NCBI RefSeq assembly: GCF_007483665.1
Contig: NZ_VIQO01000001.1
Span: 496,001-560,000 of the forward strand
DNA length: 64,000 nucleotides
Origin: Catellatospora sichuanensis
GTDB taxonomy: Bacteria > Actinomycetota > Actinomycetes > Mycobacteriales > Micromonosporaceae
Reading direction: 5' to 3'
Shown here: positions 1-64,000 of the stretch, one piece after another
Position numbering within the stretch: the first letter of the stretch is position 1
Layout: each line of letters opens with the position of its first letter
Translations under genes and position numbers: made by a program
Notes under the pieces: model-generated
Seen by the model: the letters and a program-made list of their open reading frames with translations, nothing else
What the model was told of the DNA's origin: nothing
Database searches by the model: none

Positions 1-1
1 G

Positions 2-151
2 GCGGCGCTGCTGATGCCGCCGTCGGTGCTGCTGCGCTGGCGCAACGCGGCGTACAGCGGGTTCACCACGCTGTCGGTGCGGATGTCGCGGGTGAGCGAT
101 TTCGGCAAGCGCGTGCTGCGGCCGCTGCGGCCCGGACGGCTGATGCGCTGA
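2..151 (+). CDS. C-terminal fragment of an unknown protein, cut by the window edge
   Basis: The reading frame is open from the first bases to a TGA at 149-151, giving the last 49 residues of a protein. The visible part is basic and has several Leu-Arg and Arg-Pro pairs near its end. Third codon positions are mostly G or C, as in real genes here. A strong terminator hairpin follows 22 bases after the stop. No motif is complete enough to name a family, so no function is offered. Confidence 0.6.
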   Translation, partial: AALLMPPSVLLRWRNAAYSGFTTLSVRMSRVSDFGKRVLRPLRPGRLMR

Positions 152-172
152 CCCGCGCACCAGCACGAACAT

Positions 173-206
173 GGCGAGGGCCGCCCCTTCCGGGGCGGCC
201 CTCGCC
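173..206. terminator. Bidirectional intrinsic terminator between convergent genes
   Basis: A perfect 15-bp stem (173-187 with 192-206) closes on a TTCC loop, followed on the + strand by GTTCGTTTT. It lies between the + strand fragment ending at 151 and the - strand gene ending at 245, so it can end transcription from both sides. Confidence 0.85.
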
Positions 207-244
207 GTTCGTTTTGGCGCCGGCAAGGCACGCCGGCGGTGGGG

Positions 245-646
245 TCAGCGGTCGAAGTCGCCGCGTTCGCGCCAGCGGTTCTCGAGGCGGTCGATGATGC
301 CGCCGGTGCGGCCGCTCCGGCTGCCGCCTCGGGTGCGGCGGGTCGCGGTGCCGCCCACGGAGCGCAGTTCGGCGTTCTGGCTGCGCTTGTGCGCCAGCAT
401 CCAGAACGCCGCCGCGCCGAGCATCAGCACGAAGCCGACGACGCCCAGCCACAGCTTCTCGCTGTCGGCGACGCCGTAGACGACCAGGCCCAGGCCGGCG
501 AGGATGAGCACGGCGGAGATGATGATCCGCCGGCGGGCGTGGAATTTGGGATCGCTGTGGCGGACGGCCGAAGCGAACTTCGGGTCTTCGGACAGCGACC
601 GCTCGATCTGCTCGAACAGCCTCTGCTCGTGCTCGGATAGCGGCAC
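245..646 (-). CDS. DUF3040 family small membrane protein
   Basis: The protein has 133 residues. It starts MPLSEHEQRLFEQIERSL, the typical opening of DUF3040 proteins of actinobacteria. An acidic cytoplasmic helix is followed by a basic patch (HARRR) and two hydrophobic segments at about residues 37-57 and 63-83, then a charged, Gly/Arg/Ser-rich tail. The family is widespread next to cell division and DNA repair genes, but its role is unknown. Here the upstream neighbour is dinB, read in the same direction, with about 125 bases between them. The family call is confident; no function can be read from the sequence. Confidence 0.85.
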   Translation of the reverse strand: MPLSEHEQRLFEQIERSLSEDPKFASAVRHSDPKFHARRRIIISAVLILAGLGLVVYGVADSEKLWLGVVGFVLMLGAAAFWMLAHKRSQNAELRSVGGTATRRTRGGSRSGRTGGIIDRLENRWRERGDFDR

Positions 647-771
647 GGCTCTCCTCCCCGGTCCGCCAGGTCGGCGTTCCCTCTCCAGGGTGCGACAGAG
701 CGCCGATTCCCCAGATGAAGATCGCCAAACCGTGAATACGTGTTGCAGCCGGACGACTGCTACCCGTCAGT

Positions 772-2109
772 CTACGAGGGCGGTGGCGGGTCGGAAAGCG
801 GGACGACCATGCCCGGAGCGGGATTTTGCGGCCGTGACGCCGTCGCACCCGCAGAACGCCGTGTCGTACCGAGAAGACTGGCCGGTCGGACGGCCCCGCG
901 ACCGAACCGGGCGATGACAGCATCGCTCGCCACCTCGGCCTCCCGCCAGCCGTCTTCCTCCTCGCCGAGGGCCAGCTGCCGCACCGCCCCCTCGGCCGCC
1001 AGCAGCCCCTCCAGCCGCACGCCCACCAGCCGGATGCGCTGCTGGGCCCGCACCGCCTCGAACAGCTCCCAGGCGGTGGCGAGGATGTCGTGGGCCACGT
1101 CTGTCGGGCCGGGCAGTGTGCGCGAGCGGGAGATGGTCCGGAAGTCGGCGAACCGCACCTTGATCGACACCGTGCGCCCGGCCTGGCCTGCCGCACGGGC
1201 CCGGCCCGCGACCTTCTGCGCCAGCGCCAGCATCGTCTTGCGCAGCGCCTCCGGGTCGCCCAGGTCGGTGTCGAAGGTCACCTCGGCACCGATCGACTTC
1301 TCCTGGTGCTCGGTGCTGACCTGGCGCGGGTCGCGGCCCCAGGCCAGTTCGTGCAGATGCGCGGCCAGGGACTGCCCCACCGCGGCCCGCAGCAGGCCGG
1401 GCGTGGCGTCCGCGACGTCGGCGACGGTGCGCAGGCCCAGCCGGTGCAGCGCCTCCTCGGTGCGCTCGCCGACGCCCCACAGGACCGACACCGGCAGCGG
1501 GCGCAGGAACTTCAGCGTCTTGTCGGCGGGGATGACCAGCAGGCCGTCCGGCTTGGCCCGGGTGGAGCCGAGTTTGGCCAGGAACTTGTTCGGCGCCACC
1601 CCGATCGAGCAGCTGAGCTGCTGCTCGTCGGCGATGCGCGCGCGGATGAGGCGGGCGATCTCGACCGGCCGGCCGAACAGGCGGCGACTGCCGGACACGT
1701 CGAGGAACGCCTCGTCCACCGACAGCTGCTCGACCAGCGGCGTGATGTCGCGGAACACCGCCATCACGGCGCGGGACGCCTCGGCGTACGCGTTCATGTC
1801 CGGGGAGATGAAGATCGCCTGCGGGCAGCGGTTGCGGGCCACCGCCGTGGGCATCGCGCTGCGCACGCCGTATGCCCGCGCCTCGTAGCTGGCCGAGGAG
1901 ACCACCCCGCGCCCGCCGGTGCCGCCGACCACCACCGGCAGCCCGCGCAGCTCGGGACGCCGACGCACCTCGACCGAGGCGAAGAAGGCGTCCATGTCGA
2001 TGTGCAGGAACGGGCAGCCGGAATCGTCGCCGTCCGGCCCGAAGCCCTTCGGCGCACCACCCCCGGAAGCACGTCCCACGGCCATGACGGTACCGCTGAG
2101 GTGGGACAT
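772..2109 (-). CDS. dinB: DNA polymerase IV (Y-family translesion polymerase)
   Basis: This is a Y-family polymerase that copies past damaged bases. The N-terminal palm motif HIDMDAFFASVE and the second acidic motif LSVDEAFLDV are intact, so all three catalytic acidic residues are present, unlike in ImuB at 10.4 kb. The helix-hairpin-helix thumb region (about LWGVGERTEEALHRLG) and little-finger domain follow. RQLALG near the C-terminus resembles a beta-clamp binding peptide. I chose ATG at 2109 (445 residues); ATG at 2085 is equally possible. The frame also runs open upstream through a long palindrome (2153-2206), and that extension does not look like protein. No LexA-like box was seen upstream, so SOS control is not evident. 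Confidence 0.93.
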   Translation of the reverse strand: MSHLSGTVMAVGRASGGGAPKGFGPDGDDSGCPFLHIDMDAFFASVEVRRRPELRGLPVVVGGTGGRGVVSSASYEARAYGVRSAMPTAVARNRCPQAIFISPDMNAYAEASRAVMAVFRDITPLVEQLSVDEAFLDVSGSRRLFGRPVEIARLIRARIADEQQLSCSIGVAPNKFLAKLGSTRAKPDGLLVIPADKTLKFLRPLPVSVLWGVGERTEEALHRLGLRTVADVADATPGLLRAAVGQSLAAHLHELAWGRDPRQVSTEHQEKSIGAEVTFDTDLGDPEALRKTMLALAQKVAGRARAAGQAGRTVSIKVRFADFRTISRSRTLPGPTDVAHDILATAWELFEAVRAQQRIRLVGVRLEGLLAAEGAVRQLALGEEEDGWREAEVASDAVIARFGRGAVRPASLLGTTRRSAGATASRPQNPAPGMVVPLSDPPPPS

Positions 2110-2152
2110 CCCCGCCGGCACCGCAGCGGGACCGGAGCGGAAGGGTTTACTC

Positions 2153-2206
2153 CGACGGCGTGCTCGAATCGGGACGCTTAAGCGTCCTGATTCGAGCACG
2201 CCGTCG
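2153..2206. repeat. 54-bp near-perfect palindrome
   Basis: Two 27-base arms (2153-2179 and 2180-2206) are complementary except at one position and meet with no spacer. The centre is GACGCTTAAGCGTC. It lies between the end of the phosphatase gene at 2287 and the start of dinB, both read leftwards, so it could end transcription of the former. There is no T-tract. Read outward, both arms spell IRARRR, which suggests an inverted duplication. Confidence 0.85.
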
Positions 2207-2286
2207 CGGACGGTTCGCGCTGGCGCTGGATCGGCACCGGGCCCTCGCCGAGCTGCGGGCGCGGGCGGCCGTCGCTACGGAACGGT

Positions 2287-3432
2287 TCAGGGGCGGTACA
2301 CCAGCAGTGGGATGCGCATTTCGGGTTCGGTGAGGGAGCCGTGCATGGCGATCAGGCGGGCGACCGAGGGCGGGTCGGTGGCCGTGGCCAGGACCGCCCA
2401 GTCGTCGCGGCAGACCACGACCACGTCGCCGAGGCGGGCCGCGTGGCGCTCGCCCATGGGTCCGTACCAGCCCGTGGCGATCGCCTCGTCGCGGGTGCCG
2501 ATCCAGGCCGCGTGCCCGGCCCGCGCCTGCCAGGCGGCGAGCACGTCCGCGGTCGCGCCGGGCGCGGTGTGCAGGTAGCGCACCCGTGGTTCGCCGGTGA
2601 CCACGCGCACCCCCGCTGACAGCGCCGGGTCGGCGTGGGCGTCGATGCGGTGGTCGGCGGGCACGTCGAGCTGACCGTGATCGGCGGTGACCAGCAGCGC
2701 GGCGTCCTCGGGCAGGCCGCCGACGAGCCGGGCCAGCAGGTTGTCCACCTCGGCGGCGGCCGCGGCCCACTCGGCCGAGGTGAGGCCGTGCTCGTGGCCT
2801 GCCTTGTCCAGGTGCGGGTGGTAGCCGTGGACCAGGGCACGCCCCGGGGCCTCCTTCAGCGCCGTGAGCATGCCGGTGGCGAGTTCGTCGACGTCGACCG
2901 CGGGCACGTAACGGGCACCCGCGCTGGTGGCCGTGGTCAGGCCGCTGCCGGCGTACTCGGGGCGGTTCACCACCGTGGTGTCGATCCCGGCGGCAGCCGC
3001 GGCGGCGTACAGCGGCGGCACCGGCACCCACTGCCGCGGTGGCGGATCGTCGGCCCACTGGGTGTGGTTGAGCACCCGGTCGGCTCCCGGCACGATGGTG
3101 TTGAACGCCAGCACACCGTGCGCGCCCGGCAGCGCGCCGGTGGCGAGGCTGACCAGGCTGGTCGGGGTGGTCGACGGGAAACCGCAGGTGGTCGACAGCG
3201 CCAGGCCGAGCTCGCCGCGCAGGGTCGCCGCGAGCACCGGCGCGACCGGGGCCATCGCGGGCAGCTGGTGATGGCCCATCCCGTCGACGAGCAGCACCGC
3301 GATGCGGCGTACACCGTCGAGGCGGGCGGCCAGACCCAGCCGGTCGGGCAGACCCGCCGCGCCGAGCGCGGCCAGCGCGCCGGGCAGCACGTCGGCGAGC
3401 GTGCCCTCGTCGTAGTTCGGTGGGACGAACAC
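2287..3432 (-). CDS. Alkaline phosphatase superfamily protein (type I phosphodiesterase/nucleotide pyrophosphatase)
   Basis: This is a 381-residue metal-dependent hydrolase of the alkaline phosphatase superfamily. Its metal ligands and nucleophile are visible in order: VLLVDGMG (Asp), FPSTTPTSL (the Thr nucleophile motif), HPHLDKAGHEHG (Asp and His) and TADHG (Asp-His). There is no signal peptide, so it is probably cytoplasmic and cleaves phosphodiester or pyrophosphate bonds of a small molecule; the substrate is unknown. GTG at 3432 is chosen because GGGAGG lies 7 bases before it. The methyltransferase gene ends only 17 bases upstream, so the two form an operon. Confidence 0.9.
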   Translation of the reverse strand: MFVPPNYDEGTLADVLPGALAALGAAGLPDRLGLAARLDGVRRIAVLLVDGMGHHQLPAMAPVAPVLAATLRGELGLALSTTCGFPSTTPTSLVSLATGALPGAHGVLAFNTIVPGADRVLNHTQWADDPPPRQWVPVPPLYAAAAAAGIDTTVVNRPEYAGSGLTTATSAGARYVPAVDVDELATGMLTALKEAPGRALVHGYHPHLDKAGHEHGLTSAEWAAAAAEVDNLLARLVGGLPEDAALLVTADHGQLDVPADHRIDAHADPALSAGVRVVTGEPRVRYLHTAPGATADVLAAWQARAGHAAWIGTRDEAIATGWYGPMGERHAARLGDVVVVCRDDWAVLATATDPPSVARLIAMHGSLTEPEMRIPLLVYRP

Positions 3433-3449
3433 GGCGGCCTCCCGGCGGG

Positions 3450-4268
3450 TCAGTGGTCGGCGTGGCCGCGGCGGCGGGCCAGCAGGTGCAGCTGGGTCGC
3501 CACGTCCCGGTACGGCGGCACGGCCGACGCGGCCAGCTCGAAGGCCAGCAGCGCCTCCGGGTCGGCGTCGGCGACGACACCGGGCACCAGGTCGGCGATC
3601 ACACGCACCCCGTGCGCCTGCTCGACGTGCAGCCCGGCCTCGGCCAGCAGCGCCTCCGCGCCGATGAGGTCGAACCGGCGCCGCACCGTGTCCCGCCCGG
3701 TGGCCCTGGCCTGCACCTCTCCGCTGGTGGCTCGTGTCGAAGGCCCGCCCGGACGGCGGGCCTCCGCGGACTCCCCACCAGCGTCCAGCAGCGCGGCCGC
3801 AGCCTGCCACTGCCCGGCGAGCGCGCGGGACAGCACGGCGGCGGCCCGGTTGGCGACCAGGATGCTGGCCGCGCCGCCCGGCCGCAGCGCGTCGTGCAGC
3901 GCCTGCGCGACCGCGTCGGGATCGTCGACGAACTCGAACACGGCATGGCACAGCACCAGGTCGGCCGCGGCCGGCGGAACGAGGTCGCCGAGCGAGTCTG
4001 CGTCGCCCTGCAGCGCGCGCACCCGTTCGGCCACACCCGCGTCGGTGGCCCGGCGCAGCAGTGACGCCAGCGCGTCGGGGCTGGGATCGACGACGGTCAC
4101 GGTGTGCCCGGCCTCGGCCAACGGCACGGCGAACCCGCCCGTGCCTCCGCCGACGTCGACGACACTGAGCGGGCGACCGTCCTGTCCGGCCAGCTCACCG
4201 CGCAGCACCGACCAGATCACGGCGGTACGGGGTCCCGCAATGCGGGCTTGCGCCACAGTTCGCTCCAC
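3450..4268 (-). CDS. SAM-dependent class I methyltransferase
   Basis: The protein has 272 residues with a Rossmann fold. SAM motif I is VVDVGGGTGGFAVPLA at about residues 36-51. Motif II is the Asp of TVTVVDPSP, and a motif III/IV region reads ADLVLCHAVFEFVDDPD. The later LRPGGAASILVANR is the usual post-strand 5 segment of this superfamily. The region around residues 155-185 is an Arg/Gly-rich insertion. The substrate cannot be inferred; relatives act on small molecules, quinones or tRNA. It is the first gene of an apparent two-gene operon with the phosphatase-like protein 17 bases downstream. Confidence 0.88.
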   Translation of the reverse strand: MERTVAQARIAGPRTAVIWSVLRGELAGQDGRPLSVVDVGGGTGGFAVPLAEAGHTVTVVDPSPDALASLLRRATDAGVAERVRALQGDADSLGDLVPPAAADLVLCHAVFEFVDDPDAVAQALHDALRPGGAASILVANRAAAVLSRALAGQWQAAAALLDAGGESAEARRPGGPSTRATSGEVQARATGRDTVRRRFDLIGAEALLAEAGLHVEQAHGVRVIADLVPGVVADADPEALLAFELAASAVPPYRDVATQLHLLARRRGHADH

Positions 4269-4351
4269 GTCGCCGAGCCTAGCGGCCGCCGGTGGGCGGG
4301 CGCCGGGGCACGCCGTCCAGACGGGCCACCGAGCCGAGCCACCGGCGGAGG

Positions 4352-5077
4352 TCAGCTGTCGCCACGTAACCTGCCCTCGACCGGGCCGCGTTCGATCACC
4401 AGCTTCGCACCGAACTGCTCCATCAGCTGGGCCGTCTCCTCGTCGCTGAGGTCGGCGCGCATCTGCACGGCGCAGGCGTATCCGTCGACGGCCAACGAGA
4501 ACTTCAGCGAGGCTGCGGTCGGCAGGAACCTTCGCTCGCTCAGCTCGACGACCACCCGCTCCAGCTCGACCCGCGAGTGCGGGCAGGTCACCAGGCGGTA
4601 GGGCTTGCCCTTCACGTACTTCTTGACGCCTTCGACGACGCCGGGCAGCCCGTTGCCCTCGTGCACGCCGAGCACGACGGTGCCCTTCGCGTCGATCCCG
4701 GTGCCGACGAACGTCTCCCAGTGACCGCGGATGTACTCGTCGAGGCTGGCCGGCTCACCCGCCACCACGACCCGGACCACACTGCCCCGGGGCAGGCTGG
4801 TGCCGCCGGGCGGGTCGGTCACCGCGACGACGCCGCGCTCGAGCAGCAGCCCCGGCTCGTACTTGACCAGGGGCACCAGACCGGCCTTGCCGAACTCCTT
4901 GTCCAGCAGCCCGATGGCGCTGTCCACCACCTGCGGCACCCGGGTCGTGACGACCACGGCGTCGGCCGAGGGCTCCGGCACGTCCGCGGGCGGCTGGTTG
5001 CGCGCGGCGCACCCGGCGACCGCACCGGCGAGCACGAGCGCGGTGACCCGCGCCGGCCAGCTCCGCTGTCCGCTCAT
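4352..5077 (-). CDS. Putative lipoprotein with a PASTA-like domain
   Basis: The protein has 241 residues. It starts with a basic n-region, a hydrophobic stretch and the lipobox VAGC at about residues 19-22, so it should be exported and lipid-anchored. Residues of about 47-105 (from VPQVVDSAIGLLDKEF to RGSVVRVVV) look like one PASTA repeat, the fold used by Stk kinases and penicillin-binding proteins to sense muropeptides. The C-terminal half is unrecognised. ATG at 5077 has AAAGGG seven bases upstream. It is read alone between the protease and methyltransferase genes. The PASTA kinase at 26.7 kb is not adjacent. Function is unknown. Confidence 0.75.
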   Translation of the reverse strand: MSGQRSWPARVTALVLAGAVAGCAARNQPPADVPEPSADAVVVTTRVPQVVDSAIGLLDKEFGKAGLVPLVKYEPGLLLERGVVAVTDPPGGTSLPRGSVVRVVVAGEPASLDEYIRGHWETFVGTGIDAKGTVVLGVHEGNGLPGVVEGVKKYVKGKPYRLVTCPHSRVELERVVVELSERRFLPTAASLKFSLAVDGYACAVQMRADLSDEETAQLMEQFGAKLVIERGPVEGRLRGDS

Positions 5078-5112
5078 GTCCAGCCCTTTCGTACGTGGCG
5101 TGCCGCCCGGCC

Positions 5113-6414
5113 TCAGGAGGTGAGGATGGTGGCGTTGAGGTGGGACTCGATGTTGGTCAGCTGCTCGGCGACGACGCCGCGGCAACCGCTCGTGCAGCCG
5201 ACGATCATCCCCAGGGCGATGGCGTTGCTGGCGCCGGATCTGATGTAGACCGGGCCGCCGGAGTCGCCGGTGCGCACGATGATGTCGCCGTTGCGGCCAC
5301 CCTCCATGAGCCCCCCGGTGCAGCCCTCGGCGTCGCAGATCATGGCGTTCAGGCCGATCACGGTGACGCCGCAGGTGGCCTTGGTGACCATGCCGCTGAG
5401 GCAGACGACGTCGCCGACCAGCGGATTGCGCTTGGCGGTGATGTTGCGCTGGGTCGGACAGCACGGGTCGGTATGGATGACGTTGTCGTAGGTCTCCGCG
5501 GCGGAGCCCACGAACAGCATGTCGTACGCCGGGTAGTCCTTCTTGCGCGAGCCGGTGCCCCAGTACTGCGTCGAGGAGTAGATGTTCTGCCCGTTGCCGA
5601 AGCAGTGCCCGGCGCTGATGCCGCCGCTGTACACCGCGGTGTCGCCGGTGACCGACTTGCGGCGGGCGACGAACGCGGTGGTGCAGGTGTTCGTCGCGCC
5701 GGAGTTGACCCGTACGCCGGCGCCGCCGAAGTGGGCCTCGCCGTCGTTGAGCCGGCCGGTGCGCGCGGCGGTGTCGATGGTGACGTCGGCGACCTCGCCC
5801 AGCGCGTCCCGCAGCGCCTGCGCGGCCGCCGGGTAACGCGGGTCGAAGGTGACCTGGTAGCGGGAGTCCGCGGCGCGCAGGCTGTAGCTGAACGTCGCCC
5901 GCGCGGCGTCGGGATGCCAGGCGCGGCCGGCGAGCAGTTCGTCGGCGGCGGCCAGGCGGTCGGCCGAGAAGCAGCCGACCTTGACGGCCGTCTTGATCCC
6001 GGTCGCGCCGTCGGCGGCCAGCGCCGCCGTGGAGAGGCCGCTGTCGAGGGTGGCCGCCCGGGTGCGCTGCTCCGGGGTCACCACGATGGTCACCGTCTGC
6101 GTGTTGTGGTCGATCGCGGTGCCGATGTATCCGCGCCGCACCTGGTCGGCGATGCGCTCCTTGCCCCCGGTCACGCCGAGGGCCTGCCGCGCGGCCTGCT
6201 GGACGGCATGGTTGGCCTGGCGGGCCGGCTCGGTGTCGAGCCACTGCCCGTAGGCGGGCGCTCGGTCGGCGGTCAGGCTCGCGGCGAGCCCGGCGGGCGG
6301 CGCGGCGACCTTGCAGTCCACGGTGAGCGCCGGCACGGCCTGGGCGGGCAGGGAGGTGACCAGTGTGGCCAGCATCAGGCCGCAACCGGCCACGATCGAC
6401 GACGTTTTCCGCAT
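5113..6414 (-). CDS. Secreted chymotrypsin-like (S1 family) serine protease with propeptide
   Basis: The protein has 433 residues. A signal peptide ends near AQA at residues 24-26. A long pro-region (about 30-225) resembles the streptogrisin-type prosegment, and the protease domain covers about 226-433. The catalytic triad is complete: His270 in SAGHCFG, Asp298 in AYDMLF, and Ser385 in TGDSGGPVY. Numerous Cys residues (for example CC at 318-319) suggest several disulfides, as expected outside the cell. It should be secreted as a zymogen. ATG at 6414 was chosen because the signal peptide begins there; an upstream ATG at 6477 would add a non-signal extension. Substrate specificity was not determined. 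Confidence 0.9.
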   Translation of the reverse strand: MRKTSSIVAGCGLMLATLVTSLPAQAVPALTVDCKVAAPPAGLAASLTADRAPAYGQWLDTEPARQANHAVQQAARQALGVTGGKERIADQVRRGYIGTAIDHNTQTVTIVVTPEQRTRAATLDSGLSTAALAADGATGIKTAVKVGCFSADRLAAADELLAGRAWHPDAARATFSYSLRAADSRYQVTFDPRYPAAAQALRDALGEVADVTIDTAARTGRLNDGEAHFGGAGVRVNSGATNTCTTAFVARRKSVTGDTAVYSGGISAGHCFGNGQNIYSSTQYWGTGSRKKDYPAYDMLFVGSAAETYDNVIHTDPCCPTQRNITAKRNPLVGDVVCLSGMVTKATCGVTVIGLNAMICDAEGCTGGLMEGGRNGDIIVRTGDSGGPVYIRSGASNAIALGMIVGCTSGCRGVVAEQLTNIESHLNATILTS

Positions 6415-6525
6415 CTGGTGTCCGTTCGTCCCAGGGGTGATGGGTCGAGCGAACGCTATCGGCAGATTCTCGTCCACACAAGACGTACGGTCGTCCTTTA
6501 TGGACCACGAGTAATCGGCGCGCTA

Positions 6526-9500
6526 CTAACGGAAATCCCGGGAGGCGACCGGGGTCGCCACGGGCAGCGGCGCAAGGTGATCCGCGACCAGGTTGCGCAC
6601 CCCCGACGCCGACTCCAGCCGCCCCCGGACCAGCAGCGCGGCGCTGCCCCGGGCCACCTGGCGGTGACGCAGCCAAAGACCGGGCGAGCAGACCACGTTG
6701 AGCATCCCGGTCTCGTCCTCCAGGTTGAGGAAGGTCACCCCGCCCGCGGTGGCCGGCCGCTGCCGGTGCGTGACCAGGCCGCCGACCAGCACCCTGGAGC
6801 CGTGCTCGACCCCGGTCAGCCGCGCGATCGGCAGCGCCCCCTGTGCGGTCAGCCGCTCGCGTACCAGCCGGATCGGGTGGTCGTCCGGGGACAGCCCGGT
6901 CGCCCACACGTCGGCCACCAGCTTGTCCACCGCGTCCATGCCGGGCAGGGTCGGCGCGTGCACGCCGACGACCGTGCCGGGCAGCCGGTCCGGGGTGTCG
7001 GTGGCGGCCGCGCCCGCGGCCCACAGCGCCGCCCGCCGGTCCAGGCCGAAACAGGCGAAGGCGTCCGCGGTGGCCAGCGCCTCCAGCTGGGTCGCGGGCA
7101 GGCAGGCCCGCCGGGCCAGATCGCTCATGTCGGCGTACGGGCCGCGCTCGCGCTCCTCGACGATACGTTTCGCGACGTCCTCCCCCAGCGTGCGCACGCT
7201 GTCCAGGCCGAGCCGCACGGCCGGGCCGCCCAGCCCCCACTGCGACGGCTGCTCCCCCGGCACGCTGCCGGAACGATCCCCCGGCGCCCACTCCAGGTTG
7301 GCCTTGACCAGGCTCGCGTTGACGTCTGGGCGGCGCACCTGCACCCCGTGCCGCCGGGCGTCGTCGACCAGCGACTGCGGCGAGTAGAAGCCCATCGGCT
7401 GCGCCCCGAGCAGCGCCGCGCAGAACGCCGCCGGGTGGTATCGCTTGAGCCAGGCGCTGGCGTACACCAGGTAGGCGAAGCTGATCGCGTGGCTCTCCGG
7501 GAAACCGTAGTTGGCGAACGCGGCGAGCTTGGCGAAGATGTCGTCGGCCAGCGCCGCCCCGATCCCGTTGCCGGCCATGCCCTCGTACAGGCGCTCGCGC
7601 AGCCGCTCCATCTTGTCCATGGACCGCTTGGAGCCCATCGCCCGGCGCAGCTGGTCGGCCTCCACCGGGGTGAAGTCGGCGACGTCGATGGCCAGCTGCA
7701 TCATCTGCTCCTGGAACAGCGGCACGCCCAGGGTCCGGGCCAGCGAGTTGTGCATGCGCGGGTGCGGGATGTCCACCGGCTCCAGCCCGTTCTTACGCCG
7801 GATGAACGGGTGCACCGAACCGCCCTGGATCGGGCCGGGCCGGATCAGCGCCACCTCCACCACCAGGTCGTAGAAGCGCTCCGGGCGCAGCCGCGGCAGC
7901 GTCGACATCTGCGCCCGGCTCTCCACCTGGAACACCCCGACGGTGTCGGCGCGGCACAGCATCTCGTACACCTCGGGGTCGTCCGGCTTCAGGTCGCCGA
8001 GGTCCAGCTCCTGGCCGAGGAAGTCGAAGGCGTAGTGCAGCGCCGACAGCATGCCCAGCCCCAGTAGGTCGAACTTGACCAGGTCGACCGCCGCGCAGTC
8101 GTCCTTGTCCCACTGCAGCACGGTGCGGCCGGGCATGCGCGCCCACTCCACCGGGCACACCTCGATCACCGGCCGGTCGCAGATGACCATGCCCCCGGAG
8201 TGGATGCCCAGGTGGCGAGGGGCGTTGAGCAGCTCGTTGGCGTACTCCAGCACGTGCTCCGGAATGCCGTCGACGTCCTTGGCCGACACCCCGTGCCAGC
8301 GGTCGATCTGCTTGCTCCAGGCGTCCTGCTGCCCGGCCGAGAAGCCGAACGCGCGGGCCACGTCACGCACCGCCGAACGCGGCCGGTACGAGATCACGTT
8401 GGCGACCTGTGCGGTGTGCTGCCGGTCGTAGCGCCGGTAGACGTACTGGATGACCTCCTCGCGCCGGTCGGACTCGATGTCCACGTCGATGTCGGGCGGC
8501 CCGTCCCGCTCCGGGGCCAGGAAACGCTCGAACAGCAGCCCGCCCTCGCCGCCGACCGGGTCCACGTTGGTGATCCGCAGCGCGTAGCAGACCGCCGAGT
8601 TCGCCGCCGACCCCCGCCCCTGGCAGTAGATCTTCTCCTCCCGGCAGAACCGGACGATGTCCCACACCACCAGGAAGTAGCCCGGGAACTCCAGCTGCTC
8701 GATCATCTTCAGCTCGTGCTCGATGCGCTCGTACGCCTCCGGGTACGCCGCGGGCGGTCCGTACCGCTGCGCGGCCCCCTCGTAGGTGCGTGCCCGCAGG
8801 AAGGCCACCTCGTCGACGCGGGTGCCGTCCGGCTCGGTGAACGGCGGCAGCTTCGGCGCGACCAGCCGCAGGTCGAACGCCAGTTCCTTGCCCAGCTCCG
8901 CCGCGTACGCCACGGCGCGGTCCGCGCCCGGATACGGCATCGCCGCGAACCGGGCCGCCATCTCCGCACCCGAGCGCAGATGCGCGGTCGCCGCCGCGGG
9001 CAGGTAGCCGTCGATCTGGTCCAGGCTGGTGCGGGCGCGCACCGCCGCGGTCACCGTGGCCAGCCGCCGCCGGGCCGGCGCGTGGTAGTGCACGTTGTTC
9101 GTGGCGAGCACGGGCAGCCCGGCCCGCTGCGCCAGAAACGCCAGGACCTCGTTGCGGTCCCCGTCCGCCGGATCGGCGTGGTCGGTCAGCTCCACCACCA
9201 CGTTCTCCGCGCCGAACAGGTCGGTCAGCCGGGCCAGCTCCCGCGCGGCCGCGTCCACCCCCTCGGTGAGCAGCGCGTGCGGCACCGCGCCCTTACGGCA
9301 TCCGGTCAGGATCACCGCCTGCCCGTTCAGCGTCTCGGCGATCTTCTCCAGTTCGTACTTCGGCCGCCCTTTCTCGCCGCCCAGCAGGTGCGCCTCGGAC
9401 AGGGTGCGGGCCAGGTTCGCGTAGCCCTGCGCCCCCCGGGCCAGCGCCAGCAGGTGGGTGCCCGCCGGGTCCGGCGCTCCGCCGCCGCGCGGCAGACCGG

Positions 9501-9873
9501 CCAGGTTCAGTTCCGCCCCGAACACCGTCGGCAGCCCGTGCTCGCGCGCCGCCTCCGCGAAGCGCACCACCCCGTAGAACCCGTCATGGTCGGTGATCGC
9601 GAGCGCCTCCAGCCCCAGCCGCACCGCCTCGGCGACCAGCTCCTCCGGATCACTGGCCCCGTCGAGGAAGCTGAAGTTGGTGTGGCAGTGCAGCTCCGCG
9701 TACGGCACGGTGCTCCGCGGCCTTTCGATCCGCTCGGCCCGATACGGCTCCCTCTTCCGCGAGAACCCCGGCGCGTCCCCTCCATCGGCGACCAGCGGAT
9801 CGACCACCTGGCCGCCCCGCATCCGCCGCTCGAGCTCCGCCCAAGGCAACTGGTTCTGACTATCGAACCCCAC
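6526..9873 (-). CDS. dnaE2: Error-prone DNA polymerase DnaE2
   Basis: This C-family polymerase subunit has 1115 residues, the usual length for DnaE2. It starts VGFDSQNQLPWAELERRM, which lines up with mycobacterial DnaE2 starts. Next comes the PHP domain (AELHCHTNFSFLDGAS, AITDHDGFYG), then the polymerase core with the acidic triad region (PDIDVDIESDRREEVI) and an OB-fold C-terminus. It works with ImuA' and ImuB in damage-induced mutagenesis. The GTG at 9873 is supported by a -10-like TACAGT seven bases upstream, which would give a leaderless message. That -10 lies inside a LexA-like box. The remaining mutasome genes lie about 500 bases upstream in the same direction. Confidence 0.95.
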   Translation of the reverse strand: MGFDSQNQLPWAELERRMRGGQVVDPLVADGGDAPGFSRKREPYRAERIERPRSTVPYAELHCHTNFSFLDGASDPEELVAEAVRLGLEALAITDHDGFYGVVRFAEAAREHGLPTVFGAELNLAGLPRGGGAPDPAGTHLLALARGAQGYANLARTLSEAHLLGGEKGRPKYELEKIAETLNGQAVILTGCRKGAVPHALLTEGVDAAARELARLTDLFGAENVVVELTDHADPADGDRNEVLAFLAQRAGLPVLATNNVHYHAPARRRLATVTAAVRARTSLDQIDGYLPAAATAHLRSGAEMAARFAAMPYPGADRAVAYAAELGKELAFDLRLVAPKLPPFTEPDGTRVDEVAFLRARTYEGAAQRYGPPAAYPEAYERIEHELKMIEQLEFPGYFLVVWDIVRFCREEKIYCQGRGSAANSAVCYALRITNVDPVGGEGGLLFERFLAPERDGPPDIDVDIESDRREEVIQYVYRRYDRQHTAQVANVISYRPRSAVRDVARAFGFSAGQQDAWSKQIDRWHGVSAKDVDGIPEHVLEYANELLNAPRHLGIHSGGMVICDRPVIEVCPVEWARMPGRTVLQWDKDDCAAVDLVKFDLLGLGMLSALHYAFDFLGQELDLGDLKPDDPEVYEMLCRADTVGVFQVESRAQMSTLPRLRPERFYDLVVEVALIRPGPIQGGSVHPFIRRKNGLEPVDIPHPRMHNSLARTLGVPLFQEQMMQLAIDVADFTPVEADQLRRAMGSKRSMDKMERLRERLYEGMAGNGIGAALADDIFAKLAAFANYGFPESHAISFAYLVYASAWLKRYHPAAFCAALLGAQPMGFYSPQSLVDDARRHGVQVRRPDVNASLVKANLEWAPGDRSGSVPGEQPSQWGLGGPAVRLGLDSVRTLGEDVAKRIVEERERGPYADMSDLARRACLPATQLEALATADAFACFGLDRRAALWAAGAAATDTPDRLPGTVVGVHAPTLPGMDAVDKLVADVWATGLSPDDHPIRLVRERLTAQGALPIARLTGVEHGSRVLVGGLVTHRQRPATAGGVTFLNLEDETGMLNVVCSPGLWLRHRQVARGSAALLVRGRLESASGVRNLVADHLAPLPVATPVASRDFR

Positions 9874-9889
9874 TCGAACAACTGTACTA
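9874..9889 (-). promoter_or_regulatory. Putative LexA box overlapping the -10 of dnaE2
   Basis: On the + strand it reads TCGAACAACTGTACTA. Against the actinobacterial SOS box TCGAAC-N4-GTTCGA, one half-site is perfect and the other has 4 of 6 bases. On the coding strand TACAGT (9886-9881) sits in the box, seven bases before the GTG, so a bound repressor would cover the promoter. Confidence 0.5.
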
Positions 9890-9923
9890 ACCCCCAGCTC
9901 ACCCCCCGCACCAGGGTCCACGT

Positions 9924-9982
9924 TGATCATGAACTTATGGACGTGTTCGACGGCGTGTCGTCACCCCCAACTTCATGATCGA
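9924..9982 (-). repeat. Type A inverted repeat, copy 1
   Basis: The left arm TGATCATGAACTTATGG is intact and the right arm (about 9966-9982) is degraded. Its inner part is the reverse complement of copy 2, sharing about 36 bases including GACACGCCGTCGA. Confidence 0.85.
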
Positions 9983-10148
9983 CTTATCGTGCGGCCCCGC
10001 TGGTCGACCAGCCACCACCCGAGGGTCGAACTGTCGGCCGCCTCGGACCCGGCCCGCCCGCCCGAATCGGCGCGTTACCAACGGGTCGCGGCGCGTCACC
10101 GCGGATCGGCGCCGGCAGCCCGGACCAGCCACACGCCGCCCCAGGGGC

Positions 10149-10218
10149 TCATGATCCGTTTTTGTGGACGCTGGGTGCTGCTATGGCGACGTCCAGCGTC
10201 CACAAAAACGGATCATGA
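10149..10218. repeat. Type B inverted repeat with perfect 26-bp arms
   Basis: Arms 10149-10174 and 10193-10218 are perfectly complementary around an 18-base spacer. The arm begins TCATGATCCGTTTTTGTGG. Its A/T run is unusual for this region. No second copy was seen in the window. Confidence 0.9.
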
Positions 10219-10296
10219 CCGGAGGCCAGGCACCCGAAGCCGCCATCCCGCCAGGTAACCCGGCTCCCACCGACGTCCTCTGACCGACCAGTCCGT

Positions 10297-10353
10297 TGAC
10301 CATGAAGTTATGGCAGCGACACGCCGTCGAACACGTCCATAAGTTCATGATCA
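10297..10353 (+). repeat. Type A inverted repeat, copy 2
   Basis: The 57-bp element has arms TGACCATGAAGTTATGG and CCATAAGTTCATGATCA around a core with GACACGCCGTCGA. It lies 20 bases beyond the stop of imuB. Confidence 0.9.
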
Positions 10354-10372
10354 ACGCGGTAGGAGGGGGTGG

Positions 10373-11902
10373 TCAGTCGAAGTGGAGGGTGATCGACCAC
10401 TGGCCGGCGTCGAGGGTGAGCAGGAGTGCGCGGCCGGTGGCGAGGAGGATCTGGAGGCGGGCGGCGCGGTGGGTGCGGCGGCCGTCCCACCACTGCTCCT
10501 CCACCGGCCACGGGCCTGCCCAGCCGGTCACCTCGATCTTCCCGCCTTCCCACACCAGCCGGGCGGGCGGAGCGCTGAGCTCCAGCCGGGCGCTGACCCG
10601 CAACACCTCGCCGGAGGCGTCGAGCAGCTGCACCGGCACCGGCTCGGGCAGCACCACGGCCGGCGACGGCGGCGGCAGCCGGCCGGGCCACGGACCGGCC
10701 GGCCGCTGCGGCACCCGCTCGTCGCCCCAGGGCACCAGGGTGGCCTGCGCGTCGGGGTCGCGTCCGCCGCCGAGCACCGCGGTCAGCACCGCCTCCGGGC
10801 CGAGGATGCCCTGCACCCGGTGCAGGGCCCGGTGGGCCCGGTCGCGTTCCTGCCCGACGTCGCCCCACAGCCCGGCCTGCAACCCGGCCTGCCGGACGAG
10901 GCCGTCCGGGATGAGCCGCAGCGCGATGATCCCGGCGGTCATGCGCCGCTGGGTGATCCATCCCTCCAGCTGCCAGCGGGTGCGGTCGGCGATGGCGTGT
11001 GCGGTGAGCACCCCGTCGTGGCGCCACACCCGGTGCAGCTCGCGGCCGTCGGCGGTGACCGCGCTGATGGCCAGCCGGGTGGCGGCCATGCCGTATCCGG
11101 CGAGCCGCTCGTGCAGCCGCTCGGCCAGCGCCCGCGCGGCGAAGGCGGCGCTGTCGACGCGGTCCACCGGTTCGTCGTAGCGCTCCTCGACCTCCAGCTC
11201 GGGCGGGGTCTGGCGGACCGCGAGCGGCCGGTCGTCGCGGCCCGCGGCCAGGCGCTGCGCGAGCGCGGCGTCGAGCCCGAAGCGGGCCAGCACGTCACTG
11301 GGCGGCAGGTCGGCGAAGGCGCCGAGGGTATGCACGCCGAGCCGCCGCAGCAGGCTGGTCAACGCGGGCCGGTCCAGGGTGGTCACCGGCATCGCGGCCA
11401 GGAACGCGGCGGTCTGCCCGGGGGCGATGATCCGCCCGGCCCGGGCGGCCAGCAGCGCGGCGAACGTCCCGTCGGCGACGCCGATCTGGGCCTCCACCCC
11501 GCACTCCTGCGCCACCTGCTCGACGATGCGCTCGGCGGCGGCCTCCTCGCCGCCGAAGTAGCGGGCCGGGCCGCGAGCGGCGAACGCGCAGACGCCCGCC
11601 CGCAGCACCGCCACCGAGGCGGCGATCTCCTCGACCGCGGTGAGCACGGGTTCGAAGGCCCGCACGTCGCGGACCGGGTCGTAATCGATCGTGATCACCT
11701 GCGGACACCTGCCCTGCGCCTCGCGTTTGCGCAGGCCGCGGCGCACCCCCTCGGCACGCGCGGCGGCGGACGAGGCGACGACCCGGTTGGCGTGCAGCAC
11801 CGCGACCGGCCGGTGCGCCGGCACCCCGTCGAGCAGGTCGGCGGCGATGACCGGCCAGTCCGGACACCAGACGAGCATGGTGCGCTGGGCGGCGTCGCCC
11901 AT
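10373..11902 (-). CDS. imuB: ImuB, catalytically dead Y-family polymerase homologue of the mutasome
   Basis: The protein has 509 residues and is built like a Y-family polymerase (palm, fingers, helix-hairpin-helix at about LLRRLGVHTLGAFADLP, little finger), but it lacks the catalytic acidic residues. The first motif reads MLVWCPDWPVIAA instead of an Asp-rich palm strand, and the SVDE motif is replaced by AGVCAFAARGPARYFGGEE. This is how ImuB is known: a clamp-binding scaffold that brings DnaE2 and ImuA' together. The ATG at 11902 follows the end of imuA' by 55 bases, so the two are one operon; dnaE2 follows about 500 bases later behind inverted repeats and its own promoter signal. Confidence 0.93.
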   Translation of the reverse strand: MGDAAQRTMLVWCPDWPVIAADLLDGVPAHRPVAVLHANRVVASSAAARAEGVRRGLRKREAQGRCPQVITIDYDPVRDVRAFEPVLTAVEEIAASVAVLRAGVCAFAARGPARYFGGEEAAAERIVEQVAQECGVEAQIGVADGTFAALLAARAGRIIAPGQTAAFLAAMPVTTLDRPALTSLLRRLGVHTLGAFADLPPSDVLARFGLDAALAQRLAAGRDDRPLAVRQTPPELEVEERYDEPVDRVDSAAFAARALAERLHERLAGYGMAATRLAISAVTADGRELHRVWRHDGVLTAHAIADRTRWQLEGWITQRRMTAGIIALRLIPDGLVRQAGLQAGLWGDVGQERDRAHRALHRVQGILGPEAVLTAVLGGGRDPDAQATLVPWGDERVPQRPAGPWPGRLPPPSPAVVLPEPVPVQLLDASGEVLRVSARLELSAPPARLVWEGGKIEVTGWAGPWPVEEQWWDGRRTHRAARLQILLATGRALLLTLDAGQWSITLHFD

Positions 11903-11957
11903 CAACGCACCACCGGCGGCCGCGCCCGGCCGTTTCCCACCGGGTGCGGCGCCCCGG

Positions 11958-12728
11958 TCATCCCTGCACCACTCGCAGGTGACCCCGGCCCGGCCCCTCG
12001 GTGTGGTGCATCGGGCGCGACGGCGACACGATCACGGGTTCGGGCGAGGTGATGGACGGGCCGGACGACGCGGGCAGCCACATGGTGACCCGGCGCGGGC
12101 GGCCCGCGGCGCCCCGGCCCCGGGCCGAGACGGTCAGCTCGCGGGCGCGCAGCCGGCCGTGTCCCTGCCCCAGCCCGAGCCACATGCCCTCGACCGGGGA
12201 GAGCACCACGTCGGCGCCCTCCCACCCGCCGCCGAACGGCACCAGCACGCTGCCGCGCTGGCGGGCGCGGGCGGCGAGCTGCTGGCGTACGGACGCGGCC
12301 ACCGGCCCGGTCGGGGCGGCCACCACCACGTCGAACCCGTCGAGCAGCGCGCCGACGACCGTGGTCCATTGCGGGCCGGGATGTGGCACGAGAGCCAGCC
12401 GGTCCAGGGCGATGCCCATCTCCGCGGCGGCGGCCAGGCCCAGGCTCGGCAGCCCGACCACGGCGCACCAGGAACCGGCGGACGAGGCGGCGGACAGCAG
12501 GGCCAGTAGCAGCGAGGTGGTGCCGCCACAGCCGGGCGCGTCGGTCGAGGCCACCGCGATCGTGCTGCCCCGGCGCAGCCCTCGGCCGGGCAGCAGCTCG
12601 CGCAGCTCGGGCAGCACCGGCAGCATCCGGTCGGTGCCCAGCCCGGCCTGCTCGTCGGTGAGGTCGCTGGCTCGCCGCACCGAAGCGTGCTGCAACTCCA
12701 TTGACCGGGCCTGGCTCAGCCCCGTCAT
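11958..12728 (-). CDS. imuA': ImuA', RecA-like accessory protein of the mutasome
   Basis: The protein has about 256 residues. It has a RecA/SulA-like fold with a degenerate nucleotide-binding region (GSTIAVASTDAPGCGGTTSLLLALL) and a Walker B-like strand (GFDVVVAAPTG). It ends in a basic tail, as ImuA' proteins do. In mycobacteria ImuA' interacts with ImuB and is needed for DnaE2-dependent mutagenesis. ATG at 12728 is preferred because GGGGGAG lies nine bases upstream; ATG at 12737 overlaps that site. It sits between the HEPN gene and imuB in the same orientation. No separate LexA box was seen in front of it, so it is probably transcribed from upstream. Confidence 0.88.
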   Translation of the reverse strand: MTGLSQARSMELQHASVRRASDLTDEQAGLGTDRMLPVLPELRELLPGRGLRRGSTIAVASTDAPGCGGTTSLLLALLSAASSAGSWCAVVGLPSLGLAAAAEMGIALDRLALVPHPGPQWTTVVGALLDGFDVVVAAPTGPVAASVRQQLAARARQRGSVLVPFGGGWEGADVVLSPVEGMWLGLGQGHGRLRARELTVSARGRGAAGRPRRVTMWLPASSGPSITSPEPVIVSPSRPMHHTEGPGRGHLRVVQG

Positions 12729-12885
12729 GGCGTTCATCTCCCCCGTCGTGCGTGGATATCGGTCGTCCTGCTCTTGCCACCGGTGGCTCGTCCCGGCATG
12801 CCGCGGGTGCGGCGACGCGGGGACGAGCCGTGTCCGGATCGCGCCTGTCCGGGCGCGCACTCGGCCCGCCCCCGCGGGCCCGGTA

Positions 12886-13311
12886 CTACCCGGCGAGGGC
12901 GGGCTGGATCGCGAGATCCAGTGCTTCCTGCACCAGGTCGACGAAGTGGCCGGCCTGCAGCATCAGGGTGTCCGCCTCCTCGGCGGTGACCCGGGCGATG
13001 CCGGCTTCGGCGGCGGATCTCTTGGCTGCGCCGGACGAGAACAGGGACGACCAGGCGCTCATCTCGGGGGCGACCATGGCCAGCAGCACCCACACGCTGG
13101 TGATCTGGCGTCGCCGGACGGGCGCGGGCAGGGCCCGGGCGGCGATCACGGCGGCCGCGGCGCGCAGGGCGGCGAGGTGGGCGGTGGCGTAGCGCTGCGC
13201 GTGGCCCCCGGTCTCCCGGGCCTCGGCGAGCCCGCGGCGGGCGAGGACGATCAGTTCGATCGGAGTGCGGTGCGGCAGTAGATGGGCCGGCACCTTCGTC
13301 GTGGCGTTCAT
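12886..13311 (-). CDS. SAV_6107 family HEPN domain protein, first gene of the mutasome cassette
   Basis: The protein has about 141 residues and is all-helical. It is the SAV_6107-type HEPN protein that in many actinomycetes precedes imuA'. HEPN domains are found in RNases, toxin systems and nucleotide-binding regulators, but here I do not see a clear R-x4-6-H catalytic motif: QRYATAH comes close (Arg and His five apart) in the stretch GGHAQRYATAHLAALRAAAA. ATG at 13311 is chosen since GGAGG lies eleven bases upstream; another ATG lies at 13329. It is followed by imuA' after about 157 bases. Tandem LexA-like boxes lie about 330 bases upstream, with no clear gene between them. Confidence 0.82.
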   Translation of the reverse strand: MNATTKVPAHLLPHRTPIELIVLARRGLAEARETGGHAQRYATAHLAALRAAAAVIAARALPAPVRRRQITSVWVLLAMVAPEMSAWSSLFSSGAAKRSAAEAGIARVTAEEADTLMLQAGHFVDLVQEALDLAIQPALAG

Positions 13312-13641
13312 GTCGGCGGCTCCCTCCATCGTCGGCCTATACCCGGCCGAACCCCAGGGCTGTCACTCGGACCCGGATCGTTCCGGGCCGGGCGACCGCC
13401 CGCTTTCCGAGCCACGGAGGAAGAACGTGGTGTAGCGCTTGCCGGCCGGGCGTGGAGCTTCCCCACGCCACGCCCGGACCGGCTCGCCGGTCGGGCGGCC
13501 ATCCGCTGCCCGGGGGTCGATGGGCAGCGGATGGCACCCGCCTGGTCGGCCGCCGGAGCCGCGAATCTCCGGTGACCTGGGTCGGTGCCGCGAACACCGG
13601 CCCGGGGTTCGCGGTTGCGAACCGCTTCCCCCGAGACATGA
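13312..13641. other. Possible long leader between LexA boxes and the HEPN gene
   Basis: Short frames exist on both strands but have mixed third positions and no family features. The stretch contains a perfect 13-bp hairpin (13499-13534) and other weaker foldings. If transcription starts at the LexA-controlled promoter near 13675, this would be a structured 5' leader of the mutasome operon. Confidence 0.45.
13499..13534. other. Perfect 13-bp hairpin in the presumed mutasome leader
   Basis: CCATCCGCTGCCC (13499-13511) pairs with 13522-13534 across a ten-base loop. There is no following T-run on either strand, so it may be a leader structure rather than a terminator. Confidence 0.55.
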
Positions 13642-13681
13642 TCGAACACTTGTCCGAACAACGAGTAGAACGTTAGTTCGA
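13642..13681. promoter_or_regulatory. Tandem LexA (SOS) boxes
   Basis: Box 1 is TCGAACACTTGTCCGA (13642-13657) and box 2 is TAGAACGTTAGTTCGA (13666-13681). Each matches TCGAAC-N4-GTTCGA at 11 of 12 defined bases, with eight bases between them. On the leftward strand TAACGT inside box 2 could be a -10. The leftward target would be the HEPN-imuA'-imuB genes; the rightward EamA gene starts about 100 bases away. Confidence 0.75.
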
Positions 13682-13771
13682 AAAAATCGCGTTGTAAACC
13701 CTGACCCGCGCCGTGTCGCGACCCGGACCGAAAGAGTAAGGACCAAATGCTGATCCGCACATGACAACAGG

Positions 13772-13777
13772 TAGCCT
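13772..13777 (+). promoter_or_regulatory. -10 element of a leaderless promoter before the EamA gene
   Basis: TAGCCT fits TANNNT and ends six bases before the GTG at 13784, which would place the start of transcription on the start codon. No clear -35 is seen. Confidence 0.5.
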
Positions 13778-13783
13778 CGAACA

Positions 13784-14782
13784 GTGCCGTTCCGTCCCCG
13801 GCCCGCTCTGGGCATCATCATGGTCACGCTGGCCAGCCTGCTGTTCGCCGTCAACGGCACCGTCTCGAAACTGATCCTGCGAGCCGGGGTCAGCGCGCCC
13901 GACCTCACCACGCTGCGCGCCGTGGGCGCCTGCGCCGGGCTGATCGCGCTGGGCGTGGTGCTGCGCCCCGGGCTGCGCCGGTTCGCCCTCACCGCACGCC
14001 AGTTGCCGCTGCTCATCGCGTATGGCATCACCGGTTTCCTCGCCGTGCCGATGCTCTACTTCGTGGCCATCGCCCGCATGCCGGTCGGTGTCGCGCTGCT
14101 GTTCGAATACACCGCTCCGCTGTTCGTCGCGCTGTGGGCCCGTTTCGGCCAGCGCCGGCCGGTGCGGCCGCGGCTGTGGGCGGGCCTGGCGCTGTGCCTG
14201 CTCGGCCTCGCCTGCGTCGCCGAGGTCTGGGGCGACCTGAGCCTGGACGGCGTCGGTGTGCTCGCCGGGCTCGGCGCCGCGGTGCTGCTCGCCGCGTACT
14301 TCATCCTCGGCGCGAAGGGCGTGGCCAGCCGCGACACCGTCTCGCTGACCGGCTGGGCGTTCGGCGTGTCGGCCGTGGCCGGGCTGCTCTTCCGGGCCGC
14401 GAGCGGCACCGCCCCGGACTGGAGCGCGCTGGGCGGGCACACCGACGGCGGCACCCCGCTCTGGCTGCTCTGCGCCTACCTGCTGATCCTCGGCACCATC
14501 GTGCCGTACCTGCTGATCGCCGGTTCGCTGCGGCACCTGCCCGCGACCAGCGTCGGCATCCTCGGCATGATCGAACCGGTGCTGGCCGCCGCTGTCGCCT
14601 GGCTCACCCTGGGCGAGTGGCTCAATCCGGCGCAGCTCGCCGGCGGCGCGCTGCTGCTGACCGGCGTGGCGCTGGCCGAGACCGCCCGGGTGCCCGTGGC
14701 GGCGCTGATCGAGCCGGTACCGCTGGGGCAGAATGAAGCCCGTGCCGTCGCGCCTGAACGTGATCGCGTGCACACCCGCTGA
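13784..14782 (+). CDS. EamA/RhaT (DMT superfamily) transporter
   Basis: The protein has 332 residues with ten predicted membrane helices arranged as two EamA repeats (about 6-145 and 155-290), the standard layout for drug/metabolite exporters. The first helix contains GIIMVTLASLLFAVNG and the second half ends with GMIEPVLAAAVAWLTLGE, the typical repeat signature. The substrate may be an amino acid or other small metabolite; it cannot be told from sequence. GTG at 13784 is supported by the leaderless -10 and by the family start. The tail after residue 305 is hydrophilic. The YbaK gene follows at once, so the two are co-transcribed. Confidence 0.9.
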   Translation: MPFRPRPALGIIMVTLASLLFAVNGTVSKLILRAGVSAPDLTTLRAVGACAGLIALGVVLRPGLRRFALTARQLPLLIAYGITGFLAVPMLYFVAIARMPVGVALLFEYTAPLFVALWARFGQRRPVRPRLWAGLALCLLGLACVAEVWGDLSLDGVGVLAGLGAAVLLAAYFILGAKGVASRDTVSLTGWAFGVSAVAGLLFRAASGTAPDWSALGGHTDGGTPLWLLCAYLLILGTIVPYLLIAGSLRHLPATSVGILGMIEPVLAAAVAWLTLGEWLNPAQLAGGALLLTGVALAETARVPVAALIEPVPLGQNEARAVAPERDRVHTR

Positions 14783-14803
14783 CCGATGTGCCCCACCGAA
14801 GAC

Positions 14804-15304
14804 ATGGATCGAGTGATGTTGTCGCACCCGAACGTGATCGCCGTCCAGCACGCGCTCGCCGCCGCCGACGCCCGGGACCACACCGGCGCGGGCTGCCGGG
14901 TGATCGTCCTGGACGACGGCGTGCACACCGCCGCCGCCGCGGCCGCCGCCCTGGGTGTCGGGGCCGCACAGATCGCCAACTCGCTGATCTTCGAGGTCGA
15001 CGGCGAGCCGCTGCTGGTGCTGACCTCCGGCGGGCACCGGGTGGACACCGCCAAGGTCGCCGCCGACCTCGGCGTCGCCAAACTGCGCCGGGCCACGCCC
15101 GAGTTCGTACGCGAGCACACCGGCCAGGCCATCGGCGGCGTCGCCCCGCTCGGCCATCCCAAACCGGTGCGCACGCTCATCGACACCGCGCTCGCCGGGT
15201 ACGGCGAGATCTGGGCAGCCGGCGGGGTGCCCCGGGCCGTCTTCCCGATCACCTATCCGGAGCTGCTGAGGGTCACCTCGGCGACGCCGGCGGAGGTCGC
15301 ATGA
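14804..15304 (+). CDS. YbaK/EbsC-type aminoacyl-tRNA deacylase
   Basis: The protein has about 166 residues and is a member of the YbaK/ProX editing superfamily, which removes wrong amino acids from tRNA (for YbaK, cysteine from tRNA-Pro). Typical segments are seen: AAQIANSLIFEVDGEPLLVLTSG, the Lys of VDTAKVAADLG and the GGVAPLGH loop, then GYGEIWAAGGVPRAVFPI. The exact amino acid removed cannot be told. ATG at 14804 is one of three close candidates (also 14786 and 14816). Its last four bases overlap the next gene, giving translational coupling. Confidence 0.88.
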   Translation: MDRVMLSHPNVIAVQHALAAADARDHTGAGCRVIVLDDGVHTAAAAAAALGVGAAQIANSLIFEVDGEPLLVLTSGGHRVDTAKVAADLGVAKLRRATPEFVREHTGQAIGGVAPLGHPKPVRTLIDTALAGYGEIWAAGGVPRAVFPITYPELLRVTSATPAEVA

Positions 15305-15843
15305 GGCTGGTCCCCTGGACCTCGGACGACCTCGGCCGGCGCATGGACGACGTGCTGACCGTGTTCGGCGAGGCCATGTCCTACCACCCCCAGGCCCTGG
15401 CCGTACGGCGCGGCTACATCACCACGCACCTGCAGCGGCCGCATTTCCGGGCCATCGCGAGCCTGAGCGACATGGGTCAGCTGCTCGGTTTCGCCTACGG
15501 CTACCACTCCGAGCCCGGCCAGTGGTGGCACGACCAGGTCAGCGCGGTGCTCGACCCCGACGCGCGGCAGCGCTGGCTGACCGACTGCTTCGAGGTGGTC
15601 GAGCTGCACGTGCGCCCGGCCGCGCAGGGCCACGGCCTGGGCGAGGCACAGCTGCGGGCGCTGCTGGCGATGACCGGCGCGGCGACCACGCTGCTGTCCA
15701 CCCCCGAGGCCGACGAGCAGGCGTCGCGCGCCTGGCGGCTGTACCGGCGCACCGGCTTCGTCGACGTCTCCCGCCACCTGCTGTTCCCCGGCGACCCCCG
15801 CCCCTTCGCCGTCCTCGGCCGCCCGCTCCCCATGACCCGCTGA
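15301..15843 (+). CDS. GNAT family N-acetyltransferase
   Basis: The protein has 180 residues. The central strand and loop FEVVELHVRPAAQGHGLGEAQLRALLA contain the acetyl-CoA binding motif (R/Q-x2-G-x-G/A, here AQGHGLG) of the GNAT fold, and WRLYRRTGFVDVSRHL is the usual motif B end. It should transfer an acetyl group to an amine of an unknown acceptor. The ATG overlaps the YbaK stop in ATGA, so the transporter, deacylase and acetyltransferase form one operon. An inverted repeat follows at 15902-15962, in the gap before a convergent gene. Confidence 0.85.
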   Translation: MRLVPWTSDDLGRRMDDVLTVFGEAMSYHPQALAVRRGYITTHLQRPHFRAIASLSDMGQLLGFAYGYHSEPGQWWHDQVSAVLDPDARQRWLTDCFEVVELHVRPAAQGHGLGEAQLRALLAMTGAATTLLSTPEADEQASRAWRLYRRTGFVDVSRHLLFPGDPRPFAVLGRPLPMTR

Positions 15844-15901
15844 CCGCGCCGCACCGCACCGCCGCAGCCCGGGTACGGCGGCGCGGCCGCCCTTGATCAT
15901 C

Positions 15902-15962
15902 CGACTTGCCCGGCACCTGTGCGTATCTTGACCCCGCATTCGCCCGATTGCCTGGCAAGTCG
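15902..15962. repeat. Type G inverted repeat
   Basis: The 14-base arms CGACTTGCCCGGCA and TGCCTGGCAAGTCG (one mismatch) enclose 33 bases. The element lies in a 243-base gap between convergent genes; nothing else was recognised in the gap. Confidence 0.7.
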
Positions 15963-16086
15963 AGTGACCTTGGTGCACGACCGCACCGCGACGCCGTCAC
16001 CCGATGCCGCGATGCCGCAGGGGCGACGCCTCAGCGCGGGCCTTCCGGCCACGGTCTCCGTGCCGCGGCGGAAGGGAGGCCGGCGG

Positions 16087-16776
16087 TCAGGTGAGGACCT
16101 TGCGGACCACGGCGAGGAGCTGGCCGAGACCCAGCACGGCCAGGGAGAACCACAGGACCAGGACCATCGTCACCACGCCGGCGGCGAGATCGGGGCCGAC
16201 CTGCGTGGTCGCCGCGGCCGCCAGCAGCAACGACAGCAGGGTCAGCCAGGCGCGGGTGGGCCGGTCGCCGATGGTCGCCGAACCCGCCGCGCGCAATCCG
16301 ACCGCACCGGCCCGGGCCCGGACGTACTCGTGCAGCCACACCATCGCCCCGCAGGCCAGCAGCAGCGCCTGCTGCGCGCCGAGCGACGCCAGCGCGACCA
16401 GCCAGCACACCTCGCTCATCCGGTCGATCATGGTGCGGTAGAACGAGGCTAGCCGGGAGGTCCGGCCCAGCAGCACCGCCAGCGTCTGCCCGACCGTGTC
16501 CGCAGCCAGGCCCAGCACCAGGACCGGCGCGGCCAGTGCGGGCCACGAACCGCCGCGGGCCGCGATGACCGGCACCAGCACCGCGCAGGCCGCGGCGACC
16601 GTCATCGCGTACGCGGGCCGCGCGCCGAACCGGGCCAGCACCCCGCCGACCGTGAACGCGGCCCGCAGCCACTTGCGCAGCAGCGGGCCCGCATGGCGCG
16701 GGTCGTACCCGTCGTGCGAGTTCGACCAGCCGGAGACATACCCGTCCCAGCTCGTGTTCGTCGTCGGCGCCGCCAT
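16087..16776 (-). CDS. CDP-alcohol phosphatidyltransferase-like membrane protein with a degenerate active site
   Basis: The protein has 229 residues with about six membrane helices and the overall plan of actinobacterial CDP-alcohol phosphotransferases, which join a CDP-lipid and an alcohol. The family signature is D-x2-D-G-x2-A-R-x8-9-G-x3-D-x3-D. Here the matching region reads DTVGQTLAVLLGRTSRLA, then SFYRTMIDRMSE. The first and last Asp survive, but the second (of Asp-Gly) and third appear to be replaced, so the enzyme may be inactive or altered. The later WLHEYVRARAGAVG segment is family-like. ATG at 16776 was chosen. It lies downstream of metF with 46 bases between. Confidence 0.72.
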   Translation of the reverse strand: MAAPTTNTSWDGYVSGWSNSHDGYDPRHAGPLLRKWLRAAFTVGGVLARFGARPAYAMTVAAACAVLVPVIAARGGSWPALAAPVLVLGLAADTVGQTLAVLLGRTSRLASFYRTMIDRMSEVCWLVALASLGAQQALLLACGAMVWLHEYVRARAGAVGLRAAGSATIGDRPTRAWLTLLSLLLAAAATTQVGPDLAAGVVTMVLVLWFSLAVLGLGQLLAVVRKVLT

Positions 16777-16822
16777 GCTCCACTCCCGGTCCGCCTGCCC
16801 TGGCAGGCCACCCGGGTGGGAG

Positions 16823-17743
16823 CTACACCGCGGCGCCCACCCGTAGCCGCTGCCACACCTCACGGGTGGCCGTCGACCGGTTCAACGTGATGAAGTGCAG
16901 GCCGGGTGCGCCCTCGGCGAGCAGCTTCGTGCTCAGCTCGGTGGCCACCTCGACGCCGATGGCCCGCACCGCCTGGGGGTCGTCGGCGACCGCGCGCAGC
17001 CGCTCGGCCAGGTCCGGCGGGAACGCCGCGCCGGACAGCTGCGCCATCCGCTCGATCTGGCTGACGTTGGTCACCGGCATGACACCCGGGATGATCGGCG
17101 CATCGCAGCCCTCCGCGGCGGCGGCGTCGCGCAGCCGCGCCCAGTCCTGCCAGTCGAAGAAGAACTGCGTGATCGCGTAATCGGCGCCGGCCCGGCACTT
17201 GCGGACGAAGTGGTGCACGTCCGAGGCGAAGTCGGCCGACCGCGGGTGCTTCTCCGGGAACGCGGCCACGCCGACGCAGTAGTCGCCGCTGTCCTTCAGC
17301 AGCCGCACCAGCTCCTCGGCGTAGTGCAGCCCACGCGGGTGGGCGACCCATTCGGCCTGCGGGTCGCTGCCCGGCGGGTCGCCGCGCAGCGCCAGCATGT
17401 TGCGCACGCCCGCGTCCGAGTAGTGCCCGATGACGTTGCGCAGCTCGCCGATCGAGTGGTTGACCGCGGTCAGGTGCCCCAGCGGCAGCAGCGTCGTCTC
17501 GGTCGCGATGCGCTCGGTGAGCTGCACCGTCGTGTCCCGGGTGCTGCCGCCCGCGCCGTACGTGATGGAGACGAAGGACGGCTGCAGCGATTCCAGCTCC
17601 CGGATCGACTGCCACAGCAGGCGTTCGCCGTCGGCGGTCTTGGGCGGGAAGAACTCGAACGAGAACGTCGGCTCCCCGGACGCCAGCAGCTCGCGGACGG
17701 TCGGCCGGGGTCCCGGCATGGTGGATGGAGCACGCAGCGTCAC
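16823..17743 (-). CDS. metF: Methylenetetrahydrofolate reductase
   Basis: The protein is about 306 residues and is a TIM-barrel enzyme that reduces 5,10-methylene-THF to 5-methyl-THF for methionine synthesis. It shows [14 protein letters not shown] near the N-terminus, [26 protein letters not shown] and the ITQFFFD strand. The gene corresponds to Rv2172c of M. tuberculosis, judged by position and by its neighbours. The start is taken as GTG at 17743, because TAGAGT sits seven bases upstream on the coding strand and fits a leaderless promoter; ATG at 17719 is the alternative. It is read away from the XRE/polyprenyl synthase side. Confidence 0.93.
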
Positions 17744-17750
17744 CCTGCCG

Positions 17751-17756
17751 ACTCTA
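17751..17756 (-). promoter_or_regulatory. -10 element of a leaderless promoter before metF
   Basis: The coding strand reads TAGAGT, then seven bases, then the GTG start at 17743. It fits TANNNT at the distance expected when transcription begins on the start codon. Confidence 0.5.
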
Positions 17757-17868
17757 TCGGCCGACCGGTCTGAGGAGCGGTTTCGTCCCAGTGCGTGGTG
17801 CGCCCCGCCCACGTGACCGTGCTCACGGGCCCCTCTGGTCTCATCCGCACCCGTCCGGGCCGGCGCGC

Positions 17869-18153
17869 TCACCGCGGCTCCTCGTCGGTGAGGAACCAGT
17901 CCGCGAACGAGGCCGACCCGCGTCCCACCGCCGGGTGCCGGCAGGCGGCGAGCAGCCCGCGTTCGGCATACCGCCGCGGCGGGCAGGGCCACGGCAGCTC
18001 GCACACCCGGCAGCGGTGCACCGGCGGCCGGAAGCCCGCACCCGGCACGTGGTCGTGCAGCAGTCGCGCGGCCAGCCGCCACATCAGCGGCTGCACCACC
18101 TGCTCCGGCGGGTCCAGCGGCGGGTTCTCCCAGTCGATCGGGGGCAGATCCAT
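17869..18153 (-). CDS. Small Cys-containing hypothetical protein
   Basis: The protein has 94 residues. It begins [16 protein letters not shown] and contains [12 protein letters not shown] followed by [24 protein letters not shown]. Two CxxC-like pairs suggest bound metal, as in small zinc-ribbon proteins. I recognise this layout from actinomycete proteins found beside short GntR regulators, without a known function. The ATG at 18153 is clear: GGAGG lies five bases upstream. The frame is open further upstream, but that part has no gene-like features. The GntR gene lies 294 bases upstream in the same direction. That gap holds an A/T-richer part with TTGACA near 18414 on the leftward strand, perhaps its promoter. 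Confidence 0.65.
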
Positions 18154-18447
18154 CAGACCCTCCAGGGTGTACGCGACGAAGGGCACCGGGGCGACGCAGG
18201 CCATGGGAGATGACGCGCCGCCCCGGCGGCTCACACCGGTGTCGGGAGTGCCGTCCACCAGCGCGAGCCCGTTCATCACAGCGAAGATTCCGCCGCACGG
18301 GAGGGGCCAGCACAAAGATGTGAAGGGGCCAGGGGACTTGGAGTCCTTACACGGCTCCGACCAGCGCGGATATCTACTTCGCGGCCCGAACGCTCGACAT
18401 CACGCAAGGTCAACGGCTGTCAAGAGCCCAGTCGCCGAAATGCGCGA

Positions 18448-18774
18448 TCAGGTGACGGCCCGCGCCCGCGGACCCGTGTCATGGTCTTGAATCGCCGTGC
18501 CGGCACCCCAGTAACCGCTGGCCGGCCGCCCCGGCGAGCTGCGCACGATGCGCTCGAACCGGCGCACGTACGTCCCCGCACCGGGCCGTGCCATCACCAG
18601 GCCGTCGGCGCGCAGCACGTCCAGCGCACGCGTCGCGATGCTCACGGCGACGCCGTGCTGTGCGGCGATCTCACGCAGAGAAGGCAGGCGTATCCCCTCT
18701 GCCAGCTCACCGCTGAGGATGAGTCGGCGCAGCTGATCCGCCACCCGCCGGTATGCCGGTTGCTCGCCCGCCAT
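18448..18774 (-). CDS. Short GntR family transcriptional regulator
   Basis: The protein has about 108 residues and consists of only the winged helix DNA-binding domain. YRRVADQLRRLILSGEL is the first helix, LPSLREIAAQHGVAVSIATRALDVLRADGL is the helix-turn-helix, and VMARPGAGTYV is the wing. There is no room for a ligand-binding domain, so the tail (Arg-rich, ending in RARAVT) may mediate dimer or partner contact. ATG at 18774 is chosen at the family start, but its best Shine-Dalgarno (GGAGG) is 13 bases away; ATG at 18858 would give a longer, non-conserved start. The target is unknown; the Cys-containing small protein downstream is a candidate. Confidence 0.8.
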   Translation of the reverse strand: MAGEQPAYRRVADQLRRLILSGELAEGIRLPSLREIAAQHGVAVSIATRALDVLRADGLVMARPGAGTYVRRFERIVRSSPGRPASGYWGAGTAIQDHDTGPRARAVT

Positions 18775-18937
18775 CGCGCAGGACGACCCTCCGTCGTTCG
18801 GAACAGTCGCACTCCACGACACCACGGGGGATGGTGATCTCTCCTCCGACACGGTCATCGCTGCGGCGGGCCATGGGCGGACGATCACTCGGTATTTCAG
18901 TTGGCCGGCCGGCTGTGCGGGGCCATCCTGATCCACG

Positions 18938-20212
18938 ATGACCGAACCGGATGACGACGGACACCACTGGTACTACGACCATCCCCGGACCCTGCTGGGA
19001 TGCCTGCAACGCGGGCATGGGCGCGGCGTGCTCAAGGCACGCCGCGATCGACGCGACGCAAGCGTGACCGAGGCCGTGTTCGCCTGCATCGCGCGCGACC
19101 ACCGCTGGGACCGCCAGGTCGACGACTGCGGCGACTATCTCGCCCGCCTGGTCCGCGACCTGGACATGGATCTCACACCGATCGTCGATCTCTTCTGGAC
19201 AGCCGACCGGGACCTCGACCTCGACGACGAGACCTCCTACGACGAGGGCTCCTTCCACGTCACGCTCAGGGTGCTGGAGACGCTCGGTCACGCGGGTGAC
19301 CGCCGGGCGGTGGCCGCGCTGCGGCAGGCCGTTGCCGAGGCCGACCACTGGATGGCGGTGCTCGACGAGATCACCGGTCGGTGGCCCAGGCAGAGTTGGG
19401 ACGACCTCGACACCGTGGTGCTCGCCCGGTTGACCCCGCAGGACGAGGACGACGTGCTGGGGTTCCGGGACCCCTGGACCACCTGGGCGCAGCGGCATCC
19501 CCGGATCCGCGACCTGACCCGGCGGACGGCCGAACGCAGCGCACGCCCGCCGACGCCCGCCCCACGCCCCAACGATGTGCTGGTCGCGGTGCTGACCGAC
19601 CCGCTGGCGTCGCGCGGCGAGCGGTCGGCTGCGGTGCGGGAGCTGGCCCGATCCGCGCCGGAGCCGCGGTTGCTGGATCTGGCCGAGGACCTTTTCGGGA
19701 CGCCGCTGCTGCACCGTGCGGTCTCCCGGCTGGGCCCGGCCGCGATCGGCCACGCCAGGGTGTGGGCCCAGGACGGGCGGATGCACCGGTTCGGCGCGGG
19801 CCTGCTCGCCGCGCACGGCACTGAGCAGGACATCCCTCGGCTGATCGAAGCCTGGGACAGGTTGTGGGAGGGCGACGAGTGGTGCGGGTTCGACACCCTG
19901 GCCGACGGCTTCGCCCGCTTCGGTGCTGTCGCGGCCGATGCCGTGCCGCGGTTGTGGGCGATGTGGCAGTGGACTCCGCATTCGTACGAGCGGACGGCCT
20001 GCCTGCGGGCGCTGCTGGCGGTCGACCCCCTGGCCGCCGAGGTTCCGCTGGTGCAGGGCCTGTTCGACAGCGAGAGCGGTGTGCGCGAGTTCGCCGCTGC
20101 CCACGTCCACCTCGACGAACTCACCAGGACGGTGCTGGACGGCCTTGTCCACGATCCGATCGAGACACCCGAGGTCCGGCAACTCGCGGCGACGCGGCTC
20201 GCAGCGCGATGA
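18938..20212 (+). CDS. HEAT-like repeat hypothetical protein
   Basis: The protein has 424 residues, is acidic, and lacks a signal peptide or membrane segment. Its long succession of alpha-helical pairs (for example FHVTLRVLETLGHAGDRRAVAALRQAVAEAD and RSAAVRELARSAPEPRLLDLAEDLFG) has the pattern of HEAT or Armadillo repeats, which usually bind protein partners. WTPHSYERTACLRALLAVD is another helix pair near the end. No catalytic motif was seen. The gene is divergent from the short GntR regulator, and a 22-base-arm inverted repeat starts in its stop codon. The call is by pattern only; function is unknown. Confidence 0.7.
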   Translation: MTEPDDDGHHWYYDHPRTLLGCLQRGHGRGVLKARRDRRDASVTEAVFACIARDHRWDRQVDDCGDYLARLVRDLDMDLTPIVDLFWTADRDLDLDDETSYDEGSFHVTLRVLETLGHAGDRRAVAALRQAVAEADHWMAVLDEITGRWPRQSWDDLDTVVLARLTPQDEDDVLGFRDPWTTWAQRHPRIRDLTRRTAERSARPPTPAPRPNDVLVAVLTDPLASRGERSAAVRELARSAPEPRLLDLAEDLFGTPLLHRAVSRLGPAAIGHARVWAQDGRMHRFGAGLLAAHGTEQDIPRLIEAWDRLWEGDEWCGFDTLADGFARFGAVAADAVPRLWAMWQWTPHSYERTACLRALLAVDPLAAEVPLVQGLFDSESGVREFAAAHVHLDELTRTVLDGLVHDPIETPEVRQLAATRLAAR

Positions 20213-20271
20213 TCGCCGTCGCGTGTCGGAAAGTGAGGCCGGAGCGCGTTTTCCGACACGAGACAGCGATC
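20211..20271. repeat. Type E inverted repeat overlapping a stop codon
   Basis: Arms 20211-20232 (GATCGCCGTCGCGTGTCGGA...) and 20250-20271 are complementary at 20 of 22 positions around a 17-base spacer. The left arm begins at the last two bases of the HEAT-like gene's TGA. Confidence 0.8.
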
Positions 20272-20400
20272 GCGAAAGCGGCGATCTCGGGGCGAGGCCG
20301 CGGTGTCGTACGCGGACGGTAGAAACGGGTCGGCGCATGGGGGCCTGCGCCGGGGGTCGGCTGTGTCCGGTAACGCCGTGGGACGAGCCTGGAGGCCGCC

Positions 20401-21759
20401 GTGTCCCGTCCACCACTGGGCAGACTGATCGCTGAGACCCGACGCCGTCGCGGGTACAGCCAGACCAGGCTCGCCGCGCTGCTCTGCGCGGCGGCTGAGG
20501 TCACCACGGTGACCAGGCACGAGGTGAGCCGCTGGGAGCGGGGTGACCGGCTGCCCGGCGCGCAGTGGCTGGCCTGGCTCGCGCTCGTGCTCGACCTGCC
20601 GCCCGCTTGGCTGGCCGCCGCCGCGCGGCCGGTCGACCGGTCGGCTCCCACCGACGGCGTCACCCGGCTGCACCGGCTCGCCGAGCAGTGGCTGCGCCAT
20701 GCCGTGCACGGCGACGCCGCGCCGGGCGAGTCCTGGCGCCTGGCAGACCTGGGCGCCGCACGATCGCCGGCCGGATCCGGCCACGCTGCCGCCGGATCGG
20801 TGCACACCGGGTGGGGCCGGTTCCTCGTACGGCCGGGCGACCGGGAGGCCGCGCAGCTCGATCGGCACATCGCCGAGCTGCGGCGGATGGACGATCTCGT
20901 GGGCGGGGCCGATCTGGCCCCGGTGGCGCACCGGTGCTGGTCGCAGGCGGCCGACCGGTTGCACCGCGCGCGCGGCGCGGACAGACGGCGCCTGTTGCGG
21001 CCCACGACGGAGCTGGCGCAGCTCGCCGGGTGGACCGCCGCCGACGCCGGGGACCGGGCGACCGCGCTGCGGGCATACCGGGCGGGGCTGGTGCTGGCGA
21101 TGGAGGCTGACGACACTGCGCTGGGCGGGCACGTGCTGGGCGGGGCCAGCCATCTGCTCTGCGAGGCGGATCCGCGAGCGGCCTGGCGGCTGGCCCGGAT
21201 CGCCGCGGCGGGCACGCGCCGGGTGGGCAGCCCCGGTCTGCGGGCGCTGCTCGCGCACCGGGCGGCGCTGGCCGCGGCGCGGGCCGGAGACGGGCGTGCC
21301 GCGGCCGACGGGCTGCTGGTCGCCCGGCGGCTCGGCGACCGGGTGCGGCCGGAGCATGAGCCCTCCTGGCTGTACTGGCTGGACCAGACCGAGCTGGCCG
21401 CGATGACGGGCCGCTGCCTGGTCGTGCTGGACCGGCCGGTGCGGGCGCTGCCGCTGCTGGAGCAGCCGGGCCTGCGGCGGCCGCGCCGCGGTCAGCCGCG
21501 CACCCGCGCGGTCTACGCGGGCTGGCTGGCGCGTGCCCTGCTCGGCGTCGGCGAGGTGGAGCAGGCCTGCGCGGTCGGCGCGGACGCAGCGGTCGAGGCG
21601 GTGCGGGCCGGGTCGGTGCGGGCAGCCGAGCAGACCCGCGAACTGTCGGTGCGGCTGGCGGCCCGTACGCAGACCCGCGCGGTGCGTGACTTGAGTGAGC
21701 TGATCACCCAGCTCACGTCATACCTCCCGGGGTCATCCACACGGCCGGGAGTGAACTAA
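20401..21759 (+). CDS. XRE family transcriptional regulator with a long helical C-terminal region
   Basis: The protein has 452 residues. The N-terminal helix-turn-helix (about 5-65) is of the XRE/Cro type: LGRLIAETRRRRGYSQTRLAALL, then TRHEVSRWERGDRLPGAQWLAWLALVLDLPP. The remaining 380 residues form repeated Ala/Leu-rich helices, like the TPR-type signal domains of actinomycete XRE regulators. It is probably cytoplasmic and may sense a small peptide or partner. GTG at 20401 has TGGAGG five bases upstream. It ends nine bases before the polyprenyl synthase start, but that gene has its own -10, so shared transcription is uncertain. Confidence 0.82.
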   Translation: MSRPPLGRLIAETRRRRGYSQTRLAALLCAAAEVTTVTRHEVSRWERGDRLPGAQWLAWLALVLDLPPAWLAAAARPVDRSAPTDGVTRLHRLAEQWLRHAVHGDAAPGESWRLADLGAARSPAGSGHAAAGSVHTGWGRFLVRPGDREAAQLDRHIAELRRMDDLVGGADLAPVAHRCWSQAADRLHRARGADRRRLLRPTTELAQLAGWTAADAGDRATALRAYRAGLVLAMEADDTALGGHVLGGASHLLCEADPRAAWRLARIAAAGTRRVGSPGLRALLAHRAALAAARAGDGRAAADGLLVARRLGDRVRPEHEPSWLYWLDQTELAAMTGRCLVVLDRPVRALPLLEQPGLRRPRRGQPRTRAVYAGWLARALLGVGEVEQACAVGADAAVEAVRAGSVRAAEQTRELSVRLAARTQTRAVRDLSELITQLTSYLPGSSTRPGVN

Positions 21760-21762
21760 GTT
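21757..21762 (+). promoter_or_regulatory. -10 element of a leaderless promoter before the polyprenyl synthase gene
   Basis: TAAGTT fits TANNNT and ends six bases before the ATG at 21769. It overlaps the stop codon of the XRE gene. Confidence 0.5.
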
Positions 21763-21768
21763 CGTCCC

Positions 21769-22839
21769 ATGACCATTCACCCGGTGGACCGGGCCGCGCT
21801 GCGTCCGCGGGTCGAGAAGGCTCTGGCGGTCTTCCTGGCCGACCGCCGGGCGCACATGGCGGGCATCGATGCCGGCCTCGGCCCGCTGGCAGACGCCGTG
21901 GAGGCGTTCGTGCTGGGCGGCGGCAAACGCCTGCGCCCCGCCTTCGCCTACTGGGGTTACCGCGGAGCGGGCGGCGAGGACCGCGACGACGTGGTGTCCG
22001 CGCTGGCCGCCCTGGAGCTGGTGCAGGCGAGCGCGCTGATGCACGACGACCTGATGGACGCCTCCGACACCCGCCGCGGCGAGCCGGCGGTGCACCGCCG
22101 GTTCGCGATGCTGCACGACCGCGAGAACTGGCAGGGCGGGGCGGCCGGGTTCGGCGCGGCGGCCGCGATCCTGCTCGGTGACCTGTGCCTGGTCTGGTCG
22201 GACGAGATGCTGCACGCGGGTGGGCTCGACCCGGTGACCGTGGCGCGGGCGCGGCCGGTCTTCGACCTGATGCGCACCGAGGTCATGATCGGGCAGTACC
22301 TCGACGTGCTCACCCAGGCCTCGGCGGACACCTCGGTGGAACGGGCGTCGCAGGTGGCCCGGTTCAAGTCGGCGAAGTACACCGTCGAGCACCCGCTGCT
22401 GCTGGGGGCCGCACTGGCCGACGCCCCCGCCGCGCTGAGCCAGGCTTACTCGGCCTTCGGGCTGCCGCTGGGCGAGGCGTTCCAGCTGCGCGACGACGTG
22501 CTCGGGGTGTTCGGCGATCCGGTGGCCACGGGCAAACCGGCCGGGGACGACCTGCGTGAAGGCAAGCGGACCTATCTCATCGTCATGGCGCTCGCGCACG
22601 CCGCGCCCGCGGACCGCGACACGCTCGCCGCCGCGCTGGGCAGGCCCGATCTCGACGAGGCCGGCGTGGCGCAGCTGCGCCGGATCATCACGGAGTCGGG
22701 CGCGCTGGCCCGCACGGAGACGTACATCGCCGAGCTGACCACGACGGCGCTCGCCGCGCTGGAGGCCGCGCCGGTCGAGCCCGAGGCGGCCGAGATGCTG
22801 CGCGAGCTGGCCGACGCCGCGGTGCACCGCGCCACCTGA
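21769..22839 (+). CDS. Polyprenyl (geranylgeranyl-type) diphosphate synthase
   Basis: The protein has 356 residues and condenses isopentenyl diphosphate onto an allylic primer. Both Asp-rich motifs are intact: HDDLMD (DDLMD at 93-97) and FQLRDDVLG around residue 243, with the GGGKRLRPAF motif before them and GKPAGDDLREGKRTYL later. It corresponds by position to Rv2173 (IdsA2). Nearby lycopene cyclase genes suggest that some C20 product feeds carotenoid synthesis; feeding polyprenyl-phosphate mannose pathways is also possible. Chain length cannot be fixed by eye. The convergent RNase gene ends two bases after its stop. Confidence 0.92.
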   Translation: MTIHPVDRAALRPRVEKALAVFLADRRAHMAGIDAGLGPLADAVEAFVLGGGKRLRPAFAYWGYRGAGGEDRDDVVSALAALELVQASALMHDDLMDASDTRRGEPAVHRRFAMLHDRENWQGGAAGFGAAAAILLGDLCLVWSDEMLHAGGLDPVTVARARPVFDLMRTEVMIGQYLDVLTQASADTSVERASQVARFKSAKYTVEHPLLLGAALADAPAALSQAYSAFGLPLGEAFQLRDDVLGVFGDPVATGKPAGDDLREGKRTYLIVMALAHAAPADRDTLAAALGRPDLDEAGVAQLRRIITESGALARTETYIAELTTTALAALEAAPVEPEAAEMLRELADAAVHRAT

Positions 22840-22840
22840 G

Positions 22841-23281
22841 CTACCGCAGCACCTGCCGGAAGCTGTCGTAGTGGTCGTCGGTGTAGTAGATGTCCCCGTC
22901 GCGGCCCGCCACCAGCCGCCGCGCACCGCGGTCGCGTGAACCCGGCGTGGGCACCGTGTACTCGCGGTAGTAGCCGCGCGGCTGCCGGGGCAGGATGCCC
23001 TCCAGATTGCCGAACACGGTGCCGTCCTTGTCGTAGGGGAACGGCCCGTTCGCGTCGATCAGCGCGACCGTGGCGACCGCCTCCTTGGGCAGGTCGCGCA
23101 GAGGCACCGTGGGCAGCCCCGACACCGGGGTCCGGCCGCCCGACGCGGCGGGCGCGCCGCCCTCGCCGGAGGGCGTCATGGCGGTACGCGCGCAGTACCC
23201 CACCAGCGCCATGAGGGCGATCAGCAGCACCGCCACCACGGCGGCGATCGTGATGTTGCGCCGCGTCGCATACCTGTCCAC
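22841..23281 (-). CDS. Membrane-anchored guanyl-specific ribonuclease (N1/T1/barnase-like family)
   Basis: The protein has about 146 residues. A single N-terminal membrane helix (IAAVVAVLLIALMALVGYC) is followed by a Gly/Ser linker and an RNase Sa-like domain of about 80 residues. The Streptomyces RNase Sa pattern is clear: FPYDKDGTVFGNLEGILP, GYYREYTVPTPG, RGARRLVAG and YYTDDHYDSF. The Glu, Arg and His that catalyse RNA cleavage are in their expected positions. RNases of this family are secreted toxins; here the anchor would hold the domain outside the cell membrane. GTG at 23281 is taken as start, with ATG about 55 bases upstream possible. No barstar-like inhibitor gene was seen. Confidence 0.88.
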   Translation of the reverse strand: MDRYATRRNITIAAVVAVLLIALMALVGYCARTAMTPSGEGGAPAASGGRTPVSGLPTVPLRDLPKEAVATVALIDANGPFPYDKDGTVFGNLEGILPRQPRGYYREYTVPTPGSRDRGARRLVAGRDGDIYYTDDHYDSFRQVLR

Positions 23282-23338
23282 ATCAGGGAGTGTGCGGTGT
23301 CGCGTGGGTGCGATCAAGGACCGTGGAATCATCAACGG

Positions 23339-24943
23339 GTGCTCCCCCACGCCGCCTCCCGTGCCGCCGTCGCCCTGGGCTGCGTCTCGGGCGTGCTGCT
23401 GGCCGCCTCGGCGTACCTGGCGGGCGCGCTGCCCGGCGGCGACCCCGGACCCGGGCTGCGGCTGGGCGGGTTCGGTGCGGTGCCCGGGAGTTTCCTGCTG
23501 GGGCTGGCGTGCTGGCTGGTCGGTATGGCCGGCTGGACGGCCGCATGGTGGCGGCTGGGCCGGGCCGGGGATCTGATCACCGGCAGGTCGGGACCTGACC
23601 TGGCCGAGGGCGCGCGGGGCGCCGGCCCGGCGGGCCGCACGGGCACGTCGGGTCGACCCGGCACGGTGGGCCGGTGGGCCGGCCCGGCGTGGCGGCTGCT
23701 GGCGATCGGGGCGGCGTGGGCCGCGCCGCTGCTGGTCGCGCCGCCGCTGGGCAGCCGCGACGCTTACGCGTACGCCTGCCAGGGCTGGCTGTGGCGGGCG
23801 GGCCTGGACCCGTACACGATGGGTGTCGCCGACGGCGGCTGTCCTTGGACCTCGGCCGTCCCGGAACTCTGGTGGCACACCCCGACCCCCTACGGCCCCG
23901 TCGCGGTGCTGCTGACCGCCGCCGTGACCGGCCTCGGCGGCCTGATCGGCGCGCTGGCAGGCCTGCGCATGCTCACCCTCGCCGCACTGGCCCTGCTCGC
24001 CCTCGCCCTACCGCCCCTGGCCCGCGCCTGCGGCGTCCCCGTGCCCGCCGCCTACTGGCTCGCCCTGCTCACCCCCCTGACCGCCGTCCATGCCCTCTCC
24101 GCTCTCCACAACGACGCCCTGGTCGCCGCCCTCACCGTCACCGCCCTCGCCCTGACCCTGACCACCCGAGATCGCGACGATCTTGCGCGAACTGTCGCCC
24201 CTTTGCCCGGTTCGGGCGTGTCGTCCCCACAGGCCGCGCAAGATCGTCCCCGCGCGGGCGGGGCGGGGGCGTGGTGGGGGGCGGTTGGGGTGGGGGGCTT
24301 GGTGGCGGGGGCGGTGGGGGTCAAGGTGACGGCGGTGGTGGTGGTGCCGTTCGTGCTGGTGTTGCTGGGGCGGCGGTGGTGGGCGGGGGCGGTTGCGGGG
24401 GTTGCCGCGTTCGCTGGGGTGAGTGTGGTGAGCGGGCTGGGCCTGGGGTGGGTTTCGGCGCTGCGCGGGACCGGGGAGCTGGTGCAGTGGAGTTCGCCGC
24501 CGACGGCGGTCGGTATGGCTGCGGGCTATGTGTTGCGGCTGGTCGGGCGGGGCGAGTGGGTCGATGCGGCGGTGGCCGTGGGGCGGGCGTCGGGGCTGGT
24601 GGCGCTGGTGGCGGTCGGGGTGTGGGGGTTGGTGCACGCGTGGCGGCGGCGGGGTGACGCCGGGGCGGTGGTGCGGGCGTGCGGGTGGGTGATGGCCGCG
24701 ACGGCGCTGCTCGGGCCGGTGTTCTATCCGTGGTACGCGCTGGCGCCGCTGGCCGTGCTCGCGGCCGCGGAGACGGATCCGCGACGGCGGAGGTGGCTGG
24801 CTGTGGCGGCCGCGGTCTGCGCGTTCCTGACGCTGCCCAACGGGCTCGGGGTGCCGGTGCTGACCAAGGCGGTCGGCGCGTTCGCGGTCACGGCCGCGCT
24901 GATCGTCGCCGCCGTCCGGTCCAGACCCAGAGCGACAGCGTGA
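23339..24943 (+). CDS. Polyprenyl-phosphomannose-dependent mannosyltransferase (MptA/MptB-like, GT-C fold)
   Basis: The protein is about 534 residues with ten or more membrane helices. GT-C features of the Mpt group are visible: GSRDAYAYACQGWLWRAGLDPYTMG with the acidic loop after the first helices, TPTPYGPVAVLL, HALSALHNDALVAAL and FYPWYALAPLAVL. Such enzymes extend the alpha-1,6-mannan core of lipomannan outside the membrane. It corresponds by position to Rv2174 (MptA). A 73-base inverted repeat (24176-24248) is inserted in frame, adding about 25 residues to a loop. Before it codons end mostly in C, after it mostly in G. The last 56 bases overlap the convergent cyclase gene. Confidence 0.88.
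   Translation: MLPHAASRAAVALGCVSGVLLAASAYLAGALPGGDPGPGLRLGGFGAVPGSFLLGLACWLVGMAGWTAAWWRLGRAGDLITGRSGPDLAEGARGAGPAGRTGTSGRPGTVGRWAGPAWRLLAIGAAWAAPLLVAPPLGSRDAYAYACQGWLWRAGLDPYTMGVADGGCPWTSAVPELWWHTPTPYGPVAVLLTAAVTGLGGLIGALAGLRMLTLAALALLALALPPLARACGVPVPAAYWLALLTPLTAVHALSALHNDALVAALTVTALALTLTTRDRDDLARTVAPLPGSGVSSPQAAQDRPRAGGAGAWWGAVGVGGLVAGAVGVKVTAVVVVPFVLVLLGRRWWAGAVAGVAAFAGVSVVSGLGLGWVSALRGTGELVQWSSPPTAVGMAAGYVLRLVGRGEWVDAAVAVGRASGLVALVAVGVWGLVHAWRRRGDAGAVVRACGWVMAATALLGPVFYPWYALAPLAVLAAAETDPRRRRWLAVAAAVCAFLTLPNGLGVPVLTKAVGAFAVTAALIVAAVRSRPRATA
24176..24248. repeat. Type F inverted repeat inside the mannosyltransferase gene
   Basis: Perfect 14-base arms GACGATCTTGCGCG (24176-24189) and CGCGCAAGATCGTC (24235-24248) enclose 45 bases; after two mismatches CTGT and ACAG extend the pairing. 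The reading frame is kept through it. Codon third positions switch from C to G across it. Confidence 0.8.
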
Positions 24944-25196
24944 ACAGCACCAGCGCGAAGCCGAACACCAGGTCCTCGACGGGGGCGTACGCGACGCGCA
25001 GGCCCGTGATCGCCTCGGGCGCGTAACGGACCACCCCGCGCCCGGTCAGCACCCCGTTGCTGAGCAGCTGGAACACCAGCACGATCGGATAGGTCGCCCA
25101 GAACACCGGGCTCAGCAGCACCCGGGTGCGCAACACCAGCAGGTCGACCGCCACCGCACCGGCCAGGCCGAGCACAGCGGCCGCGGTGTAGGTCAC
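24888..25196 (-). CDS. crtYd: Lycopene cyclase subunit (CrtYd type)
   Basis: The protein has about 102 residues with three membrane helices and belongs to the actinobacterial split lycopene cyclase, homologous to the second half of fungal CarRA cyclases. FWATYPIVLVFQLLSNGVLTG and the conserved PVEDLVFGFALVLFTLSLWVW are the family marks (the P-E-D-x4 motif). With CrtYc it closes lycopene ends into beta rings. GTG at 25196 overlaps the CrtYc stop by four bases (GTGA). Its 3' end overlaps the mannosyltransferase gene by 56 bases on the opposite strand. No crtE, crtB or crtI cluster is in the window. Confidence 0.85.
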   Translation of the reverse strand: MTYTAAAVLGLAGAVAVDLLVLRTRVLLSPVFWATYPIVLVFQLLSNGVLTGRGVVRYAPEAITGLRVAYAPVEDLVFGFALVLFTLSLWVWTGRRRRSARP

Positions 25197-25510
25197 GAGC
25201 GCCCGGCCCGGTCCAGCACCTTGCGCACGGCCTCGAAGCCGAGGATCGCGCACAGCGGCACCGCCAGGAAGAACAGCAGCTCCTCCAGCGGCATCCCGCC
25301 GGGCAGCCATACGCCCAGCACCTGGTCATGGTCGAAGGACCAGTGTCCGGCCGCGATCGCGGCGAGGTCCCACGCACCGAAAACCAGCACCACGGGCACC
25401 GCGACTCCCAGCAGCCGCCGCCACTGGCGCAGCACCCCGACCCGCAGCACCGGCTCCAGCCACAGCGCGCACAGCAGGCAGCCGAGCAGCACCGCCAGGT
25501 ACGCGTACAC
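25193..25510 (-). CDS. crtYc: Lycopene cyclase subunit (CrtYc type)
   Basis: The protein has about 105 residues with three membrane helices. YAYLAVLLGCLLCALWLEP opens the first, and GGMPLEELLFFLAVPLCAILGFEAV carries the conserved P-L-E-E-x-L-F-F motif of the family. It pairs with CrtYd to form the heterodimeric lycopene beta-cyclase. GTG at 25510 follows the stop of the Rv2175c-like gene (25513-25515) by two bases. All three genes therefore appear co-transcribed, which is odd for a pigment enzyme next to a kinase substrate. The first residues differ among relatives, so the start is moderately sure. Confidence 0.85.
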   Translation of the reverse strand: MYAYLAVLLGCLLCALWLEPVLRVGVLRQWRRLLGVAVPVVLVFGAWDLAAIAAGHWSFDHDQVLGVWLPGGMPLEELLFFLAVPLCAILGFEAVRKVLDRAGRS

Positions 25511-25512
25511 CG

Positions 25513-25878
25513 TCAGAAGGCCACGGCCTGGGCCCGGCGCTTCACCTCGCGGGCCTTGTCGCCGCCCAGCGCCGCCGCGGGCGTCCCCGGAAGCGTGTCG
25601 TCGGCGGTGTAGAGCCACCGCACGGCCTCATCGTCGTTGAACCCGGCGTCGCGCAGCAACGTCAGCACGCCGGGAAGGTGCTTGAGCACGATGTCGTTGG
25701 CCACCAGCTCCGCAGGCACCTGGCGCACGCCCTCATGGCGTACGGCCAGCAGCGAGCCGTCCTTGATCAGCTGGTGCACCTTGAGGATCGACAGGCCGAG
25801 GCGCTCGGCCACGTCCGGCAGGGGCAGCCAGGTCGTGGGTGCGTCGGTCGTCGAGTGCGAAGTTTCGGCCACCTCCAC
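25513..25878 (-). CDS. Rv2175c family DNA-binding protein
   Basis: The protein has about 121 residues. TWLPLPDVAERLGLSILKVHQLIKDGSLLAVRHEGVRQVPAELV is a winged-helix-like binding segment, and the family ending AREVKRRAQAVAF is intact. In M. tuberculosis Rv2175c is the substrate of the neighbouring kinase PknL, which controls its DNA binding. The same pair is here: the PASTA kinase starts 800 bases away, read divergently. Thr residues near the N-terminus (TSHSTTDAPTTW) are candidate phosphosites, an inference. GTG at 25878 is chosen; GTG 25872 and ATG 25918 are other options. The gene starts an operon with crtYc and crtYd. Confidence 0.85.
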   Translation of the reverse strand: MEVAETSHSTTDAPTTWLPLPDVAERLGLSILKVHQLIKDGSLLAVRHEGVRQVPAELVANDIVLKHLPGVLTLLRDAGFNDDEAVRWLYTADDTLPGTPAAALGGDKAREVKRRAQAVAF

Positions 25879-25956
25879 ACCTTGCCACGTCGCCGACCGG
25901 GCCCACCACCGCATCCCCGTCCCGGCCGCCGTGGCGGCCGAGGAGAGGAGCCTTTG

Positions 25957-26598
25957 ATGAATCCCTGGCAGATGATCAAGCGGGAGATCGACGGCGCACG
26001 CCGTTCGCTGCGCTACGACCTCGCCCGGCGCCGGATGAAGGGCGACACCGCCGAGATGCCCGCGGTCGGTGACGGGCCGGACCCCCAGCCGCCCCGGGCC
26101 CGCCATCGTGTCGTGCTCGCCACAGGCGCGCTGGTGCTGGCCTCGGTCGGGGTCGGCGGCTACTACGCGATCGCGGCCGGGGTGGACGCCCTGCTCGGCG
26201 ACGAGCGCCTGCCCGGTGCCCTGCCGCACGTGACCGTGCCCGCGGGCTCCGCGGAGCCGGTGCCGTGGCGGCAGACGAACGCGACACCCAGTCCCACCGA
26301 TCGGGTGAAAGACGCACCGGCCGGCCAGATCGTCACGCCGGGTCCCAGCCCGCGGCGCACGCCCTCGCCCACGCCGACCCCGTGCGACTGCGAGTCGTCG
26401 CCGACACCCTCACCGTCGCACAAGCCGTCGCCGTCGCCCTCACCGAGCCCGTCGCCCTGCCCCAGCCCGTCCGTCTCGGCGTCCACGTCCGCTTCGGCGT
26501 CCGCGCCGGCATCGGCGTCCGCGATCGTGATGCCGGACACCTCGCACCCGGTTGATCCGGTCCCGCCGGACACCCACAAGGACCCGGTGACCCCCTGA
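25957..26598 (+). CDS. Membrane protein with a long Ser/Pro-rich exterior tail, unknown function
   Basis: The protein has 213 residues. A basic cytoplasmic part (KREIDGARRSLRYDLARRRMKG) comes before one membrane helix at about residues 52-72, followed by a long exterior tail. Roughly residues 110-190 are low complexity, alternating Ser, Pro and Thr (repeats of PSPSPS), then PVDPVPPDTHKDPVTP. Such tails often act as cell-wall spanning spacers. ATG at 25957 has an excellent site (AGGAGAGGAG). The gene lies between Rv2175c-like and pknL-like genes, divergent from the former, and ends 84 bases before the kinase start. It might be a kinase partner, which is inference only. Confidence 0.75.
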   Translation: MNPWQMIKREIDGARRSLRYDLARRRMKGDTAEMPAVGDGPDPQPPRARHRVVLATGALVLASVGVGGYYAIAAGVDALLGDERLPGALPHVTVPAGSAEPVPWRQTNATPSPTDRVKDAPAGQIVTPGPSPRRTPSPTPTPCDCESSPTPSPSHKPSPSPSPSPSPCPSPSVSASTSASASAPASASAIVMPDTSHPVDPVPPDTHKDPVTP

Positions 26599-26668
26599 CA
26601 TGCAGCAGAAACACCCGATCGCGACGCGATCGCACGCGCGGGTGTACGACGCAGGCCGTCGGCTGACT

Positions 26669-26674
26669 TAGACT
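26669..26674 (+). promoter_or_regulatory. -10 element of a leaderless promoter before the PknL-like kinase gene
   Basis: TAGACT fits TANNNT and ends eight bases before the ATG at 26683. No obvious -35 or Shine-Dalgarno is seen. Confidence 0.5.
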
Positions 26675-26682
26675 GCGCTGCG

Positions 26683-28668
26683 ATGGACACTCAGGTCGCC
26701 GATCCACTACTCGGCACACTCGTCGACGGGCGCTACCGCATCCGCGGTCGCGTAGCTCGTGGTGGCATGGCGACCGTCTACACAGCAGTGGACGAGCGCC
26801 TGGAGCGCACCGTCGCTCTGAAGATCATTCACCCGGCGCAGGTACGCGATGCCGCCGGCCAGGCGTTCAGCCTCGACCGCTTCACCGACGAGGCCAAGAC
26901 CATCGCCCGGCTGACCCATCCCAACGTCGTGGCCGTCTACGACCAGGGCATCCACGCCGGCCTGCCCTACCTGGTGATGGAGTACGTGCGCGGCCGCACG
27001 CTGCGCGACATCCTCGCCGAGCGCCGCCGGCTCACCCCGGTCGAGGCACTCGCCGTGATGGAGCAGGTGCTGGCGGCGCTGGCCGCGGCACACCGCGCCG
27101 GCCTGGTGCACCGCGACGTCAAGCCCGAGAACGTGCTGGTCGCCGAGGCGCCCACCGGCGGCAGCCACAATCTCATCGACGCCGTCGCGAAGGTGGCCGA
27201 CTTCGGCCTGGCCCGCGCCGTCGAGGCCAGCGCCGACGACGCCAGCGGCGGGCAGCTCATGGCGACCGTCGCCTACGTCGCCCCCGAACTGGTCACCGAC
27301 GGCCACGCCGACCCGCGCAGCGACGTGTACAGCGCCGGGATCGTGCTGTTCGAGATGCTCACCGGCCGCGTGCCCTACGACGCCGAGCGCCCCGTCGAGG
27401 TGGCCTGGCAGCACGTGGACCGGGACGTGCCGCCACCGTCACGCATCGTCGCGGGCCTGCCCCCGGCGCTGGACGAGCTGGTCGCCTCCGCGACCCGCCG
27501 CTCCCCCGGCGGCCGCCCCACCGACGCCGGCGCGCTGCTGGCGGCCGTGCAGGCGGCCCGGGAGAACGTCACCGCGAGCACCACCACGCAGCGGATGCGG
27601 CCGGTGGCGCAGGAGACCGTCGTGGTCAGCCACGTCGTGCCCCACGAGCGCCCGTCCTGGGCCCGGCTGCCCGACGCGCAGCCCGCGCCGCGCTCGCGCC
27701 GCCGCGCCCCGGCGCCGGCCCCGAGCAGCCCGGTCGACCGGATCAAGGCGAAGTACCGGCAGCTGATGGCCGACCCGCGGGGCCGCACGGCGCTGACCGC
27801 CGGCGCGGTCGTGCTGGTACTGCTGGTGCTGACCGGCGGCTGGTGGCTCGGCTTCGGCCGCTACGAGGTGACGCCGCAGCTGTTGAACCTGACCAAGGAC
27901 CAGGCGATCACCACGCTGACGAACGCGGGCCTGAAGTACGAGTACCTGGAGCCGCAGTACCGCGAGGACGTGCCCAAGGACGTCGTGCTCGTGCAGAATC
28001 CGACGCCCGGACAGCGGGTGGTGCGCGGCGGCACGGTGGTGCTGACACTGTCCGCCGGTCCCGAGCGTTACCTGGTGCCCGACGTGATCGGCAAGTCCTG
28101 GGAGCTGGCCGTCGCCGACCTGCAGGCCGCGCCGCTGAAGCTGAAGGCGGTGAAGCTCGCGGAGAAGTACGACGACCTCGCCCCGAAGGGAACCGTGCTG
28201 TCGACCGATCCCAAGGCCGACACCGAAGTCAAGCCCGGCACCGAGGTCAAGGTCGTGGTCAGCAAGGGCAAGGCCCCGCTGAGCGTGCCGTTCGTCGAGG
28301 GCAAGTCGATCGCCGAAGCCACCGACATCCTGCAGAAGATGGGCCTGCGGGTGGTCGTAGAGCGGGTGGAATCCGACAAGCCGTTCGATATCGTGGTAAA
28401 GCAGACACCCGCCAACGGCGCCGGCGCGGAGCCCAACGACGAGGTGAAACTGCAGGTCAGCAACAATCAGAACCTCAAGGCCATGCCGGAGGTGCGCAAC
28501 GCGCGCTGCGGCGACGCCGAGGGTCTGCTGGCCTCGTTGGGGCTGCAGGTCGAGGTCCGCGGGGTGCTCGGCGACAAGAACTGGTTCAAGGTCGTGAACC
28601 AGGACCCCGCCCCGAACACGGCGGTACAGCAGGGACAGCACGTGGTGATCGAATGTCAGCTGGGATGA
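26683..28668 (+). CDS. PASTA-domain Ser/Thr protein kinase (PknL/Stk1 type)
   Basis: The protein has 661 residues. The kinase domain covers about 15-275: GRVARGGMATVYTA (Gly loop), the Lys of VALKII (about 47), HRDVKPENVL, the ADFG loop and VAPE, so all catalytic parts are intact. A basic, Pro-rich linker leads to one membrane helix (about 370-388). About four PASTA repeats outside the membrane follow (about 390-661), which in relatives bind peptidoglycan fragments. By position it corresponds to PknL (Rv2176), and the Rv2175c-type substrate gene is nearby. Its stop overlaps the endonuclease gene start (ATGA), an unusual coupling of a kinase and a repair enzyme. Confidence 0.94.
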   Translation: MDTQVADPLLGTLVDGRYRIRGRVARGGMATVYTAVDERLERTVALKIIHPAQVRDAAGQAFSLDRFTDEAKTIARLTHPNVVAVYDQGIHAGLPYLVMEYVRGRTLRDILAERRRLTPVEALAVMEQVLAALAAAHRAGLVHRDVKPENVLVAEAPTGGSHNLIDAVAKVADFGLARAVEASADDASGGQLMATVAYVAPELVTDGHADPRSDVYSAGIVLFEMLTGRVPYDAERPVEVAWQHVDRDVPPPSRIVAGLPPALDELVASATRRSPGGRPTDAGALLAAVQAARENVTASTTTQRMRPVAQETVVVSHVVPHERPSWARLPDAQPAPRSRRRAPAPAPSSPVDRIKAKYRQLMADPRGRTALTAGAVVLVLLVLTGGWWLGFGRYEVTPQLLNLTKDQAITTLTNAGLKYEYLEPQYREDVPKDVVLVQNPTPGQRVVRGGTVVLTLSAGPERYLVPDVIGKSWELAVADLQAAPLKLKAVKLAEKYDDLAPKGTVLSTDPKADTEVKPGTEVKVVVSKGKAPLSVPFVEGKSIAEATDILQKMGLRVVVERVESDKPFDIVVKQTPANGAGAEPNDEVKLQVSNNQNLKAMPEVRNARCGDAEGLLASLGLQVEVRGVLGDKNWFKVVNQDPAPNTAVQQGQHVVIECQLG

Positions 28669-29504
28669 CGAACGCGGTGGGCGCGCACGCGCCGACGGCC
28701 GGCGGGCTGGCCAAGGCCGCCCTGGCCTACATCGACGCGGTCTCGGCCGGAGCGGTGCAGGTCTACGTGGGCAACCCGCGGGGCTGGGCCCGCCCGGCCG
28801 GCGACCCGCGCCAGGACGAGGCCTTCACCGCCGGCTGCCACACCCGGCAGGTCCCGTCGTACGTGCACGCCTCGCTGCTGGTGAACATCGGCTCCCCCAC
28901 CGCCGCGACGGTGGAGCAGTCCCGCGAGGTGCTGGCGCACGCGCTGCTGCGGGCCGCGGCGATCGGCGCGCACGGGGTGGTCTTCCACGCCGGCTCCTCG
29001 GTCGACGCCGAGCACACCCCGGCGGCGATGCGCCAGGTCCGCGAGGTGCTGCTGCCCCTGCTGGACGCGCTGCCCGACGACGGCCCGCGGCTGCTGGTCG
29101 AGCCCAGCGCGGGCGGTGGGCGCTCGCTGGCGGCCCGGGTGGAGGACCTGGGGCCGTATCTCGACGCGGTGGACCGCCACCCGCGGCTGGGCGTGTGCTT
29201 CGACACGTGCCACGCCTGGGCGGCCGGGCACGACCTGGCCAAGCCGGGCGGCATGACGCTCACCCTGGACTCCCTGGTGGAGGTCTGCGGTCCGGACCGG
29301 CTGGGCCTGGTGCACGCCAACGACTCCAAGGACCCGTTGGGGTCCACCAGGGACCGGCACGAGGCCATCGGCAAAGGCATGATCGGCTCGGAGGCGTTCG
29401 CCGAGATGTTCCGCCACCCGGCCGTCGCCGGTGTGCCGATCATCGTCGAGACACCCGGTGAGACGCACGCCGCTGACATTTCCCTGCTCAGGGGCTTGCG
29501 CTAG
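28665..29504 (+). CDS. Endonuclease IV family protein (AP endonuclease 2 superfamily)
   Basis: The protein has about 279 residues and a TIM barrel of the xylose isomerase/endonuclease IV superfamily. Typical metal-binding segments are GVVFHAGSS, LLVEPSAGGGRS, VCFDTCHAWAAGHD, VHANDSKDPLGSTRDRHEAIG and PIIVETPGE. These match endonuclease IV, which cuts DNA at abasic sites, so the DNA-repair call is well supported. ATG at 28665 overlaps the kinase stop in ATGA; ATG at 28653 is also in frame. After the gene come the iron boxes and the bfd-bfr pair. Confidence 0.9.
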   Translation: MTNAVGAHAPTAGGLAKAALAYIDAVSAGAVQVYVGNPRGWARPAGDPRQDEAFTAGCHTRQVPSYVHASLLVNIGSPTAATVEQSREVLAHALLRAAAIGAHGVVFHAGSSVDAEHTPAAMRQVREVLLPLLDALPDDGPRLLVEPSAGGGRSLAARVEDLGPYLDAVDRHPRLGVCFDTCHAWAAGHDLAKPGGMTLTLDSLVEVCGPDRLGLVHANDSKDPLGSTRDRHEAIGKGMIGSEAFAEMFRHPAVAGVPIIVETPGETHAADISLLRGLR

Positions 29505-29513
29505 GTATTTCCT

Positions 29514-29547
29514 TTAGGGCACCCTTACTGAGGCAAGGCTTGCTTGA
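29514..29547. promoter_or_regulatory. Two overlapping IdeR/DmdR-like iron boxes before bfd
   Basis: The 19-base windows 29514-29532 (TTAGGGCACCCTTACTGAG) and 29529-29547 (TGAGGCAAGGCTTGCTTGA) each match about 12 of 19 positions of the iron box TTAGGTTAGSCTAACCTAA. They lie 39-72 bases before the bfd start. IdeR is known to act on iron storage genes in related bacteria; the match here is moderate. Confidence 0.45.
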
Positions 29548-29585
29548 TCGGAGCCTCACTCCTCCAGTGCCGAAGGGTCCCTGCT

Positions 29586-29774
29586 GTGTTCGTTTGCATC
29601 TGTGAACGGGTTCGTGAGTGCGAAGTGCGCTCGGTGATCCGAGCGGGCGCACGCTGCGAGGACTCCGTCGGCCAGGCATGTGGCGCGGGGACCGGATGCG
29701 GTTCCTGCATCGACCGCATCTACGACCTGATCGACGAGGAGAACGCCGACACGCTCGTGTCTATCGGTACATAA
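29586..29774 (+). CDS. bfd: Bacterioferritin-associated ferredoxin-like [2Fe-2S] protein
   Basis: The protein has 62 residues. It has the BFD-like Cys pattern: CIC at the start (VFVCICERV) and CGAGTGCGSC in the middle, so four Cys can hold a [2Fe-2S] cluster. Bfd passes electrons to bacterioferritin to release stored iron. GTG at 29586 is chosen because it begins the conserved domain and AAGGG lies nine bases upstream. The bacterioferritin gene follows 57 bases later, an intact bfd-bfr pair. Iron-box-like sequence lies upstream. Confidence 0.9.
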   Translation: MFVCICERVRECEVRSVIRAGARCEDSVGQACGAGTGCGSCIDRIYDLIDEENADTLVSIGT

Positions 29775-29831
29775 ACGGACAACCCGCGTAGATTACCCCC
29801 TATACGAGTTCCCGTGGGGGGTTAGTTCACC

Positions 29832-30311
29832 ATGCAAGGCGACGCCCGAGTCATAGAGTTCCTGAACGAGCAACTGACCGCCGAGCTCACCGCGATCAAC
29901 CAGTACTGGCTGCACTACCGCATGCAGGAGAACTGGGGATACACGAAGCTCGCGAAGTACACCCGGCACGAGTCGATCGACGAGATGAAGCACGCCGACC
30001 GCCTCGCCGAGCGGATTCTGTTCCTCGACGGCCTGCCGAACTTCCAGAAGCTCTTCGCGCTGCGCATCGGTGAGACCGTCAAGGAACAGTTCGAGTGCGA
30101 CATGAAGGTCGAGGTCGAGGCCGTGGAGCGGCTGCGCCTCGGCATCGAGTACATGCGCTCGGTCGGTGACGTGACCTCGGCCAACATCTTCGAGGACATC
30201 CTCAAGGACGAGGAGCACCACATCGACTACCTGGAGACTCAGCTCGCCCTGATCGCGAGTCTCGGCGAGGGCCTCTACCTCCAGAACGTCACGGAACACC
30301 CGGAACCCTGA
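29832..30311 (+). CDS. bfr: Bacterioferritin
   Basis: The protein has 159 residues, as usual, and forms the 24-subunit iron store. Ferroxidase-centre residues are all present: Glu18, Glu51, His54, Glu94, Glu127 and His130; Met52 is the haem ligand. GGGGGG-rich sequence (GTGGGGGGTTAG) before the ATG at 29832 may serve as the ribosome site and also pairs with ACCCCC near 29796. A TAGATT sequence upstream could be its own -10, so bfr may be transcribed alone as well as with bfd. A strong terminator follows at 30342-30371. Confidence 0.95.
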   Translation: MQGDARVIEFLNEQLTAELTAINQYWLHYRMQENWGYTKLAKYTRHESIDEMKHADRLAERILFLDGLPNFQKLFALRIGETVKEQFECDMKVEVEAVERLRLGIEYMRSVGDVTSANIFEDILKDEEHHIDYLETQLALIASLGEGLYLQNVTEHPEP

Positions 30312-30341
30312 CCGGGTCTCAGACTTGCCGAAGAACGTGGA

Positions 30342-30371
30342 ACGGGCCGGTGCCGTATCGCACCGGCCCGT
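30342..30371. terminator. Bidirectional intrinsic terminator between bfr and vapC
   Basis: ACGGGCCGGTGC (30342-30353) pairs with 30360-30371 over 12 bp with a six-base loop. It lies between convergent genes. Confidence 0.8.
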
Positions 30372-30407
30372 CACGTGTCCGGGGGCTCGCCGACAGGTAA
30401 GGCCGGC

Positions 30408-30815
30408 TCAGCCGGGTGGGACGATCCATCGCTGCCGCAGGGCCGGTGCGACGGTGGCGATGTCCGCGAAATCGCGGTCGTTGTGCACCAGCACCGCATC
30501 GTGGTGGACGGCCACCGAGGCGATGACCAGATCCGGGAGGGGCTTGCGTCCCATCCCGCGGTCGAACAGCTCCTCCTGCAGATCCACGGCACCGATCAAC
30601 ACTGCATCAGCGGTCTCCAGCCAGACACAGTGCTCACGGAGGTAGGCCCTGAGGATCTTGTGCTCGGCACGGTTGCGCGCCGAGTACAAGATCTCGAGTT
30701 CCACCATGGCGCAGGTGGCCAGCAGGCCCGTCACTGCCAGCGTCTCGAAGGCGCGGCCCGCCTTCTCGTCGCGGCGTGCGAGCTCGTGGGCAGACTTGTC
30801 CGCGAGGAAGAGCAT
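30408..30815 (-). CDS. vapC: VapC toxin, PIN domain ribonuclease
   Basis: The protein has about 135 residues and is a PIN-domain RNase that, in this family, cuts tRNA or other RNA. The acidic residues that hold the metal are seen in FLADKSAHE (Asp), MVELEILYSA (Glu), LPDLVIASVAV (Asp) and VHNDRDFADIA (Asp). ATG at 30815 overlaps the vapB stop by one base (TGATG), with GGAG just before; GTG at 30827 is the alternative. The operator upstream of vapB probably controls both genes. It is convergent with bfr. Confidence 0.92.
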   Translation of the reverse strand: MLFLADKSAHELARRDEKAGRAFETLAVTGLLATCAMVELEILYSARNRAEHKILRAYLREHCVWLETADAVLIGAVDLQEELFDRGMGRKPLPDLVIASVAVHHDAVLVHNDRDFADIATVAPALRQRWIVPPG

Positions 30816-31009
30816 CAGCTCCGCCACGCCTGCGCGCGATCCTCCTCGGTCAGCTCGAGATCGCGCAGTAGCTGCAAGTATTCCTCTGTACGGCGACGAG
30901 CCGCGGCGAGCCGCAATGCCTCGTTCACCGTGGCGACCTTCGTCGTCGTGCCCAGCTCGGCGGACGCCTCAGCCAGTGCCTCGTCATCGATGTCGATCAC
31001 AGTACGCAT
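30815..31009 (-). CDS. vapB: VapB antitoxin
   Basis: The protein has 64 residues. It has the ribbon-helix-helix opening MRTVIDIDDEALAEASAELG, then TTKVATVNEALRLAAARRR, and an acidic C-terminal tail that should wrap the VapC active site. It is expected to repress its own operon with VapC. GGGG (in AGGGGTAGGCC) precedes the ATG. The promoter and an 11-bp-arm operator lie 14-52 bases upstream and overlap the stop codon of the threonine aldolase gene. Confidence 0.92.
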   Translation of the reverse strand: MRTVIDIDDEALAEASAELGTTTKVATVNEALRLAAARRRTEEYLQLLRDLELTEEDRAQAWRS

Positions 31010-31022
31010 GGCCTACCCCTGA

Positions 31023-31054
31023 CGCTTGATATCAAATCCGCTCCGATAAAGATA

Positions 31055-31061
<7 letters not shown>
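31023..31061. promoter_or_regulatory. Operator-like inverted repeat upstream of vapBC
   Basis: CGCTTGATATC (31023-31033) and GATATCAAGCG (31051-31061) are perfect 11-bp arms with a 17-base spacer. The right arm overlaps the aldolase stop codon. On the leftward strand TTGATA-17 bases-TTGATA gives a plausible promoter within it. GATATC half-sites would suit VapBC autoregulation. Confidence 0.7.
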
Positions 31062-32086
<1,025 letters not shown>

Positions 32087-32165
32087 GCCTCGTTCCTACC
32101 GCATCACGCCGGGTGGACGCCGACCGGCCCGGATCCCGGGACAGCGGCGTTTGGCGATCAACCCC

Positions 32166-32171
32166 TACGCT
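32166..32171 (+). promoter_or_regulatory. -10 element of a leaderless promoter
   Basis: TACGCT fits TANNNT and ends seven bases before the ATG at 32179. No Shine-Dalgarno is seen. Confidence 0.5.
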
Positions 32172-32178
32172 GCTCGCC

Positions 32179-32790
32179 ATGACCGACGCTCCGACGCCAG
32201 TTCGCACCTCCCGCCGCCGGATGTGGCTGGCCGTCGCCCTGGTCGGCCTCATCGCCCTGGGCGTCTCGGCGTGGCAGGTCACGGCGCGCTCCCACACGCT
32301 GGATCACGGCGCGTTCGGCGGGGCGGCGCGGGGCGGCACTAGTTACGTCGCCGCCGACTACGAGGAGATCCGCCACCCGTTCCAGGCCGGCGCTCGGCAT
32401 GTGATCGCCTTCTCGGTGCACAATCCCGGCCCGCTGCCCGTCCGAGTCACCGGCATCCCCGACGAGAGCCTCATCTACGACATCGAGAAGGTCCTCGTGG
32501 CCGACGCCGCGGCGGTGGAGCGGTCCCGCTGCTTCTGTGAGGAGTCCGCCACCGCCTTCGCGCCGCTGGACGTCGGCGCAGGCGAGGACCTGCTGATCTT
32601 CCTGCACATCACGCTGGAGGAGCGGCCCTGGGAGGCGTGCGGCCGGGCCTGGTTCAAGACCATCCCGGTGCGGTTCAGCGTGCTCGGCACCGGGCGGCAG
32701 CAGCGGGTGCCGCTCGGCTATGCGATGGGGTTCCAGGTGCCCGGCACGGACTGCACCGTGGTGGGCACCTCGTCCTACTACGAGAACTGA
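32179..32790 (+). CDS. Membrane-anchored hypothetical protein
   Basis: The protein has 203 residues. A basic start (SRRRMW) and a hydrophobic segment at about residues 15-33 ([18 protein letters not shown]) anchor it in the membrane. The rest would lie outside. It includes a segment like an immunoglobulin-type sandwich ([20 protein letters not shown]) and several Cys ([22 protein letters not shown]) that may form disulfides. I recognise no family. ATG at 32179 is supported by a leaderless -10. The 200 bases after it hold G and C runs and a terminator in front of the convergent aroG. Confidence 0.7.
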
Positions 32791-32953
32791 CCGGCCCGGC
32801 CCTGGCACGGCTTCGAGCCGTCGACCCCGGGCTGCTGCCGTCGCACCCGCCCCCGCGGGGGCGGGGGGGGGCGGCGGGGGCGCCCCGGCGCCGCGCCCCC
32901 CCCCGGACGGGCCCGAGCAGGGCTTCGCGCCGTCTCCCCCGGGCGGCTGCCGC

Positions 32954-32980
32954 CGCACCGGCCCCGTCGGGGCCGGTGCG
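32954..32980. terminator. Strong terminator between a membrane protein gene and aroG
   Basis: CGCACCGGCCCC (32954-32965) pairs perfectly with 32969-32980 over 12 bp with a GTC loop. A related G/C hairpin with long G and C runs lies at about 32838-32910. The genes on either side are convergent. Confidence 0.75.
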
Positions 32981-32990
32981 ACGCGGCGGC

Positions 32991-34484
<1,494 letters not shown>

Positions 34485-34605
34485 TCAGCCTGCGCGAACG
34501 TGTCCCCGCCAGGGCGCGGCGTCGTTGATCGGATATGAGCGAGCACAGCGAGCGAATCATGTCGACGACAAGTCATGGCGACGACGAGCACCGCGAGGAG
34601 GAGGC

Positions 34606-35109
34606 ATGACCACCTTGCCGCGGCTGGGCGAGTACGCGCCGCACCGGACCGTGTCCGACATCGACCTCGAGGGGCACGTCGTGCCGGGGCTGACCGGGGA
34701 GTTCTTCCGCCGGTCCGAGGACGGGCGCACCGCCACCGTGGGGCTCTACCGCTACCTGGGCAGCGAGCTGTTCATGGCCTGGGGGTACGTCGGGGAGGAG
34801 CACTGCCGGTGGACGGCGTACCGGCGTACCGACGGGGTCTGGAGTGCACCGCATCCGGGCTGCCCGCGCGTGCGGCGCAGCGGCGAGCAGCTGGAACTGG
34901 ACCTGGACGGCGAGCGGATGGCCCTGCGCACCGCCGCCCGACCCGGCGGCACCGGATCGGGCGGTTGCGCTGTACCGCCGCCGGCCGTCCGCGACTCGTC
35001 GCACACAGCCGACAGCGGGTCCTCTCCGTCCGCCGGGTCGCCCCGGCAGCGGGTCTCTCAGCCGACCGCTTCGACCGTCGCCGCGACGGCGGCCTCGCGC
35101 CGTACGTAG
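34606..35109 (+). CDS. Hypothetical protein
   Basis: The protein has about 167 residues. Residues 1-115 look like a folded beta-rich domain with several Trp and Tyr (LYRYLGSELFMAWGYVGEEHCRWTAYRR). The remaining part is Gly/Ser/Pro-rich and might be the result of an altered reading end. ATG at 34606 has a strong site (GAGGAGG). The 3' end overlaps the convergent small membrane protein gene by 52 bases. I do not recognise the family. Confidence 0.55.
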   Translation: MTTLPRLGEYAPHRTVSDIDLEGHVVPGLTGEFFRRSEDGRTATVGLYRYLGSELFMAWGYVGEEHCRWTAYRRTDGVWSAPHPGCPRVRRSGEQLELDLDGERMALRTAARPGGTGSGGCAVPPPAVRDSSHTADSGSSPSAGSPRQRVSQPTASTVAATAASRRT

Positions 35110-35426
35110 ACGATCGAGGTGACCGTGATGGCGAGGCTGGTGACCAGGGCCACCGAGTGCAGCACCGGGTCGGGGATGGGCACGAACGCCAGCACCCCCG
35201 CCGGGATCTGCACCAGCCCGATCAGCAGCATCAGCGCTGCCGAGCGGCGGCCACGGGACCAGGCGAAGGCGGTCCACACCGGAGCGGTGACGACCGCGAG
35301 GGTGAGCACGTCGAGGATCGCGTGCAGCACGGGGTTGGTGACCCGGTCGTGCGCGTACGCATAGGCCGGGGCGGAGATCATGAGGGCGGCGAGGGTGGTC
35401 CCGATGACTGTTGCGGCACGTCGCAT
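35058..35426 (-). CDS. Small four-helix membrane protein
   Basis: The protein has 122 residues. The first helix resembles a signal anchor (AATVIGTTLAALMISAPAYAYA), then three more hydrophobic segments follow, at about 40-55, 65-80 and 88-105. The loops are short. Motifs for transport or catalysis were not seen. It may be a DUF-type actinobacterial membrane protein. A terminator at 35529-35558 lies upstream, in front of the proC end, so it has its own promoter. Confidence 0.7.
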   Translation of the reverse strand: MRRAATVIGTTLAALMISAPAYAYAHDRVTNPVLHAILDVLTLAVVTAPVWTAFAWSRGRRSAALMLLIGLVQIPAGVLAFVPIPDPVLHSVALVTSLAITVTSIVYVRREAAVAATVEAVG

Positions 35427-35528
35427 GGCCGTCTCCTTGCGTGTGGCTCCGAGGGCGGAGCTACGGGGCCGGGGGTTCGGCTCAAACTCCCTGTTCTGAG
35501 CCTAAAGCGACAGTCCGAACAGCAGGAA

Positions 35529-35558
35529 CCCCCGCAGGCGTGAATGAGCCTGCGGGGG
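35529..35558. terminator. Intrinsic terminator after proC
   Basis: CCCCCGCAGGC (35529-35539) pairs with 35548-35558 over 11 bp with an 8-base loop. proC ends at 35581 on the - strand, so this is just downstream of it. Confidence 0.8.
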
Positions 35559-35580
35559 TGACGGGATCACGCGTCCGTGG

Positions 35581-36387
35581 TCACGCGGCCTGGTCGGCGA
35601 TCTCCTTCGCCCGGTCCCGGGCGGCTTCCAGCGCGGCCAGGAACGCCGCGCGTACACCGTGGTTCTCCAGCTCGCGGATGGCCGAGATGGTGGTGCCCGC
35701 GGGCGAGGTGACCGCCTCGCGCAGCTTCACCGGGTGCTCCCCCGAGTCGCGCAGCATGATGGCCGAGCCGATCGCGGTCTGCACGATGAGGTCGTGCGCG
35801 ACCTGGCGCGGCAGCCCGAGCAGGATGCCCGCGTCGGTCATCGCCTCGACCAGGAAGTAGAAGTACGCCGGGCCGGAGCCGGACAGCGCGGTGACCGCGT
35901 CCTGCTGGCTCTCCGGGACCCGGATGGTGCGGCCCAGCGGCGAGAACAGCTCCTCGGCGATGGCCAGGTGGTGCGCGGTGGCGTGCGGTCCGGCGGAGAT
36001 GGCCGTCATCGCCTCGTCCACCAGGGCAGGCGTGTTCGTCATGACCCGCACCACCGGCGTGCCCTCGGCCAGCCACTTGGTGAAGAACCCCGTGGGCAGT
36101 CCGGCGCACAGCGAGATGACCAGCTTCCCGGCCGGGATCTGCGGCCCCAGGTCGGCCATCAGCGCGCCGGCGTCCTGCGGCTTGACCGCGATCGCCACCA
36201 CGTCGGCGACGGCCACCGCCTCGGCGTTGTCCAGCACCCTGATGCCGTACCGGTTGCGCAGCTGCTCGGCCCGCTCCTCCCGCCGCGCCGTCGCGACGAT
36301 CTGGTCCACCGGCCACCCGGCCTTCACCAGCCCGGACAGCAGCACCTCCCCGATCTTCCCCGCCCCGATCACGGCAACGGTGTACAT
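35581..36387 (-). CDS. proC: Pyrroline-5-carboxylate reductase
   Basis: The protein has 268 residues and makes proline from pyrroline-5-carboxylate with NAD(P)H. YTVAVIGAGKIGEVLLSGLV is the Rossmann motif. VIAVKPQDAGAL, ISLCAGLPTGFF, RVMTNTPALVDEAMTAIS and ALSGSGPAYFYFLVEAMTDAGI are the family signature in order, and the final helix ends in EIADQAA. The gene is followed by a terminator and preceded by a type A inverted repeat in the gap after pfkA. Confidence 0.95.
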   Translation of the reverse strand: MYTVAVIGAGKIGEVLLSGLVKAGWPVDQIVATARREERAEQLRNRYGIRVLDNAEAVAVADVVAIAVKPQDAGALMADLGPQIPAGKLVISLCAGLPTGFFTKWLAEGTPVVRVMTNTPALVDEAMTAISAGPHATAHHLAIAEELFSPLGRTIRVPESQQDAVTALSGSGPAYFYFLVEAMTDAGILLGLPRQVAHDLIVQTAIGSAIMLRDSGEHPVKLREAVTSPAGTTISAIRELENHGVRAAFLAALEAARDRAKEIADQAA

Positions 36388-36418
36388 CCGTGCTCCCCTC
36401 CAGCAAGCGAAAGCGGGT

Positions 36419-36475
36419 TGATCATGAAGTTATGGACGCGACACACCGTCGACCCGTGCCATAAGTTCATGATCA
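36419..36475 (+). repeat. Type A inverted repeat, copy 3
   Basis: The 57-bp element has arms TGATCATGAAGTTATGG (36419-36435) and CCATAAGTTCATGATCA (36459-36475), with core GACACACCGTCGA. It lies in the gap between the start of proC and the end of pfkA, both read leftwards. Confidence 0.93.
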
Positions 36476-36494
36476 ACCCGCGCAAGGGTCTGGC

Positions 36495-37520
36495 TCAGCC
36501 GAAGAAGGCCTCGGCCTCGGTGTAGCGGTGGAGGGGGACGGTCTTGAGCTCGCGGGTGGCGTCGGCGAGCGGGACGCGGACGATGTCGGTGCTGCGCAGG
36601 GCGACCATCTTGCCGAAGTCGCCCTCGTGCACGGCATCGATGGCGTGCAGGCCGAAGCGGGTGGCGAGGACCCGGTCGAAGGCGGTGGGCGTGCCACCGC
36701 GCTGGGTGTGGCCCAGCACGACCGCGCGCGCCTCCTTGCCGGTGCGCTTCTCCAGCTGGTCGGCCAGCCAGTTGCCGATGCCGCCGAGGCGCACGTGGCC
36801 GAACGCGTCCAGCTCGCCGTTGATGGTGATCATGTCACCGTCGGTCGGCATGGCGCCCTCGGAGATCACGATGATCGGCGAGTAGTTGGTCTTGAACCGG
36901 GTCTCCACGTGCTCGACGACCTTGTCCAGGTCGAACTTCTGCTCGGGGAGCAGGATCACGTTCGCGCCACCGGCCAGGCCCGCGTGCAGTGCGATCCAGC
37001 CCGCGTGACGGCCCATGACCTCGACGACCACGGTGCGGTGGTGCGACTCGGCCGTGGTGTGCAGCCGGTCGATCGCCTCCATGGCGATGTTGACCGCGGT
37101 GTCGAAACCGAACGTGAAGTCGGTCGCGCCCAGGTCGTTGTCGATCGTCTTCGGCACGCCGACGACGTTCACGCCCAGCTCGGTCAGCTTGGTGGCCACC
37201 CCGAGGGTGTCCTCGCCGCCGATCGCCACGAGCGCGTCCACGCCCATGTCGGCCAGGTTCTGCTTGATCCGCTCCACGCCGCCTTCGATCTTGAAGGGGT
37301 TGGTGCGGGACGAGCCCAGGATCGTGCCGCCGCGCGGCAGGATGCCGCGGACCTCCGGGATGCCGAGCGGGCGGGTGATGCCCTCCAGCGGTCCCTTCCA
37401 GCCGTCGCGGAACCCGACGAACTCGTGCCCGTAGGTGCCCACGCCCTTGCGGACCACGGCGCGGATGACCGCGTTGAGACCGGGGCAGTCGCCGCCGCCG
37501 GTGAGTACGCCGATACGCAT
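36495..37520 (-). CDS. 6-phosphofructokinase, residues suggest the pyrophosphate-dependent type
   Basis: The protein has 341 residues and phosphorylates fructose 6-phosphate. GVLTGGGDCPGLNAVIRAVV opens the first domain, then IGGEDTLGVATKL, VPKTIDNDLGATDFTFGFDTA, EVMGRHAGWIAL and LGHTQRGGTPTAFDR. The residues equivalent to E. coli positions 104 and 124 are Asp (GGEDT) and Lys (PKTIDND). These are the marks of pyrophosphate-using enzymes, whereas ATP enzymes have Gly at 104. ATG at 37520 has GGGAGGACGAG in front. The enzyme would then be reversible. No neighbour gives further metabolic context. Confidence 0.93.
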   Translation of the reverse strand: MRIGVLTGGGDCPGLNAVIRAVVRKGVGTYGHEFVGFRDGWKGPLEGITRPLGIPEVRGILPRGGTILGSSRTNPFKIEGGVERIKQNLADMGVDALVAIGGEDTLGVATKLTELGVNVVGVPKTIDNDLGATDFTFGFDTAVNIAMEAIDRLHTTAESHHRTVVVEVMGRHAGWIALHAGLAGGANVILLPEQKFDLDKVVEHVETRFKTNYSPIIVISEGAMPTDGDMITINGELDAFGHVRLGGIGNWLADQLEKRTGKEARAVVLGHTQRGGTPTAFDRVLATRFGLHAIDAVHEGDFGKMVALRSTDIVRVPLADATRELKTVPLHRYTEAEAFFG

Positions 37521-37784
37521 TTTCTCGTCCTCCCGATTACGGGTAGTCAGTTGCCGGGCCCCGGGAGACGAGTGATCACGGCTACGCTGCCGGCCGGGGC
37601 GGGCCGCAAATGCGCACTGTACTGGGATCACCAGGCTAAGGCCAGCACGCCCCGCCGCTGTCCACATGTCGGGGCCGCAAGCCGATCACCAGGCGAGCGC
37701 AACAGTGTCGTCATGGCAAGGTTACCCGTGCGTGACAGGCCCGCGGCAGGCCGGGCTGTGCCGCCCCGGCCTGTCACCGGCCCT

Positions 37785-38321
37785 TCACCCGGCGTCCACC
37801 ACGGGTGGTTTGGCGTCCTTGCGCTTACGCGCCGTCATCGCGCGCCAGCGCGCCAGGTTGTGCCGGGCGTCGACGAGCGCGTCGTGCCGGGCCGTCGCCG
37901 CCTCGGGCAGCGTCGGACGCCCCTTGTCGTCCCACAGCTGGCGCAGCTCCTTGGTGAAGCGCGGGATGGCCCGCGGCAGCGTCACCATCGGCCCCCACAG
38001 CTGCGCCAGGCACACGTGGTCGTACGCGCCGTACCAGGCCCACAGCTCGATCGTCTCCTGCGGCCGGCCCTGCAACGGCTCGGTCATGAACTCCAGCAGC
38101 TCGGTGCGGATGCGCTCGCGCGAGCGCCACGCCTTGTCCGCCGGGGACGGCAGCAGGTTCAGCACGTTGTCGCGCACCCAGGGGATGGCCCGGGACGGGT
38201 CGAACTCGGTGGAGACGGCGTAGAACTCCCGGCCGAACTCGTCGACCACGCCGATCGAGACCAGGTCGATGGTGACTCCGTCCTCGATGAACTCGCAGTC
38301 GTAGAAATAGCGGTAGGCCAC
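37785..38321 (-). CDS. Rv2179c-type 3'-5' exoribonuclease (DnaQ-like fold)
   Basis: The protein has about 178 residues. The DEDD-type residues are visible: YDCEFIEDG (the first Asp and Glu), ELWAWYGAYDHVCL (Asp), and ARHDALVDARHNLARWR (His-Asp region). It matches M. tuberculosis Rv2179c, which degrades RNA with single-stranded 3' ends. GTG at 38321 has GGGGAAG before it. It is divergent from the DUF1028 gene, with 64 bases between. The tail ends in a basic stretch (ARKRKDAKPPV). Confidence 0.9.
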   Translation of the reverse strand: MAYRYFYDCEFIEDGVTIDLVSIGVVDEFGREFYAVSTEFDPSRAIPWVRDNVLNLLPSPADKAWRSRERIRTELLEFMTEPLQGRPQETIELWAWYGAYDHVCLAQLWGPMVTLPRAIPRFTKELRQLWDDKGRPTLPEAATARHDALVDARHNLARWRAMTARKRKDAKPPVVDAG

Positions 38322-38372
38322 GTCTTCCCCTGTCGTGAGGATCTCTGCTGTGCGCCCGGCGCCGCGGACCCC

Positions 38373-38378
38373 TACCCT
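38373..38378 (+). promoter_or_regulatory. -10 element of a leaderless promoter before the DUF1028 gene
   Basis: TACCCT fits TANNNT and ends seven bases before the ATG at 38386. Confidence 0.5.
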
Positions 38379-38385
38379 GAGCGCC

Positions 38386-39213
38386 ATGACGTTCTCGATC
38401 GTCGCGCGTTCGGCCGACGGGCTCGCACACGGGGTCGCCGTAGCCAGCAAATTCCTGGCCGTCGGGGCTGTCGTGCCCGCCGCGGAGGCCGCCCTCGGCG
38501 CGCTGGCCACCCAGTCCTACGCCAACCTGGCCTACCGGCCGCAGGGGCTGGCCCTGCTGCGCACCGGCACCGCGGCGCCCGACGTGGTGGCCGGGCTGAC
38601 CGCCGCCGACCCGGGACGCGACTCCCGCCAGCTCGGCGTCGTGGGCCGCAGCGGCGACGGCGCGACGTTCACCGGGGCGGACTGCCACGGCTGGGCCGGC
38701 GGCCGCACCGGCGACGGGTACGCGATCCAGGGCAACATCCTCGCCGGACCGGAGGTGGTCGCCGCGATGGAGACCGCCTGGCTGTCCTCGGAACCGTCGG
38801 CGGCGCTGGCGCGGCGGCTGCTCGCGGCGCTGCGCGCGGGCGACGGCGCGGGCGGCGACAAGCGCGGGCGGCAGAGCGCGGCGCTGTTCGTCGTCGCCCC
38901 CGGGCAGGGCTACGGCGGCACCGGCGACGTCGTGGTGGACCTGCGCGTGGACGACCACCCCGACCCGTGCGCCGAGCTGGCCCGCCTGCTCGACGTCCAC
39001 ACGCTGCTGTTCGACAAGCCCGACCCGGCCACCCTGCTGCCCCTGCGCGACGCCGTCGCCGACGAGGTCCGCGCCCTGCTGGCCGCCCGCGGCCACACCC
39101 GGTCCGATCTCGACGCCGCCCTGTCCGACTGGGCCGGCATCGAGAACCTCGAGGAGCGCATGGTCCCCGGCCACATCGACCCTCTGGTGCTAACCCACCT
39201 CCGCACCTCCTAA
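38386..39213 (+). CDS. DUF1028 family protein (Ntn hydrolase-like)
   Basis: The protein has about 275 residues. It begins MTFSIVARSADGLAHGVAVASKFLAVGAVVPAA, typical of DUF1028. AATQSYANL-like segment ALATQSYANLAYRPQGL, then YAIQGNILAGPEVVAAME and QSAALFVVAPGQGYGG are further conserved blocks. The fold is Ntn-hydrolase-like; activity is unproven. The late segment VDDHPDPCAELARLLDVH is common in the family. The gene is divergent from the exoribonuclease and convergent with the APH-like gene, with a type D inverted repeat in the gap. Confidence 0.9.
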   Translation: MTFSIVARSADGLAHGVAVASKFLAVGAVVPAAEAALGALATQSYANLAYRPQGLALLRTGTAAPDVVAGLTAADPGRDSRQLGVVGRSGDGATFTGADCHGWAGGRTGDGYAIQGNILAGPEVVAAMETAWLSSEPSAALARRLLAALRAGDGAGGDKRGRQSAALFVVAPGQGYGGTGDVVVDLRVDDHPDPCAELARLLDVHTLLFDKPDPATLLPLRDAVADEVRALLAARGHTRSDLDAALSDWAGIENLEERMVPGHIDPLVLTHLRTS

Positions 39214-39233
39214 CCCCGCACCCCCGCCCTCCC

Positions 39234-39303
39234 CGGGTGCAGTTTCGGGGAAAGTGCAGGAATGGGGTCGATGATTCGTGCACTTTCCCCGAAACTGCAC
39301 CCG
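39234..39303. repeat. Type D inverted repeat, copy 1 (perfect 25-bp arms)
   Basis: The arm begins CGGGTGCAGTTTCGGGG (39234 on) and pairs perfectly with 39279-39303 over 25 bp with a 20-base spacer. The + strand changes from C-rich to G-rich across it. Confidence 0.93.
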
Positions 39304-39322
39304 CCTGGCGTGGGCGGCGGTG

Positions 39323-39352
39323 GTGGGTGGGTGGGTGGGTGGGTGGGTGGGC
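39323..39352 (+). repeat. GGGT tandem run (G-quadruplex motif)
   Basis: Six or more GGGT units in a row end at the stop codon of the APH-like gene. Runs of four or more GGG with one-base loops are the classic quadruplex motif. Confidence 0.85.
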
Positions 39353-40233
39353 TAGTCGTTCAGGAGGGCGAATCGGGCCTGGTCGAGGCGGGTGCGCCAG
39401 TGTTCGGCGGGGCTGTCGGGGGGTAGCGCCGCCAGGGCGCGGGCGCACTCGTCGGCCTCCATCGCCCAGCGGAAGCGCAGCAGGGTGTCGAGGCTGCCCT
39501 CGATCTCGGCGACCGGCACCGGGCCCGCGTCCTCGTACGCCGACAGCAACTCGTGCGCGTGCGCCGGGCCGCCCGCGTGCCGGACGGCCGAGGCGACGTC
39601 GTACATCAGCGGCCCGGCCAGTGCCCGACCCCAGCTGACCAGCCCGATCCGGCCCGTTGCGGGGTCCAGCCGGAACGCCTCCGGGCGCGGGTCGCCGTGC
39701 AGCGGGCCGACCGTGAGCCGGTCGGTGACCTGCAGCTTCGTCAACGCCGTGACCGCGCCGGCGATCGCGGGCCGCAACCAGGCCGCCACGGACAGATACG
39801 ATGCGTCCGGCCGCAGCGGGTGCCAGGCGGGCAGCCCGGAATGCCGGAACCCGGCCAGCCCGCGGTGGGCCGCCCCGAGCCGGTCGCCCCACCACTGCTG
39901 ATCCACCGGGTCCGCGCCGTCGAGCGGGCGGCCGGGCACGAACTCCACGAGTGCGAGCACGTACTCGCCGGCGGGCACGCACAGCGCGCCGTCCGCGGCG
40001 CGCACCGGGGCTCCCGTGTCGAGACCCTGCCGGGCAAGATGTTCGGCCGCGGCCAGCCCCGCCTCGAACCGGGGCCGTTCCAGGCCCGCCACCAGGACCG
40101 CCAGGTACCGCCGGTCACCCACGGCAACCGACCTGGTCGATGTCGTCGGCTCACCGTCCAGCGGAGTGCAGCCGTCCGGCTGAAGGTGCCATGACGTACG
40201 AAGTGTCGTGCGGATCGTATCGTCAGCCAGCAC
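39352..40233 (-). CDS. Aminoglycoside phosphotransferase-like protein with altered metal-binding residues
   Basis: The protein has 293 residues with the APH/choline kinase fold. The catalytic loop reads GPLHGDPRPEAFRL, where the Brenner motif HGD-x4-N has Ala in place of Asn, and the later Asp-Trp motif reads VSWGRA instead of IDW. The His-Gly-Asp itself remains. Loss of both metal ligands suggests a pseudokinase or an unusual enzyme. ATG at 40233 was chosen; its first 30 residues are variable. It ends in the G-quadruplex run and is divergent from the Crp gene. Confidence 0.72.
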   Translation of the reverse strand: MLADDTIRTTLRTSWHLQPDGCTPLDGEPTTSTRSVAVGDRRYLAVLVAGLERPRFEAGLAAAEHLARQGLDTGAPVRAADGALCVPAGEYVLALVEFVPGRPLDGADPVDQQWWGDRLGAAHRGLAGFRHSGLPAWHPLRPDASYLSVAAWLRPAIAGAVTALTKLQVTDRLTVGPLHGDPRPEAFRLDPATGRIGLVSWGRALAGPLMYDVASAVRHAGGPAHAHELLSAYEDAGPVPVAEIEGSLDTLLRFRWAMEADECARALAALPPDSPAEHWRTRLDQARFALLND

Positions 40234-40433
40234 GGGCGGATTATCACATGTGGCAGCACGCTGTCGTATCCGTCGGAGGTGTCTGCGTTGCGGCAGATTC
40301 GTCGATGGACAGCCTCCGATGGCGACGCACGGAGTGGACGTGGCGGCTCACGCACGCGATGATCTGTCCAGGGTTGCGCCGACCGCCACGACCGTGTGCG
40401 TCGGCGGGGGTGGGAACACGGAAGGGGTAGACG

Positions 40434-41126
40434 GTGGAGATTCGCATTCCGGAAGCTGCGGACGCGCTCACCGGGGTGGACATGTTCGCTGGTCTGGAGC
40501 CTGAGGTACGGCAGCGGGTGATCGCCGCGGCGGTGCCGCGCACCTTCCGCAAGGGGCAGCTGCTGTTCGTCGAGAACGACCCCGGCGAGTCCCTCATCGT
40601 GCTCAAGCGCGGATCGGTGGCCATCTTCCGCACCTCTCCGACTGGCGAGCGCGCGGTGCTGTCCGTGCTGCGCCCGCCGGACGTGCTCGGCGAGGTGTCC
40701 CTTCTGGACGGTTCGGCACGCTCGGCTTCGTGCGAGGCCCTGGAGGACTGCACCGCGCTGGCGCTGTCGCGCGGCGCGTTCATGGAGCTGGTGCACTCCA
40801 ACCCGCGCATCCTCGACGCGGTCATGCGCTCGCTGGGCGCGCTGATCCGCCGGCTGACCGAGCAGAACGCCGACCATGTCTTCCTCGACCTGCCCGGCCG
40901 CGTCGCCAAGACGCTGGTGCGGCTGGCCGGGGAGAGCCAGGCCCCGATGATCACGATCGAGCTGAACCAGAGCCAGCTGGCCGAGATGGCGGGCGGCTCC
41001 CGGCAGAGCGTGAACCAGGCGATCGGCTCCTTCGCCAGCCGGGGATGGCTGCGCACCGAGGGCCGCCGGATCGTGGTGATGGACGTCCCCGCGCTGCGCC
41101 GCCGCGCCGGCATGCAGGACCGCTGA
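40434..41126 (+). CDS. Crp/Fnr family transcriptional regulator
   Basis: The protein has about 230 residues. The cyclic-nucleotide-type domain covers about 10-130 (FAGLEPEVRQRVIAAAVPRTFRKGQLLFVENDPGESLIVLKRGSVAI, then VLGEVSLLDGSARSASCEAL). The dimer helix follows, then the C-terminal winged helix (NQSQLAEMAGGSRQSVNQAIGSFASRGWLRTEGRRIVV). Gly-Glu of LGEVSLLDG and Arg-Ser-Ala of GSARSAS are like cAMP-binding CRPs, so cAMP binding is likely but unproven. GTG at 40434 has GAAGGGG before it. A terminator follows. Confidence 0.92.
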   Translation: MEIRIPEAADALTGVDMFAGLEPEVRQRVIAAAVPRTFRKGQLLFVENDPGESLIVLKRGSVAIFRTSPTGERAVLSVLRPPDVLGEVSLLDGSARSASCEALEDCTALALSRGAFMELVHSNPRILDAVMRSLGALIRRLTEQNADHVFLDLPGRVAKTLVRLAGESQAPMITIELNQSQLAEMAGGSRQSVNQAIGSFASRGWLRTEGRRIVVMDVPALRRRAGMQDR

Positions 41127-41135
41127 CAGCCGCAC

Positions 41136-41181
41136 CCGAGGCCCCGCGCCCGCTGCCCCCGCAGCCGGGCCGGGGCCTCGG
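41136..41181. terminator. Terminator after the Crp-type gene
   Basis: CCGAGGCCCCG (41136-41146) pairs with 41171-41181 over 11 bp with a 24-base loop. It lies ten bases after the stop codon. Confidence 0.65.
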
Positions 41182-41232
41182 CCATGCCCGGAGCACGTTG
41201 CCGCGCAACGGGTTCTGCCTCTACTGAACCGC

Positions 41233-41274
41233 TTTACCTCGGCGGGGTCGCGCCCTAATATGGGAGCGCTTCCA
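41233..41274 (+). promoter_or_regulatory. Promoter with CebR-like operator before the GH5 gene
   Basis: -35 TTTACC (41233-41238) and -10 TAATAT (41256-41261) are 17 bases apart. The operator TGGGAGCGCTTCCA (41261-41274) is one base off the cellulase operator TGGGAGCGCTCCCA bound by CebR/CelR. It overlaps the start of transcription, as in cellulase genes of Streptomyces and Thermobifida. Confidence 0.85.
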
Positions 41275-41344
41275 TTGACGGCCGTTCCCATCGCCCGCGA
41301 TGTGCCCGCATCGCTGAGACCGGCCGCGTTCCCAAGGAGTCCCC

Positions 41345-43018
41345 ATGTCCCGTTCTCCACGGCGTGCCCTGCTCGCCGCACTGGCGGCGGTCACGGCCAC
41401 GCTGGCCCTGGCCCTGCCGTTCGTCGGTTCCCCCGCCGCCCAGGCGGCCGACCCGCGCGACAGCTTCGTCACCCGCTGCGGCATCCGCTTCTGCCTGGAC
41501 GGCAAGCCGTACTACTTCGCCGGCACCAACACCTACGACGTGTTCACCTTCGGCTACGACTGGCTGCCCGGCGAGCAGTACGTGGACAAGGCCAAGATCG
41601 ATGCCCACATGACCCGGCTGCGGAGCGACAACGTGTCGGTGCTGCGGCTGTGGATGTTCAGCCACGAGGACTGGATGGGCTTCGAGGCGGCCGAGGGCGT
41701 CTACACCGAGGAGGCGTTCATCCTCTTCGACTACGTCATGAAGTCCGCCCGGGACCACAACATCCGGCTCATCCCCGTGTTCGAGAACTTCTGGGAGGCG
41801 TACGGCGGCATCGACAAGCGCCTGTCCTGGGAGGGCCTGCCCACCGGATACGCCAACCGCTGGCGCTTCTTCAACAAGACCGCCTGCCCGGGCTGCTTCA
41901 CGCAGTACCGCAACTACGTCACCAAGGCCCTGACCAGGACGAACTCGTTCACCGGGGTGGCCTGGAAGAACGACCCCACCATTCTGGCCTGGGAGCTCAT
42001 GAACGAGCCCCGCTACCCCGACGCCACGCCCAACGAGAACACCACCGGCACCACCCTGCGGGCCTGGGTCGACGAGATGGGCGCGCTGGTCAAGAGCCTG
42101 GACCCGAACCACCTGCTGGGTACGGGCCAGGAGGGCCAGGAGACGAAGTACGGCTACGGCGGCGACTCCGGCGGCCCGTGGACCTACATCCAGTCCTCGC
42201 CGTACATCGACTTCACCTCGGGGCACATGTACCCCACCGAGGGCTGGGCCGGCTTGAACTACGCCTCGGCGCGCGCCCTGCTGCGGCGCTGGATCAGCGA
42301 CGCGCACACCGTCGTCGGCAAGCCGTTCTTCCTCGGTGAGTGGAACGTGCACGACGACAAGACCACCTGGTGGTCCGAGATGTACGCCGAGATGGAGGCC
42401 TCCGGCGGCGACGGCGACGCGTTCTGGTGGTTCCCCGCCAACAGCAACTGCGGCGGCTTCGACTCCGGCCAGGGCTGCCCCGAGCACGCCGTGTTCCGGC
42501 AGCACTCGGCGAACATGAAGGCCAAGAGCGGCGTCGTCGACCCGTCGCCGAGCGCCAGCCCGTCTCGCTCGGTGAGCCCGTCGCCGTCGGTGAGCCCGTC
42601 GCCCAGCGCGAGCCCGAGCGCCAGTCCCAGCCCCAGCCGCAGCGCGAGCCCGTCGCCCAGCGTGTCGCCGAGCCCGAGCACGAGTCCCAGCCCGAACACC
42701 GGGACCAGCTGCCGGGCGCTGTACCGGATCGACAACGCGTGGCCCAACGGCTACAACGCCTCGCTGGTGCTGACCAACACCGGTAACACCACGTTCACCA
42801 ACTGGGTGCTGACCTTCACGCTCGGCAACGGCCAGGTGATCGTCAACGGCTGGAACGGCACGTTCACCAGCAGCGGCGGCACGGTGACGGTCAACGCCCC
42901 CGGCTGGGCCCCGAACCTGGCGCCCGCGCAGAGCTGGACGGTGAGCTTCACCGGCTCCGGCCCGTCCACCGCCCCGAGCAACGTGAAGCTCAACGGGGTG
43001 TCCTGCACCGCGAGCTGA
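41345..43018 (+). CDS. Secreted GH5 glycoside hydrolase with CBM2 (probably beta-mannanase)
   Basis: The protein has 557 residues. A signal peptide ends around residue 35 (AAQAAD). The GH5 domain (about 38-390) has the acid/base Glu221 in ELMNEPR and the nucleophile Glu332 in FLGEWNV. The look of FAGTNTYDVFTFGYDWL and LRLWMFSHEDWMG resembles mannanase subfamilies. A Ser/Pro linker (about 400-455) joins a CBM2 cellulose-binding domain with Cys at both ends (SCRALYRIDNAW to GVSCTAS). It should degrade plant cell wall mannan or cellulose outside the cell. AAGGAG precedes the ATG. The CebR-like operator suggests induction by cello-oligosaccharides. Confidence 0.93.
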   Translation: MSRSPRRALLAALAAVTATLALALPFVGSPAAQAADPRDSFVTRCGIRFCLDGKPYYFAGTNTYDVFTFGYDWLPGEQYVDKAKIDAHMTRLRSDNVSVLRLWMFSHEDWMGFEAAEGVYTEEAFILFDYVMKSARDHNIRLIPVFENFWEAYGGIDKRLSWEGLPTGYANRWRFFNKTACPGCFTQYRNYVTKALTRTNSFTGVAWKNDPTILAWELMNEPRYPDATPNENTTGTTLRAWVDEMGALVKSLDPNHLLGTGQEGQETKYGYGGDSGGPWTYIQSSPYIDFTSGHMYPTEGWAGLNYASARALLRRWISDAHTVVGKPFFLGEWNVHDDKTTWWSEMYAEMEASGGDGDAFWWFPANSNCGGFDSGQGCPEHAVFRQHSANMKAKSGVVDPSPSASPSRSVSPSPSVSPSPSASPSASPSPSRSASPSPSVSPSPSTSPSPNTGTSCRALYRIDNAWPNGYNASLVLTNTGNTTFTNWVLTFTLGNGQVIVNGWNGTFTSSGGTVTVNAPGWAPNLAPAQSWTVSFTGSGPSTAPSNVKLNGVSCTAS

Positions 43019-43027
43019 ACCCGGACA

Positions 43028-43066
43028 GCACGCAGGGCGGCCGGTTTCCCGGACCGCCCTGCGTGT
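43028..43066. terminator. Terminator after the GH5 gene
   Basis: CACGCAGGGCGG (43029-43040) pairs with 43054-43065 over 12 bp, with a further short CCGG pairing inside. It ends the glycosidase transcript just after its stop. Confidence 0.8.
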
Positions 43067-43114
43067 GCTCGCCTCCACCCGGCCCGCTGCCGGGCCGTCG
43101 CGCGCCGTGACGCG

Positions 43115-43423
43115 TCAGACGATCGGCTCCGGCTCGGGCTCCGGCTCGTCGTCCTTGGGCGGCGCGCCAGGGCCCACCCAAGCCTTCTCCTCGGCGGGCG
43201 GCGACCCGGGGCCGACCCACGCCTTGTCACCGGTCGGCGGGGCGCCGGGGCCGACCCACGCCTTCTGCGGCTGGTCCGGCGTCGGCTGAATTTCGGTCAT
43301 GTTCTCCACCACTCCCTGCTCCTCGAGCTCGGCGAGGGTGACCACGTCGATGTCCACAAGCTCGCCCACGCCGTGCGCGATCCCGAAGGGATCGGTCCAG
43401 GCGAGCGCCAGTCGCACCAACAT
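43115..43423 (-). CDS. Small protein with three KAWVGPG repeats
   Basis: The protein has 102 residues. The first half (MLVRLALAWTDPFGIAHGVG, then VDIDVVTLAELEEQGVV) has the layout of small actinomycete proteins that start V-R-L-x-x-x-W-x-D-P-x-G. The second half has three near-identical units, KAWVGPGAPP, KAWVGPGSPP and KAWVGPGAPP, with acidic spacers, then an EPEPEPEP tail. It is not secreted by any visible signal. No modification enzyme lies next door, so a peptide-product role is speculation. It is convergent with the GH5 gene and divergent from the cyclase-ATPase. The family is not recognised. Confidence 0.65.
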   Translation of the reverse strand: MLVRLALAWTDPFGIAHGVGELVDIDVVTLAELEEQGVVENMTEIQPTPDQPQKAWVGPGAPPTGDKAWVGPGSPPAEEKAWVGPGAPPKDDEPEPEPEPIV

Positions 43424-43681
43424 CGTTCGGCCTCCCACGCACGACCATCGATTGGTTAGCGTCCGCTGGCGACGCGCACCGGCGGCCCACCATCCGGCGG
43501 GACCCCGTTCACTCGCCACCAGCGCCACCCGAGACCCCGGCGCGCAGGCCGCGGTCGTCAGTGCACGAAACTGTAGCCGCGCGGCGGTGTTGGTGCGGAC
43601 CCCTTGTCGCGTTAGCTACAGCGGTAAGGAATCGACCCGGGTGGTCAGGCCATACTGGACCTCCGGCGACCTGGCGGAGAC

Positions 43682-46600
43682 GTGAAGACCCCAACCTGCG
43701 CGCACTGCTCCCGCGCGGCCGGCCCGGACGACAGGTTCTGCGGCGGCTGCGGGGCGAACCTCACCCCACCTTGCGTCCATTGCGGACGTACGGTGGCTTT
43801 CGGCGACCTCTTCTGCACCGGCTGCGGCAACCCGCTGGCGGCGGCGCAGGGCCCGCCCGCACGGGAGGACCGGCGGCAGGTCAGCGTGCTGTTCGTCGAC
43901 ATGGTCGGCTTCACCACGTACGCCGAGCAATCCGATCCGGAGCAGGTCCGCACCCTGCAGCAGGAGTACTTCAGCGCGGTGCGCCAGGTGGTCCGCCAGT
44001 TCGGCGGGGTGGTCGAGAAGTACATCGGCGACGCGGTGATGGCCATCTTCGGCGCGCCGGTCGCCACCGAGACCGACGCGCTGCGCGCGGTGCGGGCCGG
44101 GCTGGAGGCACAACGCGTGCTCGGCCGCGGGCCGCTGGCCGACGCGGCGACCTTCCGGGCCGGGGTGGCCACCGGCGAGGCGCTGGTCGACGTCGACGCG
44201 GCGCGCGACGGCGGGCAGGCCATCGTGGCCGGCGACGTGGTCAACACGGCCGCCCGGCTGCAGTCGGCCGCCGCGCCGGGCGCGGTGATCGTGTGCGCCG
44301 AGACCGCCCGCGCCACCGCCGACGACATCGAGTACGACGAGCTGGCCCCGCAGACCCTCAAGGGCCGCAGCACCAGCAGCCGCGTCTTCCTCGCGGTGTC
44401 CGCGCGGCTGCAGCGGCGCGACCGGGACGAGTCCACTCCGATGGTCAACCGCGACCACGAGCGGGGTCTGCTGGTCACCGCGCTGCACCGCACCATCCGC
44501 GACCGCAGCCCGCAGCTGGTCACCGTGTTCGGACCGGCCGGCATCGGCAAGAGCCGGCTGTTGCGCGAGCTGGCCCGCCACGCTGAGCGCATCCCGGAGA
44601 CCGCGGTGTGCTGGCGGGTCGGGCACTGCCCGCCGTTCGGCGAGAACGTGACCTACGCGGCGCTGGCCGAGATCGTGAAGGCGCAGGTCGGCATCCTCGA
44701 CACCGACGACGAGCCGACCGCCCGCAACCGGCTGGAGAGCGCCCTGCGGACCATGTGCGGGGAGCTGGAGGCGGCCCGGCTGGGTGACGCGCTCGGCCCG
44801 CTGGTGGGCCTGCCCGGCGCCGGCCTGACCCCGGGCGAGACCGAGTCGGCGTGGCGGCGCTTCCTGCTGGCCATGACGACGGCCAACCCGACCGTGCTGG
44901 TCTTCGAGGACATGCACTGGGCCGACGAGGCCATGCTGCGGTTCGTCGAGATGCTCGGCAGCATCGGCCCCGGTGTGCCGCTGCTCGTCGTCGCCACCGC
45001 CCGGCCCGAGCTGCGCGAGCGCCGCCCGGGCTGGACCAGCGCGGTGACCGGCACCGTCTCGGTGTCGCTGGGCCCGATGCACGACGAGCACATCGCCGCC
45101 ATGTACCGGCTGATGTTCGGCCAGGCCGTGTTCCCCGCCACCGGGGTCGCCCCGCTGGTGGAACTCGCCGGCGGCAACCCGCTCTACGCCCACGAGTTCG
45201 TCCGCATGCTGGTCGAGCGGGGCGAGCTGCGCCCGGTCGGCGGCAACTGGGCGCTGGCCGACGGCGACGCCACCCCGATGCCGCAGACCGTGCAGGCCGT
45301 CATCGCCAACCGGCTCGACCTGCTGGACCCGACCGACCGCTCGGTGCTGCAGGCCGCCGCCGTGGTGGGCACCCAGTTCTGGCCGGGCGCGGTGGCCGGG
45401 GCGCTGGGTCTGCCCGTCGACGTGGTGACCCGGTCGCTGCAGCGGCTGCAGCAGCGCGACCTGGTCGCCGAGCACCCGACCTCGGCGATGGCCGGCGAGC
45501 CGGAGTACGCGTTCCGCCACGTGCTGGTCCGCGACGTCTGCTACCAGCGGCTGCCGCGCACCGAGCGGGTCACCCGGCATCAGCGCACCGCCGACTGGCT
45601 GGAGCAGATCACCGACAACCGGGCCACCGACCTCGCCGAGGTGCTGGCCAACCACCGCTGGGCGGCCCACGAGATCGCCCGGACGCTGGGCATGGACCCC
45701 GAGCCGTACGCGCCGGCGGCACGGGCCGCGCTGCACCGGGCGGCCCGGCGTGCGTACGCCCTGCACGCCCTGGACGCCGCGGCGACGCTGCTCGACCGCG
45801 CGCTCAGCCTGAAGCTGACGCACGACCCGCTGCTGGACCTGTTCGCCGCCGAGCTGTCGCTGTTCCGGTCCGGGGAGTCGTTCGGCGACAGCGGCGGCCC
45901 GCAGCGGCTGGCCGAGCTGGCTGAGGAGCTGGACCGGCTCGGCGAGCGGGCCGGCGCCGCCCGCGCGCTGACGCTGCTCGGCACCATCGCGTGGAGCCGC
46001 GCGGACCGCGCCGCCACGCTGGCCCACCTGGACGCCGCGGTCGAGCGCTACGAGGAGCTGCCGGAGACCCTGGAGAAGGCCGAGGCGCTGCTGGAGCTGG
46101 CCCGGGTGCACATGATGAACTACGAGGCCGAGCCGGCGATCGCCGCCGCCGAGGCCGCCGCCGACATCGCCGACCGGCTCGGCCTGGCCGAGGTGCACGC
46201 CAACGCCCGCATCACCTCCGCCACGGCGCGCTACATCGCGGGCGATCCGACCGGGTTCAGCGAGCTGGAGCTGCTCACCGAGCACTGCCGCGAGCACCGG
46301 CTGACCAGCCGCCGCCGGGCGGTGCAGAACTTCGCCTGGGCCTGCCTGGAGGAGGGCGACCTGGCCCGGCACCACCGGCTGCTCACCGAGCAGCGCACGG
46401 TGGACATCGCGGGCGGGCTGAGCCTGGCCACCAATTTCCACCGCGAGGCGGCCGACGCCTTCTTCGCCGGGGACTGGGACACCCAGGTGCGGGCCATCGG
46501 CGAGACGATGCGCTCCAACGCGGCCGAGTGGGACGCCATGTCCGTGCTCACCTCGTCCTGGATCCGGGTGCTGCGCGGCGAGGAGCCCGACGACGACGCC

Positions 46601-47065
46601 ATCGAGAAGATGCTCTACTTCGCCCGGCGCAGCGGGTTCCACCGGGTGCTGCGGGGCGCCGCCGCGCCGGCCGCGCTGTGCCGGGCCCTGCAGGGCCGGG
46701 CCGAGGAGGCCGCCTCGCTGCTCGGCGAGCTGGAGCGGGACTGGCAGGCCCGGGTGATGCTGCCGTTCGGCGAGTGGGTGGCGGCCGCCGGGCACGCGGC
46801 CGCGCTGCTCGGAGACGGCGAGCGGGCCCGGGTGCGGGCGATGCTGGCGCGCTCGCCGCGGCGTACGCCGTGGGTCCGGGCGGCCCTGGCCACCGTCGCT
46901 GGCGAGCACGTCGAGGCGGCTGTGCACTTCGCCCGGATCGGCGACGCCAGCAACCGGATGCTCTCGCTGGCCTGGGCCGCACGGGCGGGCACGCTCGACG
47001 AGGTCGGCCTGGCCGAGCTGCACGAGTTCGCCGGCCGCAACCGGGCGCAGGGGCTGCTGGGCTAG
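43682..47065 (+). CDS. Very large adenylate/guanylate cyclase with AAA-type ATPase and TPR region
   Basis: The protein has about 1127 residues. The N-terminus holds two zinc ribbons (CAHC with CGGC, and CVHC with CTGC). A class III cyclase domain (about 65-230) follows, with metal Asp in SVLFVDMVGFT and in YIGDAVMAIFG. A P-loop ATPase region starts near GPAGIGKSRLL (about residue 285) with Walker B-like VLVFEDMHWADEA. The long helical part after about 600 resembles the TPR-like tail of LuxR-type (LAL) proteins, but a C-terminal LuxR helix-turn-helix is not seen. It may be a signal-dependent cyclase. GTG at 43682 has GGCGGAG before it. The stop overlaps the next gene's stop. Confidence 0.88.
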   Translation: MKTPTCAHCSRAAGPDDRFCGGCGANLTPPCVHCGRTVAFGDLFCTGCGNPLAAAQGPPAREDRRQVSVLFVDMVGFTTYAEQSDPEQVRTLQQEYFSAVRQVVRQFGGVVEKYIGDAVMAIFGAPVATETDALRAVRAGLEAQRVLGRGPLADAATFRAGVATGEALVDVDAARDGGQAIVAGDVVNTAARLQSAAAPGAVIVCAETARATADDIEYDELAPQTLKGRSTSSRVFLAVSARLQRRDRDESTPMVNRDHERGLLVTALHRTIRDRSPQLVTVFGPAGIGKSRLLRELARHAERIPETAVCWRVGHCPPFGENVTYAALAEIVKAQVGILDTDDEPTARNRLESALRTMCGELEAARLGDALGPLVGLPGAGLTPGETESAWRRFLLAMTTANPTVLVFEDMHWADEAMLRFVEMLGSIGPGVPLLVVATARPELRERRPGWTSAVTGTVSVSLGPMHDEHIAAMYRLMFGQAVFPATGVAPLVELAGGNPLYAHEFVRMLVERGELRPVGGNWALADGDATPMPQTVQAVIANRLDLLDPTDRSVLQAAAVVGTQFWPGAVAGALGLPVDVVTRSLQRLQQRDLVAEHPTSAMAGEPEYAFRHVLVRDVCYQRLPRTERVTRHQRTADWLEQITDNRATDLAEVLANHRWAAHEIARTLGMDPEPYAPAARAALHRAARRAYALHALDAAATLLDRALSLKLTHDPLLDLFAAELSLFRSGESFGDSGGPQRLAELAEELDRLGERAGAARALTLLGTIAWSRADRAATLAHLDAAVERYEELPETLEKAEALLELARVHMMNYEAEPAIAAAEAAADIADRLGLAEVHANARITSATARYIAGDPTGFSELELLTEHCREHRLTSRRRAVQNFAWACLEEGDLARHHRLLTEQRTVDIAGGLSLATNFHREAADAFFAGDWDTQVRAIGETMRSNAAEWDAMSVLTSSWIRVLRGEEPDDDAIEKMLYFARRSGFHRVLRGAAAPAALCRALQGRAEEAASLLGELERDWQARVMLPFGEWVAAAGHAAALLGDGERARVRAMLARSPRRTPWVRAALATVAGEHVEAAVHFARIGDASNRMLSLAWAARAGTLDEVGLAELHEFAGRNRAQGLLG

Positions 47066-47823
47066 ACGCCCGCGGCCGCGACGTTCTTGATCTTCACGGC
47101 GTACGTGTCGACGTATTCGCGGCCGGAGAGCTCCATCACGTCGTACATGATCTCGTCGGTGATCGCGCGCTCGACGAACCGGTCCCCGGCCATGCCCGCG
47201 TACCGGGAGAAGTCCAGCGGCGCCCCGAAGCGGATCTTCACCCGCATCACCTTCGGGATGAGCTTGCCGGTGGGCTGCACCACGTCGGAGTTGAGCATCG
47301 CCACCGGCACCACCGTCGCGCCACTCTCCAGCGCCAGCCGGGCGACCCCGGTCTTGCCCCGGAACAGCCGCCCGTCGGGCGAGCGGGTGCCCTCCGGGTA
47401 GATGCCGGCCAGGCCGCCCGCGCGCAGCACGCGCAGCTGGGTGTCCAGGGCGGCCTGCGCGGCGCGGCCGCCGGAGCGGTCCACCGGGATGGTGCCGGTG
47501 CCCACGAAGAACATCTTCGTCAGCCAGCCCTTGACGCCCTTGCCGGTGAAGTATTCCGCTTTGGCCACGAATGTGACCTTCCGCTTCACCACCAGGGGCA
47601 TGAAGATGGAGTCGGAGAACGAGAGATGGTTGCTGGCGAGGATCGCCGGGCCCCGGTCCGGCACATGTTCGAGACCCTCGACCTGCGGCCTGAAGATCAA
47701 CCGCAGCAGGGGGCCGAGGAAGATGTATTTCAGCAGCCAGTAGAGCACTGAGTCCCGTCCAAGTCGATCGGCGAACGTGGTGTGGCGCTTGACGATCCGG
47801 CTCGGAGGGGCCGGCCGGGACAT
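47062..47823 (-). CDS. 1-acylglycerol-3-phosphate acyltransferase (PlsC family)
   Basis: The protein has 253 residues. NHLSFSD is the catalytic H-x4-D motif, and FVAKAEYF, GTGTIPVDRSGG and GIYPEGTRSPDGRLFRGKTG are the other family blocks. It adds the second acyl chain in phosphatidic acid synthesis, at the inner membrane. By position it corresponds to Rv2182c. The last bases overlap the cyclase stop on the other strand (TAG over TAG). An upstream membrane protein gene is divergent. Confidence 0.92.
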   Translation of the reverse strand: MSRPAPPSRIVKRHTTFADRLGRDSVLYWLLKYIFLGPLLRLIFRPQVEGLEHVPDRGPAILASNHLSFSDSIFMPLVVKRKVTFVAKAEYFTGKGVKGWLTKMFFVGTGTIPVDRSGGRAAQAALDTQLRVLRAGGLAGIYPEGTRSPDGRLFRGKTGVARLALESGATVVPVAMLNSDVVQPTGKLIPKVMRVKIRFGAPLDFSRYAGMAGDRFVERAITDEIMYDVMELSGREYVDTYAVKIKNVAAAGV

Positions 47824-47943
47824 ACCGAGTTTGTGGCATGCATCGCAGAGCCTACTGCCGGAACACGGGTGTCACGTGTCAGGATTTGAAGCGATGCCCA
47901 CCGGCCCCACGACGAGCCCCTATCCCGCCAAGGAGTGTGCCAG

Positions 47944-48516
47944 GTGCCAGCCACGGACGATCCGGACCGCACGCCGGCCGAACCTGCGCGTCCCGGGCCG
48001 TCCGGCAACGAGGCGACGCCCGAACAGGTGGATGCCGAGTTCGCTCGCATCGTCGCCGGTTTCGACACACCGCTGACCGCCCGGTCCTGGCCCGCCGGTG
48101 AGGAGCCCCCCACCGCCCCGCCCGCGCCGGCCGGACCGGTGTGGCCCGCCGGCGGCCCGATCCTCAACCGCCCCGCGCTGACCGGCGACCCCCGCGGGGT
48201 CTCCCCCGGCGACCCGTCGCTGCTCGACTCGCTCGACTCGTTCGGCAGCGGGCTGCCCGACGACACGCCCGAGGAGTTCGTGCCGCCGCCGCCCCCGCCG
48301 CTGCCGCGGGTGCCGTTCGCCGCGATCGTCGCCGTGCTGTCGATCGTCTTCGGGTTCGTGCTGTTCTTCGACACCGGGCTGCTGCCCTTCAACGATCGGG
48401 TGAGCATGCTGTTCGCCCTGGTCTGCATCCTCGGCGGGGCCACCGCGCTGATCATGCGGCTGCGCCCCGGCGACGAGGACGACGAACTGCCGCCCGACGA
48501 CGGGGCGGTCGTCTAG
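47944..48516 (+). CDS. Hypothetical membrane protein with an acidic, Pro-rich N-terminal region
   Basis: The protein has 190 residues. Residues 1-115 are Pro, Ala, Asp and Glu rich, likely disordered, with the short motif NEATPEQVDAEFARIVAGFDTP. Two membrane helices at about 122-142 and 150-167 (VPFAAIVAVLSIVFGFVLFF, then MLFALVCILGGATALIM) are followed by an acidic tail (DEDDELPPDDG). GTG at 47944 has AAGGAG eight bases upstream. It resembles small actinobacterial envelope proteins beside plsC, function unknown. A 13-bp terminator lies after it. Confidence 0.75.
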   Translation: MPATDDPDRTPAEPARPGPSGNEATPEQVDAEFARIVAGFDTPLTARSWPAGEEPPTAPPAPAGPVWPAGGPILNRPALTGDPRGVSPGDPSLLDSLDSFGSGLPDDTPEEFVPPPPPPLPRVPFAAIVAVLSIVFGFVLFFDTGLLPFNDRVSMLFALVCILGGATALIMRLRPGDEDDELPPDDGAVV

Positions 48517-48541
48517 GTCAGGAGCCCGTCGGAGCGGGCGC

Positions 48542-48580
48542 TCGGTGTTCAGCCGGAGCGAAGCGGAGGCTGAACACCGA
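48542..48580. terminator. Terminator between convergent genes
   Basis: TCGGTGTTCAGCC (48542-48554) pairs with 48568-48580 over 13 bp with a 13-base loop. It serves the gene ending at 48516 and the one ending at 48609. Confidence 0.8.
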
Positions 48581-48608
48581 TTAAGGCCGCGGAGCGGGCT
48601 CCGCATGT

Positions 48609-49391
48609 CTAAGCGGACTTCTCCAGCCAGTCCAGGATCGCGTCGATCGGCTCCCGCCAGCGGGTGTCCAGCATCAGGTCGTGGCCCATGCCCGGGAACA
48701 GCAGCGGCGCGCCGCCGTAGCCGCGGGCCACCCGGCGCAGCGCGGTGTCGGACACGATGCGGTCGTCCGGGCTGCCCACCACCAGCACCGGCGGGTCGCC
48801 CACCGGCGGCTGCGGGGTGCGGCCGCGCAGCAGCTGCCACTGGGCCCGGGTCGAGGCCCGGCCGAGGCGCGCGGCGTACCCGCGGGCGGCGTTGGCCGGC
48901 AGCTCGCGACTGAACAGCTGCCCGGCCGGCAGGCGCAGGCCGCCGCCGAACAGCGCCGGCAGGCTGAGCATCGGGTTGCGCAGCGCGGTGCCCGCCCCGC
49001 CGAAGACCGGCGACAGCAGCACCGCGGCCCGGGCCGGGTAACGCGCCAACGCGTGCGCGGTCACCAGGGCGCCGGCCCCGTGCCCCACGATCACCGCGCG
49101 GCGCGGCAGGGAGGCGGCGACCTGGGCCACGTCGTGGGCGTACGCCCGCAGCGTGGCCTTCGGCGCCTTCGCGCTGTCGCCGTGCCCGCGCAGGCTCACC
49201 GCGTACGCCGGGAAGCCGCGGTCGGCGGTGTGCTCCAGCCAGTGCTCGGCGAACACCCACGCGCCGTGGCCGAACCCGGGCACGAACAGCACGGGCGGCT
49301 TGCCCTCGTCCAGCTCGGGGGTGGCGCGGCGCACCTCGCGGCGAACCGGTGCGATCGGGAACGCCCACTCGCGGGCGCGCATGACCTTCAC
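48609..49391 (-). CDS. Alpha/beta hydrolase fold protein lacking the catalytic Ser
   Basis: The protein has about 260 residues. The fold is clear: VLFVPGFGHGAWVF (oxyanion region), SLRGHGDSAKAP, an elbow, the Asp of GSPDDRIV and the His of MGHDLMLD. The nucleophile elbow reads VGHGAGALV, with Gly where Ser is expected in G-x-S-x-G. So a usual hydrolase activity is doubtful. GTG at 49391 overlaps the monooxygenase stop (GTGA), with GGAGGGG before it. It is co-transcribed with that enzyme, so it may act in the same unknown pathway. Confidence 0.82.
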   Translation of the reverse strand: MKVMRAREWAFPIAPVRREVRRATPELDEGKPPVLFVPGFGHGAWVFAEHWLEHTADRGFPAYAVSLRGHGDSAKAPKATLRAYAHDVAQVAASLPRRAVIVGHGAGALVTAHALARYPARAAVLLSPVFGGAGTALRNPMLSLPALFGGGLRLPAGQLFSRELPANAARGYAARLGRASTRAQWQLLRGRTPQPPVGDPPVLVVGSPDDRIVSDTALRRVARGYGGAPLLFPGMGHDLMLDTRWREPIDAILDWLEKSA

Positions 49392-50800
49392 TTGGCCCCC
49401 TCCAGGCTGAGTTCGTCGAGCAGGCGCTGGATGGCCTTGAGGTAGGTGGTGTGGCTGATCTCGAACCAGTGCCGGGTCGAGTCCTTCACCTTCGCCGTGG
49501 TCCACCGCCGGTCGAGCTCGGCCTCCAGGCGCCGCTGCACCGCGACGGCCTTGGCCGGAGCCGCCTCGCGCACCCGCAGCATCCGGGCGAACGCCACCAT
49601 CTGCCAGTGCACCAGCGGGAACAGCCCCGAGTCCGGCTGCAGCAGCCCGGCCACGGCCAGCGTCGGCTGGCGCTTGGGGAAGGCGTGCATGGCCAGCCGC
49701 GGACGGCCCGACGCGTCGACGCCGAGCAGGTTGCCGTCGATGAAATCGAACGACGGGTGGTAGCCGGTGGCCAGCACCACCAGGTCGGGCTCGATCACCT
49801 CGCCGCCCTTGAGCTCCACGCTGTTGCGGTGGAAGCGCGCCACGTCGCCCACCGGCGAGACCGCGCCGTGGCCCAGGTAGTAGACGAGCTGGCTGTTGAC
49901 GATGGTGTGCGTCTCGTAGATCTTGTGGTCGGGCTTGGGCAGGCCGAACCGGGTCAGGTCGCCGACCGTCGACTTCAGCGTCCGGTGCGCCAGGAACTGC
50001 CGGGCCCGCAGCGGCAGCTTCAGCCACAGCATCAGGTCGTTCACCTGGTCGGCCGGGCGGCCCAGGGTGTACTTCGGGGTGTACCAGTAACCGCGCCGGG
50101 TCGAGTGCCAGCAGCGCGCGGCCTGCTGGGCCGCCTCCACCGCGATGTCGCAGCCGGTGTTGCCCGCCCCGATCACCAGGACCTTCTTGTTGCGCAGCTG
50201 CGCGGCGTCCTTGAACTGCGCGGCGTGGATCACCTCGCCCTTGAAGTCCTCCAGGCCCTCGTACTCGGGGCGCTTGGGGGACCAGTTGTGGCCGTTGGCG
50301 ATGACCACCGCCGCGTAGCGATGGATGCGCTCGCCGCCGTAGCCGCCGGTGCTGCGCGTGGTCACGTCCCAGCGCTCGCCCTCGGCGGGCTCGACCTTGA
50401 CGACCTCGGTGCCGAACCAGATGTGCGGCTTGAGGTCGAAGTGGTCGGCGTAGTGCTCCAGGTATTCCAGCACCTGGCTGTGCTTGGGGTAGTCCGGCCA
50501 GCTGTCCGGCATCGGGAAGTCCGGGAACTGGCTGAACGGCTTCGACGAGATCAGGTGCGTGCTCGCGTACACCGGGCTGCGGTCGTGCCGCCAGTTCCAG
50601 GCCCCGCCGACGCTGGTGTCGCGCTCGTAGCAGTCGACGCCGAACCCCTGCTCCTTGAGGTTCTTCATCGCGGTCAACCCGCTGGGGCCCGCGCCGATGA
50701 CGCAGACCGTGCCGCTGCGGTCGTAGACCGGCCAGCCGTCACGCCACGCCGTCGCGGGACCACCCGACTCGGGATCGCCGTAACCGGCCGAATACGTCAC
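49388..50800 (-). CDS. Flavin-containing monooxygenase
   Basis: The protein has 470 residues. FAD-binding VCVIGAGPSGLTAMKNLKEQG and NADPH-binding VLVIGAGNTGCDIAVEAAQQ are both present, along with the FMO fingerprint (FKGEVIHAAQFKD) and the VVLATGYHPSFDF motif. It should oxygenate N or S of small molecules, or act as a Baeyer-Villiger type enzyme; the substrate is unknown. The alpha/beta hydrolase-like gene overlaps its stop. ATG at 50800 was chosen. Confidence 0.92.
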   Translation of the reverse strand: MTYSAGYGDPESGGPATAWRDGWPVYDRSGTVCVIGAGPSGLTAMKNLKEQGFGVDCYERDTSVGGAWNWRHDRSPVYASTHLISSKPFSQFPDFPMPDSWPDYPKHSQVLEYLEHYADHFDLKPHIWFGTEVVKVEPAEGERWDVTTRSTGGYGGERIHRYAAVVIANGHNWSPKRPEYEGLEDFKGEVIHAAQFKDAAQLRNKKVLVIGAGNTGCDIAVEAAQQAARCWHSTRRGYWYTPKYTLGRPADQVNDLMLWLKLPLRARQFLAHRTLKSTVGDLTRFGLPKPDHKIYETHTIVNSQLVYYLGHGAVSPVGDVARFHRNSVELKGGEVIEPDLVVLATGYHPSFDFIDGNLLGVDASGRPRLAMHAFPKRQPTLAVAGLLQPDSGLFPLVHWQMVAFARMLRVREAAPAKAVAVQRRLEAELDRRWTTAKVKDSTRHWFEISHTTYLKAIQRLLDELSLEGAK

Positions 50801-50873
50801 CCGCGACCTCCACGACTAGGTAAGACGCAGAGCATCTTTCCCGTATGCGGCAGAGGTTGTAAAGCGCGGATTC

Positions 50874-51545
50874 CTAGACGATGTCGACGACCAGGGGGTA
50901 GTGGTCACTGGCCCGGTCTGCCTCGTCTGACGTGATCACCCGATATCGCCGCAGCTCGAGGCGCGGGTCGAGAAGAATGGCGTCGATCCGCCGGGTCGGG
51001 TTCGGGGTGGGGAACGTGTGCCGGTCCTCCAGGTCGGCCAGCGCCGCGGCGTCGGCCAGCCGGTCGGTGAGCAGCTGCCAGGAACTGCCGTCGGGGCACT
51101 CGTTGAGGTCCAGTCCCACGACGACCGGGTCGTCCAGCGCCAGCGCGGGCTTGAGCAGCGCCGCCTGGGCCGGGCGCTCGGCGTCGTCGGTCGACAGGTG
51201 CGACCCGACCACCACGAAAGGCGCCCGCCCCGGAATTTCGAGGCGGGCGAAACACGCGCCACGCATGTGACGGCCCGGGGTGAGCGGGTAGCGCATGCAC
51301 CACTGGTCGAGCACCCGCACCCGCAGGCTGGTCATGATCACATTGCCCAGGCTGGGCATGCCCCCCACCGCCATGACCATGCCGAACGACGCCGCCAGAT
51401 CGGCGCACTTGGTCCGCCACCGCCAGCGCCGCGGCGCCTCCTGCACGATCAGCACATCCGGCGCCAGCCCCCGCACCACCGCCGACAGCGCGGAGAGGTC
51501 GTCCCGCAACGAATGCACGTTGTACGACACCACCCGCACCGACAT
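50874..51545 (-). CDS. Endonuclease/exonuclease/phosphatase (EEP) family protein
   Basis: The protein has about 223 residues. VRVVSYNVHSL (Asn), LIVQEAP (metal Glu), VVVGSHLSTDD (His), GLDLNECP (Asp/Asn) and ASDHYPLVVDI (Asp-His) are the EEP marks in order. It might cut DNA, RNA or phospho-lipids; the substrate cannot be told. No signal peptide is seen, so it is cytoplasmic. ATG at 51545 starts the fold. A type A inverted repeat lies upstream, in the gap after the glucokinase gene. Confidence 0.9.
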   Translation of the reverse strand: MSVRVVSYNVHSLRDDLSALSAVVRGLAPDVLIVQEAPRRWRWRTKCADLAASFGMVMAVGGMPSLGNVIMTSLRVRVLDQWCMRYPLTPGRHMRGACFARLEIPGRAPFVVVGSHLSTDDAERPAQAALLKPALALDDPVVVGLDLNECPDGSSWQLLTDRLADAAALADLEDRHTFPTPNPTRRIDAILLDPRLELRRYRVITSDEADRASDHYPLVVDIV

Positions 51546-51575
51546 GCCGCCCAGCATGCCCCACCCCCGCCACGA

Positions 51576-51632
51576 TGATCATGAAGTTATGGCCGCGACA
51601 CGCCGTCGAGCCGTGCCACAAGTTCATGATCA
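51576..51632 (+). repeat. Type A inverted repeat, copy 4
   Basis: The 57-bp element has arms TGATCATGAAGTTATGG (51576-51592) and CCACAAGTTCATGATCA (51616-51632), with core GACACGCCGTCGA. It lies between two genes read leftwards. C-rich + strand on its left becomes G-rich on its right. Confidence 0.93.
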
Positions 51633-51671
51633 CCGCGCCGAAGCGGGTGGATGGGGTGCCGGGTGGTGGGG

Positions 51672-52616
51672 TCAGAGGCGGGCGAGGTCGGCGGCGCCGA
51701 CGAGGCCTGCGACGTTGCCCATTTTGGCGGCGCGTAGTTCGGCTACGGGGAGGCGGCCGCGCTGGGCGAGGCTGTCCAGGTAGGACTGGCGGGCGGGGGT
51801 CATCAGCAGGTCTCCGGCGTCGATGACGCCGCCGCCGACGACCAGCACCTGCGGGTCGAGGATCTGCACCAGGTCGGCCAGACCCTGGCCCAGCCAGTAT
51901 CCGATCTGCGTGAACGCGTCGATCGCCACCTCGTCGCCGGCCTGCGCCGCCGCGGTCACGATCGGACCGGTGATGTTCTCCACCTTGCCGTCGGCCTTGC
52001 CCAGCAGCAGTGCCGCCCGCTCCGGCTCGGCCTGCGCACCCGCCCGGGCGAAGCGGACCAGGGCGTTGCCGCTGGCGTACTGCTCGATGCAGCCGTGCCG
52101 GCCGCACCCGCAGACATGGCCGTCGGGCACCGCGAGCATGTGGCCGATCTCGGCCGCGATGCCGTGCGCGCCGCGCACGAGACCGCCGCCGAGCACGATG
52201 CCGCCGCCGATGCCGGTGCCGACGGTGAACATCACCATCGAGTCCTCGGCGTCGGCCGCCGCGCCGTAGCGGAATTCCGCCCACGCCGCCACGTTCGCGT
52301 CGTTCTCCACCACCACGGGCAGGTTCACCGCCTTGGCGACGTAGTCCCGCAGCGGTTCGTCACGCCAGGCCAGATTCGGTGCGAAGAGCACCGTGGACCG
52401 GGTCGCGTCAATCCATCCGGCGGCGCCGATGCCGACCGCGTCCACCGTATGCTCGGCGGACAGATCCTTCACCACATCGATGATCACGTCCCGGGTCGCG
52501 GCGACGTCGCCGGCCGGGGTGTCGCGACGGCATGTCGCGATCACGGTGCCGTCAGGATCGACCACACCGCCGAGCACCTTGGTGCCACCGATGTCCACGC
52601 CGATGGTGAGTGCCAC
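51672..52616 (-). CDS. ROK family glucokinase
   Basis: The protein has about 314 residues and phosphorylates glucose with ATP. IGVDIGGTKVLGGVVD is the N-terminal phosphate site, VVENDANVAAWAEF has the catalytic Asp, GTGIGGGIVLGGGLVRG is the second Gly motif, and CGCGRHGCIEQYASG is the zinc site. It lacks an N-terminal helix-turn-helix, so it is a kinase rather than a ROK repressor. GTG at 52616 has AAAGGG before it. In relatives such as Streptomyces GlkA it takes part in glucose repression. Confidence 0.93.
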   Translation of the reverse strand: MALTIGVDIGGTKVLGGVVDPDGTVIATCRRDTPAGDVAATRDVIIDVVKDLSAEHTVDAVGIGAAGWIDATRSTVLFAPNLAWRDEPLRDYVAKAVNLPVVVENDANVAAWAEFRYGAAADAEDSMVMFTVGTGIGGGIVLGGGLVRGAHGIAAEIGHMLAVPDGHVCGCGRHGCIEQYASGNALVRFARAGAQAEPERAALLLGKADGKVENITGPIVTAAAQAGDEVAIDAFTQIGYWLGQGLADLVQILDPQVLVVGGGVIDAGDLLMTPARQSYLDSLAQRGRLPVAELRAAKMGNVAGLVGAADLARL

Positions 52617-52740
52617 GGCCGAACCCTTTCTTGCTGGGCTTGCCGGCGGTGACGCTTTTGGGGAGCCCACGCCGTGCTACTTGGGCAACACCCTAACGCC
52701 GGAAGGACCTCCCGCGAGCGTCGCCCGCCGAAGATCGATG

Positions 52741-53277
52741 TCACAACTCCGGCGGTGGGTGCGGCTCCGCCTTGCGGACGGCCTTTTTTGCTGCCTTAAC
52801 CCGACCGGGTGACGGCGAGGTTTCCGGCTCGGAAACACCTGGTGTCGGGTTGGCGACAGCTTTCTTGACGATCTTCTTGACCGCCTTCTTCGCGATCGGT
52901 CGGGTGGCCGAAGCCGTCGGGACGCCCTCCGCCGCGGCGGGCCGCGCCGAATCCGTCGGCGTGTCGCCCTCGGCGCCGGCCTCCTCCGCCGTGGCCTCGC
53001 GCCACGTGTCGCCCTTGCCGGGCTGGTGCGTGGAGACGCTGCGCAGGAAGCTGGCCAGGCCGGCGGCCAGGTCGCCGGCTCCGGTCGCGACCCGCTCGAC
53101 CAGTTCCGGGTCGGGGTCACGAACCGCCGCGATCACCTTGCAGAGTGGACACACGCAGCACTCCGGGGAGCCCGTGGCCAGGTGCGGGTTGGCGTTGGCA
53201 GCCAGCGTCGCGGCCGCGAGCACCGCCGCCACCAGCCGCTCCGCCTCCTCTCGGGCAGTGCCCGGCGAGATGTCCAT
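52741..53277 (-). CDS. Actinobacterial conserved protein with a Cys cluster and basic tail
   Basis: The protein has 178 residues. Residues 1-90 are helical and contain CCVCPLCKVI, three close Cys that may bind metal or haem. The tail is rich in Ala/Lys (IAKKAVKKIVKKAV, KAAKKAVRKAEPHPPPEL), as in histone-like or ribosome-associated tails. It corresponds in position to Rv2186c, a conserved hypothetical protein next to the SRPBCC and FadD15 genes. The SRPBCC gene lies upstream, ending three bases before this gene starts, so the two are one operon. Function is unknown. Confidence 0.75.
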   Translation of the reverse strand: MDISPGTAREEAERLVAAVLAAATLAANANPHLATGSPECCVCPLCKVIAAVRDPDPELVERVATGAGDLAAGLASFLRSVSTHQPGKGDTWREATAEEAGAEGDTPTDSARPAAAEGVPTASATRPIAKKAVKKIVKKAVANPTPGVSEPETSPSPGRVKAAKKAVRKAEPHPPPEL

Positions 53278-53279
53278 GC

Positions 53280-53723
53280 TCAGGCCGCCTCGACCTGCTT
53301 CTTGAGCTCCTTCAAAGCGGTATCCATGATCGCCTTTTCGGCCTTCTTCTTGAACATGCCCAGCATGCCGATCGAGAGATCCACCGACAGCGTGTAGGTC
53401 ACCGTGCAGGTGCCGTCGCCGTTGTCGGTGATGTCATAGGACCCGTCCTGCGCCTTCTGCATCTTGGACGGCGCGACCAGGTGCCACTCGATCCGCGAGA
53501 TGTCCTCGGCGTAGTCGTAGCGCAGGGTGTACTCGTCCTGCACGATGCCCGCGTCGATGACGAAGCGCACGGTGGCCGGGTAACCGTCCTCGTACTCCTC
53601 GAGCACCTCAGCGGCCTTGATGGCCTGGGTCCACCGGGGATACGAGGGGTAGTCGCAGATGACCTCGGCGATGCGGGCCGGGTCGGCGTTGATCACGATC
53701 GACTGGGAGGAGGATTCCGCCAT
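53280..53723 (-). CDS. SRPBCC family protein (polyketide cyclase/START-like)
   Basis: The protein has 147 residues. ESSSQSIVINADPARIAEVICDYPSYPRWTQAIKAAEVLEEYEDG is the typical start of the SRPBCC hydrophobic cavity fold, and YTLSVDLSIGMLGMFKKKAEKAIMDTALKELKK the C-terminal helix. It resembles Rv2185c (TB16.3) by sequence and position. It may bind a lipid or polyketide, but no ligand is known. It is divergent from the acyl-CoA ligase gene, with about 195 bases between. Confidence 0.88.
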   Translation of the reverse strand: MAESSSQSIVINADPARIAEVICDYPSYPRWTQAIKAAEVLEEYEDGYPATVRFVIDAGIVQDEYTLRYDYAEDISRIEWHLVAPSKMQKAQDGSYDITDNGDGTCTVTYTLSVDLSIGMLGMFKKKAEKAIMDTALKELKKQVEAA

Positions 53724-53917
53724 GAACAGCAGGCTACCCGTAGCGGCCGGGGCATAGCCGACCCGCCACGACGAGCGGACGCCAACCCGTCGCAACTGGG
53801 ACAGCGTTTGCAGAGCGACCGGGACGACGTTCTACAGTGCCGGGGGCGGCAGCGGCGCGCGCCGCTGGGCGGCGCGGACGCGCCAGGTGCCCGAATGAGC
53901 AGCTCAAGGAGCGTTTG

Positions 53918-55702
53918 GTGCGGCAGTTTTCGCAGGCCCCGGCGGTGATCGTCGACGACGTGGACCGCTTGACCGACCCGGTGTGGGACAACGCGGCACA
54001 GACGCCCCAGCTGGTGCAGTTCTCCCGCCGCGCGGGATCCGGCTGGGCGGACGTCACCGCCGCGGAGTTCAAGGCGGAGGTCGTGGCGCTGGCGAGCGGC
54101 CTGGTCGCCGCGGGTGTGCAGCCGGGTGACCGGGTGGCCCTGATGAGCCGCACCCGGTTCGAGTGGACGCTGATCGACTACGCGATCTGGGCCTGCGGCG
54201 CGGTCACCGTGCCGATCTACGAGACCTCCAGCGCCGAGCAGGTGCGGTGGATCCTGGCCGACTCCGGTGCGGTGGGCTGCTTCACCGAGACGGCCGCGCA
54301 CACCGCGACCGTGCGCGAGGCCGCCACCGACCTGCCGCGACTGTGGCAGATCGAGGGCGGCGACCTGTCCACGCTGGTCACCCGGGGCGCGGACGTCGAC
54401 CCCGCCGAGATCGAGGTGCGCCGCAAGTCCGGCAGCGCCGACGACCCGGCCACCATCGTCTACACCTCGGGCACCACCGGCCGGCCCAAGGGCTGCGTGC
54501 TGACGCACCGCAACATGCTCTCCGACATCGGCAACGCCATCCCGGCGCTGGACATCCTGTTCCAGGAGGGCTCCTCGACGGTGCTGTTCCTGCCGCTGGC
54601 GCACGCGTTCGCGCGGCTGCTCCAGATCGGTGTCGTGCAGGGCCGGGTGCGCACCAGCCACACCGCCGACGTGAAGAACCTGATCGACGACCTGGGCGCG
54701 TTCAAGCCGACGTTCCTGCTGAGCGTGCCGCGGGTGTTCGAGAAGGTCTACAACAGCGCCCGGCAGAAGGCGCACAGCGGCGGCAAAGGCGCGATCTTCG
54801 ACCGGGCCGAGGCCGTCGCGATCGCGTACAGCCAGGCTTTGGAGACGCCCGGCGGGCCCGGCCTGGGCCTGCGGCTGCGGCACACGGTCTTCGACAAGCT
54901 CGTCTACGGCAAGCTGCGGGCCGCGCTGGGCGGACGCTGCCACAGCGCGATCTCCGGCGGCGCGCCGCTGGGCGACCGGCTGGGCCACTTCTTCCGCGGC
55001 GTGGGGCTCAACGTGCTGGAGGGCTACGGCCTGACCGAGACGTCGCCCGCGATCACCTTCAACCGGGCCGGTGCGCAGCGGATCGGCACGGTCGGCCAGC
55101 CGCTGCCCGGGGTGACCATCGGCATCGCCGACGACGGCGAGATCCTGGCCCGCGGCGAGGTCATCTTCCCCGGGTACTGGAACAACCCGGCGGCCACCGC
55201 CGAGGCGATCGACGCCGACGGCTGGTTCCACACCGGAGACCTGGGCTCGCTCGACGCCGATGGTTTCCTGCGCATCACCGGGCGCAAGAAAGAGATCATC
55301 GTGACGGCGGGCGGCAAGAACGTCGCGCCGGCCGTGCTGGAGGACCGGGTCCGCGCCCACGCGCTGGTCAGCCAGTGCATGGTGGTGGGCGACCGGCAGC
55401 CGTTCATCGCCGCACTGGTCACCGTCGACCCGGAGGCGCTGCCGAGCTGGCTGGCCGCGCGCGACCGTCCGGACACGCCCGTTTCGGCACTGGTCGACGA
55501 CGCCGACCTGCGCGCCGAGATTCAGGCCGCGATCACCGAGGCCAACAAGGCGGTGTCGGCGGCCGAAGGCATTAAGGTCTTCACGATCCTGCCTCGTGAC
55601 TTCACCGAGGCAACCGGCGAACTGACCCCGTCGCTGAAGGTCAAGCGCGCGGTCGTGATGAAGGAGTACGCGGAGGAGATCGATGCCATCTACCACCGCT
55701 GA
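53918..55702 (+). CDS. Long-chain acyl-CoA synthetase (FadD15-like)
   Basis: The protein has about 594 residues. IVYTSGTTGRPKGCVLTHRN is the AMP-binding P-loop, GYGLTETSPAI the second signature, and DGWFHTGDLGSLDADGFLRITGRKKEIIVTAGGKNVAP the hinge and acyl-binding core. The last Lys of KVKRAVV (PSLKVKR) is the usual catalytic Lys. It activates fatty acids. It corresponds to Rv2187 by position. GTG at 53918 has AAGGAG upstream; TTG at 53915 is next to it. Its stop overlaps the start of the histidine kinase gene by 20 bases. Confidence 0.93.
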   Translation: MRQFSQAPAVIVDDVDRLTDPVWDNAAQTPQLVQFSRRAGSGWADVTAAEFKAEVVALASGLVAAGVQPGDRVALMSRTRFEWTLIDYAIWACGAVTVPIYETSSAEQVRWILADSGAVGCFTETAAHTATVREAATDLPRLWQIEGGDLSTLVTRGADVDPAEIEVRRKSGSADDPATIVYTSGTTGRPKGCVLTHRNMLSDIGNAIPALDILFQEGSSTVLFLPLAHAFARLLQIGVVQGRVRTSHTADVKNLIDDLGAFKPTFLLSVPRVFEKVYNSARQKAHSGGKGAIFDRAEAVAIAYSQALETPGGPGLGLRLRHTVFDKLVYGKLRAALGGRCHSAISGGAPLGDRLGHFFRGVGLNVLEGYGLTETSPAITFNRAGAQRIGTVGQPLPGVTIGIADDGEILARGEVIFPGYWNNPAATAEAIDADGWFHTGDLGSLDADGFLRITGRKKEIIVTAGGKNVAPAVLEDRVRAHALVSQCMVVGDRQPFIAALVTVDPEALPSWLAARDRPDTPVSALVDDADLRAEIQAAITEANKAVSAAEGIKVFTILPRDFTEATGELTPSLKVKRAVVMKEYAEEIDAIYHR

Positions 55703-57398
55703 GCGCCCCAAGCGCCGGATGCGGCGTATACCGGCCTCGCAGCTGATCGCGATCGCCGTACGCGGCACCATGCTGCTGCTGGTGGGCGTGCTCATCATGG
55801 CCGCCACCAAGGACTGGTCGGAGCTGCGCTGGGTCGCCCTGCTGGCGCTGGCCGGGCTGCCGGGGGTGCTCACACCACGGCACGCGGTGCTCGCGCCGCT
55901 GGGCCGGTTCGCCGAGACGGTGCTGGTCGGCCTGGGCGCGAGCGCCATCGCGCTGGCCGCCGACCAGATGTACTCGCTCTCGGACGGGGCAGGCGCCTCG
56001 GCGATCCTGCCCTACCTGGCCGTGCCGATCACCGCGGCGATGCTCAACCACCGACCGCTGGAGTCGGCCGGGCTGCTCAGCACCGCCGCGGTGACGCTGG
56101 CGGTGGCGGGCTGGCTGACCGTGCTGCCCGACGGCACCCGGCAGCTGAGCCACTTCGGCTACCTGGCCGCCTGCGCGCAGTGGCTGATCCTGGCCGCGGT
56201 CGGCACCATCACCACCGGCGCCATGCAGCGGGCCGCGCTGATCCGCCGCACCCCGCAGCCCTACGCCGAGGCCACCCGGCTGCTCACCCAGCTGCGCCAG
56301 GTGGCCCGCCAGCTGCCCGGAGCGACCCTCGACCCGGGCAGCATCGCCGAGCACCTGCTCGAGGAGCTGCGCCCGATCGGGCGGCCCCAGCGGGCCGCGG
56401 TGCTGGCCGCCAGCGGCGCGGGCCGACTGGTGGTGCTGGCCCAGTTCGGCGTGGAGGCCGACGACACCTCGACCCGGGCCGCCTGGGAGACCAGCCTCGA
56501 CGCCGACTCGGCCATCGCCGACGCGTGGGCCAGCCAGCAGCCGCAGGTCTCCGGGCGTTCCCAGCTGCGCTCCTTCGATCAGACCGGGCCGGTATCGGCC
56601 CTGGTGGTGCCCTTGATCGCCGGTGTGCGCACGGTCGGCCTGGTGGCTCTGGAGCGCGACGGCACGAACGGCTACCCGCCCGCGCTGACCGGCCGGATCG
56701 TCTCCGCGGCCACCCCGGCGGCGCTGCGGCTGGAGGCCGCGCTGCTGTTCGAGGAGGTGCGCTCGATAGCCACCAACGAGGAGCGCCAGCGGCTGGCCCG
56801 CGAGATCCACGACGGCGTCGCCCAGGAACTCGTGATGATCGGGTACGGCGTGGACAACGCGCAGGCGACCCTGCCCGAGGAGGCCAAGGACACCGCCGAG
56901 GAGCTGCGGGTGCTCCGCGCCGAGATCACCCGGGTCATCACCGAGCTGCGGCTGAGCCTGTTCGAGCTGCGCAGCGAGGTGGACCGGCACGGCGGGCTCA
57001 CCGCGGCCATCGCCGAGTTCGCCCGCATCTCGGGCAACCAGGCCGGGCTGAAGGTGAACCTGTCGCTGGACGAGGCGGGCCGGTTGCCGGCCTCGATCGA
57101 GTCCGAGCTGCTGCGGATCGCGCAGGAGGCGATCACCAACGCCCGAAAGCACGCGAACGCCGCGAATCTATGGGTGACCTGCACTGTCGACCCGCCGTAC
57201 GGCCTGATCGAGGTGTCCGACGACGGCCGGGGCATACCCGATGAGCGTACCGACGGACGCTACGGTCTTGCGATCATGGCGGAGAGGGCGGAACGTATCC
57301 GGGGCCGACTCGAGATCAGGCCTCGAGACCCGGTCGGGACCACCGTCGCCGTGGTCGTGGGCGGTTCCTCTCGACAAGAAGGCCGGGCGACGCGATAA
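55683..57398 (+). CDS. NarL-type sensor histidine kinase
   Basis: The protein has 571 residues. Five or six N-terminal membrane helices (about 20-185) lead into a GAF-like domain (about 210-355), the HisKA_3 dimer helix with His376 in REIHDGVAQELVMIG, and the HATPase with EAITNARKHANA (N box), SDDGRGIP (G1) and GRYGLAIMAERAERI (G2). It phosphorylates the response regulator encoded next. ATG at 55683 lies inside the end of the acyl-CoA synthetase gene, which suggests coupling. The signal might be membrane state or a small molecule; it is not known. Confidence 0.93.
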   Translation: MPSTTAERPKRRMRRIPASQLIAIAVRGTMLLLVGVLIMAATKDWSELRWVALLALAGLPGVLTPRHAVLAPLGRFAETVLVGLGASAIALAADQMYSLSDGAGASAILPYLAVPITAAMLNHRPLESAGLLSTAAVTLAVAGWLTVLPDGTRQLSHFGYLAACAQWLILAAVGTITTGAMQRAALIRRTPQPYAEATRLLTQLRQVARQLPGATLDPGSIAEHLLEELRPIGRPQRAAVLAASGAGRLVVLAQFGVEADDTSTRAAWETSLDADSAIADAWASQQPQVSGRSQLRSFDQTGPVSALVVPLIAGVRTVGLVALERDGTNGYPPALTGRIVSAATPAALRLEAALLFEEVRSIATNEERQRLAREIHDGVAQELVMIGYGVDNAQATLPEEAKDTAEELRVLRAEITRVITELRLSLFELRSEVDRHGGLTAAIAEFARISGNQAGLKVNLSLDEAGRLPASIESELLRIAQEAITNARKHANAANLWVTCTVDPPYGLIEVSDDGRGIPDERTDGRYGLAIMAERAERIRGRLEIRPRDPVGTTVAVVVGGSSRQEGRATR

Positions 57399-57451
57399 CG
57401 TGTGTCACCCGCACAGCCAGAGCGCGGGTGCCAGAAGGGGAGAAAGCGGGC

Positions 57452-58123
57452 ATGTCCACTAGTACTGTGCCGACAGGACGAACCAAGGTCCTGCTCGTCG
57501 ACGACCATGACCTGATCCGCAAGGGGCTTCGCCACGCGTTCGAGCGGGACCGCCAGTTCGAGGTGGTCGGCGAGGCCAGCACCGCGGCCGAGGCGGTACG
57601 CCAGGCCGGCGCCCTGCACCCCGACGTAGTGATCATGGATCTCCGCCTGCCCGACGGCAGCGGCCTGGAGGCCACCCGCACGCTGCGCAAGTCCAGCTCG
57701 ACGATGGGCATCGTGGTGCTCACCATGTACGCCGGTGACGACCAGCTCTTCGGCGCGCTCGAGGCCGGTGCCAGCGCGTTCGTGCCCAAGACCGCCCCGG
57801 CCGACGAGGTCGTCGCGGCGGCCCGCCACGCGGCCAGCGCACCCAGCGCGTTCACCGCCGCCGACCTGGCCGAGGCCATGAAGCGCCGACTGACCCCGAG
57901 CGGCCCGCAGCTGAGCCCGCGCGAGGGCCAGGTGCTGAAGCTGCTGGCCGAGGGCATGAGCGTTTCCGGCATCGCCAAGCAGCTGTTCGTCAGCGAGTCG
58001 ACGGCCAAGACGCACATCTCGAAGCTCTACGAGAAGCTGGGCGCCGCCAACCGCGCCCAGGCCCTGATGACCGCGCTGCGCCTCGGCCTGCTGCAGGCGC
58101 CCGACGCCCCCAACCTGTCCTGA
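57452..58123 (+). CDS. LuxR/NarL-type response regulator
   Basis: The protein has about 223 residues. The receiver has Asp-Asp at 17-18 (VDDHD), the phosphorylated Asp63 in VIMDLRLPDGSG, and Lys in FVPKTAP. The C-terminal LuxR-type helix-turn-helix is LSPREGQVLKLLAEGMSVSGIAKQLFVSESTAKTHISKLYEKLG. It works with the kinase at 55683. AGGGGAGAAAG precedes the ATG. The HIT gene starts at its stop (TGATG), so the three form one operon. Confidence 0.95.
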   Translation: MSTSTVPTGRTKVLLVDDHDLIRKGLRHAFERDRQFEVVGEASTAAEAVRQAGALHPDVVIMDLRLPDGSGLEATRTLRKSSSTMGIVVLTMYAGDDQLFGALEAGASAFVPKTAPADEVVAAARHAASAPSAFTAADLAEAMKRRLTPSGPQLSPREGQVLKLLAEGMSVSGIAKQLFVSESTAKTHISKLYEKLGAANRAQALMTALRLGLLQAPDAPNLS

Positions 58124-58641
58124 TGGGCCGGCACGCCCACGCCAGCGGCGACGAGCTGCTCACCGACTGGCGGACCGACCGGCTGGGTGCTGCCCGGCGC
58201 GGCGACAACCCCCTCGTCATGGCCAAGCTGAACAGCGGGTACGCCGTCTTCGGCGACACGCAGCACCTGCCTGGATACTGCGTGCTGCTGTCCGATGTGG
58301 ACGGTGCCGACCACCTCACCGACCTGAGCCGCACCCAGCGTGCGGACTTCCTGGCCGACATGGGCCTGCTCGGTGAGGCGGTCTTCGCCGCCTGCAACGG
58401 TTTCGACCCCGCGTTCCGCCGGCTCAACTACGAGATCCTCGGCAACTCGCTGCACCACCTGCACGCGCACATCCACCCCCGCTACTCGTGGGAGGCCCGG
58501 GAGTTCCGCGACGCTCCGGTGTGGCGGTACCCGAACGAGGTGCGTTTCGCCGAGGAGCACGACACCCTCGCCTCCCCGAAGGCGGAGGAGTACGACCAGC
58601 TCCGCGAGGCCATCACGGCCGAGCTGGCCCGTCTGGCCTGA
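58123..58641 (+). CDS. HIT family protein (nucleotide hydrolase)
   Basis: The protein has 172 residues. The HIT motif is HHLHAHIHPRY, the H-x-H-x-H core that cleaves dinucleotide or nucleotide phosphates. RLNYEILGNSLHHLHAH sits before it. Relatives act on Ap4A or adenosine phosphoramidates. The first base of its ATG is the last base of the response regulator's TGA, so translation is coupled and it may belong to the two-component operon. A 14-bp terminator follows at 58667-58697. Confidence 0.88.
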   Translation: MGRHAHASGDELLTDWRTDRLGAARRGDNPLVMAKLNSGYAVFGDTQHLPGYCVLLSDVDGADHLTDLSRTQRADFLADMGLLGEAVFAACNGFDPAFRRLNYEILGNSLHHLHAHIHPRYSWEAREFRDAPVWRYPNEVRFAEEHDTLASPKAEEYDQLREAITAELARLA

Positions 58642-58666
58642 GCTGCCTGAGCTGCCCGAGCTGTCC

Positions 58667-58697
58667 GGGAGCGTCCGATCGCCGATCGGGCGCTCCC
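58667..58697. terminator. Terminator after the two-component/HIT operon
   Basis: GGGAGCGTCCGATC (58667-58680) pairs with 58684-58697 with a single T-G wobble and a three-base loop. Short repeats of GAGCTG lie just before it. Confidence 0.8.
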
Positions 58698-58792
58698 GCT
58701 GCGTCAGGGGCCGCTTGGCCCGTCCGGCTCGCGCCCGCCCGGGATCTATGGGACATTAGCGGAGGATCCCGCTGAGGGGCGGTGAGCGCCCG

Positions 58793-60271
58793 ATGGGCGA
58801 GAAAGTGCACCAGCACGTCTTCACCCGCGCGGACCGCGCGAGGTACCGGGAGAAGGTCCGCCGGTGCCTGGACGTGTTCGCGCTGATGCTGGGCGAGTCC
58901 CAGTTCGAGTTCGAGCGCCCGCTCACCGGGCTGGAGATCGAGCTCAACCTCGTCGACGAGCAGGGCCTGCCGTCGATGCGCAACGCGGACGTGCTCGCCG
59001 CCATCGCCGACCCGTCGTTCGTGACCGAACTCGGCCAGTTCAACATCGAGATCAACATTCCGCCCCGGGAACTGGCCAAGGGCGGGCTGACCGCGTACGA
59101 GGAGCAGATCCGGGCCAGCCTGAACGCCGCCGAGGACAAGGCGCGCACGGTCGGCGCGCACACCGCCATGATCGGGATTCTGCCCACGCTGCGCCCGGAG
59201 CACCTGACCGGCGAGGCGCTGTCGGCCAACCCCCGCTACGCGCTCATCAACGAGCAGGTGTTCGCCGCCCGCGGCGAGGACCTGCGCATCAGCATCGACG
59301 GGCCGGACCCGCTCACCGTCACCGCCGACACCATCGCGCCGGAGGCCGCCTGCACCAGCGCCCAGCTGCACCTGCAGGTCAGCCCGGCCCAGTTCGGGGC
59401 GTACTGGAACGCCGCCCAGGCCATCGCCGGGGTGCAGCTGGCCATCGCCGCCAACTCGCCCTTCCTGTTCGGGCACGAGCTGTGGCACGAGACCCGCATC
59501 CCCCTGTTCAAACAGGCCACCGACACCCGGCCCGAAGAGATCAAAACCCAGGGGGTACGCCCCCGGGTCTGGTTCGGCGAACGCTGGATCACCTCGGTCT
59601 TCGACCTGTTCGAGGAGAACGTCCGCTACTTCCCCGCGCTGCTGCCGATCAGCACCGAGGACGACCCCGCCGACCAGCTCGCCGGCGGCGAGGTGCCCGA
59701 GCTGACCGAGCTGCGCCTGCACAACGGCACCATCTACCGCTGGAACCGCCCGGTGTACGACGTCTCCGACGGCATGCCGCACGTCCGGGTCGAGAACCGG
59801 GTGCTTCCCGCAGGCCCCACCGTCATCGACATCATGGCCAACGCCGCGTTCTGGTTCGGCCTGGTGCGCACCCTGGCCGAGGGCGGCCTGCCGGTGTGGT
59901 CCCGGATGCCGTTCAAACAGGCCGACGAGAACTTCTACACCGGCGCCCGGCAGGGCATCGGCGCCCACCTTTTCTGGCCTGATCTCGGCTACCTCACCGC
60001 GTACGAGCTGGTGCTGCGGCGCCTGCTGCCGCTGGCGCACCAGGGCCTGGAGAGCTGGGGCGTGGAAGCGCGCGAGCGGGACCGGCTGCTGGGCATCATC
60101 GAGCAGCGCTGCCTGCTCCGCCGCAACGGCGCGACCTGGCAGATCGACACGGTGCACCGCCTGGAACGCGGCGGCATGGAACGCTCCGAAGCCCTACGCG
60201 AGATGCTCCTGCGCTACATGACCCACATGCACGAGAACATCCCCGTGCACGAGTGGCCCCGCGAGGACTGA
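58793..60271 (+). CDS. Glutamate-cysteine ligase family protein (GshA-like)
   Basis: The protein has 492 residues. The fold of the GCS2-type family is suggested by ERPLTGLEIELNLVDEQGLPSMRNADVL, LGQFNIEIN(IPP), then HLQVSPAQFGAYWNAAQAIAG, ANSPFLFGHELW and the end YMTHMHENIPVHEWP. Members of about 490 residues are annotated in Streptomyces as glutamate-cysteine ligase, but most actinomycetes use mycothiol, so the product may be another gamma-glutamyl amide. ATG at 58793 has AGGGGCGG upstream. A type D inverted repeat lies just after the gene. Confidence 0.85.
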   Translation: MGEKVHQHVFTRADRARYREKVRRCLDVFALMLGESQFEFERPLTGLEIELNLVDEQGLPSMRNADVLAAIADPSFVTELGQFNIEINIPPRELAKGGLTAYEEQIRASLNAAEDKARTVGAHTAMIGILPTLRPEHLTGEALSANPRYALINEQVFAARGEDLRISIDGPDPLTVTADTIAPEAACTSAQLHLQVSPAQFGAYWNAAQAIAGVQLAIAANSPFLFGHELWHETRIPLFKQATDTRPEEIKTQGVRPRVWFGERWITSVFDLFEENVRYFPALLPISTEDDPADQLAGGEVPELTELRLHNGTIYRWNRPVYDVSDGMPHVRVENRVLPAGPTVIDIMANAAFWFGLVRTLAEGGLPVWSRMPFKQADENFYTGARQGIGAHLFWPDLGYLTAYELVLRRLLPLAHQGLESWGVEARERDRLLGIIEQRCLLRRNGATWQIDTVHRLERGGMERSEALREMLLRYMTHMHENIPVHEWPRED

Positions 60272-60307
60272 CCCCGTCGGGCGCCGAACGGGCCGCGCCG
60301 CGGCGCC

Positions 60308-60367
60308 GCAGTTTCACGGAAAGTGCACCCATCGCACGGCCGGTTGGCGCATTTTCCCCGAAACCGC
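60308..60367. repeat. Type D inverted repeat, copy 2 (imperfect)
   Basis: GCAGTTTCACGGAAAGTGCA (60308-60327) is matched, imperfectly, by 60346-60367. It shares the arm with the copies at 39234 and 62999. The genes on either side are convergent. Confidence 0.75.
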
Positions 60368-60459
60368 CGTCCGAGCGAGCCCGCGCGCTTCGGTGGGCGG
60401 GCAGGAGGCGCACGATCCGGGTCGGCCGTTCGGGTGGTTCTGGCGGAGTCGGCGCGGTG

Positions 60460-61590
60460 TCAGGCAGTGTCGCCTGACAGCAGCGAGCGCAGGCGGCGGG
60501 CTTGCAGATCCCAGCCCCACTCCTGCTCGACCCAGCCGCGGCCCGCCGCGCCCATCTTGGCCCGCAGCGCCTCGTCGGACAGCAGCTCGACCAGCCGGGC
60601 GGCGAGCGCATCCACGTCCCGGCCGGGCACCACGTATCCGGTCTCGCCGTCCCGCACGGCATCGGGCGCACCCCCGGAGTCGCCGGCGATCACCGGCAGG
60701 CCCACCGCGGAGGCTTCCAGGTAGACGATGCCGAGTCCCTCCACGTCCAGCCCGTGGTTGCGGGTGCGGCACGGCATCGCGAAGACGTCCCCGGCCGCGT
60801 AGTGCATCGGCAGCTCCGCCCACGGCACCGAGCCGGTCAGCACGACGTGGTCGGCCACGTCCAGCTCGCGGGCCATCCGCTGCAGGGTCGGCCGGTACGG
60901 GCCGCCGCTGACCAGCAGCAGAGCCGCGTCCGGGATCGCCCGGCGCACCGCCGGGAGAGCGCGGATCAGCATGTCCTGGCCCTTGCGCGGCACCAGCCGG
61001 GAGACGCACACGATCACCGGGCGGTCGGTCAGCCCGTGTCGGGCCCGCACAGCCGCTCCGTCCACGTCCGGGTGGAACGTCTCCGAGTCGACGCCGGGCG
61101 CCAGCCGCTGCAGGCTGGTCCGCTCCCCCAGCGCCCTGGCCAGCCGCACGCGCTGATATTCGCCGAGGTAGGTGAGCACGTCGTTGCCGTCGGCGATGCG
61201 GCGCAGCGCGCTGCGCGCGCCCGGCAGCGCCGCCCAGCCGATCTCGTGCCCGTGCGTGACGCCCACGGCCCGCCGCACCCCGGCCCGCCTGCGCAGGCCC
61301 TGGGCCAGCAGCCCGAGCGGCGCGGCCGCGCCGAACCAGACCCGGTCACAGCCCTCCGCGCGGGCCAGCTCCGCGACCCGCCGGGCCACCCGCGCTGTGG
61401 GCAGCAGCACCCCGGTCCGGTCCCGGACCACCGGATACGGCTGCTCGGCGTCGAACGCCTTCGGGTCGCGCCAGGTCGAGGCGTAGACGACCAGCTCGCC
61501 GTCGGGCTGGCGGATCGCGAGGTTGTGCAGGAACTGCTGGATGCCCCCGGGGCGGGGCGGGAAGTCGTTGGTCACCAGCAGCGTGCGCAT
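60460..61590 (-). CDS. GT4 glycosyltransferase, PimB'-like mannosyltransferase
   Basis: The protein has 376 residues and a GT-B fold. It starts MRTLLVTNDFPPRPGGIQQFLHNLA (the first Rossmann strand), and VTHGHEIGWA follows. RLVPRKGQDMLIRALP, then EGLGIVYLEASAVGLPVIAGDSGGAPDAV is the conserved donor site (E-x7-E pattern). By position and type it corresponds to Rv2188c (PimB'), which adds the second mannose to phosphatidylinositol mannosides at the inner membrane. ATG at 61590 is the family start. A type C inverted repeat lies upstream. Confidence 0.92.
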   Translation of the reverse strand: MRTLLVTNDFPPRPGGIQQFLHNLAIRQPDGELVVYASTWRDPKAFDAEQPYPVVRDRTGVLLPTARVARRVAELARAEGCDRVWFGAAAPLGLLAQGLRRRAGVRRAVGVTHGHEIGWAALPGARSALRRIADGNDVLTYLGEYQRVRLARALGERTSLQRLAPGVDSETFHPDVDGAAVRARHGLTDRPVIVCVSRLVPRKGQDMLIRALPAVRRAIPDAALLLVSGGPYRPTLQRMARELDVADHVVLTGSVPWAELPMHYAAGDVFAMPCRTRNHGLDVEGLGIVYLEASAVGLPVIAGDSGGAPDAVRDGETGYVVPGRDVDALAARLVELLSDEALRAKMGAAGRGWVEQEWGWDLQARRLRSLLSGDTA

Positions 61591-61641
61591 TCGCGCAGCC
61601 TACCGGCGTCCGATCCCCGCCCGGCAACGCGGAGATCGCGG

Positions 61642-61686
61642 TTTGGTGTCATGATCTGCAGTCCAACCGCAGATCATGACACCAAA
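61642..61686. repeat. Type C inverted repeat with perfect 18-bp arms
   Basis: TTTGGTGTCATGATCTGC (61642-61659) pairs perfectly with 61669-61686 over 18 bp with a nine-base spacer. It contains CATGATC like types A and B. It lies between two genes read leftwards. Confidence 0.9.
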
Positions 61687-61712
61687 AGCCGATCTTGAGC
61701 CGCGCCGCGGGT

Positions 61713-62954
61713 TCAGTGGTCGCGGGCGTAGGCGCGGGCAGCGGCCATGCGTTCCACGGTGGTGGGGTGGCTGCCGAAGAGGGCCTGCTCCCAGGCGGGC
61801 GGGTCCGGGTCGCCGAGGTTGACCAGGGAAAGCCGCCCCTGCATCTGCTCGAAGCCGGCCGGGTCCCCGGTCAGCTCCAGCGCGTGCTCGTCGGCGCGCG
61901 CCTCGATCAGCCGGGACACGTACGCCTGCGCCGGCCCCGCCACCAGCCCGCCCACCGTGGCGATCGCCAGCAGCAGGCCGATCGCACGTGGCTCGGCGAT
62001 CGACTCGACCCCGGCCCGCCGCAGCAGCCAGCCCCACGCCCCGAGCAGGTAGAGGCCGACCACGAAGACGGACGCGCCGAGCGCGCCGATGACGGTGCCG
62101 ATGACCACGTCACCGCGCTTGGCGTGCCCCAGCTCGTGCGCGGCGACGGCGACGACCTCGGACTGCGGGGCCTCCCGCAGCAGCGTGTCGTAGACGACGA
62201 TGCGCCGGGTCGGGCCGATGCCGCTGACGTACGCGTTGAGCGCGGTGGTGCGCCGGGACGCGTCGGCGACGAGCACGTCGCGCACCGGCACCCCGTCCCG
62301 CTGGGCCAGCTCCATGAGTTCGGTGCGCAGCGGCCCGTCGGCCATCGGCGTGAACTTGTTGAAGACCGGCTCGACCAGCACCGGGAACACGAAGCTGAGC
62401 AGCACCACCAGCCCGGCGGCGCCGACCGCGCCGACCGCCCACCACCAGTTCGGCAGCAGCCGGGTCAGGCCGTAGAAGCCGAGCAGGGCGACGGCGCCGA
62501 GCACCGCGGCGACGGCGTACCCCTTGAGCAGGTCGACCGCCCAGCCGCCCCAGTCCTGGGTGGACAGCCCGTAGCGCACCGCCACGGTGTGCCGCCAGGC
62601 CGCGAACGGCAGCGTGATCAGGTCCGCGGCCAGCAGCACCAGCAGCCCGCCGCCGAGTACCTTGGCCAGCCACGGTCCGGGCACCAGCCCCACCAGCCAG
62701 GAGCCCAGCGGGGTCAGCCCCAGCACTAGCGCCACGGCCAGCCCGACCAGCATCGCCGGGTAGGTGATCCAGCGCAGCTCGCCGCGCAGCTGCCGGGCCT
62801 CGGCGACCCGGTCCGCGGGCAGCCCGGCCAGCGCGGCGAGCTGATCGGCCCGCGGCGCGGGCGGCCGATGCCACGGCACCAGCATCGCCACCGCCACCGC
62901 CACCGCAGCACATAGGACGACCAACGCCACCCAGGCCCAGCCCCGCACCGTCAT
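61713..62954 (-). CDS. M48 family (Ste24-like) membrane metalloprotease
   Basis: The protein has 413 residues with seven or so membrane helices. VAVAAHELGHAKRGDV holds the zinc-binding HExxH; the third ligand Glu is in LIEARADEHAL, and NAYVSGIGPTRRIVVYD is the typical block. It should cut membrane proteins or prenylated peptides at the membrane. ATG at 62954 starts a basic segment and the first helix. It lies downstream of the NYN gene with a type D inverted repeat between. Confidence 0.9.
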   Translation of the reverse strand: MTVRGWAWVALVVLCAAVAVAVAMLVPWHRPPAPRADQLAALAGLPADRVAEARQLRGELRWITYPAMLVGLAVALVLGLTPLGSWLVGLVPGPWLAKVLGGGLLVLLAADLITLPFAAWRHTVAVRYGLSTQDWGGWAVDLLKGYAVAAVLGAVALLGFYGLTRLLPNWWWAVGAVGAAGLVVLLSFVFPVLVEPVFNKFTPMADGPLRTELMELAQRDGVPVRDVLVADASRRTTALNAYVSGIGPTRRIVVYDTLLREAPQSEVVAVAAHELGHAKRGDVVIGTVIGALGASVFVVGLYLLGAWGWLLRRAGVESIAEPRAIGLLLAIATVGGLVAGPAQAYVSRLIEARADEHALELTGDPAGFEQMQGRLSLVNLGDPDPPAWEQALFGSHPTTVERMAAARAYARDH

Positions 62955-62998
62955 CGCCCGATCGTACGGCCGCCGGCCTTCGCATCCGGTGGCCCGCC

Positions 62999-63061
62999 GT
63001 GCAGTTTCGGGGCAACTGCACGCTCATCGCGACCGGTTCGTGCGCTTTCCCCGAAACTGCA
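62999..63061. repeat. Type D inverted repeat, copy 3
   Basis: GTGCAGTTTCGGGG (62999-63012) pairs with 63049-63061, with a weaker inner part. It shares the arm AGTTTCGGGG with copies 1 and 2. Confidence 0.85.
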
Positions 63062-63086
63062 GTTCTGCCCGGCCGGGCGGACCCGG

Positions 63087-64000
63087 TCAGCTGCGGGCGA
63101 GGCGGCGGACCAGGGACTCCGAGTTCATGGGGTAGGCGCCGTGGCGGCGGACGCCGTCGGCGACCTCGCGGTCGGAGGAGACCACCACGACGGGGCGGCC
63201 CGGCGGCTCGGCCCGGACCAGGCGGCGGATCACCTCGTCGGCGGTCTCGCCCTTGCGCGAGAACAGCACCCGCACCCCGCGCGGCGGGGCGGGCAGGCCG
63301 TGCACCCGCTCGGCCCCGTCGAAGACCACGGTCACCTCGGCGCCGGTCTGCGCGGCGACCCCGCCCATGCCGCTGACCAGCCGGTTGCGCTGCTGCTCCA
63401 GCGACATCTCGGCGAAGCCGCGCTTGGTCACGTTGTAGCCGTCGACGACCAGGTGCGCCTTGGGCAGGGCGAGCAGCTGGGCCAGTCGGGCCGGGTCGTC
63501 GGCGTCGGTGGCCCGGTTGGTCGCGGTGGGGGCGCCGGCCATGTCCGCGTACGCCGCGGCGACCGTGTCCCCCGGCAGCACCTTCGCCGGATCCAGCGCC
63601 AGCTCCCGGCGCAGCCCCACGGCGGCCTGGCCGATGGTCTCCAGCAGCAGCCACAGCCGTGCCTCGTCGACGGCGCGGGTGTCGCGGGCGGCCTGGCGCG
63701 CGTCCCCCGCGACCGCCTCGGCGTCGGCCAGCCTGGCCCGCAGCCGGCGCAGCTCGGCCTCGTGGTCGCCGTGCCCCTTGGCGGCCCGGCCCTTCTCGAT
63801 GGAGAGCAGTTCACTGGCACGTTTGAGCTGGGCCTGCGTCTCGCGCAGCGCCTTGCCGCTCGCGCGGGCCTCCTCGCGCAGCTGACCGAGCTCGTCGCGC
63901 ACCCGGGCCAGCTCGTCGCGCAGCTTGTCGGCCTCGACCCGGGCCACGGCGCGGTCGTGCTCGGCGCGGGCGGCCCGCGCCTCGGCGTCGCGGATGTGCT
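63087..64000 (-). CDS. NYN (YacP-type) domain protein with a coiled coil, cut by the window edge
   Basis: The last 304 residues or so are visible; the N-terminus lies beyond the window. A coiled coil (ADKLRDELARVRDELGQLREEARASGKALRETQAQLKRA) leads to the C-terminal domain, which shows LVVDGYNVTKRG (first acidic residue of the NYN fold), EVTVVFDGAERVHG (Asp) and VVVVSSDREVADGVRR (Ser-Asp). This is the YacP-like NYN domain, related to PIN nucleases, so an RNA-cutting role is likely. Relatives in actinobacteria are annotated as RNA-binding proteins. Confidence 0.85.
   Translation of the reverse strand, partial: HIRDAEARAARAEHDRAVARVEADKLRDELARVRDELGQLREEARASGKALRETQAQLKRASELLSIEKGRAAKGHGDHEAELRRLRARLADAEAVAGDARQAARDTRAVDEARLWLLLETIGQAAVGLRRELALDPAKVLPGDTVAAAYADMAGAPTATNRATDADDPARLAQLLALPKAHLVVDGYNVTKRGFAEMSLEQQRNRLVSGMGGVAAQTGAEVTVVFDGAERVHGLPAPPRGVRVLFSRKGETADEVIRRLVRAEPPGRPVVVVSSDREVADGVRRHGAYPMNSESLVRRLARS

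Follow-up and report, generated by a model that had tools for sequence, protein, structure and literature searches.

Dispersed palindromic elements of Catellatospora are accompanied by a strand-symmetric switch from C-rich to G-rich sequence

REPs have been described as facilitating Rho-dependent termination (excerpts of PMC2817692), and a portion of the Rut peaks of B. subtilis and E. coli form pairs on opposite strands by convergent or divergent genes, their function being unknown (excerpts of PMC12350095). A preliminary description of the DNA treated here had held that its palindromic elements, at which the + strand changes from C-rich to G-rich, belong to no described class; a literature search that was only partly directed at skew, and in which subscription journals were sparse, found none among the papers listed, although likenesses to REPs and to paired Rut sites exist.

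The window analysed was the whole 64,000-nt stretch from Catellatospora sichuanensis, a member of a soil genus that is not known to be pathogenic. It contained 13 palindromic elements of dispersed families, none assigned to a strand; all those listed in the preliminary description were recovered, and the total is 13 since 9924-10353 contains three. Skew, taken as G minus C on the + strand in 100-bp flanks, rose from left to right at 12 of the 13, as had been claimed, the exception being the F8 element at 10149..10218 (ATGATCCGTTTTTGTGGACGCTGG...; between two - genes), with which no switch was associated (-0.12 to -0.18). Skew went from negative to positive at nine elements. The F3 element at 24174..24248 had the strongest switch in the window (-0.50 to +0.59); its left approach tract (24074..24173, + strand) is C-rich and G-poor with a skew of -0.50, and its right, mirror tract (24249..24348) is C-rich on the - strand and so G-rich on the +, with a skew there of +0.59. 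This copy had been described as lying inside a gene, and it does lie in an open frame, 23339-24943(+), but the coding signal of that frame collapses at about 24149. The F2 element at 39234..39303 (TGCAGTTTCGGGGAAA...; convergent gap; -0.40 to +0.47) is approached from the left by a C-rich tract (39134..39233, +) made up of the end of gene 38350-39213(+) and a short spacer, and from the right by a mirror tract (39304..39403, -) containing GGTGGTGGGTGGGTGG, G-rich on the + strand and made up of a spacer and the end of gene 39352-40122(-). The sign also changed at F6 elements between two - genes (10294..10355, -0.27 to +0.48; 36413..36481, -0.32 to +0.26; 51574..51634, -0.34 to +0.34), at F2 elements in a convergent gap (60308..60367, -0.14 to +0.24) and between two - genes (63000..63062, -0.29 to +0.18), at the F0 element between two + genes (20209..20271, -0.07 to +0.30) and, weakly, at the short-looped F10 element between two - genes (2153..2206, -0.04 to +0.12), whose family was seen in only one (G000) of the three genomes compared. 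At the F6 element at 9922..9983 (GTTGATCATGAACTTATGG...; between two - genes; -0.43 to -0.18) and the F1 element at 15895..15967 (GATCATCCGACTTGCC...; convergent gap; -0.33 to -0.12) skew rose yet stayed negative, and at the F0 element at 61633..61696, between two - genes, it went from 0.00 to +0.21.

On average skew rose by +0.46 at the elements of the window and changed by -0.005 across 27 gaps without one (p=2e-5; p=2.5e-4 when only tandem gaps without an element serve as the comparison). Over 1.26 Mb, with one value per gap, elements and element-free gaps differed in all four gene arrangements (p from 9e-5 to 6e-15): the rise was 0.476 in 73 convergent gaps with an element versus 0.133 in 41 without, 0.460 (28) versus 0.005 (147) in ++ gaps, 0.452 (42) versus 0.051 (163) in -- gaps, and 0.350 (13) versus 0.017 (150) in divergent gaps. 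The equal skew change in element-free gaps of the same gene direction, which according to the preliminary description would speak against a link with the element, was thus absent from every arrangement. That description had also named its own null, that gene orientation and C-ending codons alone make the switch, and had judged gene direction insufficient. Element-free convergent gaps do switch slightly, but this comparison of matched arrangements refutes the null, element-free tandem gaps lying near zero where those with elements rise by about 0.45; moreover, the switch is present in noncoding flanks, where it is equal on gene-3' and gene-5' sides up to 75 bp, and we give the null next to no credence. 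Conversely, when C-to-G switches were ranked by sharpness, an element lay within 40 bp of 92% of the first 25, 90% of the first 50, 75% of the first 100 and 41% of the first 300, elements with 40 bp on either side making up 2.1% of the sequence. No element was as close to any of the 100 sharpest switches from G to C. The conclusion that the asymmetry is a property of the element, and not of gene direction, was supported.

In three Catellatospora genomes (2.86 Mb) there were 413 copies, counted from 35 bp upward, of 13 families of dispersed short intergenic palindromes with a median length of 65 bp; G007 alone had 134 in 0.8 Mb, with similar flank bias in most families. Families F8, F10 and F11 had almost no bias, as did F0 in G007 (-0.06, 34 copies). 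The earlier placement of most copies between genes of the same direction held in the window (9 of 13) but not over 1.26 Mb, where the commonest single place was the convergent gap: among 175 elements of at least 40 bp, 81 were +-, 47 --, 30 ++, 13 -+ and 4 within a called gene. Elements lay a median of 27 bp past stop codons versus 106 bp ahead of starts, and were present in 158 of 291 convergent versus 23 of 354 divergent gaps of 30-700 bp. Differences in copy number and presence between species suggest that the elements are mobile, though gap sequences looked too unlike between species for empty sites to be placed by eye. Mobilisation by a RAYT transposase was rejected, no such gene flanked by family palindromes being found in the genome; the single Y1_Tnp match adjoins a TnpB-like gene (recognised by eye) in a 3.4-kb locus devoid of family palindromes. 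Models of the 13 families detected 17 copies in 117 kb from six named loci of Catellatospora, with flanks of -0.18 and -0.25 in 16 of them. In Actinoplanes sensu lato (590 kb) they detected 0 copies, and in Micromonospora (681 kb) 2. The families are therefore essentially of Catellatospora, and an old spread over the whole family Micromonosporaceae was rejected. Outside Catellatospora sharp switches were rarer and less one-sided. The sharpest Micromonospora switch sits on an unrelated palindrome (L128).

The bias extended about 150 bp to either side, into coding third positions, went farther on gene-3' than on gene-5' sides and was strongest in translated codons (distance profiles from gaps holding no more than one element). 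In divergent gaps 42 of 51 noncoding flanks were negative, with a mean of -0.23 versus 0.00 in 516 element-free flanks. Since GGTGGG occurred 209 times and CCCACC 15 times in noncoding flanks, GGTGGG being 2.3 times its second-order Markov expectation, and G4 motifs occurred in 12-20% of the flanks of elements outside called genes versus 0.6-5% of free ones, selection might have favoured G-quadruplexes on the strand that leads away from the element, where they would form a roadblock. Shuffles that kept composition in 20-nt blocks, however, gave equally many G4 motifs (15-22%); the motif as such is therefore not enriched, and selection for it was rejected as very improbable.

Comparison of the three genomes, using gaps whose neighbours are orthologous and adjacent in all three, related the skew to the presence of the element. 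Where species were discordant, 59 of 79 gene 3' ends were more skewed in the species bearing the element (p=6e-8, the comparisons not being fully independent); in 31 comparisons 5' coding ends were alike whether or not the species had the element. At gene ends (genes with a coding score of at least 30; codons 1-39), G>C changes were found at 22 of 97 sites on gain branches (21 gene ends), at 2 of 45 on loss branches (21 gene ends) and at 216 of 4687 in element-free genes, or 0.23, 0.04 and 0.05 per site; C>G changes numbered 11 of 200, 22 of 254 and 220 of 5153, respectively, and were thus doubled on loss branches. C-ending codons at gene ends thus come and go with the repeat, which suggests either two-way transcription stop signals or local rewriting of the DNA.

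The same comparisons bear on whether elements merely land at pre-existing C-to-G switches, neither causing nor accompanying them. Several gene ends at which family F4, expanded in G000, is found have orthologs that are skewed although no element is recognised beside them (for example C2:217939, with sisters at -0.61 and -0.64); element-free orthologs of discordant gaps stood at -0.15 to -0.34 versus -0.06 to -0.07 for all-empty gaps, one gap having both element-free ends at -0.73; and 11 element ends present only in G000 were not significantly more skewed than those of G003 (p=0.18) or G007 (p=0.12) alone. Such a preference would nevertheless not give the G>C excess on gain branches that is gone on loss branches, nor the skew of discordant 3' ends with the species that has the element. 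Mean skew was below -0.45 in only 12 of 365 3' ends of all-empty gaps (genes again with a coding score of at least 30), too few for a large reserve of sites awaiting insertion. Seven of the 31 skewed "empty" sites were gaps measuring 0-35 bp, and part of the remainder carry, by eye, a single arm or a decayed copy. We regard insertion-site preference as improbable. A mobile palindrome may instead lie in the middle of a directional replacement of G by C, symmetric between strands and reaching about 150 bp to each side, synonymous codons of gene ends included, that acts through mutation, repair or selection while the element is present and, upon its loss, gives way to drift back and a fossil skew; we put this forward tentatively, at about one chance in three.

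What drives the substitution is a separate matter. A process started by the palindrome, such as breakage, strand exposure or repair synthesis, could turn G to C on the strand leading in from both sides, with no need for termination; flanks and synonymous codons would drift to C during occupancy and back after loss. The symmetry whatever the gene direction, divergent gaps included, agrees with such a process, as do the substitutions. Within the last 19 codons (genes with a coding score of at least 30), 4-fold sites gave G>C at 39/161 and C>G at 64/1178 with an element present, versus 88/2123 and 92/2414 in genes element-free in all three genomes; where all three have the element (codons 1-25), G>C was 3-5 fold up and C>G 0.6-0.85 fold. 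Stem mismatches in tandem gaps, read on the sense strand, were G.T in 83 and A.C in 84 cases, without the wobble preference of a sense RNA. When mutation and selection were compared from substitution rates, the answer varied with the baseline: for codons 1-25 one-parameter mutation bias fitted better than one-parameter selection on three of five baselines, with margins of 12, 22 and 5 log units, and selection on two, with margins of 3 and 0.2 units, whereas for codons 13-40 selection fitted better on four of five. The greater length of the bias on gene-3' sides also speaks against mutation or repair, as does the behaviour of other hairpins (median arms 17 bp, loops 5), which had no such flanks (-0.03 in 76 and -0.06 in 20 versus -0.22 in 185 at elements). 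Hairpins with such arms and short loops are the better cruciform formers. Nor is copying from a template indicated: against within-flank shuffles, in-register complementarity of the flanks had z 5.9 in the first 12 bp beyond the palindrome and then 1.3, 1.8, 2.5 and 0, and the excess out to 40 bp against swapped partners arises because bias strength is matched on both sides. Flank complementarity, as extended stem or templated copying, was therefore rejected as the main signal, its excess being confined to those 12 bp. Arm covariation in orthologous copies gave four compensatory double changes among only six usable pairs. Altogether we consider a mutation or repair process unlikely, though well above insertion preference.

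The preliminary description had suggested a site where transcription, replication or repair starts or ends. Placement after stop codons, occupancy of convergent gaps and the exclusion of other hairpins there point most to the ending of transcription, a mutation or repair process being still a candidate. We propose, at slightly less than even confidence and from sequence, that each element is a mobile module for transcription termination (a 3'-end module), symmetric between strands and with approaches of the Rho-loading type. Transcribed from either strand, the long palindrome would form a hairpin, and the 100-150 bp or so leading into it are C-rich and G-poor on either strand; polymerase arriving from either side would thus make a weakly structured, C-rich, G-poor RNA and then a hairpin. 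Rho-dependent terminators are predicted from just such a layout, which is here present twice, back to back. Polymerase or Rho would presumably respond to the elements, and selection on termination would build the tracts. Elements do show a 78-nt region with C above G and regular C spacing, then a hairpin, and the lack of such flanks at other hairpins also favours this reading. In our own coding of a test like RhoTermPredict (78 nt with C/G above 1.5 and a C at intervals of 11-13 nt, as defined in excerpts of PMC6407284), 209 of 360 element gaps passed on both sides versus 63 of 1100 gaps in which a dummy centre stood in for an element, and C/G above 1.5 over 78 nt was found on 81% of 491 element versus 21% of 860 free gene-3' sides and on 66% of 229 versus 25% of 1340 gene-5' sides. 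The genome encodes a 635-aa Rho-like protein. Rho RNA-binding matches numbered two in 9 of 11 Catellatospora genomes and one in G007 and in G002; a second Rho paralogue as obligate partner was rejected, G007 having one match yet 134 elements.

In convergent gaps of 30-700 bp an ordinary hairpin was present in 62% of 133 element-free gaps versus, outside the element, 23% of 158 gaps with one; the length left over in the latter was somewhat shorter (median 60.5 versus 77 bp). Element-free convergent orthologs of gaps in which a sister species has an element had an ordinary hairpin in 18 of 27 cases (gaps of at least 30 bp; 9 shorter ones set aside), about the same rate as never-occupied convergent gaps (25 of 42). 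There was no such exclusion in ++ gaps (19% of 72 versus 22% of 445), and it was partial in -- gaps (16% of 99 versus 28% of 460). The T-run of intrinsic terminators was absent, T making up 0.148 of the 12 nt behind element hairpins (n=278) and 0.210 behind others (n=135), and at least five T were present there in 5.4% of the 278 and 5.9% of the 135; T-runs being equally rare behind both sorts of hairpin, they do not separate two kinds of terminator. Our confidence in termination is lowered because the exclusion is clear in convergent gaps only and T-runs are equally rare at other hairpins. Several other results count against it: the codons with the strongest bias are covered by ribosomes, selection alone is not better than mutation bias on every substitution-rate baseline, some families are almost without bias, stem mismatches in tandem gaps lack a sense-RNA wobble preference, and 5' coding ends are alike with or without an element. 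In divergent gaps, where the bias occurs and no gene reads toward the element, antisense RNA would have to be the target.

The finding connects dispersed palindromic repeats with the strand composition around them and with the choice among synonymous codons, three subjects usually treated apart, and under either reading analyses of codon usage and skew in such genomes must allow for the elements. If the palindrome rewrites its surroundings, local composition would be a reversible, readable record of element occupancy and not a gene property. If termination is the cause, the elements would be mobile two-way Rho-type terminators whose loading sites evolve inside coding sequence, with a candidate role for the paired Rut sites of unknown function; if mutation is, there would be a G-to-C bias driven by a repeat, for which we know of no precedent.

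Among described systems the elements resemble REPs and BIMEs in forming many families of high-copy, short intergenic palindromes, mostly 3' of coding regions in tandem or convergent gaps and thought to be mobile (excerpts of PMC2817692 and PMC3733652). They are longer than REPs, with a median of 65 bp against the 20-40 bp given in those excerpts, and lack GTAG/CGTC end tags above chance (0.074/0.239 of 188 palindromes versus 0.068/0.267 at random places) as well as a RAYT gene found in the genome; the mirror-image flank bias goes unmentioned for REPs in the same excerpts. With Rho-dependent terminators they share a region of about 78 nt with C above G followed by a hairpin (excerpts of PMC6407284), and with bidirectional tandem Rut sites the pairing of C-rich sites on opposite strands (excerpts of PMC12350095); unlike those pairs they are centred on dispersed palindromes with which the tracts come and go, and the role of Rho is here a predicted one. 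Streptomyces clavuligerus, also a GC-rich actinomycete, offers a parallel in its hairpin 3' ends without a U-tract and overlapping ends on opposite strands, whereas the excerpts of PMC8269248 describe neither a repeat family nor skew at those ends.

Palindromes were detected de novo without skew as a criterion, clustered by sequence and then searched for with profile models, and genes were called with a home-made codon-usage caller. The source genome, G000, comprises 9.45 Mb in 65 contigs; for the species comparison we used 0.8 Mb from each of two relatives, G003 and G007. Element counts vary with the thresholds; the final set held 413 copies in 13 families over 2.86 Mb of the three genomes, and all the elements listed in the preliminary description were assigned to one of these families. 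Family F4 (GACGTTGGCCTATCTCATCGA..., for example at G000:C1:145786) was found 18 times in 1.26 Mb of G000, once in 0.8 Mb of G003 and not at all in 0.8 Mb of G007, a distribution which probably reflects a recent burst in G000. The window, G000:C1:496001-560000, has a G+C content of 72.5%, the top matches of one of its proteins were from Catellatospora species (85-94% identity), and ten more genomes of the genus were matched by search. Short GC-rich hairpins outside the element families occupy gaps between called genes at window positions 173-206, 13498-13535, 30342-30371, 32954-32980, 35528-35559 and 48542-48580. An open frame at window positions 23339-24943 (+) crosses an F3 element; in G003 and G007 too, the stretches compared contain frames of similar length that span an element of this family. 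The window frame had no Pfam match, and its coding signal collapses from about 24149.

The preliminary description had proposed that the + strand switches from C-rich to G-rich at the elements. Over 1.26 Mb of G000, elements were compared with element-free gaps of matching gene direction, and the proposal held for all four arrangements: with 100-bp flanks, the rise in skew with and without an element was 0.476 vs 0.133 (convergent), 0.460 vs 0.005 (tandem ++), 0.452 vs 0.051 (tandem --) and 0.350 vs 0.017 (divergent). Related gaps do not count as independent observations, nor do the two flanks of a gap. On the approach side in convergent gaps the first 100 bp contained C at about 0.46 and G at about 0.27; the flank bias faded by 150-200 bp from the element and was gone by 200-300 bp. 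In the reverse search, 92% of the top 25 C-to-G switches were located at elements, whereas the 100 sharpest switches in the G-to-C direction all lay elsewhere. Among the sharpest C-to-G switches away from recognised elements, a few resembled degenerate copies on inspection by eye, or lay in a gap with an element in sister species. At a threshold of 0.7 there were 34-41 C-to-G vs 0-2.5 G-to-C switches per Mb in Catellatospora, 11.9 vs 3.4 in Actinoplanes sensu lato and 11.8 vs 5.9 in Micromonospora, in part located at masked N runs. At 0.5 the values were 117-133 vs 34-74 in Catellatospora and 97 vs 78 in Actinoplanes, and Micromonospora displayed no excess (50 vs 53). The sharpest C-to-G switch of the Micromonospora loci, around position 1078 of L128 (Micromonospora gifhornensis), is carried by a palindrome, CGATCTTGCACTTTCGGTCGG..., matched by none of the 13 models.

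That gene direction does not account for the switch was borne out by the noncoding flanks and the divergent gaps. Within 75 bp of an element the noncoding flanks had similar skew on the gene-3' and gene-5' sides (-0.21 to -0.28), with element-free gaps near zero; beyond 75 bp, the gene-3' side kept the stronger skew. In divergent gaps, whose genes both read away from the element, the bias was present in 42 of the 51 noncoding flanks. Third codon positions at gene 3' ends had a skew of -0.62 at 30-50 bp from the element and -0.14 at 250-300 bp, compared with -0.05 to -0.12 at element-free 3' ends (gaps of at least 60 bp). Among 2270 gene ends, an element followed 94% of those with skew below -0.8, 74% of those at -0.8 to -0.6, and 3-5% of those at -0.1 and above. 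The coding shift at gene 5' ends was smaller, and 31 comparisons of orthologs with and without an element revealed no difference in it.

The C-bias of gene ends follows the element in evolution. Elements were present in all three genomes in 39 of 506 syntenic gaps, in one or two in 55, and in none in 412. In a separate pairwise comparison of G000 with each sister, the families differed in 4/27 and 6/28 of the gaps where both genomes had one element. Of 79 comparisons in discordant gaps, 59 showed the stronger C-bias of the gene end in the genome that has the element (p=6e-8; end pairs of convergent gaps are not independent). Two classes were significant alone, G007-only (p=0.02) and G000 plus G003 (p=0.01); for G000-only elements alone (11 ends) the difference was not significant (p=0.18 and 0.12). 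At four-fold sites of the last 39 codons, with bins summed and changes polarised with G007, G>C and C>G counts were 22/97 and 11/200 on gain branches, 2/45 and 22/254 on loss branches, 36/205 and 74/1439 where all three genomes carry the element, and 216/4687 and 220/5153 in element-free genes. Because parsimony polarisation is biased where C is common, we fitted a three-taxon rate model; for elements in all three genomes it gave, over codons 1-25, G>C at about 3-5 times baseline and C>G at 0.6-0.85 times. The G>C excess could possibly stem from mutation bias rather than selection: in the substitution-rate fits mutation bias did better on 3/5 baselines for codons 1-25, an outcome that suits termination poorly, but worse on 4/5 for codons 13-40. 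Some sister sites without an element were already skewed. Of 31 skewed element-free sister sites, seven were gaps of 0-35 bp, and inspection by eye recognised a single arm or the remains of a copy in some; fossil bias is therefore part of the explanation, but a preference of elements for landing at such sites may also contribute.

We favour, at somewhat less than an even chance, the reading that the elements would serve as two-way transcription-termination modules, because they lie directly behind stop codons, largely exclude other hairpins from convergent gaps and match a description of Rho-dependent terminators. About half of convergent gaps were occupied and few divergent ones. Ordinary hairpins were found in 23% of convergent gaps with an element vs 62% of those without; gaps empty in one species but element-bearing in a sister species held one in 18/27 cases, about the same rate as never-occupied gaps (25/42). 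Elements partly excluded ordinary hairpins from -- gaps, but not from ++ gaps. Loops had a median of 17 in elements vs 5 in other hairpins, which had no flank bias, and T-runs were equally rare behind both. Flank plus palindrome agreed with the definition of a Rho-dependent terminator in PMC6407284 on both strands in 209/360 element gaps vs 63/1100 free gaps. Fitting termination poorly are the flank bias in divergent gaps and the lack of a sense-RNA wobble preference in tandem gaps (83 G.U vs 84 A.C mismatches). GGTGGG-type words in noncoding flanks (209 vs 92 expected from trinucleotide make-up) are predicted by none of the readings in particular. Locus L230 encodes a 635-aa Rho-like protein, and a shorter second one, of 464 aa and with what looks by eye like an ATPase motif, is encoded at G000:C10:75349-75588 (locus L258, ORF 610-2004, - strand); Rho RNA-binding matches numbered two in 9/11 genomes of the genus and one in G002 and G007.

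Among the papers listed by a literature search that queried skew in part and covered a minority of subscription journals, none linked palindromic repeats to a switch in composition. The sole Y1 transposase match of the genome (G000:C22:41173-41535, locus L189) adjoins a TnpB-like gene, recognised by eye, and together they look like an IS200/IS605 element. In their dispersal and position the elements are similar to REPs, but neither REP tags nor the REP transposase were found with them in the tests made. REPs facilitate Rho-dependent termination, according to PMC2817692, and PMC12350095 describes paired Rut sites of unknown function on opposite strands in B. subtilis and E. coli.
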